A stretch of 27,599 nucleotides of DNA from Bacteroidales bacterium (GTDB lineage: Bacteria > Bacteroidota > Bacteroidia > Bacteroidales > F082), in NCBI GenBank assembly GCA_017508895.1, contig JAFWRA010000131.1, positions 1-27,599 on the forward strand. The letters run 5' to 3'. Position 1 is the first letter of the stretch; each line of letters begins with the position of its first letter. The translations under genes and the position numbers were made by a program. A model generated the notes under the pieces. It did no database searches. It saw only the letters and a list, made by a program, of their open reading frames with translations, and was not told the origin of the DNA. Below are positions 1 to 27,599 of the stretch, in pieces.

Positions 1-1
1 A

Positions 2-745
2 CAAAACATTGACAGGCTGTTCTTTGCGCCTAATGCATTGCTTAAAGACGAGTTTGACACTTTGTACAAGTCGTTGTTCAATAAATCGGAGGATTACGTG
101 AAAATAATCGCTGCCTTGAGCAAACGCCGCAGTGGTTACACACGCGAAGAGATTGTAAAAGCTACCGGTTTGGCCAACGGCGGTGGCCTGACACGAAAAC
201 TGGACGAATTGGAACAGTGCAGCTTTATCCGTCGTTACAATCCTGCCAAAGGGAGAACATCAATATACCAACTCATTGATTTCTACAGCCTTTTCTACTT
301 CCAGTTTTTGAACGGATCACAACATTTCGACCGAGATGCCTGGCTGCACCTCCAAGCCACTCCGCGCCATAACACCTGGCTCGGACTAAGCTTTGAAAGG
401 CTCTGTTTCGCCCATATCTATGCGATCCAAAAAGCACTCGGTATCACAGGAATCGCAACCAAAACTTTTCCCATGCAAACATCTAATGCACAAATGGATA
501 TGGTGATTCTACGTGCGGATAAGGTAACTACCTTGTGCGAAATGAAATACACGAACAATCCTTACGCCATCACAAAACAAGAAGCGGATAAACTCCGTCA
601 TCGTGCCGCGGAGTTGAGCCAATGTTTCCACACGCAGAAACAGATACTTATAACACTCGTTTCAAATCAAGCACCAAAGAAAAATATTTATTACAACAGT
701 CTAATAACAAACAATATAACTCTTTCTGATTTGTTTTTTGAATAA
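2..745 (+). CDS. DUF234-type AAA+ family ATPase, C-terminal part (cut by window edge)
   Basis: The reading frame is open from base 2, with no start needed inside the window, so this is the C-terminal end of a longer protein. The visible part begins NIDRLFFAPNALLKDEF, which matches the linker that follows the ATPase core in archaeal-type AAA+ ATPases of Bacteroidales. Next comes a winged-helix segment (KRRSGYTREEIVKATGL) that probably binds DNA. The end carries a nuclease-like DUF234 fold with a PD-(D/E)xK pattern: D in AQMDMVILRAD and EMK in TLCEMKYTN. The Walker motifs lie outside the window. The cellular role of this family is not established; it is often found in mobile or variable regions. 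The family call is fairly sure, the nuclease activity is inference. Confidence 0.85.
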   Translation, partial: QNIDRLFFAPNALLKDEFDTLYKSLFNKSEDYVKIIAALSKRRSGYTREEIVKATGLANGGGLTRKLDELEQCSFIRRYNPAKGRTSIYQLIDFYSLFYFQFLNGSQHFDRDAWLHLQATPRHNTWLGLSFERLCFAHIYAIQKALGITGIATKTFPMQTSNAQMDMVILRADKVTTLCEMKYTNNPYAITKQEADKLRHRAAELSQCFHTQKQILITLVSNQAPKKNIYYNSLITNNITLSDLFFE

Positions 746-748
746 ATT

Positions 749-794
749 ATTTTTGGCTATAACGGATGTTTTTTATGCTCTTATAGCCAAAAAT
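749..794 (+). terminator. 14-bp perfect hairpin after the DUF234 ATPase
   Basis: ATTTTTGGCTATAA (749-762) is the exact reverse complement of TTATAGCCAAAAAT (781-794), separated by an 18-nt loop. It begins 3 nt after the stop codon of the ATPase. The A/T-rich arms would give a U-rich 3' arm in both directions, so a bidirectional terminator is the simplest reading. The long loop is unusual for an intrinsic terminator, so a small inverted-repeat element remains possible. Confidence 0.5.
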
Positions 795-928
795 GAACTG
801 ACAAATCTTAATACCTACAAAAGTTCAACATCAATAACACCTGTATAACTCAAAAGTAATGCCAAAAATGATATTGTTAGAGTGTGAATTAGAAGTATAT
901 TCACGACAAAATAGAGGAACTATCAAGC

Positions 929-1257
929 GTGGATTTGCAAAACAAACTGTGGTTAAATCGGAACAATAACACAGGGCGTATTTTTTCGTATACAGAATTG
1001 ATGTGTACTTTATATGACGATTGTTTTTTAGAACTCGTCATAAGAAAAGCCATGGAGAAATATGGATATCCAGTGATGCTTTAAACGGATTATACAAATT
1101 AAACTCTTTGCTCAATAACTATGAAGAACCATGTACTAATGGTTATATTGATGACGAACTAGTAATCAAAGATTCCAATTGGCAAGTGATAGTTAAGCAG
1201 GCGCAAACAGTTCTTGCCAATTGGAATCAAATTCAACCTCTATTGGCGCAATTTTAA
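929..1257 (+). pseudogene. small unknown gene, probably split by a frameshift
   Basis: Two overlapping frames look like one original protein of about 105-110 residues. Frame A is open up to the TAA at 1082-1084 and can start at GTG 929 (VDLQNKLWLNRNNNTGRIF); it continues TELMCTLYDDCFLELVIRKA and ends KYGYPVML. Frame B (open through the TAA at 1255-1257) carries a well-formed sequence, SDALNGLYKLNSLLNNYEEP to NQIQPLLAQF, but its only start is a TTG at 1021 inside frame A. The joint is around 1060-1085, where KYGYP of frame A runs into SDALNGLYKLN of frame B. I do not recognise the family. The stop codon of frame B lies directly before repeat copy A. It could also be two tiny genes, or a sequencing error. 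Confidence 0.4.
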
Positions 1258-1448
1258 GTTAGCCTTCGGCTGTTGATTAGCTTCGCTGTTGGTGAGCTTC
1301 GCTGTCGGTTAGCCTTCGGCTGTTAATTACTTTGTGTTAACATGAAATAATTAACATGAAATAATTAACATGAAATAATTAACATGAAATAATTAACATG
1401 AAATAATTAACACGAAATAATTAACACGAAGTAATTAACACGAAGTGA
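1258..1448 (+). repeat. intergenic hairpin/tandem repeat element, copy A
   Basis: The head holds four mini-hairpin units in the order AGCCTTCGGCTG, AGCTTCGCTG, AGCTTCGCTG, AGCCTTCGGCTG, separated by 6-nt spacers such as TTGATT. A hinge ACTTTGTG follows. The tail is eight perfect-length 14-nt units from 1337 to 1448: five TTAACATGAAATAA, then TTAACACGAAATAA, TTAACACGAAGTAA and TTAACACGAAGTGA. This is the longest tail in the window. The element starts immediately after a TAA stop codon (1255-1257). Confidence 0.9.
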
Positions 1449-1497
1449 TCAGCCTTTCTGTTTCATTCAAGAAAAGTAGTGTTTTTGAAGTATTCTT
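1449..1497 (+). repeat. decayed copy of the shared promoter module
   Basis: This stretch aligns with 2311-2366 and 8175-8231: it shares TCAGCCTTTC, then TTCATTCAAGAAAAGT. The promoter box has decayed to AGTGTTTTTGA instead of TAnnTTTG, and the closing TTGAATAAA is lost. It now lies in the 3' flank of the ferritin gene, which is on the other strand, so it probably drives nothing. Confidence 0.65.
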
Positions 1498-1501
1498 TGT
1501 C

Positions 1502-2017
1502 TTAATCGAGTACCAGGCTGGGGGCGCTGTAGGCGCGGGCGGCGAGCTCCTGGTTGAGCATATAGAGGCTGCGGGGGTCGCTGCCGAAGAGCTCCATCTT
1601 CGAGATCATATCGCGGGCGTTGGTTTCCTCTTCGCCTTGCTCTTTGACGAACCAGTCGAGGAACTGCATGGTGCGGAAATCCTTGACCTTGTTGGCGGCG
1701 TCATAGATGGTGTGGATCGAGGCGGTCACATACTCCTCGTGCTCCAGACCGGCCTTCAGCACGTCCATATCTTCCTTGAACACCTTGTCGGGTTTGGCGA
1801 TGGCACCCAGCGTTACGGGGCAGTCGTTGTTCTGCATATAGCGGTAGAACAGCATTGCGTGGTCGCGCTCCTCCTGGGCCTGAATCATATACCAGTTAGC
1901 GAAACCGTTCAGACCGCGGCGCTCGAAATAGTTGGACATATCAAGATAGAGATAGGCGCTGTAAAGCTCCTTGTTGATTTGATCGTTAAGTAGATCGGAT
2001 ACTTTTTTGTTAAGCAT
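1502..2017 (-). CDS. ftnA: non-haem ferritin
   Basis: This 171-residue protein is a bacterial FtnA-type ferritin, a 24-subunit cytosolic shell that oxidises Fe(II) and stores it as ferric mineral. The ferroxidase-centre residues of the family are in place: E17, E50 and H53 (in QEERDH), E94 and Q127. The length is normal for the family and the ATG start is preceded by a good promoter on the same strand. There is no haem-binding bacterioferritin signature. The gene stands alone and points against all its neighbours; two direct copies of the intergenic repeat element flank it. Ferritin in Bacteroidota is typically induced by iron or oxygen, but no operator is visible here. Function is near certain. 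Confidence 0.97.
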   Translation of the reverse strand: MLNKKVSDLLNDQINKELYSAYLYLDMSNYFERRGLNGFANWYMIQAQEERDHAMLFYRYMQNNDCPVTLGAIAKPDKVFKEDMDVLKAGLEHEEYVTASIHTIYDAANKVKDFRTMQFLDWFVKEQGEEETNARDMISKMELFGSDPRSLYMLNQELAARAYSAPSLVLD

Positions 2018-2082
2018 AATTATTGTTTTTTTATAGATTTTGGTCGAAAAGACAGATTAAAGATGTTCCTGTTTTTCGGCTG

Positions 2083-2113
2083 CAAAAGTACGACTATTTT
2101 CTTATATCGCAAA
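2083..2113 (-). promoter_or_regulatory. promoter of the ferritin gene
   Basis: On the minus strand a -7 box TACTTTTG (plus 2083-2090) is preceded, after exactly 19 nt, by a -33 TTTG (plus 2110-2113). This is the standard Bacteroidota arrangement. It leaves a 5' leader of about 60 nt before the ATG at 2017. Confidence 0.75.
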
Positions 2114-2135
2114 AAAATATTTTGCAAAAGAATAT

Positions 2136-2310
2136 GGCTGTCGGTTAGCTTCGCTGTTGATTAGCCTACGGCTGTTGGTAAGCTTCGCTGTTGATTAGCC
2201 TGCGGCTGTTGGTTAGCCTTCGGCTGTTAATGACTTCGTGTTAACATGAAAAAATCAACATGAAATAACCAACACGAAGTAATTAACACAAAGTGCCCAA
2301 TACGAAGTAA
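2136..2310 (+). repeat. intergenic hairpin/tandem repeat element, copy B
   Basis: After a partial GGCTG the head holds five units (AGCTTCGCTG, AGCCTACGGCTG, AGCTTCGCTG, AGCCTGCGGCTG, AGCCTTCGGCTG). The hinge ACTTCGTG follows, then five 14-nt units from 2241 to 2310, from TTAACATGAAAAAA to CCAATACGAAGTAA. It lies between the ferritin promoter and the AbiE operon and is the only copy that does not adjoin the stop codon of a plus-strand gene. Confidence 0.9.
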
Positions 2311-2366
2311 TCAGCCTTTCGTTTATTCAAGAAAAGTTGTATTTTTGCAGCGTCTTTTGAATAAAA
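2311..2366 (+). promoter_or_regulatory. shared promoter module driving the AbiE operon
   Basis: The module contains the -7 box TATTTTTG (2340-2347) with a TTTC (2317-2320) 19 nt upstream as a weak -33. A 9-bp inverted repeat, TTTATTCAA (2322-2330) and TTGAATAAA (2357-2365), brackets the box. The same module follows repeat copy C at 8175-8231 and is decayed at 1449-1497. It ends 7 nt before the AbiEi start codon. Confidence 0.7.
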
Positions 2367-2373
2367 TGAGATA

Positions 2374-2994
2374 ATGACCTACTTGGAGTTCAGGGAGCAG
2401 TGGCACGGGATGGGATGTTTCAACGTTTATCAGATCCGTGCGTGGGAGCCGGGATTCGACCGAAGCAACCTCACACGCTGGGTGAAGCGGGGCTATTTGT
2501 CGAAACTGCGGCAGGACTGGTATGCCTTCAGCGACCTGAAGGGCACTCCCGAGATGGCGCGTTATATTGCGCAGCGCATTTACACGCCGTCGTACATCAG
2601 CCTGCACTACGCCCTGTCGTTCTACGGCATCATTCCCGAGGCGGTGACCGACATCACATGCGTCACCTCCAACCGCACCACGGCCTACCATAACGACTTC
2701 GGCCGTTTCAGCTACCAGACCGTCAAGCCCGATCTTTTCTTCGGCTTCCGCCAGATGCCCGTTTCGCCGCAGGGCAGCTACCTGCTGGCTTTACCCGAGA
2801 AGGCCATCCTCGACCTGCTGTACCTTTACCCGCAATACAACACCGCCGAGACCTTGTTGGAGCTGCGCTTCGACGAATGGTGGATGCGGGAGGAACTGGA
2901 CAAGGATCGACTGGCGGCTTACGCGACGCAAAGCGGCAACAAGTCGCTGCAAGAACGAATACAATTGTTGATGAAAACCTATACAGATGATTGA
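2374..2994 (+). CDS. abiEi: AbiEi-like antitoxin / transcriptional regulator
   Basis: This 206-residue protein fits the antitoxin of type IV AbiE systems. In that family the antitoxin represses its own operon through an N-terminal winged helix and counteracts the nucleotidyltransferase toxin without forming a stable complex. The N-terminus here has a helix-turn-helix-like stretch ending RWVKRGYLSKLRQDWYAFSD. The middle (YISLHYALSFYGIIPEAV) is the typical family signature. It overlaps the next gene by 8 nt, so the two are translationally coupled. The pair is GC-rich, unlike the DUF262 genes downstream. Assignment by family pattern and partner gene is strong; phage resistance is inference. Confidence 0.87.
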   Translation: MTYLEFREQWHGMGCFNVYQIRAWEPGFDRSNLTRWVKRGYLSKLRQDWYAFSDLKGTPEMARYIAQRIYTPSYISLHYALSFYGIIPEAVTDITCVTSNRTTAYHNDFGRFSYQTVKPDLFFGFRQMPVSPQGSYLLALPEKAILDLLYLYPQYNTAETLLELRFDEWWMREELDKDRLAAYATQSGNKSLQERIQLLMKTYTDD

Positions 2995-3772
2995 TTTACA
3001 GTCCATATTGGCCTACTATCCGCCGCAACTTGCGACGAACGCCGCATTTCACAAGCACATCTTGAAGGAACACATTGAATTGTTGGCGCTGGAGCACCTT
3101 TCGCAATCGCCCTACGCGCCCAAATTGGTGTTCATCGGCGGGACCAACCTGCGCCTTGTCCTCGGATTAGACCGTTTCTCCGAGGATTTGGATTTCGATT
3201 GCAAGCGACTGACGGCTGACGAGTTTGTCTCGATGACCGATGCGCTGGTCGAGCACTTGCGGCTCAACGGTTTGCGCGTGGAGTTGCGCGACAAGGAGAA
3301 TCCCCGGCTGACGGCCTTCCGCCGCAACATCTACTTTCCGGAACTGCTGTTCGACCTAAATCTCACCGGTCATCGGGAGGAAAGGTTTTTGATGAAGATC
3401 GAAGCCCAGGACCAAGGGGTGGACTACACTCCGCAAACGGCGATGGTCAGTCGCAACGGCTTCTTTTTCCCCGTGACGGTTCCGGCCAAGAGTACCATGC
3501 TCTCCATGAAGCTTGCGGCACTGCTGGCCCGGGCCAAAGGACGCGACTTCTACGACACCATCTTCCTTTGGCAACAAACCGACCCCGACTACGGCTTCCT
3601 TCACCAACGATGTGGAATCGACACCCCGGAAATGTTGAAGAAAGCACTATCCGACAAACTTGACACCACTGACCTTGAACTAAAGCAGAAAGACTTCGAG
3701 CATCTGCTCTTCAACCCTTCGCGCAGCACACAGATACTGCATTTTCGACAATTTATAGAGAAAATGCTATGA
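2987..3772 (+). CDS. abiEii: AbiEii-like nucleotidyltransferase toxin
   Basis: This 261-residue protein is the toxin half of the AbiE pair, of the DNA polymerase beta-type nucleotidyltransferase superfamily. The catalytic motif is clear: GGTNLRLVLGLDRFSEDLDFD at residues 51-71, with the paired acidic residues D67 and D69. Family members transfer nucleotides to tRNA or other targets and stop growth during phage infection. Near residue 185 a lysine-rich motif (LLARAKGRDFYD) typical of the family follows. Length is close to normal and no motif is missing, so the protein is likely active. It shares the promoter and an 8-nt overlap with the antitoxin. Confidence 0.9.
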   Translation: MIDLQSILAYYPPQLATNAAFHKHILKEHIELLALEHLSQSPYAPKLVFIGGTNLRLVLGLDRFSEDLDFDCKRLTADEFVSMTDALVEHLRLNGLRVELRDKENPRLTAFRRNIYFPELLFDLNLTGHREERFLMKIEAQDQGVDYTPQTAMVSRNGFFFPVTVPAKSTMLSMKLAALLARAKGRDFYDTIFLWQQTDPDYGFLHQRCGIDTPEMLKKALSDKLDTTDLELKQKDFEHLLFNPSRSTQILHFRQFIEKML

Positions 3773-3838
3773 TACGCGGTTAGATTGACCGTATGAAAGT
3801 GTATTAGAGAATGACAATTCTATAAATAACAAATATTT

Positions 3839-5551
3839 ATGGCAGAAATAAATTTAGAAACAAAGTTAATAGGCGATATTCAAGGATGGTTTTATGTTCC
3901 TGATTATCAACGGGGCTATCGTTGGGGAGAAAATGAAGTCAAGACACTTTTGAATGATATTAACGAGTATGGTGGAAAAATAAAAAAAACGGACAAAGAT
4001 AATTATTGTTTGCAACCAGTGGTAGTACGCAATTTGGGTGATAAATATGAATTAATTGATGGACAGCAAAGACTCACGACGCTTTATCTCATTTATGTTT
4101 ATATGAATAAGGTCAGCCATGGATTCATGAGTGAACCAAGGTTTACACTTTCCTACGAAACACGTAATGAATCCGTTGACTTTCTCAAAAAGCCAGACGA
4201 AGCCAAACGCAATGACAATATAGATTTCTTCTTTATCTACAATGCATATAAAACCATCGAGAATTGGTTTTCACATAAAGAAAAACTCCAATCTACTCTG
4301 ACAAACATCAACAAGTACTTCGATGAGTGTGTGAAAATCATTTGGTACGAAGTTCCTGACACAGAAAACAGTATTGACCTTTTTACTCGATTGAACATAG
4401 GAAAAATTCCTCTGACAAGTTCAGAACTTGTAAAAGCATTGTTCCTAAAGGACGAAAGTGAAAATGCAATTCGTCAGGAAGAATTGTCCCTAGAATGGGA
4501 TAATATGGAAAAAGAACTGCATAACGAGGAGTTTTGGGGATTTCTCACCAACTCGGATATTGACAACTATCCAACGCGGATAGATATGATATTAGACTTG
4601 ATTTCCAGAAAGCAGTACGGCGACAAGGAAACATATAGAACTTTTTTCTATTTCGATAATGAACTTAAAAGTGGTAAAAGTTTGGAGAATATTTGGGACG
4701 AAATCCAGCATAATTTCTTGACGCTTAAGGAATGGTTTTCCGACCATGAGTTTTATCATAAAATAGGATACTTGATAGCAAGCAATTCTAAAAAACTGGT
4801 AGATATATTAAATGACTATGCTGATAAATCAAAGACTGAATTTCGACAATACTTGGATGAGAGCATAAAAGAGAGCATGAACTTCAAAAAAGATTATACA
4901 GATTTAGATTATGAGCATGACTATAACGAAATAAAAAGGCTCCTCCTTCTTTTCAATGTTGAATCGGTCAGGCAAATAGACGACAAAAAAAGAAGATTTC
5001 CTTTTGGCCGTCATAAGAAAGAAAATTGGAGTCTTGAACATATTCATGCACAGCACTCAGAAGGTTTGAAAACGAACGAAAAAATAGTGGAATGGCTTAA
5101 AGCACATGTTAAGTCGCTACAATCTATTGGAGGACAAGACGAATTGATTTCTGATATGGAGCAATTGGTGAGATCGATTGAAGATAATCCTAAAACGCCA
5201 AAAGTTAGAGAGCGGTTCGAACCTTTGCAACAACAAGTGGTAAATGTTCTTTCTCCTAAAGGAGAGGACTCGGAATATATTCATCTGTTGCCCAACATGG
5301 CGTTGCTTTCTTCGGGACAGAATTCCGCCATAAGCAATTACACATTTGACGCTAAACGGAATCTGATTTTGGAAATGGACAAAAAGGGCTCTTATATTCC
5401 GTTTTGCACAAAAATGGTGTTCCTTAAATATTATTCGGCAGAAGACACCAATTTGCATTTCTGGGGGAAAAACGATAGAGATGCATATTTTAAAGCTTTG
5501 GAGAAAGTGTTGGAATCTTATTTGACTAATGAAGAACAAGTAAATGAATAG
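3839..5551 (+). CDS. DUF262 protein with C-terminal HNH (DUF1524-like) part
   Basis: This 570-residue protein starts with a ParB/sulfiredoxin-like DUF262 domain: VPDYQRGYRW (residues 20-29) and LIDGQQRLTTLY (72-83), the nucleotide-hydrolysing motif of the GmrS family. The C-terminus has an HNH-like pattern: SLEHIHAQ around residue 400 and LLPNMALLSSGQNSAISNYT before FDAKRN further on. This resembles DUF1524 of GmrD and of SspE/BrxU. Such proteins are type IV restriction enzymes that act on modified phage DNA. It lies 66 nt after the AbiE pair with no TAnnTTTG promoter visible in between, and 5 nt before a second DUF262 gene. It is AT-rich, which suggests transfer. Domain calls are solid; substrate unknown. 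Confidence 0.85.
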   Translation: MAEINLETKLIGDIQGWFYVPDYQRGYRWGENEVKTLLNDINEYGGKIKKTDKDNYCLQPVVVRNLGDKYELIDGQQRLTTLYLIYVYMNKVSHGFMSEPRFTLSYETRNESVDFLKKPDEAKRNDNIDFFFIYNAYKTIENWFSHKEKLQSTLTNINKYFDECVKIIWYEVPDTENSIDLFTRLNIGKIPLTSSELVKALFLKDESENAIRQEELSLEWDNMEKELHNEEFWGFLTNSDIDNYPTRIDMILDLISRKQYGDKETYRTFFYFDNELKSGKSLENIWDEIQHNFLTLKEWFSDHEFYHKIGYLIASNSKKLVDILNDYADKSKTEFRQYLDESIKESMNFKKDYTDLDYEHDYNEIKRLLLLFNVESVRQIDDKKRRFPFGRHKKENWSLEHIHAQHSEGLKTNEKIVEWLKAHVKSLQSIGGQDELISDMEQLVRSIEDNPKTPKVRERFEPLQQQVVNVLSPKGEDSEYIHLLPNMALLSSGQNSAISNYTFDAKRNLILEMDKKGSYIPFCTKMVFLKYYSAEDTNLHFWGKNDRDAYFKALEKVLESYLTNEEQVNE

Positions 5552-5556
5552 AATTT

Positions 5557-7770
5557 ATGGAACCAAAGACATTTAGGACAATTTTTTCACCATACACTGA
5601 TAAGTCTGGCAAAACAGTTGAAATCAAAAGAATTGAAATTCCTAAGATTCAAAGAGATTTCGCGTATGGCCGTATCGATGAGAGAAACAGGCGTAAAAGA
5701 AATAATTTCTTGGACACACTTTTTGATGCTGTCAACGGAAAAACAATTACACTTGATTTCATTTATGGTGACATCAAAGAGAATATATTAACACCCCTTG
5801 ATGGACAGCAAAGGTTGACAACACTCTTTCTTCTTTATTGGTATGCTGCAAAAAAGGAAACCATAGCTGAAACTGAAATCAATTTCCTGAGAAATTTCAG
5901 CTATGAGACAAGACCATCTGCCCGCAAATTCTGTGAATCTATAACTACCAAAGCTTTTGAGTTAAACAGAGAAGAGATTATCTCGGAGCAAATCAAAGAC
6001 AGAAACTGGTTCCCTCTCGAATGGCAACATGATGCGACAATCTCTTCAATGCTTGTTATGCTTGATGCCATTCAAGCAAAATTTTCTTGTATAGAGAATC
6101 TTTTTCAAAAACTCGAAAATATATCTTTCTACTTTCTTCCCATTGAGGATATGGGCTTGACAGATGAACTCTATATCAAAATGAATTCTCGGGGAAAACC
6201 ATTAACTCAATTCGAACATTTCAAAGCCGAGTTTGAAAAGCAACTGAAACTCGCCGATGAAAACGTTGCAAAACGGATTGGTTCCAAAATTGACAGGGAA
6301 TGGACTGATTTGTTGTGGCAATATCGCGATAGTGGTGTTGGTGATGATAACGACAATACAACTGATGATGAATTCTTGCGATACTTTATCTTTATCTGTA
6401 ATATTATTTGTTACAAAAACGGTGGCAGTCCCAAGACAAGCGACGAATTCGAATTGGTAAAAGAGTTTTTCACCATTCAGGAAAATAATGACAAAGGCAA
6501 CGTGATCGAAAATGCAGAAACTCTTGAAAGTTTTTTCGATTGTTGGCTGGATGATAACAAAAAAAGCATTCCTATCCAAAATTTCTTTGAGGCATTCTCT
6601 TCAAAAGAGCATTCGGCAGGGAAAATCAAAACAAACTATAATGTCAACTTGCTTGAGGATTGTCTGAAGAATTATGCGGACATTATAGGAAAGAATAGAC
6701 GTAGATTTACTTTAAATCAGATTATTTTATTGTATGCATTTGTAACATATAGGCAAAACCTGTCGAGTGTGAATCCAGAACAGTTCAGCAGACGTTTGCG
6801 TACATTAAACAATCTGATATTAAATTCTTCCGACCAAATAAGTGACAGCGAAGACCGTCAAGGCGGCAACCGTTTGCCCGCCATTTTACGCCAAGTTGAT
6901 AGCATTATTGTGAATGGTCAAATAGCAGATAGCGAAACGGTTGGTATTAATTTCAATCCATCTCAATTAGAAGAAGAGAAAATAAAATTGGAATGGACCC
7001 TTAATAATCCGGAAAAAGCAGAATTACTTTTTGCATTGGAAGATCACGAACTGCTTTATGGTCAAATTTCAGTTGTCGGATTAGAACATCCTGAGTGTTT
7101 TGAGCGATTTGAATCTCTATTCAAATGTAATTGGGATTTGGTAGATTGTGCATTGTTCACCTTTGGAGATTATAAACAGAAAGAGCGAAATGGTTGGCGT
7201 TATCAATTAGGTTCTTCTATGAGCGATGGATTTGCGTGGAAAACTCTTTTTCACAAAAGTGAGAATCTTATTGGCTTTGACAACACTAAGAATGTTCTGA
7301 ATCAATTAATGTCGCTAAATTCAGATTTCACAGATGATTTCCTGACAGGTTTATTAAGTAAGTACATGGAGAATTGTGAGGGCAAAAAAGAATACACATG
7401 GATTTACTATTACATCAAATACAATGTGTTCCGACCTGGGCGTTATGGCAAATATTGGTGGAATGACTTTGAAAATTCACCGTACGTATTCACAAGTATT
7501 CATCAAAAACAAAAGCCTTCGCCAAATTCATACAACCCATTTTTGAAAGCAATCAGTGACAATGTATGGCGTGAACATTGGGGAAATCGCATTTATCTTA
7601 GCGAAAAAGAGTTTTTGAGAGAAACTCAAACATCATATCGAGTGATTTCTAATGATGTGAATGAAGATTTGCTAAAAGAATTCGCGATTACCCAAAACGA
7701 AAATGGCATAGATACAGAAAACCGTATTGAAAAAATGAGACGAATCCTTGATGAGATGTCGAACAATTAA
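5557..7770 (+). CDS. large DUF262 protein, partner of the preceding gene
   Basis: This 737-residue protein carries a second DUF262 domain: IPKIQRDFAYGR near residue 30 and LTPLDGQQRLTTLFLLYWYA near residue 85-105, followed by the family motif MNSRGKPLTQFEHFKAEFEK. The long remainder has no HNH motif that I can see. A conserved-looking aromatic stretch (RPGRYGKYWWNDFENSPY) lies near residue 625. The start codon is 5 nt after the stop of the previous gene, so the two are one operon. A nuclease-bearing DUF262 protein paired with a larger nuclease-less one suggests a two-subunit restriction or abortive system. The pairing is seen; the joint function is inference. Confidence 0.82.
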   Translation: MEPKTFRTIFSPYTDKSGKTVEIKRIEIPKIQRDFAYGRIDERNRRKRNNFLDTLFDAVNGKTITLDFIYGDIKENILTPLDGQQRLTTLFLLYWYAAKKETIAETEINFLRNFSYETRPSARKFCESITTKAFELNREEIISEQIKDRNWFPLEWQHDATISSMLVMLDAIQAKFSCIENLFQKLENISFYFLPIEDMGLTDELYIKMNSRGKPLTQFEHFKAEFEKQLKLADENVAKRIGSKIDREWTDLLWQYRDSGVGDDNDNTTDDEFLRYFIFICNIICYKNGGSPKTSDEFELVKEFFTIQENNDKGNVIENAETLESFFDCWLDDNKKSIPIQNFFEAFSSKEHSAGKIKTNYNVNLLEDCLKNYADIIGKNRRRFTLNQIILLYAFVTYRQNLSSVNPEQFSRRLRTLNNLILNSSDQISDSEDRQGGNRLPAILRQVDSIIVNGQIADSETVGINFNPSQLEEEKIKLEWTLNNPEKAELLFALEDHELLYGQISVVGLEHPECFERFESLFKCNWDLVDCALFTFGDYKQKERNGWRYQLGSSMSDGFAWKTLFHKSENLIGFDNTKNVLNQLMSLNSDFTDDFLTGLLSKYMENCEGKKEYTWIYYYIKYNVFRPGRYGKYWWNDFENSPYVFTSIHQKQKPSPNSYNPFLKAISDNVWREHWGNRIYLSEKEFLRETQTSYRVISNDVNEDLLKEFAITQNENGIDTENRIEKMRRILDEMSNN

Positions 7771-7848
7771 TTGTATGGGGGGAAAAAAACTCGAAAAGCA
7801 TCTTTCTTTCCTCTAAGAACAACACAAAACGAACAAACCCACACCGAT

Positions 7849-8106
7849 ATGGATTACAACGACAACATACCGTCCAGACTGCTGAACCACTTCAGCACAC
7901 CGGCAGAGCGCAAGAAGCCTGCCGACAATGAGGCCTTCACCGATGCTGTGATATCGCTCCTGATTGACATGCACGAAAGCGAGTTCCGGTGGGACGAGCA
8001 AAAGCAGGTGTACATCTGCACGGTCGCGGGCATGGAACTCAAGCTGCGAGAGTCGTCGTACAGGGGGCTAAAATACTTGAAGAAGGTCACATCCTGCGGC
8101 TGTTGA
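7849..8106 (+). CDS. small hypothetical protein whose end runs into a repeat
   Basis: I choose the ATG at 7849 (MDYNDNIPSRLLNHFSTPAE), giving 85 residues; a TTG at 7771 would add 26 low-complexity residues. The protein is acidic and contains FTDAVISLLIDMHESEFRWDE, likely helical. I do not recognise the family. The last residues SCGC and the TGA stop are encoded by the first unit of repeat copy C (CTGCGGCTGTTGA), so the native C-terminus may have been replaced. It follows the DUF262 pair by about 80 nt, with more GC-rich sequence, and may not belong to that operon. Confidence 0.5.
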   Translation: MDYNDNIPSRLLNHFSTPAERKKPADNEAFTDAVISLLIDMHESEFRWDEQKQVYICTVAGMELKLRESSYRGLKYLKKVTSCGC

Positions 8107-8174
8107 TAAGCTTCGCTGTTGATGATTTCGTGTTAACATTCACTCATCAACATTCACTCACCAACACGAAGTAA
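8098..8174 (+). repeat. intergenic hairpin/tandem repeat element, copy C
   Basis: A partial CTGCGGCTG is followed by one AGCTTCGCTG unit, a hinge ATTTCGTG and three 14-nt units from 8133: TTAACATTCACTCA, TCAACATTCACTCA and CCAACACGAAGTAA. The first unit supplies the stop codon of the upstream small gene. Confidence 0.85.
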
Positions 8175-8231
8175 CCAGCTTTCAGCTTCATTCAAGAAAA
8201 GTTGTATCTTTGCCAAGTCTTTTGAATAAAA
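8175..8231 (+). promoter_or_regulatory. shared promoter module driving the ClbS-like gene
   Basis: The -7 box TATCTTTG (8205-8212) lies inside the same module as at 2311-2366, including TTCATTCAAGAAAAGTTGTA and the closing TCTTTTGAATAAAA. TTTC at 8180-8183 is a weak -33 with 21-nt spacing. The ATG of the next gene is about 45 nt downstream. Confidence 0.7.
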
Positions 8232-8255
8232 ACAAATGCGAAAACCAAAACGACA

Positions 8256-8786
8256 ATGGACAAAAACGAACTTTTAGCAGCCATGTCGGACAGTTATGCG
8301 AAGCTGTCCGAACAAATCGGCAAAATGACAGATGACGAACTGAACGCGACCTTCCAGTTCGCCAATGACCCAAAAAAATGCGGCGCACGATGGATTTACG
8401 ACCAGTGCGCCCGCGACCTCCTCATACACCTTTATGAATGGCAGGTGCTGATGCGCGAATTTGTGAACAACATCCGCGAAGGCCATCAAAGGGACTATCT
8501 GCCCGACGAATATCGCAAAAACTACCACGAGATGGACAAGATGCTGGTGGAAAAACACCAGAACACCTCGTTTAAGGAGGCGCAGCGGCTTCTGGAGCAA
8601 ACCCATGACGAAATGATTCAGCTGGCGAGCAGCTTCTCCGAGGAGGAACTCTTCACAAAAGGCCACTACAAGTGCACCTACACCACCGATATGGCCGCTT
8701 ACTTCGCGAGCGTCACCACAAGTCCCTACAAGCAGGCCCTGAAGATGTTGAAGACGCACCAAAAGAAGCAGAAGATTTCGTGTTAA
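8256..8786 (+). CDS. ClbS/DfsB-like four-helix bundle protein
   Basis: This 176-residue, all-helical protein has the layout of the ClbS/DfsB family within the DinB-like superfamily: an N-terminal MDKNELLAAMSDSYAKLSEQ, then ARDLLIHLYEWQVLMREFV. ClbS itself protects colibactin producers by opening the reactive cyclopropane of the toxin. For other members the substrate is unknown, so resistance to a small electrophile is only a possibility. The final residues KISC and the TAA stop lie in repeat copy D (TTCGTGTTAACA), so the C-terminus may be trimmed or altered. It is driven by the promoter module at 8175-8231. Confidence 0.7.
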   Translation: MDKNELLAAMSDSYAKLSEQIGKMTDDELNATFQFANDPKKCGARWIYDQCARDLLIHLYEWQVLMREFVNNIREGHQRDYLPDEYRKNYHEMDKMLVEKHQNTSFKEAQRLLEQTHDEMIQLASSFSEEELFTKGHYKCTYTTDMAAYFASVTTSPYKQALKMLKTHQKKQKISC

Positions 8787-8813
8787 CATTTACTCACCAA
8801 CATTCACTTAACC
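8777..8813 (+). repeat. intergenic repeat element, short copy D (tail only)
   Basis: This copy has only the hinge TTCGTG and two tail units, TTAACATTTACTCA (8783-8796) and CCAACATTCACTTA (8797-8810). There are no mini-hairpin heads. The TAA stop of the ClbS-like gene (8784-8786) is the TAA of the first unit. Confidence 0.7.
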
Positions 8814-8849
8814 TAATTTCACCCGATAAATAAAAATAAAATAGAAACG

Positions 8850-9455
8850 ATGACTATCCGACTTGAACAACCCGAAGATTATCGCGAGGTGGAGGACCTC
8901 ACCCGCACGCCTTCCGCCGAGAAGGCCAAGCTGATGCTGCGGACCGAGAGGCTGACGCTTCGTCCCTGGTTTGAGAGCGACGCCGACTCCTTGTTCAAAT
9001 ACGCCTCCGACCCGGACGTGGGACCTCGGGCGGGCTGGCCACCGCATAACAGCGTGGAGGAAAGCCTGGAGATCATCCGCACGGTATTCCGCAACGACTC
9101 CAACTGGGCCATCGAGCTCAACGCGACGGGAGAAGCCATCGGGGCCATTGGCTACGGTCCTTCGTGCGAGTGCAATCTCCCCGCCCGCGAGGGAGAGCCC
9201 CTCTGCGGCTATTGGGTGGCCAAACCGTATTGGAACCAAGGCATCTGCACGGAAGCGCTGCAAGCGATGTTAGACTATATCCGCCGAACGACGGACATCC
9301 AATCGCTCATCAGCGGGCATTTCGTTGACAATCCCGCCTCCGGCCGAGTGATGGAGAAATGCGGATTCCAACCCACCGGGGAAACCTGCATCGACGAGAC
9401 CCAGTATCAAGGCAAAGACAGACCTATCAGGGTGCTGAGGCTGGAACTGAAATGA
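8850..9455 (+). CDS. RimJ/RimL-type GNAT acetyltransferase with a foreign N-terminus
   Basis: From residue 29 on (MLRTERLTLRPWFESDADSL) this is a RimJ/RimL-family GNAT that transfers acetyl from acetyl-CoA to an amine. The acetyl-CoA-binding region is near CGYWVAKPYWNQGICTEALQ, and the end is GRVMEKCGFQPTGET. The first 19 residues, MTIRLEQPEDYREVEDLTR, instead match the start of a different GNAT subfamily (YhbS-like). The gene therefore looks like a chimera, with a possible true start at ATG 8934. Substrate unknown. Its last 167 bp are duplicated at 18417-18583. It lies 63 nt after the ClbS-like gene and probably shares its promoter. Confidence 0.85.
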   Translation: MTIRLEQPEDYREVEDLTRTPSAEKAKLMLRTERLTLRPWFESDADSLFKYASDPDVGPRAGWPPHNSVEESLEIIRTVFRNDSNWAIELNATGEAIGAIGYGPSCECNLPAREGEPLCGYWVAKPYWNQGICTEALQAMLDYIRRTTDIQSLISGHFVDNPASGRVMEKCGFQPTGETCIDETQYQGKDRPIRVLRLELK

Positions 9456-9511
9456 TGGAGGTAGATTGCGTTATATAGTAGAGTATTTCTATCTGTAAAG
9501 TAAAAAAAGAT

Positions 9512-9519
9512 TATCTTTG
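9512..9519 (+). promoter_or_regulatory. promoter -7 box of the helicase-DprA operon
   Basis: TATCTTTG matches the Bacteroidota -7 consensus and lies 23 nt before the ATG at 9543. No clear TTTG is seen at -33; TTTC at 9486-9489 is the nearest candidate. Confidence 0.6.
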
Positions 9520-9542
9520 CGAATTGAAAAGAACATATTCTG

Positions 9543-11762
9543 ATGAACAGAGAAAACGCTGAAATAGAACTGAAAAGGATATTCGGCATAGACCATTTCT
9601 ACGACGAACAATGGGAGGCTATTCGACGAATTCTCAACGGCGAACGCATTTTGATGATTCAACGCACGGGCTTTGGTAAATCACTATGCTACCAGTTTCC
9701 AGCCACCCAATTCGATGGCATTACGGTCATCTTCTCTCCTCTGATAGCCCTGATGAGAGACCAGGTAAAAGCATTGAACAAAAAGGGCATTCCTGCAAGA
9801 TACATCAATTCAGAACAAACAGTGGAGGAAAACTCTGCCACTATACAAGACGCGCTTGACGGCAAAGTCAAAATTCTTTACATCGCCCCAGAACGCCAGG
9901 AAAATGCAGAATGGATTGAAGCGACCAGAAAGATGAACTTGTCTATGGTTGTAATTGACGAAGCCCATACCATATCGGTTTGGGGACACGATTTCCGCCC
10001 AGCCTTCCGCCGTATCATCAATTTGGTAAAGTTGCTTCCTCAAAGTCTGCCAGTACTGGCTACTACTGCAACCGCAACCAATCGGGTTCAAAGCGACATC
10101 GAACATCAGATTGGAGGACGGTTGACCACAATCAGAGGCCAACTTGTCCGCGATAATTTCAGATTGTATGTGATAAAAGTCCATTCAGAAGACGAAAAAT
10201 TGGTTTGGCTGGCCCAGAACCTCCATCAAATCGACGGGACGGGATTGATTTATACGGGAACCAGAGTCAATACTGAGATTTATGCAAAATGGTTGGCCTA
10301 CAACAATATAAATGCAATCAATTACAATGCGGGACATGATGCGGATACCCGTAAAGACATTGAAAACGGATTGATGCACAACAGATACAAATGCGTTGTT
10401 TCCACCAATGCACTGGGAATGGGTATCGACAAGCCGGACATCCGATTCATTATCCACACACAGATTCCCGCTTCCCCCATCCATTATTATCAGGAAATCG
10501 GTCGTGCCGGAAGAGATGACAAGCCAACCACAATTATTCTATTCTATAACGAGCAAAAGGATAAAAACGGCATCGAAGAAGACTATAAGTTACCCAAAGC
10601 CTTTATTGATGGGGCAAGACCTTCAAAAGAAAAGTATTTAAAAGCCATCGATGCTTTAAGACAAGAACCACTCAGTGAAAGAGGCTTGATGAAGGCCACG
10701 AATTTAAAACAGACTCAAATAAGGGTCATCAAGGCAGATTTGATAGATCAAGGAATAGCCAAAGAAGTGGTGGATGGTAAAAGTAAAGTTTTAGAATACC
10801 AATTCGGTGCCCAAGAGTTAGACACACAATCTTTTGAAGATCTTAGAATACTCAAACTCAAGGAATTGGATGCCATGGTGGGGTATGTCAATACATCCCA
10901 ACCGCGAATGCAATATTTGTGTGAGTTCTTGGATGATGACAACAACATGGAGTATTCAGATTGCGACAACACCACTTTAGACAAACTGACTGTTGCATTG
11001 ACTGATGAGTGGCAAAAAAAGCTGTCTGATTTTAGAGAAAACTATTTTCCCATATTAGAGGTTTCAGAAACAACATCAAAGACTCATAAACCGTCTAATA
11101 TCAAATGGTCTATCAATATTCCTTCAGAAAATAAAATTGACGTCTATAAAAATGATCAATTATTCAGTTCACAAAGTTGTGTGATTAATTGGAATAACTT
11201 TTCTGTTGAAGAACGAGAATTTGTAGAATCACTCTTAGTAAGTCATTTAACCAGAAAATCTCATATTGTAAACGGAGTCGCCGCATCGTACTATGGCGTT
11301 TCTAATGTTGGGAGTGCTCTGCATCGCTCAAAATATGAAAACGGCGGCGACTTCCCTGATTTCCTGTTGCGTCTCACATTAAAGGCTTTCTTCAAGACTT
11401 TTGGCAACTCAAAATTCGACATGGTGTTGTACGTTCCCCCAACCCATTCGGGTGACCTTGTCAAGAATTTTGCTGTAAAGTTTGCTTCTGTCATCAAAGT
11501 GCCTGTCTCGCATAAACTTGTAAAAATCAGACAGACAAGCGAACAAAAAGTATTTCAAAACAGCTATTTAAAACAAGAGAATGTCAAAGATGCGTTCTCG
11601 TATTTGTCGCCAGAAGAAATCAATGGAAAGAAAATCATTTTGTTAGATGACATCTTTGACAGTGGAGCCACGATAAAAGAAATTGGGAAATTATTAACAA
11701 CAATGGGGGCGGAAATCATAGTTCCAATAGCCATTGCAAAAACCGTAGGAGGTGATATATGA
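9543..11762 (+). CDS. RecQ-like helicase fused to a phosphoribosyltransferase domain
   Basis: This 739-residue protein has a RecQ-type superfamily 2 helicase core: Walker A TGFGKSLCYQ (residues 42-51), DEAH followed by TISVWGHDFRP (near 139-152), TATATN, and motif VI YQEIGRAGRD. A winged-helix region follows. The RecQ zinc site is degenerate: LCEF and SDCDN near residues 459-475 keep only two of four cysteines. The C-terminus is a type I phosphoribosyltransferase with the PRPP loop IILLDDIFDSGATIKE (about residues 698-713). It overlaps the DprA-like gene by 4 nt. A PRTase plus DprA pair is the make-up of the ShosTA defence system; here the PRTase carries a helicase. AT-rich sequence suggests transfer. 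Domains are seen; defence is inference. Confidence 0.85.
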   Translation: MNRENAEIELKRIFGIDHFYDEQWEAIRRILNGERILMIQRTGFGKSLCYQFPATQFDGITVIFSPLIALMRDQVKALNKKGIPARYINSEQTVEENSATIQDALDGKVKILYIAPERQENAEWIEATRKMNLSMVVIDEAHTISVWGHDFRPAFRRIINLVKLLPQSLPVLATTATATNRVQSDIEHQIGGRLTTIRGQLVRDNFRLYVIKVHSEDEKLVWLAQNLHQIDGTGLIYTGTRVNTEIYAKWLAYNNINAINYNAGHDADTRKDIENGLMHNRYKCVVSTNALGMGIDKPDIRFIIHTQIPASPIHYYQEIGRAGRDDKPTTIILFYNEQKDKNGIEEDYKLPKAFIDGARPSKEKYLKAIDALRQEPLSERGLMKATNLKQTQIRVIKADLIDQGIAKEVVDGKSKVLEYQFGAQELDTQSFEDLRILKLKELDAMVGYVNTSQPRMQYLCEFLDDDNNMEYSDCDNTTLDKLTVALTDEWQKKLSDFRENYFPILEVSETTSKTHKPSNIKWSINIPSENKIDVYKNDQLFSSQSCVINWNNFSVEEREFVESLLVSHLTRKSHIVNGVAASYYGVSNVGSALHRSKYENGGDFPDFLLRLTLKAFFKTFGNSKFDMVLYVPPTHSGDLVKNFAVKFASVIKVPVSHKLVKIRQTSEQKVFQNSYLKQENVKDAFSYLSPEEINGKKIILLDDIFDSGATIKEIGKLLTTMGAEIIVPIAIAKTVGGDI

Positions 11763-12913
11763 TGGAAAACGAATTGACATATTGGGTTGCCTTGACGCAC
11801 ACTCCTAAAATTTGGACAAAACGAAAAAACGAAATCATTGTCTATTGCTTCAATCTTGGTAAAACTATCGCAGATTTCTTTGAATCAGAGAATTTCTTAG
11901 GAATGGAACTGAAGCACGAAGAGCAAGAATTGTTATTGCAAACCAAGAAGGAATTGGCAAACTATGCTTTTTTGGTCGAAGAACTTTTAAATCAAGGTTA
12001 TAGCATCATTCCGATAACATCGCAAGAATATTCACCAACGCTAAAAGCTAACCTAAAATACAATACGCCGATTATTCTTTATACCAAAGGCAACAAACAA
12101 CTTCTAAAGCAAAACGCTATTGCGATTGTCGGCTCCAGAAATGCCAACGACAAATCTTTGCTATTTACGGACAATGTGGCAAAAAAGGCTTCCTCTGAGC
12201 ACAAAGTAGTGGTAAGTGGCTTCGCCAAAGGCGTTGACAAGCAGGCTCTTGACTCCGCACTGAATTACAAGGGACAAAGCATCATCGTTTTGCCTCAGGG
12301 TATTACAACTTTTGCCAGTGGAATGAAAAAATACTACAAACAGATTATAGAAGGAACTGTTTTGGTGCTGAGCGTTTTCCACCCCAAATCACCGTGGAGC
12401 GTTGACTTGGCGATGGCAAGAAATTCCATTATCTATGGTCTCGCGGATGAAATATATGCGGCCCAGTCCGACGACAAGGGCGGCACATGGAGCGGAGTAA
12501 CTGACGGTTTAAAAAGGGGAAGGACCGTTTTTGTACGTATGCCTGAGAAAAACGAAAAATGCGCCAATATGACGTTAATAGAAATGGGAGCCAAAGCCAC
12601 TGACATAGAAGGTAATTTCATACATAAAACGACAGAATACGTATTGCAGGAACAATCCTGTCATGTAGTGGCAGAACCAACGGCATCATACCAAACCACC
12701 TCCGTTGACAAACAAATCGTTGATTTACTAAATAAAGGAGAGTATTCTTCAAAACAAATCATTGAGATATTGCATCTTTCAGACTTTAGCACCCAAAAGC
12801 TATCGCAACATCTATCAAAGATAGATGGAATTCAGATTCATAAAATTGGAAAGACCAATAAATATTCGTTGAAGGTCAAAAAACAATCTGAGCAATTGAC
12901 TTTATCTTTGTGA
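11759..12913 (+). CDS. DprA/Smf-like DNA-processing protein (ShosA-like)
   Basis: This 384-residue protein has the Rossmann-like DprA fold: AIAIVGSRNANDKS near residue 120, VVSGFAKGVDKQALDSAL near 155, then IIVLPQGI and ARNSIIYGLADEIYAAQSDD. In competent bacteria DprA loads RecA on incoming single-stranded DNA. Here the gene overlaps the helicase-PRTase gene (ATGA) and stands outside any competence context, so a regulatory or antitoxin role as in ShosA is more likely. The C-terminus (VDKQIVDLLNKGEYSSKQII to KTNKYSLKVK) is a DprA-type winged helix. The length is normal for the family. Two adjacent ATG codons at the start make either possible. Confidence 0.85.
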   Translation: MMENELTYWVALTHTPKIWTKRKNEIIVYCFNLGKTIADFFESENFLGMELKHEEQELLLQTKKELANYAFLVEELLNQGYSIIPITSQEYSPTLKANLKYNTPIILYTKGNKQLLKQNAIAIVGSRNANDKSLLFTDNVAKKASSEHKVVVSGFAKGVDKQALDSALNYKGQSIIVLPQGITTFASGMKKYYKQIIEGTVLVLSVFHPKSPWSVDLAMARNSIIYGLADEIYAAQSDDKGGTWSGVTDGLKRGRTVFVRMPEKNEKCANMTLIEMGAKATDIEGNFIHKTTEYVLQEQSCHVVAEPTASYQTTSVDKQIVDLLNKGEYSSKQIIEILHLSDFSTQKLSQHLSKIDGIQIHKIGKTNKYSLKVKKQSEQLTLSL

Positions 12914-12938
12914 ATTCAATAGCCTAACAAAGAATACG

Positions 12939-13055
12939 ATGATGAACAGAAACAACCAGATCATTCTCCTGACCGGGGCGAGCAGAGGTATCGGATATGA
13001 CACGGCCGTGGCCTTGGCGAAACAAGGGCACAAAGTGCCGCCGCCCGCCGTATAG
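12939..13055 (+). pseudogene. SDR oxidoreductase, 5' fragment
   Basis: The frame reads QIILLTGASRGIGYDTAVAL, the TGxxxGxG cofactor-binding start of a short-chain dehydrogenase, then AKQGHKVPPPAV and a stop. Shifting the frame after KV gives AARRIAE, the normal continuation of an SDR (KVYAAARR), so a small deletion near 13035-13042 broke the frame. After that the sequence runs straight into the end of the AraC gene on the other strand. The rest of the gene is missing. Confidence 0.75.
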
Positions 13056-13060
13056 CCGAA

Positions 13061-13984
13061 TCAGCTGTTATCTGGTCGCGAAGACGCAGAAAACCGGGAA
13101 TCCGCCTGGCTCGGTGCCACGCCGAAATGCCGCTTATAGACGCGGCTGAAATGCTGCGGATAGCTGAAGCCGAGCGCGTCGGAGACTTCTCCCACCGTAT
13201 GCCCGCCGGCTAACATCTCGTTGGCCCGCGCCATCAGGAACCGCCGCAGGAACACCGTGGCCGAATCGCCGGTCAGCTCTTTCACGAGGTCGCCGAAATA
13301 GTTGGGCGACAGGAACAGCTCCTGCGCACAGTAGCGCACCGTGGGGAGCCCTTTCTCATGCTGTTTCCCCTCCCGATAGTAGTGCTCCAACAGCGTCTCC
13401 AAGCGCCGCAGTAGGTCGGGGTGCTGGCCGAACGAGACCTGCATCTGCATGGAATAGAACCGGGCGATGTACTCCAGCACCAAAGCCAACCGCGCCACCA
13501 CAATGTTGACGGTATGGCGGTCCTGCTCCGGCCGCAAAAGCTCCGTCCGCATTTCTTCGAGAAGCCGCACGAGGGTGTCGCGCTGCCGGTCGTCCAAAGC
13601 CAGCGTCTCACTGACGTTGTAGCTGAAATAGGTGTAGCCCGACATCCGCCGGCCCAGCTCGCGCCCGTTCAGGAGGTCGGGGGAGAAAAGCAGGGCCCAT
13701 CCCTCGGCCTGAATCTCCTCGCCGGTGTCGGTCTTGCCCCCGATCTGGCCAGGCGAGACGCACATTAGCGTGTGCTGCGGCATGTCGTACCGCAACTGCC
13801 CGTAGGAAAGCGCCTCCATGCGCTGGTCAGCGATGAAGATCCCATACACATCGTAACTGTTCAGGCTGTGGCGGCAATGCTCCAGCTCATCGTAGTGTAT
13901 CACACTGATGTGCGGGTGCAGCACCGGCGCCCCGATATAGCGGGCGTAGTCGTTGACACTGTGGACTTTAAGTATCTTCTTCAT
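13061..13984 (-). CDS. AraC-family transcriptional regulator
   Basis: This 307-residue protein ends in the two helix-turn-helix motifs of AraC/XylS regulators: YCAQELFLSPNYFGDLVKEL and VGEVSDALGFSYPQHFSRVY, followed by KRHFGVAPSQ. The N-terminal part is a cupin-like sensing region. I choose the ATG at 13984 (MKKILKVHSVNDYARYIGAP): an upstream start at 14104 would put the promoter box inside the gene. It faces the aldo/keto reductase across 165 bp, so it very likely controls that operon. The effector is unknown; the target genes suggest a reactive carbonyl or aromatic compound. The 3' end abuts the broken SDR gene. Confidence 0.92.
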   Translation of the reverse strand: MKKILKVHSVNDYARYIGAPVLHPHISVIHYDELEHCRHSLNSYDVYGIFIADQRMEALSYGQLRYDMPQHTLMCVSPGQIGGKTDTGEEIQAEGWALLFSPDLLNGRELGRRMSGYTYFSYNVSETLALDDRQRDTLVRLLEEMRTELLRPEQDRHTVNIVVARLALVLEYIARFYSMQMQVSFGQHPDLLRRLETLLEHYYREGKQHEKGLPTVRYCAQELFLSPNYFGDLVKELTGDSATVFLRRFLMARANEMLAGGHTVGEVSDALGFSYPQHFSRVYKRHFGVAPSQADSRFSASSRPDNS

Positions 13985-14013
13985 CCCATTTCGCCTTGGT
14001 GGAATCAACGATG

Positions 14014-14021
14014 CAAAGTTA
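14014..14021 (-). promoter_or_regulatory. promoter -7 box of the AraC gene
   Basis: On the minus strand the sequence reads TAACTTTG, a match to TAnnTTTG, 29 nt before the chosen ATG. It supports the start at 13984 over 14104. Confidence 0.65.
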
Positions 14022-14034
14022 AAAAAAATCCGAA

Positions 14035-14071
14035 TCCGTAAAAGTGTTTGATTATTCCGTAAACCGTTTAA
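14035..14071. promoter_or_regulatory. candidate AraC operator: two direct repeats 22 bp apart
   Basis: TCCGTAAAAGTGTTT (14035-14049) and TCCGTAAACCGTTTA (14057-14071) share TCCGTAAA and a G-TTT end. The start-to-start distance of 22 bp, about two helical turns, is typical of paired AraC-family half-sites. They lie between the divergent promoters. Confidence 0.5.
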
Positions 14072-14094
14072 CGCCGTTTTGGGTTCGTCATTGT

Positions 14095-14102
14095 ATTTTT
14101 GC
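14095..14102 (+). promoter_or_regulatory. promoter -7 box of the aldo/keto reductase operon
   Basis: TATTTTTG lies 47 nt before the ATG at 14150. No TTTG is seen at the usual -33 spacing, as expected for a promoter that needs an activator. The putative AraC half-sites end 23 nt upstream. Confidence 0.6.
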
Positions 14103-14149
14103 AATGTAGAAACCAGTCATTTTTTTGTCTAACTTAAAATATTGAAAAT

Positions 14150-15091
14150 ATGAAAGATACGAAAATTGCATTAGGCACTTGGGCCTGGGGTTCAGGCGCG
14201 TTCGGCGGCGATGCCGTCTATGGGGTCAACACCAACGAAGATAACTTGAAACCCGTTTTTGAAGCGGCCGCGAAAGCCGGCTTATCCCTTTGGGACACGG
14301 CCACCGTGTATGCCATGGGTGACTCGGAACGTATTCTCGGCCAGTTTGTCGCCTCCGTTCCGCGCGAGTCCGTGCAGATATCTACCAAGTTCACCCCGCA
14401 GTTGGCGGAGATGTACGGCAACTCGGTCGAGAAGATGGCCGAGGCATCGATGGAACGCATGGGCATCGACTACATCGACATGTATTGGATCCACAACCCG
14501 ATGGATGTCGAACGCTGGACACCGGGGCTGATCCCGCTTCTCCAGTCGGGCAAGGTGCGCCAAGTGGGCGTGTCGAACCACGACATCCGGGAGATTGAGC
14601 GTGCCAACGGGATCCTGAACCAGGCAGGGTTCCGCGTGAGCGCCGTGCAGAACCACTTCTCACTGCTCTACCGTTCAAGCGAGCGCGGCGGCGTGCTCGA
14701 CTACTGTCACCGCCACGACATCCGCTTCTGGTCTTACATGGTGTTGGAGCAGGGTGCGCTGACCGGCAATTTCTCGCCCGCCAATCCGCTGCCCGCCGAC
14801 AGCGACCGCGGCCGCAAATACAACCCGGTGCTCGACAAACTGCAGGCCCTCACCGACGAGATGAAGGCGATAGGGAAAAAATACGGCGCGTCGTGTTCGC
14901 AGATTGGCATCGCCTGGGCCATCGCCAAGGGCACCATGCCCATCGTCGGTGCCACGAAAGAGCGTCACGTGGTGGAAGCCGCTGCCGCTGCCGACATCGC
15001 TCTCACTGCAGAGGAGGTCGCCCGCTTGGAGACCTTGGCCGACGCCACCGGCATCGACACCCGCGGCGACTGGGAACACACGATGGAATAA
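14150..15091 (+). CDS. aldo/keto reductase
   Basis: This 313-residue protein is an NADPH-dependent aldo/keto reductase with a TIM barrel. The catalytic tetrad is complete: D49 and Y54 (LWDTATVYAMGDSE), K80 (STKF) and H115 (WIHNP). The coenzyme-binding end is typical: GTMPIVGATKERHV. It reduces aldehydes or ketones in the cytosol; the substrate cannot be read from sequence. It is the first gene after the divergent AraC regulator and is followed by a secreted amidohydrolase and a CMD-cupin lipoprotein, so it may handle a product taken up after periplasmic processing. That pathway is inference. Confidence 0.93.
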   Translation: MKDTKIALGTWAWGSGAFGGDAVYGVNTNEDNLKPVFEAAAKAGLSLWDTATVYAMGDSERILGQFVASVPRESVQISTKFTPQLAEMYGNSVEKMAEASMERMGIDYIDMYWIHNPMDVERWTPGLIPLLQSGKVRQVGVSNHDIREIERANGILNQAGFRVSAVQNHFSLLYRSSERGGVLDYCHRHDIRFWSYMVLEQGALTGNFSPANPLPADSDRGRKYNPVLDKLQALTDEMKAIGKKYGASCSQIGIAWAIAKGTMPIVGATKERHVVEAAAAADIALTAEEVARLETLADATGIDTRGDWEHTME

Positions 15092-15100
15092 AAAAATCCC

Positions 15101-15108
15101 TATTTTTG
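15101..15108 (+). promoter_or_regulatory. promoter -7 box before the amidohydrolase gene
   Basis: TATTTTTG lies 9 nt after the stop codon of the aldo/keto reductase and 28 nt before the chosen ATG at 15137. It suggests that the amidohydrolase can also be transcribed on its own. Confidence 0.55.
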
Positions 15109-15136
15109 CAAGAAAAAAAAGAGAGTGTCTCACACT

Positions 15137-16462
15137 ATGAGGAAAATACTGATAATCAGCTTTATGGCATTGTTTATGGCGCAGGCCTCCGCTCAGATTG
15201 ACCTCCACAGCCACGCCATCACGCAGGGCTATCTCGACTACATCAAGGCCAACGGCGCCGAGATGGACGAAGGGTTCCCCATCCCGGGCTGGGACATGGA
15301 GAAGCACATCGCCTTCATGGACAAGGCCGGTATCCAGACTTCGGTGCTGACGATGCCCGCGCCGCAACCCTTCTTCGGCGATGCGGAGGCTTCGGCAAAA
15401 GTGTGCCGAAAATACAACGAAGAGTGCGCCGCGCTGAAGGCCCGCTATCCAGGGCGTTTTATGTTCTGCGCCGCACTGCCTCTGCCCGACGTGCTGCACG
15501 CTTTGGAGGAGGCACGCTACGCCTTGGAGGTGTTGGGAGCCGACGGCATCAAGTTGGCCACCAACAGCTACGGACAGTACCTCGGTGACCCCGCCTTGGA
15601 CACGCTGATGGCCTACCTCGATGCGCAAAATGCCGTCATCATCCTGCATCCGCACAAACCCTCAGCGGTGAACTCCCAGCTCATCGCTGATGTGCCGTTG
15701 GCGAGCTACGAATACTTGGCCGAGACCTCACGTGCAGTGCTCAACATGGTGGCCCACAACGTGTTGGTGCGCTATCCGAACCTAAAGGTGGTGGTACCGC
15801 ACTGCGGCTCGTTCCTGCCCAACGCCCTGCCGCGCTTCCGTTCGCTGCTGCCCGTGATGGTGAAACAGGGCATCATGCAGCCCGTGGATATCGATGCCAA
15901 CCTGTCGCGGCTCTACTACGACCTGGCCGGTGCGCCCACCGATGACGTCCTCGACGCGCTTCTCACCATCACCACGCCCGACCATATCCTCTACGGCAGC
16001 GACTACCCGTATGTGGCCGAGTCGGTTCTCCTCAGCGGCAAGCAGGCCTTGGAGGTGCGTCTCGCCTCGCACGGACTGAACCCACAGGACATTTTCACCG
16101 ATAACGCCCGCCGGCTGTTCGGCGAGAAAGTGCCCCTGCGGCAATACGGCGAACGCATCGTCCGCCTCGCCGAAATCGAGGTGATGCCGGAGTATCTGGA
16201 AGAGTATCTGGCTTACGCCAAGGAAGTTGGGGTAACCTCAGTGAATATGGAGCCCGGTGTGCTGACATTGTTCTCTATGCAGACCAAGGAAGACCCTTGC
16301 AAGATCTACATCCTGGAAATCTATGCCGACAAAGAATCCTACCAGAGCCACCTCCAGACCGCCCATTTCAAGAAGTACAAGGAGGGCACCGCCCAAATGG
16401 TGAAGTCGCTGAAACTGATTGACACCAAGCCGATGGTGGGGATGGAGATGATAGGACGTTGA
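15137..16462 (+). CDS. secreted ACMSD-like amidohydrolase fused to an ABM (YgiN-like) domain
   Basis: I take the ATG at 15137, because residues 1-19 (MRKILIISFMALFMAQASA) form a signal peptide; an ATG at 15125 adds four residues. The mature part starts QIDLHSH, the HxH metal motif of the amidohydrolase-2/ACMSD family. The other metal ligands are present: ILHPHKP, VVPHCGSFLP and YGSDYPY. The last 100 residues (RIVRLAEIEVMPEYLEEYLA to KPMVGMEM) match the antibiotic-biosynthesis monooxygenase fold. This combination in a single exported protein is uncommon. The family hydrolyses or decarboxylates ring acids; the substrate here is unknown. It overlaps by a few bases the longest frame of the next gene. 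Confidence 0.85.
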   Translation: MRKILIISFMALFMAQASAQIDLHSHAITQGYLDYIKANGAEMDEGFPIPGWDMEKHIAFMDKAGIQTSVLTMPAPQPFFGDAEASAKVCRKYNEECAALKARYPGRFMFCAALPLPDVLHALEEARYALEVLGADGIKLATNSYGQYLGDPALDTLMAYLDAQNAVIILHPHKPSAVNSQLIADVPLASYEYLAETSRAVLNMVAHNVLVRYPNLKVVVPHCGSFLPNALPRFRSLLPVMVKQGIMQPVDIDANLSRLYYDLAGAPTDDVLDALLTITTPDHILYGSDYPYVAESVLLSGKQALEVRLASHGLNPQDIFTDNARRLFGEKVPLRQYGERIVRLAEIEVMPEYLEEYLAYAKEVGVTSVNMEPGVLTLFSMQTKEDPCKIYILEIYADKESYQSHLQTAHFKKYKEGTAQMVKSLKLIDTKPMVGMEMIGR

Positions 16463-16488
16463 AAAAACAAACAAATTCAAAAAACAAT

Positions 16489-17622
16489 ATGAAACACACC
16501 CTTCTGATTTTCGCCGCCACCGTTGTGTTAATGGCCGGCTGCAACAAGACAACAAAAACAGACAAAGATATGAACACTTTGACATTCAACGAGAAGCAGG
16601 CGGCGGCGATGACGGCCATCGCCTGCTACGAGGCGCAGGGCGACCAAGCGTCGTTAGCTACCGCCATCAACGAGGGTTTCGACGCGGGGCTTACCGCCAA
16701 CCAGATCAAGGAGGCCCTTTCGCAACTCTACGCCTACACGGGCTTCCCGCGCTCGCTCAACGCATTAGGCACCCTGCAGAAGGTGATGGAGCAGCGCGGT
16801 GAGGTGGAGGCCGGCACCGAGTCCACTCCCCTACCCTCCAGCTACGACGCTCTGAAACAAGGCACCGAAGTGCAGACCAAACTGTCGGGACAGCCCTTCG
16901 ACTACAAGTTCTGTCCCGCCGAGGACTACTACCTCAAGGCGCACCTCTTCGGCGACATCTTCGCCCGCGACCTGCTCACCCACGCCGACCGTGAGTTGGT
17001 GACCGTCAGCGCCTTGGCCGGTCTGGAGGGCGTGGAACCCCAGCTGGCCGCCCACGTGCGCGGCGCACGGAACATGGGTCTGACCGACGCCCAGCTGCTC
17101 GCCATCCCGAAAGTGTTGCAGGAGCGTGTGGGCAAAATGGAGGCGCACCGTGTCGCCGTGGCCATCCAGCAACTGGGTATCAGCGACTCTGCCAACGACC
17201 ACATCGCCAGCGACATATACGTCCAGAATTACGTTGATTTGAAGTCGAGCTGGCGGCGGGGCGAGCCGAACACTGCCTATGCGCAGTACTTCATCGGTAA
17301 CAGCTATCTTGCTCCCTACGACGGCGGTATGGTCAACGTGACCTTCGAGCCGGGATGCCGCAACAACTGGCACATCCACCACAAGCAGGTGCAGGTGTTA
17401 GTGTGCGTCTATGGCCGTGGCTGGTACCAGGAATGGGGCAAACCCGCCGTCAAGTTGGAGCCTGGCGTAATCATTGAGATTCCCGAGGGTGTGAAGCACT
17501 GGCACGGCGCCGCCAAAGACAGCTGGTTGCAGCACCTCACCTACCACAAGGACGTGCAGGAAGGGGCCAGCAACGAGTGGTTAGAGCCCGTCACCGATGA
17601 CCAATATGGCGCTTTGAAATAG
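16489..17622 (+). CDS. lipoprotein with two CMD domains and a cupin domain
   Basis: The ATG at 16489 gives a lipoprotein signal (MKHTLLIFAATVVLMAGC, lipobox LMAGC); an upstream start at 16459 adds ten polar residues before it and is less likely. Two carboxymuconolactone decarboxylase-like repeats follow (INEGFDAGLTANQIKEALSQ and LTHADRELVTVSALAGLEGV), without the CxxxH redox motif of AhpD. A cupin forms the end, with metal ligands in NNWHIHHKQVQV and GVKHWHG. Proteins of this make-up are annotated as CMD/cupin proteins of unknown substrate. The gene lies 26 nt after the amidohydrolase and is probably co-transcribed; both act outside the cytosol. Confidence 0.85.
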   Translation: MKHTLLIFAATVVLMAGCNKTTKTDKDMNTLTFNEKQAAAMTAIACYEAQGDQASLATAINEGFDAGLTANQIKEALSQLYAYTGFPRSLNALGTLQKVMEQRGEVEAGTESTPLPSSYDALKQGTEVQTKLSGQPFDYKFCPAEDYYLKAHLFGDIFARDLLTHADRELVTVSALAGLEGVEPQLAAHVRGARNMGLTDAQLLAIPKVLQERVGKMEAHRVAVAIQQLGISDSANDHIASDIYVQNYVDLKSSWRRGEPNTAYAQYFIGNSYLAPYDGGMVNVTFEPGCRNNWHIHHKQVQVLVCVYGRGWYQEWGKPAVKLEPGVIIEIPEGVKHWHGAAKDSWLQHLTYHKDVQEGASNEWLEPVTDDQYGALK

Positions 17623-17786
17623 TTAGTAAGCTTCGCTGTTGGTTAGCTACGCTGTTAGTTAGCCTTCGGCTGTTAATTAGCTTCGCTGTTAATTACTTCG
17701 TGTTAACATGAAATAACCAACACGAAGTCACCAACACGAAGTAATAAACACGAAGTAATAAACACGAAGTAATAAACATTCACTTA
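17622..17786 (+). repeat. intergenic hairpin/tandem repeat element, copy E
   Basis: Four head units (AGCTTCGCTG, AGCTACGCTG, AGCCTTCGGCTG, AGCTTCGCTG), the hinge ACTTCGTG, then six 14-nt units from 17703 to 17786, including CCAACACGAAGTAA and two TAAACACGAAGTAA. It begins at the TAG stop of the cupin gene. No promoter module follows; the next ATG is only 5 nt after the last unit. Confidence 0.9.
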
Positions 17787-17791
17787 AAGAT

Positions 17792-18409
17792 ATGAAAGCG
17801 CTTCTTATCAATGGCAGTCCCAACGCGAAGGGCTGCACCTTCACCGCCCTGAGCCTTGTGGCGGAAGAATTACAGAAAAACGGCGTGGAAGCCGAAATCG
17901 TCCACGTGGGACATAAAAACATCCACGGCTGCATCAGCTGCGGGAAATGCTATGAAACAGGCAAATGCGTCTTCGACGACATCGTGAACGAAGTCGCCCC
18001 GAAATTCGAGCAAGCCGACGCGCTGGTCATCGGCTCGCCGGTCTATTACGCAGGCATCGCAGGCACGATGAAATCCTTTCTCGACCGCCTCTTCTTCAGC
18101 ACGCACTTCCGGAAGTGCATGAAAGTGGGCGCCGCCGTCTGTTCGGCCCGACGCGCCGGCACCACTGCCACCTTCGACCAGCTGAACAAGTACTTCACCA
18201 TCAGCGAGATGCCTATCGCAAGCACCCGCTACTGGAACATGGTACACGGTCACTGTGCCGAGGACGTGATACAGGATGAGGAGGGCGTGCAGTGTATGCG
18301 TATTCTCGGCCGCAACATCGCCTTCCTCGTCAAGGCCATCGCCGCGGAGAAGGAGCGCAACGGTCTGCCCGAGGCAGAAGAAGCGGTATTCACGAATTTT
18401 ATCCGCTAA
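17792..18409 (+). CDS. iron-sulfur flavoprotein / flavodoxin-like NAD(P)H-dependent oxidoreductase
   Basis: This 205-residue protein has a flavodoxin-like fold with the FMN phosphate loop GSPNAKGCTFTAL (residues 8-20) and SPVYYAGIAGTMKSFLDRLF. A compact cysteine motif, C47-x2-C50-x2-C53-x5-C59 (GCISCGKCYETGKC), matches the [4Fe-4S] site of the Isf family, so it is more than a simple FMN reductase. It likely moves electrons from NAD(P)H or ferredoxin to a small substrate; the partner is unknown. The start codon is nearly fused to repeat copy E with no TAnnTTTG promoter in between, so expression depends on read-through from the AraC-controlled genes or on the repeat itself. Confidence 0.85.
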   Translation: MKALLINGSPNAKGCTFTALSLVAEELQKNGVEAEIVHVGHKNIHGCISCGKCYETGKCVFDDIVNEVAPKFEQADALVIGSPVYYAGIAGTMKSFLDRLFFSTHFRKCMKVGAAVCSARRAGTTATFDQLNKYFTISEMPIASTRYWNMVHGHCAEDVIQDEEGVQCMRILGRNIAFLVKAIAAEKERNGLPEAEEAVFTNFIR

Positions 18410-18416
18410 AATGACA

Positions 18417-18585
18417 AACGACGGACCTCCCATCTCTCATCAGCGGGCACTTCGTTGACAATCCCGCCTCCGGCCGTGTGATGGAGAAATGCGGGTTCCA
18501 ACCCACCGGGGAAACCTGCATCGACGAGACCCAGTATCAAGGCAAAGACAGACCCATCAGGGTGCTGAGGTTGGAACTGAAATAG
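18417..18585 (+). pseudogene. duplicated 3' end of the GNAT gene
   Basis: Bases 18417-18583 align without gaps to 9287-9453 with eight mismatches that I count. The reading frame is kept: SLISGHFVDNPASGRVMEKC to VLRLELK. The stop is TAG, formed with the first bases of repeat copy F, while the full gene ends TGA. No start codon and no upstream GNAT sequence remain. The fragment begins 8 nt after the stop of the flavoprotein gene. Confidence 0.9.
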
Positions 18586-18688
18586 CCTGCGGCTGTTGGT
18601 TAGCTTCGCTGTTAGTTAGCCTGCGGCTGTTAGTTAGCTTCGGCTGTTAATTACTTCGTGTTAACATGAAGTAATCAACATGAAGTTT
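18584..18688 (+). repeat. intergenic hairpin/tandem repeat element, copy F
   Basis: Four head units (AGCCTGCGGCTG, AGCTTCGCTG, AGCCTGCGGCTG, AGCTTCGGCTG), the hinge ACTTCGTG, then two tail units TTAACATGAAGTAA (18661-18674) and TCAACATGAAGTTT (18675-18688). It starts inside the stop codon of the GNAT fragment. Confidence 0.9.
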
Positions 18689-18698
18689 ACAGGGCTTG

Positions 18699-18730
18699 TT
18701 TGGCGGTTCGAAGTTATTTTTGTATTTTTG
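18699..18730 (+). promoter_or_regulatory. promoter of the Fic gene
   Basis: TTTG (18699-18702) and TATTTTTG (18723-18730) are 20 nt apart, a good Bacteroidota promoter. It is unrelated to the shared module at 2311 and 8175. The ATG is 56 nt downstream. Confidence 0.7.
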
Positions 18731-18786
18731 CCGCAGAATTTGCGACGTTACAAATGGTATATTGCCGCATCAAGTACGAATGAGTT

Positions 18787-20082
18787 ATGTATATACACGA
18801 AAGAGAAAAATGGACAAACTTCCGTTGGGACACATCACAAGTGTCTCTCCTTCAGGAGAAAGTGTTCCGTAAACAAGGGCTGCTATACGGTAGGTTGAGT
18901 TCGTTAGGCTTTGACAGCAAACTGCGTGCGATGGCAGAGAACCTGACATCCGATGTGGTGTATTCTTCGGAGATAGAAGGCATTCTGCTGAACGTGGATC
19001 AGGTTCGTTCTTCCATTGCCAGAAAACTTGGCATTGAAAATGTGAAATATACAGCACCCTCGCACTATGTTAACTCTGTTGTGGGTGTGATGCTTGAAGC
19101 AGTCCAGCACTATGACATGCCTCTCGGCAAAGAGAAACTGTGTGCTTGGCAAGCCGCTTTCTTTCCATCGGGCTACAGCGAGGGTGGTCAGATAGAAATT
19201 GGCAAATACCGTACAAACGAAGAGCATATCGTCAGCGGAATGTTCGGACGTGAGAAAATCCACTATATTGCTCCTTCTCCAGACCGTGTTGAAGAGGAGA
19301 TGGAAAAGTTCCTCACATGGTTTGATGGTGAGGAGCCAGTGAATAGTGTTATTAGATCTGCCATTGCTCATTTCTGGTTTGTGAGCATTCATCCCTTTGA
19401 GGATGGCAATGGACGCTTAGCTCGTATTCTTTCAGACATGCTTCTGGCACGTGGCGAAAAGAGTGAGTTCCGCTTCTACAATGTCTCATCACAGATTAAC
19501 AAGGACAAGAACCACTATTACGAGATTCTTGAACGTATGCAGCATGGCGATGGCGATATAACGGAGTGGTTGGTGTGGTATATGCAGAAGTTGGTTGATG
19601 CACTTGACGAGGCAGACACCATCGTCACCACAATCCTGAATAAGAGCTTCTTCTGGCAGAAGGCATCGGCAGTTCCAATGACCGAACGTCAGACACAGAT
19701 GCTAAATCTCTTTCTTGACGGCTATGAGGCAAAGATAACGTCAAAGACATGGGCAACATTAGCAAAGTGCTCAAAAGACACGGCCATACGTGACATACAG
19801 GACTTGGTTGACAAGAACATACTTAAAGAGGACATTCCAGGAGCCAAGCGCCCCAGTTACTCCATCGTCTATGATGCTGAGGACTTGACGCAGTTCTTCA
19901 ACGAGGTGAGCATCACAGAGGAAAATGGCATTCCATATCTCAATGCTTTATATAAAGGTAAGAAAACTATCTGCGAAAGAATTTTAAGGCTCGATGCAGA
20001 CAGATACCAGAAAGGCGATTTGCCATTGTCCAATCTGCTCAGTAAATATTGCTCGTATATCGTTGCAAGTAATAGGGAATAG
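18787..20082 (+). CDS. Fic-family protein (DUF4172 N-terminus, class II, wHTH C-terminus)
   Basis: This 431-residue protein contains the full Fic active-site motif HPFEDGNGRLAR (H202), so it should transfer AMP or another nucleotide part to a target protein. The inhibitory motif S60-x3-E64-G65 (SSEIEG) lies upstream, which makes it a class II, self-inhibited Fic enzyme. The start MYIHEREKWTNFRWD is the DUF4172 domain seen in this subfamily. Residues 305-365 look like a winged helix (SKTWATLAKCSKDTAIRDIQ). Such proteins often sit in accessory regions; the target is unknown. Vat-like and SDR genes follow at 26- and 27-nt gaps, so the three form an operon. Confidence 0.92.
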   Translation: MYIHEREKWTNFRWDTSQVSLLQEKVFRKQGLLYGRLSSLGFDSKLRAMAENLTSDVVYSSEIEGILLNVDQVRSSIARKLGIENVKYTAPSHYVNSVVGVMLEAVQHYDMPLGKEKLCAWQAAFFPSGYSEGGQIEIGKYRTNEEHIVSGMFGREKIHYIAPSPDRVEEEMEKFLTWFDGEEPVNSVIRSAIAHFWFVSIHPFEDGNGRLARILSDMLLARGEKSEFRFYNVSSQINKDKNHYYEILERMQHGDGDITEWLVWYMQKLVDALDEADTIVTTILNKSFFWQKASAVPMTERQTQMLNLFLDGYEAKITSKTWATLAKCSKDTAIRDIQDLVDKNILKEDIPGAKRPSYSIVYDAEDLTQFFNEVSITEENGIPYLNALYKGKKTICERILRLDADRYQKGDLPLSNLLSKYCSYIVASNRE

Positions 20083-20108
20083 CATTATAAACAGATAAAT
20101 CGGAATTT

Positions 20109-20756
20109 ATGGAGATAAAAAACAGACCCAATCCAAATGAGGCTTTTCCGAATCCGAAGATTCCAAGCCTCTGCTTCATCAAGAACGTGGTGAAGAACCC
20201 ACGTATCATCATCGGTGATTACACCTATTACGATGATGTGGATGGTGCTGACCAGTTCGAGAAGCATGTCACTCATTTTTACGACTTCATAGGTGACCGG
20301 CTGATTATTGGCAAATTCTGCGCTATTGCCAAAGGTGTAGAGTTTGTCATGAATGGAGCCAACCATAGGATGGGCGGCGTGACAACCTATCCGTTTTACG
20401 TAATTGGCGGCGACTGGGGAAGTGCCATTGCTCCTGTGAAAGATGAATTGCCTCTAAAGGGTGATACCGTTGTGGGCAATGACGTTTGGATTGGTCAGAA
20501 TGTCACTGTCATGCCAGGCGTTCATATTGGCGATGGAGCTATTATCGGTACAAACTCTGTGGTAGCCTCTGACATTTCTCCTTACGCTGTTGCCGTGGGG
20601 AATCCTTGCCGAGTGGTCAGAATGCGTTTTGATGACGAATTTATCGCCTATCTGCTGAAACTGAAATGGTGGGATTGGGACATAGAGAAGATAGAGGCAA
20701 ATTTTGAAGCATTGTCAAGTGGCGATTTGTCGTTGATAAAGAAAATCATTGTGTAA
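20109..20756 (+). CDS. Vat-like xenobiotic O-acetyltransferase (hexapeptide repeat)
   Basis: This 215-residue protein belongs to the CatB/Vat group of left-handed beta-helix acetyltransferases. Typical features are the start NPKIPSLCFIKNVVKNPRI, the catalytic histidine H86 in NGANHRMGG, and hexapeptide repeats (VVGNDVWIGQNVTVMPGVHI, IGDGAIIGTNSVV). The end VVRMRFDDEFIAYLLKLKWW is that of Vat proteins, which acetylate streptogramin A. Length and motifs are complete. Drug resistance is likely but not certain, because housekeeping CatB-related enzymes look alike. It is part of the Fic-Vat-SDR operon. Confidence 0.9.
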   Translation: MEIKNRPNPNEAFPNPKIPSLCFIKNVVKNPRIIIGDYTYYDDVDGADQFEKHVTHFYDFIGDRLIIGKFCAIAKGVEFVMNGANHRMGGVTTYPFYVIGGDWGSAIAPVKDELPLKGDTVVGNDVWIGQNVTVMPGVHIGDGAIIGTNSVVASDISPYAVAVGNPCRVVRMRFDDEFIAYLLKLKWWDWDIEKIEANFEALSSGDLSLIKKIIV

Positions 20757-20783
20757 ATTCCAATTTATCGAACTGATACAAAT

Positions 20784-21491
20784 ATGGATTTCAAAGATAA
20801 AGTAGTCGTCATTACAGGTGGTGCGCAAGGCATCGGAAGATGTATAGCAGAAGAATTCGAGAAACTAGGAGCCACTGTTTGCGTAATAGATAAACAGCAG
20901 GGCAACCACTTTGTGGGCGACCTTGCAGACAAACAGGTGCTGGAACGGTTTGCCAAAGATGTCATTGAGAAGTATGGGCATGTGGACTATCTCATCAACA
21001 ATGCCTTGCCACTGATGAAAGGCATAAACGAATGCAGCTATGAGGAGTTTCAATATGCCCTGAGTGTAGGAGTCACTTCACCGTTCTATCTCACAAAACT
21101 CTTCGCTCCACATTTTGCAAAGGGAGCTTCTATCGTCAATATATCTTCCTCGCGTGACCGTATGAGTCAGCCACAGACGGAAAGTTATACGGCAGCAAAA
21201 GGTGGCATTGCGGCTTTGACTCACGCCTTGGCAGTCAGTCTTGCCGGAAAGGTGCGTGTAAACAGCATATCGCCTGGATGGATTGACACGGCCTACACCG
21301 TCTATGAAGGTTCCGATGCCATTCAGCAACCAGCAGGACGTGTTGGAAATCCATTGGACATTGCCAATATGGTGCTCTATCTATGCTCTGACAAGGCTGG
21401 TTTCATCACGGGCGAGAACATCTGTATCGATGGCGGTATGACCAGACAGATGATATATCATGGCGATAATGGTTGGACATTAGACTTGTAG
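20784..21491 (+). CDS. short-chain dehydrogenase/reductase
   Basis: This 235-residue classical SDR has the cofactor motif TGGAQGIG (residues 11-18), NNA in YLINNALPL, a catalytic serine in NISSSRDR and the Y135-x3-K139 pair (SYTAAKGG). The end ENICIDGGM is standard. It oxidises or reduces an alcohol or ketone with NAD(P)H in the cytosol; the substrate is unknown. It starts 27 nt after the Vat-like gene. It is unrelated in detail to the SDR stub at 12939, which has TGASRGIG. Confidence 0.92.
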   Translation: MDFKDKVVVITGGAQGIGRCIAEEFEKLGATVCVIDKQQGNHFVGDLADKQVLERFAKDVIEKYGHVDYLINNALPLMKGINECSYEEFQYALSVGVTSPFYLTKLFAPHFAKGASIVNISSSRDRMSQPQTESYTAAKGGIAALTHALAVSLAGKVRVNSISPGWIDTAYTVYEGSDAIQQPAGRVGNPLDIANMVLYLCSDKAGFITGENICIDGGMTRQMIYHGDNGWTLDL

Positions 21492-21558
21492 GTGAATTGC
21501 ATACTGAATCTTATACATAGGTGAATCTTGCAAATAGAAATCAGACCTAAATAGAACT

Positions 21559-23208
21559 ATGAATAAAACTTTCTTTTGGATAAAAACAAACATTCTCACC
21601 CTCTGCACTGCAGGGGTATTAACAGCGTGTACATCAATCAACGATAACCCGATAACGGACAAAGACATCCACGCGAAGAAGGCACTGCTCATTATTCTCG
21701 ACGGTTGGGGTATCGGTGACAAGAGCAAGAGTGACGTGATAGCACAGACTGCCACGCCATATATGGACTACCTCAAAGCCAACTACCCTAACTCTGAACT
21801 GCAGGCTTCGGGCCTGTATGTCGGTCTTCCCGAAGGGCAGATGGGCAACTCGGAGACGGGGCACTTGAATATCGGTGCCGGACGCGTAGTCTATCAGGAT
21901 CTTGTGAAGATCAACCTCGCCTGTGCCGACAACTCCATACTGGAGAACCCGGAAATCAAGTCGGCCTTCGGTTATGCCAAGGAGAACGGTAAGCGACTTC
22001 ACCTGATGGGGCTTACATCGACAGGTGGTGTTCACTCGTCGTTCGATCACCTGCTGAAACTCATTGACATCGCGGCGATGTACGGCATCGAGAACTGCTA
22101 CATCCACTGTTTTATGGACGGACGCGACACAGATCCCAGGTCTGGCAAGGGTTTCATTGCCGACTTGCAGCAGCATATCGATGAAGCGGGCGTAGGCACC
22201 ATCGCGTCAGTCATAGGCCGTTATTACGCCATGGACCGTGACAACCGCTGGGAACGCATCAAGGTGGCTTATGACCTGCTGGTAAACGGAAAGGGGCGCC
22301 AGGTGACTGACATGGTGGCGGGCATACAATCGTGCTACGACACTCACACGGAGGAGCACAAGAACACCGACGAGTTCATGGAGCCATTGGTCAACAGTCA
22401 TGTTGACGGGCGTATCCAAGAGGGCGATGTAGTCATCTTCTTCAACTTCCGAAACGACCGGGCCAGGGAGCTGACCATAGTGCTCACCCAGCAGGATATG
22501 GAGGAGCAAGGCATGAAGACCATCCCCAATCTTCAATACTACTGCATGACGCCATACGATGACTCCTTCACAGACCTGCACATCCTCTTCCCCAAGGAGA
22601 ATGTCAGCAACAGCCTCGGCGAATATATTGCCAGCAAGGGACTCAGGCAATTACATGCTGCCGAGACCGAGAAATATGCTCACGTGACATTCTTCATCAA
22701 CGGTGGACGTGAAGAACCTTTCGCTGGCGAAGACCGCATTCTGGTGAACTCGCCCCAGGTGGATACCTACGACCAGAAGCCGGAGATGTCGGCATTCGAG
22801 TTGAAGGACAAAGTGGTAGAGGCCCTCAAAACAGACAAGTACGACTGGGTTGTGGTGAATTTCGCCAATGCCGATATGGTGGGTCACACAGGTGTTTACA
22901 CCGCCATCGAATCGGCTGTGAAAGTGATTGACCAATGCCTTAGCGAGGTGGTAGAGACCGCCAAGACGATGGGCTATGAAACCATCATCACCGCAGACCA
23001 CGGCAATGCTGACCATGCTCTCAATGCCGACGGCACGCCTAACACAGCCCACTCGGTGAGCCCCGTACCCTTCATATACGTGACAGCGAACAAGAATGCA
23101 AGGGTAAGCAGCGGTGCTCTGCCCGACGTGGCACCCTCCATTCTCCACATCATGGGACTGCAACAACCCAAGGAAATGACAGGGAAGTGTCTCATTAACG
23201 AAAAATAA
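21559..23208 (+). CDS. gpmI: 2,3-bisphosphoglycerate-independent phosphoglycerate mutase with lipoprotein leader
   Basis: From residue 40 on ([15 protein letters not shown]) this is a GpmI enzyme that interconverts 3- and 2-phosphoglycerate in glycolysis. All metal and phosphate ligands are visible: LDGWG, the serine of [45 protein letters not shown] and [10 protein letters not shown]. The enzyme part is full length. Unusually, residues 1-26 form a lipoprotein signal with lipobox LTAC (C24), followed by [12 protein letters not shown], a linker like those of Bacteroidales lipoproteins. There is no ATG, GTG or TTG at the normal GpmI start, so the leader is needed for translation. If exported, it would be a periplasmic or surface enzyme. 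It follows the SDR by 67 nt. Confidence 0.93.
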
Positions 23209-23231
23209 ACAATACAAAAAAATGACTATAA

Positions 23232-23462
23232 TTATGGGGGGGCATTGTATTAGCAAGAAGCAGGTACTCCAGCAAGAAGTTTGACGCACGTCAGATCAAT
23301 AAGGAACAACTTGACAGCATCCTTACCGAGTATCAGCTTTGCTTGAACTTCTTCAACTCAGAAGATGCTGGCAAGGTTTTGGCTCGTGGCTGTAAAGACA
23401 AAGGAGGTATAATCAATTCGGGATATTTAGATGAAGCATTAGCATTAGGGGCAACAATATGA
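23232..23462 (+). pseudogene. nitroreductase-like fragment, frame broken at a G7 tract
   Basis: The open frame reads IVLARSRYSSKKFDARQINK then EQLDSIL, the typical N-terminus of a small nitroreductase, then continues with CLNFFNSEDAGKVLARGCKD, which I do not recognise. No start codon lies in this frame. An ATG at 23234 directly precedes a run of seven G (23236-23242); losing one G would give MGGIVLAR in frame. The rest of a nitroreductase is missing, so the piece looks like two gene remnants joined. Its stop overlaps the next ATG by ATGA. Confidence 0.5.
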
Positions 23463-23938
23463 AAATGGATAAGCAGATGGTGAATGATTCTTTTATCACC
23501 AAAGCATGTCTGGAAGACCTGAAGGAGATTCTGCAACTTCAATATCTTGCCTATCAGAGCGAAGCAGCACTATTTGGCAATAATGACATCCCACCTTTGA
23601 AGCAGACAATAGACGAGGTTGTTGAGGAATATCATAAAGGTGTAATTCTGAAGCTTATATCAGACAAGAAGATTATTGGCTCCATACGTGCTTGGGAAAG
23701 TGAAAGCACCGTACATGTGGGCAAACTGATGGTTCACCCAGATTATAGGCGTTGCGGTTATGGGACAAAACTGTTAAATGAGATAGAATCGTATTTTCCC
23801 CAAAAACGTTTTGTCTTATTCACAAGTACCCGAAGTATCAACAATCTGAGGATGTACCAAAGAATGGGCTATAAGGAGTTTGAACGTAAAAGCATCACAG
23901 CTGAGTTAGAATTTGTATATATGGAAAAGAGTATTTGA
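23459..23938 (+). CDS. GNAT-family N-acetyltransferase
   Basis: This 159-residue protein is a complete small GNAT enzyme. The acetyl-CoA-binding motif A is VGKLMVHPDYRRCGYGTKLL (R/Q-x-x-G-x-G/A type), preceded by KKIIGSIRAWES, and the end NNLRMYQRMGYKEFERK is typical motif B. The substrate is unknown. The ATG at 23459 overlaps the stop of the broken upstream frame, which suggests the two were once translated together. Residues 1-6 (MKMDKQ) offer a second ATG at 23465; the choice is open. Confidence 0.88.
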   Translation: MKMDKQMVNDSFITKACLEDLKEILQLQYLAYQSEAALFGNNDIPPLKQTIDEVVEEYHKGVILKLISDKKIIGSIRAWESESTVHVGKLMVHPDYRRCGYGTKLLNEIESYFPQKRFVLFTSTRSINNLRMYQRMGYKEFERKSITAELEFVYMEKSI

Positions 23939-23958
23939 ACTCTCAAAAGAAATGCTGC

Positions 23959-24072
23959 ATGAATATCGAAGACTGGCGTGAGTATTGCCTGTCATTGGGC
24001 GATGACATAGAAGCAAAACTTCCTTTCCCGAAGTTCAAGAATGGAGAGGAAGTCCTGCGAATATTAATGTAA
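23959..24072 (+). pseudogene. MmcQ/YjbR-like gene, N-terminal fragment
   Basis: The 37-codon frame reads MNIEDWREYCLSLGDDIEAK then LPFPKFKNGEEVLRILM and a stop. This is the start of an MmcQ/YjbR family protein (normally about 110-120 residues); the beta-sheet core that should follow is absent. The sequence after the stop is unrelated and holds a gene on the other strand. Confidence 0.6.
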
Positions 24073-24145
24073 GCAGCAATGCGAGGATGACAAATCGTAT
24101 CCAGTTGACAATCCTAATGATTTTTTCTACTTTTTCTTTTTCCAT
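24035..24145 (-). CDS. small single-pass membrane protein
   Basis: From the ATG at 24145 the frame encodes 36 residues: a charged start MEKEKVEKIIRIVNW, then one hydrophobic segment IRFVILALLLTLIFAGL, then a short tail. I do not recognise a family. A longer start at 24280 would cover the regulatory region and is unlikely. The upstream CTTTGCCTTCGAAAA (plus 24157-24171) is nearly identical to the start region of the Na/Pi cotransporter transcript, which supports a real divergent promoter. The 3' end overlaps the MmcQ fragment. Confidence 0.45.
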   Translation of the reverse strand: MEKEKVEKIIRIVNWIRFVILALLLTLIFAGLPLHS

Positions 24146-24215
24146 ATTCTTCGCCGTTTTCGAAGGCAAAGGAACGATTATGATATTACAAAATCGTTTC
24201 AATCTCATGACGTAA

Positions 24216-24272
24216 TTGTTACGCCGCTTCTTGTAACAGTATTGTAACATCTGTGTAATGTAGGCGTAACAA
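24216..24272. repeat. 10-bp inverted repeat around the Pho-box-like array
   Basis: TTGTTACGCC (24216-24225) is the exact reverse complement of GGCGTAACAA (24263-24272). The right arm contains the fourth repeat of the array at 24231-24274, so the left arm may be an additional binding half-site in the opposite orientation, for the divergent gene. Confidence 0.6.
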
Positions 24273-24274
24273 GA
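24231..24274 (+). promoter_or_regulatory. Pho-box-like array: four direct repeats with 11-nt period
   Basis: TTGTAACAGTA (24231), TTGTAACATCT (24242), GTGTAATGTAG (24253) and GCGTAACAAGA (24264) follow each other without gaps. Direct repeats of about 7 nt in an 11-nt period are the classic binding pattern of PhoB and related OmpR-family regulators. The array ends 6 nt before the -7 box and covers the -33 position, as for an activator that replaces -33 recognition. Confidence 0.7.
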
Positions 24275-24280
24275 TCCCAT

Positions 24281-24288
24281 TATCTTTG
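24281..24288 (+). promoter_or_regulatory. promoter -7 box of the Na/Pi cotransporter gene
   Basis: TATCTTTG matches the -7 consensus. It implies transcription from about 24295, which excludes the longest possible reading frame (24286). CTTTGCCGTCGAAAA occurs here (24284-24298) and again at 24363-24377, just before the chosen ATG. Confidence 0.65.
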
Positions 24289-24387
24289 CCGTCGAAAATG
24301 GCGAAGATGCTCATGCTCGGCAAAATGCAAACAAGTTTGCTTTTGCTCTCGCTTAACCGCACCTTTGCCGTCGAAAAAGACAAAGGA

Positions 24388-26097
24388 ATGGAATTGATTA
24401 TCAACATTTTTTCGCTTGTAGGTTCGCTGGCTTTGTTTCTCTTCGGAATGAAGACGATGTCGGAGGGCCTTGAGAAGTTTGCGGGCGATCGCCTGCGCAG
24501 TATCCTGGCGGCCATGACCAAGAACCGCGTGATGGGTGTCCTGACAGGTATTCTGATTACGGCACTCATCCAGTCGTCGAGTGCTACGACGGTGATGGTG
24601 GTGAGTTTTGTGAATGCCGGACTGATGACGCTTAGCCAGAGTATCGGTGTCATCATGGGTGCCAACATCGGTACGACGGTGACAGCGTGGATTATCTCAG
24701 CCGTGGGCTTCAAGGTGAACATTGCAGCCTTTGCCATCCCCTTGCTTGCCATTGGTATGCCGCTCATTTTCAACGGTAAGAGCAACCGTAAGAGTATCGG
24801 TGAGTTCATCTTCGGTTTCTCGTTCCTGTTCATGGGCCTGGCGTTCCTTCAGGAGACGGCCACAGAGATGAGCATTGGTGACATGGTAGCAGGTATGTTG
24901 GCTCATTTGCCGCAAGATTCGTTCTTTACCATCCTGCTTTTCGTCATCGTTGGTGCGCTGGTGACGATGATTGTGCAGGCTTCAGCTGCCACTATGGCCA
25001 TCACGCTGATGCTCTTCGGCATGAACATCCCAGGATTCGGCTTCGAGCAGGCAGCAGCATTGGCGATGGGACAGAACATCGGTACTACCATCACCGCCTT
25101 TATGGCCTCGCTCACTGCCAACACACAAGCACGCCGTGCCGCCCTGGCCCACATGTTCTTCAATGTGTTTGGCGTTGTGGTGTTCCTTACCGTATTCTAT
25201 CCAGCCTGTGATGTCGTCAGCTGGTTTGTCGACAATGTGATGGGCGGGGGCAACGACCTCTTCAAGCTCTCTGCTTTCCATACCGCCTTCAACATCATCA
25301 ACACGCTGCTCCTCATCGGCTTTGTACATCAGATTGAGTTGTTTGTATGCAAGGTGCTGCCAATGAAAGCACAGGAAGAGGACTACCATCTGAGCTTCAT
25401 CAGCGGTGGTCTGCTCTCAACGGCTGAGCTGAGTATCATGGAGGCTCAGAAGGAGATTCACCACTTTGCGGAGCGTTGTCAACGGATGTTCGGCTTTGTA
25501 CCGGAACTGATGCAGACAACTGACGAAGTGGAGTTTAACAAGCTTTTCTCACGTATCGAAAAATACGAGAATATCACCGACTCGATGGAAATGGAGATTG
25601 CCGCCTATCTGAACAAGGTGAGCGAGGGTCGCCTGTCGGATGCCTCGAAGGCTCAGATTCAGAAGATGCTACGCCAGATTACGGAATTAGAGTCCATCGG
25701 TGACTCGGTCTATAACCTCGGTCGCACGCTGAACCGTCACCGTATGCACTGTCAGGATGCTTTTACGCCAGAGCAAATGCAACACATGGAGACGATGCTC
25801 GGTCTTGTGGAAGGCTCACTGGAAGAGATGATGAAGCGCATAGACCTGACCGCACCCCAAACCAACATCACAAAATCCATCAACATCGAACACGAAATTA
25901 ATAACTACCGCAAACAGCTACGCAACCAGAACCTGAACGACGTGAATGCCGGTCTCTACAGCTACCAGCTCGGTGTGTTCTACGTCGATTTCATCTCCGA
26001 GTGCGAGCACCTGGCAGACTATGTCATGAATGTGGTACAGGCAGGGAAAGGCCTGAACAACGACTTTGAAGACAGGCCGCGCAACGGACAAGGCTAA
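24388..26097 (+). CDS. Na+/phosphate cotransporter with PhoU-like C-terminus
   Basis: I choose the ATG at 24388 (MELIINIFSLVGSLALFLFG), the usual start of the family; in-frame ATG 24298 would add 30 residues. The protein (569 residues) has the two QSSSA-type repeats of Na/Pi cotransporters: ALIQSSSATTVMVVSFVNAG and TMIVQASAATMAITLMLFG, each followed by G-x-NIGTTVTA or GQNIGTTITA. About eight membrane segments fill the first 350 residues. The rest is a helical PhoU-like domain (MEAQKEIHHFAERCQRMFGF to YVMNVVQAG). It imports phosphate with sodium at the inner membrane. The upstream Pho-box-like array and the convergent PhoR-like kinase gene support phosphate control. The stop overlaps the kinase stop by 3-4 nt. 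Confidence 0.93.
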   Translation: MELIINIFSLVGSLALFLFGMKTMSEGLEKFAGDRLRSILAAMTKNRVMGVLTGILITALIQSSSATTVMVVSFVNAGLMTLSQSIGVIMGANIGTTVTAWIISAVGFKVNIAAFAIPLLAIGMPLIFNGKSNRKSIGEFIFGFSFLFMGLAFLQETATEMSIGDMVAGMLAHLPQDSFFTILLFVIVGALVTMIVQASAATMAITLMLFGMNIPGFGFEQAAALAMGQNIGTTITAFMASLTANTQARRAALAHMFFNVFGVVVFLTVFYPACDVVSWFVDNVMGGGNDLFKLSAFHTAFNIINTLLLIGFVHQIELFVCKVLPMKAQEEDYHLSFISGGLLSTAELSIMEAQKEIHHFAERCQRMFGFVPELMQTTDEVEFNKLFSRIEKYENITDSMEMEIAAYLNKVSEGRLSDASKAQIQKMLRQITELESIGDSVYNLGRTLNRHRMHCQDAFTPEQMQHMETMLGLVEGSLEEMMKRIDLTAPQTNITKSINIEHEINNYRKQLRNQNLNDVNAGLYSYQLGVFYVDFISECEHLADYVMNVVQAGKGLNNDFEDRPRNGQG

Positions 26098-27533
26098 AAC
26101 CTCGCAAGGGTGAAGCGGATGGTGAGTCCGCCGCCTGGCGTAAGCTTCGCAGTTGCTGTTCCTCCGTGGACGGCAACTGCGTTTTTTACGATGGCAAGGC
26201 CAAGACCGGTACCGCCAAGTTTGCGGCTGCGACCTTTATCGATGCGGTAGAAACGTTCAAAGAGGTGGTCGAGATGCTGCGGTTCTACACCAGGACCGTT
26301 GTCACTGATAAGGAACTCATAGAAATGACGGCCTTCGGATTCTGTCTCTTTGCAGACGATGGCGAGGCTTGAGGCTCCTGTTGCGTAAGCTATGGCATTG
26401 TCGATAAGGTTGCGGAAAATGCTGTAGATTAGGCTGGCATCGCCGAGAACTTCTACATGCTGGGGGACTTGTAGCGATGGGGTAATGCCTTTGTCGTGAA
26501 GTTGGAGGGCCGTATCGTCGAGGACACTCTGAATGACTTGCAGGACATTCACCTGATGGTAATCCTCACGTGAGCGGCTGTCATCCATTTCGTCCAGTTT
26601 GGTCAGGGCACTCATGTCTTGCAGCAGTTTGCTCATACGCTCGCTTTGGGGATAGCAGCGCTCCAGAAAATGCTTTTTCTTGTCCTCGGGCATGTCAGGG
26701 TGGTCGAGAATGCTTTCCAAGTAACCATGAATGCTGGCGGCAGGAGTCTTCAGTTCATGAGCGGCATTCTGCGTGAGCTGGCGCTTGATGCGCACCTTGT
26801 CTTCCTCAGAATGGCGCAGTTTCCAATAGAGCATGATGATGGTATGGCTGATGTCACCCAACTCGTCATCGGGCAGGCGGCGCTCCAGTTCGTGGTCGAG
26901 TTCCTCGCCCTCTTCTGCCTTGACAGCAAATTCACGAAGATAACCGATATGGCGACTGATGCGACGGGTACTCAGATAGAGCACGATGCCCAGTAGCAGG
27001 GTCAGGGCAATGGCAAAGAAGATATAGGTATTGTCAGCCTGAAGCGAGCGTGTCAACTCGGCAGAATATGGTACGGCAGCACGCACGATGACGTTGCCGA
27101 AGCGAGTGGCGGAATAAAAGTAGGTCTCGTGGGTGGACTGCGACAGACGCTTGATGTCGTAGCCGTTGCCATCATGCAATGCCTGCTGGATTTCCGTTCG
27201 CTGCAAGTGGTTGCCCAACGAATGGGGATTGGCATCGTAGCTGTCGAGGATAACCCGCCCGTTCCTGTCGATAATCGACACACGAAGACCTTCCATACTG
27301 TGCCGTTCTACATAATTGCGGAACAAACTGCCATCGGTCAGACTATCCTCGCCCAGTGTCTGCACCATCTCGTAATTGTACATTTGCAGTCGCGAGTGCA
27401 GGATATCAATCTTATACTCCTTCTCACGTTGGTACTGATACACGCTGAAGCAGACGGCAAAGAGCACAAACACGCCTCCGATGCTAAACAGCAGATTACG
27501 CTGAAATGATTTAATCCGTAAAGCAGTAGCCAT
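26094..27533 (-). CDS. PhoR-like sensor histidine kinase
   Basis: This 479-residue membrane kinase has two transmembrane segments (residues 14-31 and about 170-187) around a periplasmic sensor of roughly 135 residues, then a HAMP-like linker. The phosphorylated histidine is in the H-box AAHELKTPAASIHGYLE. The ATP-binding motifs are complete: NLIDNAIAY, ISDNGPGV, FERFYRID and GGTGLGLAIV. In Bacteroidota this type is often annotated as a phosphate-regulon kinase. Its start overlaps the end of the response-regulator gene by 23 nt, so the two are one operon. The convergent Na/Pi cotransporter with a PhoB-type array supports phosphate sensing; the signal itself is inferred. Confidence 0.9.
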   Translation of the reverse strand: MATALRIKSFQRNLLFSIGGVFVLFAVCFSVYQYQREKEYKIDILHSRLQMYNYEMVQTLGEDSLTDGSLFRNYVERHSMEGLRVSIIDRNGRVILDSYDANPHSLGNHLQRTEIQQALHDGNGYDIKRLSQSTHETYFYSATRFGNVIVRAAVPYSAELTRSLQADNTYIFFAIALTLLLGIVLYLSTRRISRHIGYLREFAVKAEEGEELDHELERRLPDDELGDISHTIIMLYWKLRHSEEDKVRIKRQLTQNAAHELKTPAASIHGYLESILDHPDMPEDKKKHFLERCYPQSERMSKLLQDMSALTKLDEMDDSRSREDYHQVNVLQVIQSVLDDTALQLHDKGITPSLQVPQHVEVLGDASLIYSIFRNLIDNAIAYATGASSLAIVCKETESEGRHFYEFLISDNGPGVEPQHLDHLFERFYRIDKGRSRKLGGTGLGLAIVKNAVAVHGGTATAKLTPGGGLTIRFTLARF

Positions 27534-27599
27534 AACCTACACGTGTTTTGATCTGTTTGCCATATCGACCGATTTTCTTGCGCAGTCGGGTAATGTTTA
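27511..27599 (-). CDS. OmpR/PhoB-family response regulator, C-terminal end (cut by window edge)
   Basis: The minus-strand frame from the window edge reads NITRLRKKIGRYGKQIKTRV then GYGYCFTD and a TAA at 27513-27511. This is the recognition helix and wing of an OmpR-type winged-helix DNA-binding domain. The receiver domain lies outside the window. It overlaps the kinase start by 23 nt and is the likely partner of that kinase and a candidate to bind the 11-nt repeats at 24231-24274. Confidence 0.85.
   Translation of the reverse strand, partial: NITRLRKKIGRYGKQIKTRVGYGYCFTD

Follow-up and report, generated by a model that had tools for sequence, protein, structure and literature searches.

The window, a stretch of 27,599 nucleotides from a Bacteroidales bacterium, contains six intergenic repeats that we take, with a probability of about one half, to be gene-less (non-autonomous) derivatives of mobile elements carrying an IVP/S23 gene; both the movement and the role of the protein in it are inferred from sequence comparisons. 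The S23 (IVP) gene is a small gene known from split ribosomal RNAs. A complete element would consist of an array of short units, an IVP gene coding for a four-helix-bundle protein and then the same units inverted. IVP genes of the genus studied here are usually bounded by inverted arms of short repeats, and the words of these arms agree with the lineage of the protein. An IVP/S23 gene between mirror-image repeat arrays would represent a type of bacterial mobile element that has received little attention, and the class is proposed here.

Structure and distribution of the repeats

The six repeat clusters of the preliminary description and their common orientation are confirmed, and tandem arrays with periods of about 16-18 or 34 nt and of 14 nt were found independently by TRF. 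The hinge ACTTCGTGTTAACA, searched with at most one mismatch, has seven matches in the window compared to none in 100 dinucleotide shuffles; they fall at the six places, and the near-palindrome at 18653 is matched on both strands, which accounts for the seventh. The elements are as follows.

E1, 1258..1448, plus strand: head of four hairpins from 1261, whose units lie on the minus strand and have stems of 3-4 bp; hinge 1329-1342; tail of eight 14-nt units; without gene
E2, 2136..2310, plus strand: head of five hairpins starting at 2147; hinge 2233-2246; roughly five units in the tail; without gene
E3, 8091..8174, plus strand: head of two hairpins, one degenerate (8091) and the other perfect; hinge 8125-8138; units of the variant AACATTCACTCAYC and a single AACACGAAGTAA
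E4, 8775..8813, plus strand: hinge and two variant tail units; headless
E5, 17620..17786, plus strand: four head hairpins, hinge 17695-17708, then tail units
E6, 18583..18688, plus strand: head of four hairpins, of which the first overlaps a TAG stop codon; hinge 18653-18666; roughly two units in the tail

In E1, E2, E5 and E6, inverted arrays of short tandem units meet at a palindromic join; E3 is almost headless and E4 has no left arm. The order of head, hinge and tail, originally ascribed to all copies, holds as the general layout but not for the copy placed at 8777 (really 8775-8813), which is headless, and the copy placed at 8098 has one perfect head hairpin as well as a degenerate one at 8091, its tail units being of the variant type. 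The ideal 20-nt palindrome ACTTCGTGTTAACACGAAGT has no occurrence in the window; the actual junctions of the six copies are ACTTTGTGTTAACATGAAAT, ACTTCGTGTTAACATGAAAA, ATTTCGTGTTAACATTCACT, ATTTCGTGTTAACATTTACT, ACTTCGTGTTAACATGAAAT and ACTTCGTGTTAACATGAAGT. Nor are head, hinge and tail three distinct parts, as was initially thought. Head and tail are built of one motif, a linker followed by a mini-hairpin with a GNA triloop, in which a stem of 2, 3 or 4 bp gives a unit of 14, 16 or 18 nt: the minus-strand head units are the tail motif with longer stems, and the hinge is the point where unit orientation flips. GAA, GCA, GTA or GGA loops are present in 260 of 277 distinct head contexts, and the inner pair in 210 GNA tail contexts is C-G in 140, T-A in 59, C/A in 5, T/G in 5 and A/G in 1, a covariation whose instances are not independent, since units are copied along the arrays. 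Folded as RNA, E1 (z of -7.5 and -6.3), E5 and E6 exceed every one of 100 shuffles in stability on either strand; for E2 and E3 this is so on the minus strand only (2 and 10 of 100, respectively, are equally stable on the plus strand), and E4 has no unusually stable fold (63 and 17 of 100 shuffles are as stable). A role of the window repeats at the RNA level is possible.

Of the 17 genera among the genomes sampled, a single one, within the Bacteroidales, has the family; the head pattern was found in 25 of 40 genomes of this genus. The family is not limited to six sites in one assembly, a restriction that the preliminary description had said would lower its novelty. In the window, no Rfam family is matched at the gathering threshold, and one exact head-hinge pattern has no match in viral contigs. 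Placement between co-directional genes, as the sequences are read, is frequent: by simple rules, and counted without a control set, 45 of 83 unit runs begin within 25 nt of a sense stop and 36 finish within 40 nt before a sense ATG, while an antisense ORF begins left of the head in 32. E5, for example, begins at the TAG (17620-17622) that ends the upstream gene, and its tail stops just 5' of the ATG at 17792. Much of the orientation of the elements may reflect that they lie in sense to the gene downstream. A ferritin gene (1502-2017, minus strand) sits between two plus-strand elements, and at two loci elsewhere (L319 and L320) some units supply the ATG.

IVP genes at the flip point

No IVP gene is found in the window. 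In relatives, an IVP gene lies between head and tail units at L101, L056 and L312, which are one site in three genomes, and at L082, a second site; since the gene upstream of L312 matches that of L101, IVPs with these units (GNA-type) occur at two sites. Because the same units flank an IVP gene at their flip in four genomes and no such gene is present in the window, the window copies were classified as gene-less derivatives and not as full members of the class. The four GNA-type IVPs have a mutual similarity of 0.66-0.93 and of at most 0.34 to any other IVP of the genus compared. In a tree of 99 IVPs (98 of 102 loci, with L130, L168, L191 and L194 left out, and L312 added) they need 2 changes and group together in 66% of the 200 bootstrap trees; the tree has few alignment columns and one misread row (L186) on a very long branch, and pairwise similarity was therefore relied on instead. 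The IVP loci were mainly the best-scoring ones or chosen from the match list, and the sample is thus not random.

Forms with and without the gene are seen at one and the same chromosomal site (L261-L264 and L265), and a second such case is given by L101/L056/L312 compared to L082 (13440-13670) and L058. The gene-less form in the genome G014 may represent a state before insertion or one after loss. In one genome, the same arms as at gene-bearing loci join at a palindromic hinge, and the gene is absent; the hinge is GTT|AAC in the window family and GGCA|TGCC in another. There are more gene-less arrays than IVP genes, and several of these arrays consist of a tail only, with no flip. An IVP/S23 match was found in 90 of 118 genomes sampled across the phylum. 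IVP genes are found within unrelated operons, cas operons among them, which is a warning that such a gene may have been inserted there and may not be a functional partner.

Inverted arms and the agreement of their words with the protein

Inverted similar flanks (z>4) are present at 63 of 70 IVP loci of the genus, where they are mostly heptad repeats, and at 14 of 29 other loci of the phylum, compared to 2 of 138 control ORFs. Under a strict test, in which flanks had to lie above the 99th percentile of controls, the counts were 49 of 71 for the genus, 7 of 27 for the phylum and 8 of 19 for plasmids, with 3 of 290 for controls. A repeat period of 7 or 14 fits best for 96 of the 142 flanks of the genus, compared to 32 of 580 control flanks. 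The architecture recurs, more rarely, in the rest of the phylum and, outside it, on plasmids of other phyla; phylum-wide, the arms are often short or missing (15 of 29 loci are not above z 4, and 20 of 27 fall below the strict cut, as do 11 of 19 plasmid loci). One locus (L294) has direct repeats instead of inverted ones. A search of a phage collection with one IVP query found nothing; IVP relatives are present in five viral contigs, and three of these (L333, L334 and L336) have inverted short repeats that are clear when judged by eye.

The words track the IVP lineage across sites, as judged by word overlap. Pairs from different sites with similar IVPs share words at 0.097, compared to 0.024 when permuted, and none of 2000 permutations was as high. 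At the same site, overlap is 0.50 when protein similarity exceeds 0.75 (53 pairs) and 0.08 at 0.60-0.75 (42 pairs), a fast drop; it is low when the site is occupied by dissimilar IVPs.

These results bear on two other explanations. Polymerase slippage, together with template switching at palindromes, may have produced the arrays, with the IVP genes as tolerated passengers. The highly variable number of units (up to 32 in heads and 19 in tails) and the commonness of arrays without an IVP are in line with this idea, as are the palindromic joins, which are typical of template switching. We nevertheless find it rather improbable, since neither inverted flanks around most IVP genes of the genus and hardly any control ORFs nor the match between words and IVP lineage at different sites is expected of a passenger. 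Alternatively, the IVP may be a nucleic acid-binding regulator, whose arms are autoregulatory and whose dispersed arrays 5' of start codons form a regulon spread by selection and not by transposition. The tails that finish close to start codons and the units that supply an ATG point in this direction, as does the mostly forward placement of TAACTGA repeats upstream of start codons in Beggiatoaceae (PMC4679880), where the largest class finishes 1 nt upstream. The agreement between protein and words fits binding specificity too: it would also arise if the protein bound its words without moving them. The gain and loss of IVP genes at orthologous sites, the occupation of one site by dissimilar IVPs with different words and the presence of IVPs inside unrelated operons argue against a regulator, and we regard it as an unlikely explanation.

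If the repeats derive from mobile IVP elements, the protein would bind the hairpin of its own inverted arms, as RNA or single-stranded DNA, and promote copying of arms and gene into intergenic gaps. Slippage would lengthen and shorten the arms, and a gene-less copy with a palindromic hinge would form when the gene-containing loop is skipped; such copies may be moved in trans. No movement has been observed, and the window family is known to have the gene at two sites only.

Rearrangements at the elements

Several co-directional copies would allow homologous recombination between them to shuffle the intervening genes, as may have happened to the AbiE/GmrSD block in the window. The features concerned are listed below.

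2311..8090, plus strand: AbiEi-AbiEii and two GmrSD genes, between E2 and E3; missing from the genome G021
2325..2347, plus strand: promoter-like stretch just 3' of the E2 tail; similar stretches follow E1 (at 1465) and E3 (at 8190)
18430..18586, plus strand: near-copy of the GNAT 3' end (gene 8850-9455); it continues into E6 (direct sequence reading)

In G021, a single element replaces the AbiE/GmrSD block, and its left edge is that of E2 and its right edge that of E3. Of the suggestion that the repeats are recombination sites, recombination between copies is supported by this one clear case. An integron-like cassette array, in which the repeats serve such a recombinase, would match the clustering of the copies, their single direction on all 7 contigs with at least two exact hinges (one overlapping opposite-strand match aside) and the AbiE and GmrSD genes between copies that G021 replaces with one element. 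PF00589 genes occur in 12 genomes. G021, the element-richest genome (99% complete), has two of them, neither near arrays: one is on a contig without listed hinges and the other is 62 kb from the single hinge of its contig. An integrase elsewhere could be hidden by draft contigs. The antisense ferritin gene and the variable unit number also speak against an integron, the block swap is explained by homologous recombination, and this reading was rejected as very improbable.

The near-copy at 18430..18586 is read as the trace of a rearrangement ending at E6. The promoter-like stretch (ATTCAAGAAAAGTTGTAT) is also present in relatives without the element and, consequently, was rejected as part of it. 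At the E5 site, six other genomes have only 2-3 tail-type units; among 11 loci read, 3 are filled, 6 are tail-only, 1 has the right flank only and 1 has neither, with G008 and G010 reading alike. As the 'empty' site already has tail units, simple insertion is not the whole story. The comparison of orthologous loci that had been proposed does reveal filled and tail-only forms, but it revealed no clean target-site duplication.

Comparison with known classes

The initial suggestion of a REP/MITE-like mobile element is supported as to mobility, but not as to a REP and not clearly as to a classical MITE. With regard to a MITE, inverted arms are present, the filled and empty forms of the E5 site show no clean duplication, and the empty form has tail units. 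REPINs or BIMEs moved by RAYT (Y1 transposase) resemble the window elements in being small, intergenic, multicopy palindromic hairpins, mostly gene-less, and in their complete form the gene is flanked by inverted copies. Y1_Tnp genes are common, too (36 of 40 genus genomes), but a run of at least two units occurs in none of 28 RAYT-type loci fetched out of 87 matches; the 28 cover all Y1_Tnp matches of 11 element-bearing genomes. The gene at the flip is IVP/S23 instead of a Y1 transposase, and the words vary by lineage. The REP-type transposase that the preliminary description suggested looking for thus has no unit run at these loci, and a RAYT system, rejected here, is very improbable. A CRISPR array was rejected by reading: the spacers are short and near-constant, and unit length varies.

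Intervening sequences (IVS) of bacterial 23S rRNA, as in Coxiella and Leptospira, contain an S23/IVP frame within an inverted repeat that folds as a single stem-loop; in PMC4990558, their function and origin are called unclear, some suspect a mobile element, and one theory has the reading frame serve mobility. The IVP gene inside an inverted repeat is shared with the elements described here, which differ in lying between protein genes, in having arms of tandem short words of many kinds and in having numerous gene-less copies. An IVS was rejected for the window for the first of these reasons and for the lack of an Rfam match. The arm-bounded IVP genes and the agreement of their words make that mobility theory directly testable.

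Published heptad repeats are likewise 7-nt tandem words, intergenic or stem-forming, some in inverted pairs: GGGAATC in Xanthomonas, with 70 and 75 inverted pairs in two genomes (PMC4692102), TAACTGA in Beggiatoaceae, Cyanobacteria and Bacteroidetes, whose mode of transmission is called unresolved (PMC4679880), and the Class I/II repeats of Nostoc trnL P6b, where the history of the classes is (PMC4476775). The terms 'S23' and 'four helix' are absent from the main text of these three articles; passages of PMC5524665 and PMC8700078 list four helix bundle proteins as genes and tie no repeats to them. The link between heptad repeats and IVP is a proposal of this analysis, with arms read in genomes other than those published, and an IVP/S23 element class was not found in the open-licence PMC literature. 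The arm-bounded IVP genes of the genus suggest one possible source of several heptad repeats that were described separately in print. Tentatively, and as a possibility rather than an expectation, S23/IVP genes with inverted heptad arrays may form a single mobile class in several phyla, with no transposase, recombinase or reverse transcriptase known to belong to it, in which IVP would be the mobility protein and the cyanobacterial, TAACTGA and GGGAATC repeats and rRNA intervening sequences would be traces.

The IVP of one locus (L105) has a distant similarity to Avd of diversity-generating retroelements (model NF033474, E 5.5e-6, 26.6 bits, below the cut-off of 80), whereas IVPs match the four helix bundle protein model TIGR02436 far better. 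The IVP relatives 2GSC, which is XCC0516 of Xanthomonas campestris, and 2RLD have five chains each as deposited.

Composite repeats and their unit

The window (27.6 kb, 47% G+C) has 23% of its sampled 31-letter words in common with the closest genome compared. The six composite repeats claimed for it are present, and chance was ruled out as their source:

E1: 1258..1448, plus strand
E2: 2136..2310, plus strand
E3: 8091..8174, plus strand
E4: 8775..8813, plus strand
E5: 17620..17786, plus strand
E6: 18583..18688, plus strand

These repeats are real and unusual. The order of head (left units), hinge (palindromic junction) and tail (right units) ascribed to all six fails for E4, which has no head, and for E3, whose head is nearly absent, and the exact 20-nt palindrome of the preliminary description is absent from every copy. 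Instead of three parts there is one motif: both arms are built of the same hairpin unit, which reads AAC-AGC(C)-GNA-(G)GCT-AAY in the head on the minus strand and AAC-AC-GAA-GT-AAY in the tail on the plus strand. The unit is 14, 16 or 18 nt long, gaining two bases per added base pair; its loop keeps G and A while the middle base varies (GAA 207, GCA 37, GTA 14 and GGA 2 among 277 distinct head contexts), and the tail inner pair in 210 distinct GNA contexts is C-G (140), T-A (59), C/A (5), T/G (5) or A/G (1). Because units copy along arrays, such variants cannot be counted as independent of one another. The hinge is two 2-bp units joined head-to-head (TTACTTCGTGTT and AACAYGAARTAA); since head and tail are the same motif and the hinge is their junction, a complete copy is a single large inverted repeat of small hairpins.

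Distribution and placement

Of 24 genomes from the nearest genus, 12 contain the exact hinge, against 0 of 16 from the remainder of the order; the head junction occurs in 25 of 40 genus genomes (a reversed control pattern gave 2 matches in total). The head-hinge pattern occurs in records titled Bacteroidales, Bacteroidetes or Bacteroidaceae, and several of these come from rumen, sheep colon or red deer. On all seven contigs with at least two exact hinges the copies share one direction, save one overlapping opposite-strand match; one contig (G021:C14) holds eight unit runs within 16 kb, and unit counts reach 32 in heads and 19 in tails. By simple rules applied without a control set, a sense stop codon lies within 25 nt of the run start in 45 of 83 distinct unit runs and a sense ATG within 40 nt of the run end in 36. 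At four loci (L316, L317, L319, L320) tail units reach the next gene's start codon or supply it (AAC ATG AAA). Y1_Tnp (RAYT-like) genes occur in 36 of 40 genus genomes, 1-6 per genome (e.g., G021:C14:81276); none of 28 fetched loci had unit runs beside them.

At the E5 site the full element is present in the window, G008, G010 and G021, and in six genomes (G003, G009, G013, G014, G020, G041) the site holds no more than two or three AACATTCACTCACC-type units. Elements thus either expand at tail units already in place or take over their position.

An IVP gene at the flip point

At four loci, L101 (G013), L056 (G004), L312 (G003) and L082 (G021), unit orientation reverses across a 405-438 bp reading frame. 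The encoded product has a match to TIGR02436 (four helix bundle protein), and the frame positions coincide with PF05635 matches, i.e., the S23 or 23S rRNA intervening-sequence protein (IVP). The first three represent one site with a common neighbour gene and L082 a second; in G021 (L082 13440-13670) and G024 (L058) the first site carries units without the gene. The four proteins score 0.66-0.93 against each other, and no other genus IVP in the comparison scores above 0.34 against any of them. For a further member of the family (L105) there are matches to the solved chains 2GSC and 2RLD, each deposited with five chains. No IVP gene was found in the window, and the best reading of its repeats is as derivatives of an IVP/S23 element that lack the gene.

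PF05635 matches number 2-18 in each of the 40 genus genomes and are absent from 14 control genomes. At nearly all of 30 IVP genes whose flanks were read, short tandem repeats border the gene on one side and inverted versions of similar words follow on the opposite side, the words differing between sites. Inverted similarity between both 300-bp flanks exceeded z = 4 at 63 of 70 genus loci, 14 of 29 elsewhere in the phylum and 2 of 138 control ORFs. A stricter test (150-bp flanks of predicted ORFs, cut at the 99th percentile of 290 controls) was passed by 49 of 71 genus, 7 of 27 phylum and 8 of 19 plasmid loci and by 3 of 290 controls, one of them an IS5 transposase gene; direct similarity exceeded this cut at only two genus, two phylum and two plasmid loci. 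The best period was 7 or 14 in 96 of 142 genus IVP flanks versus 32 of 580 control flanks. The sequences show the architecture of the IVP/S23 element, which was also seen on other replicons:

Examples of plasmids with inverted flanks: Nostoc (GGGAACA/TGTTCCC), Calothrix, Geminocystis, Gemmatirosa, Azospirillum
IMG/VR contigs classed as viral, with IVP and inverted short-repeat arms clear by eye (3 of 5): L333, L334, L336

On three cyanobacterial plasmids the IVP gene lies within a CRISPR-cas operon, as cas6-IVP-cas4 in two genera and cas10-IVP-cmr3 in the third. Inverted repeats are clear in L296 and marginally below the strict cut in L305, and L294 has direct repeats; these genes, instead of being cas partners, may have inserted there.

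Repeat words follow the protein

In 17 loci read at one intergenic site, G001, G021, G007 and G003 have AGGCAA-type words, IVP and TTGCCT-type words, G014 has AGGCAACAGGCA followed by TGCCTTTTGCC without the gene, and other genomes have different words or none. The gene-less form beside gene-bearing ones parallels the window elements beside L312. At a hot site next to a purH-like gene (named from flank reading; e.g., L114-L117, L120, L129, L132), IVP lineages and repeat words both vary between genomes.

At the same site, word overlap was 0.03-0.06 for 25 pairs with IVP similarity under 0.6, 0.08 for 42 pairs at 0.60-0.75 and 0.50 for 53 pairs over 0.75. For 53 different-site pairs with similar IVPs (over 0.6) mean overlap was 0.097, versus 0.024 with permuted proteins (0 of 2000 trials as high). 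Words and protein thus agree: either gene and arms move together, or it is the protein that selects the words. That the element is mobile, and by what mechanism, is inferred.

Passages on the Coxiella IVS place an S23 frame between terminal inverted repeats, give mobility as one theory for it and describe its function and origin as unclear (PMC4990558). 23S_rRNA_IVP is termed functionally uncharacterised where CPR rRNA insertions are treated (PMC11270868), and '23S rRNA IVP' is named in a figure legend about CRISPR-linked genes (PMC10910872). Heptad repeats are published (PMC4692102, PMC4679880, PMC4476775); on their transmission one passage states that 'no mechanism is evident' and considers a repeat-binding protein possibly the mobile element (PMC4679880). 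The portions of the literature searched yielded no published link between IVP genes and flanking short tandem repeats.

Local rearrangements in the window

Between E2 and E3 lie AbiEi-AbiEii and two GmrSD genes; in G021 a single element joins the left edge of E2 to the right edge of E3 (local REARRANGEMENT). The 3' end of a GNAT acetyltransferase gene (8850-9455) is nearly duplicated about 9 kb away at 18430-18586, joined to E6. Both the E2/E3 block difference and the GNAT copy can be accounted for by homologous recombination between copies that run in one direction.

A promoter/operator-like stretch, ATTCAAGAAAAGTTGTATYTTTGC..CTTTTGAATAAAA, occurs at 1465, 2325 and 8190 in the window and in L044 (3440), L045 (17888) and L095. 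It precedes AbiEi, DUF1706 and other genes, with or without an upstream element, and the one after E1 seems orphaned. At 2-745 an ORF is truncated by the left edge of the window; over its final 235 codons it has a match to the latter half of the PADLOC profile PDC-S27.
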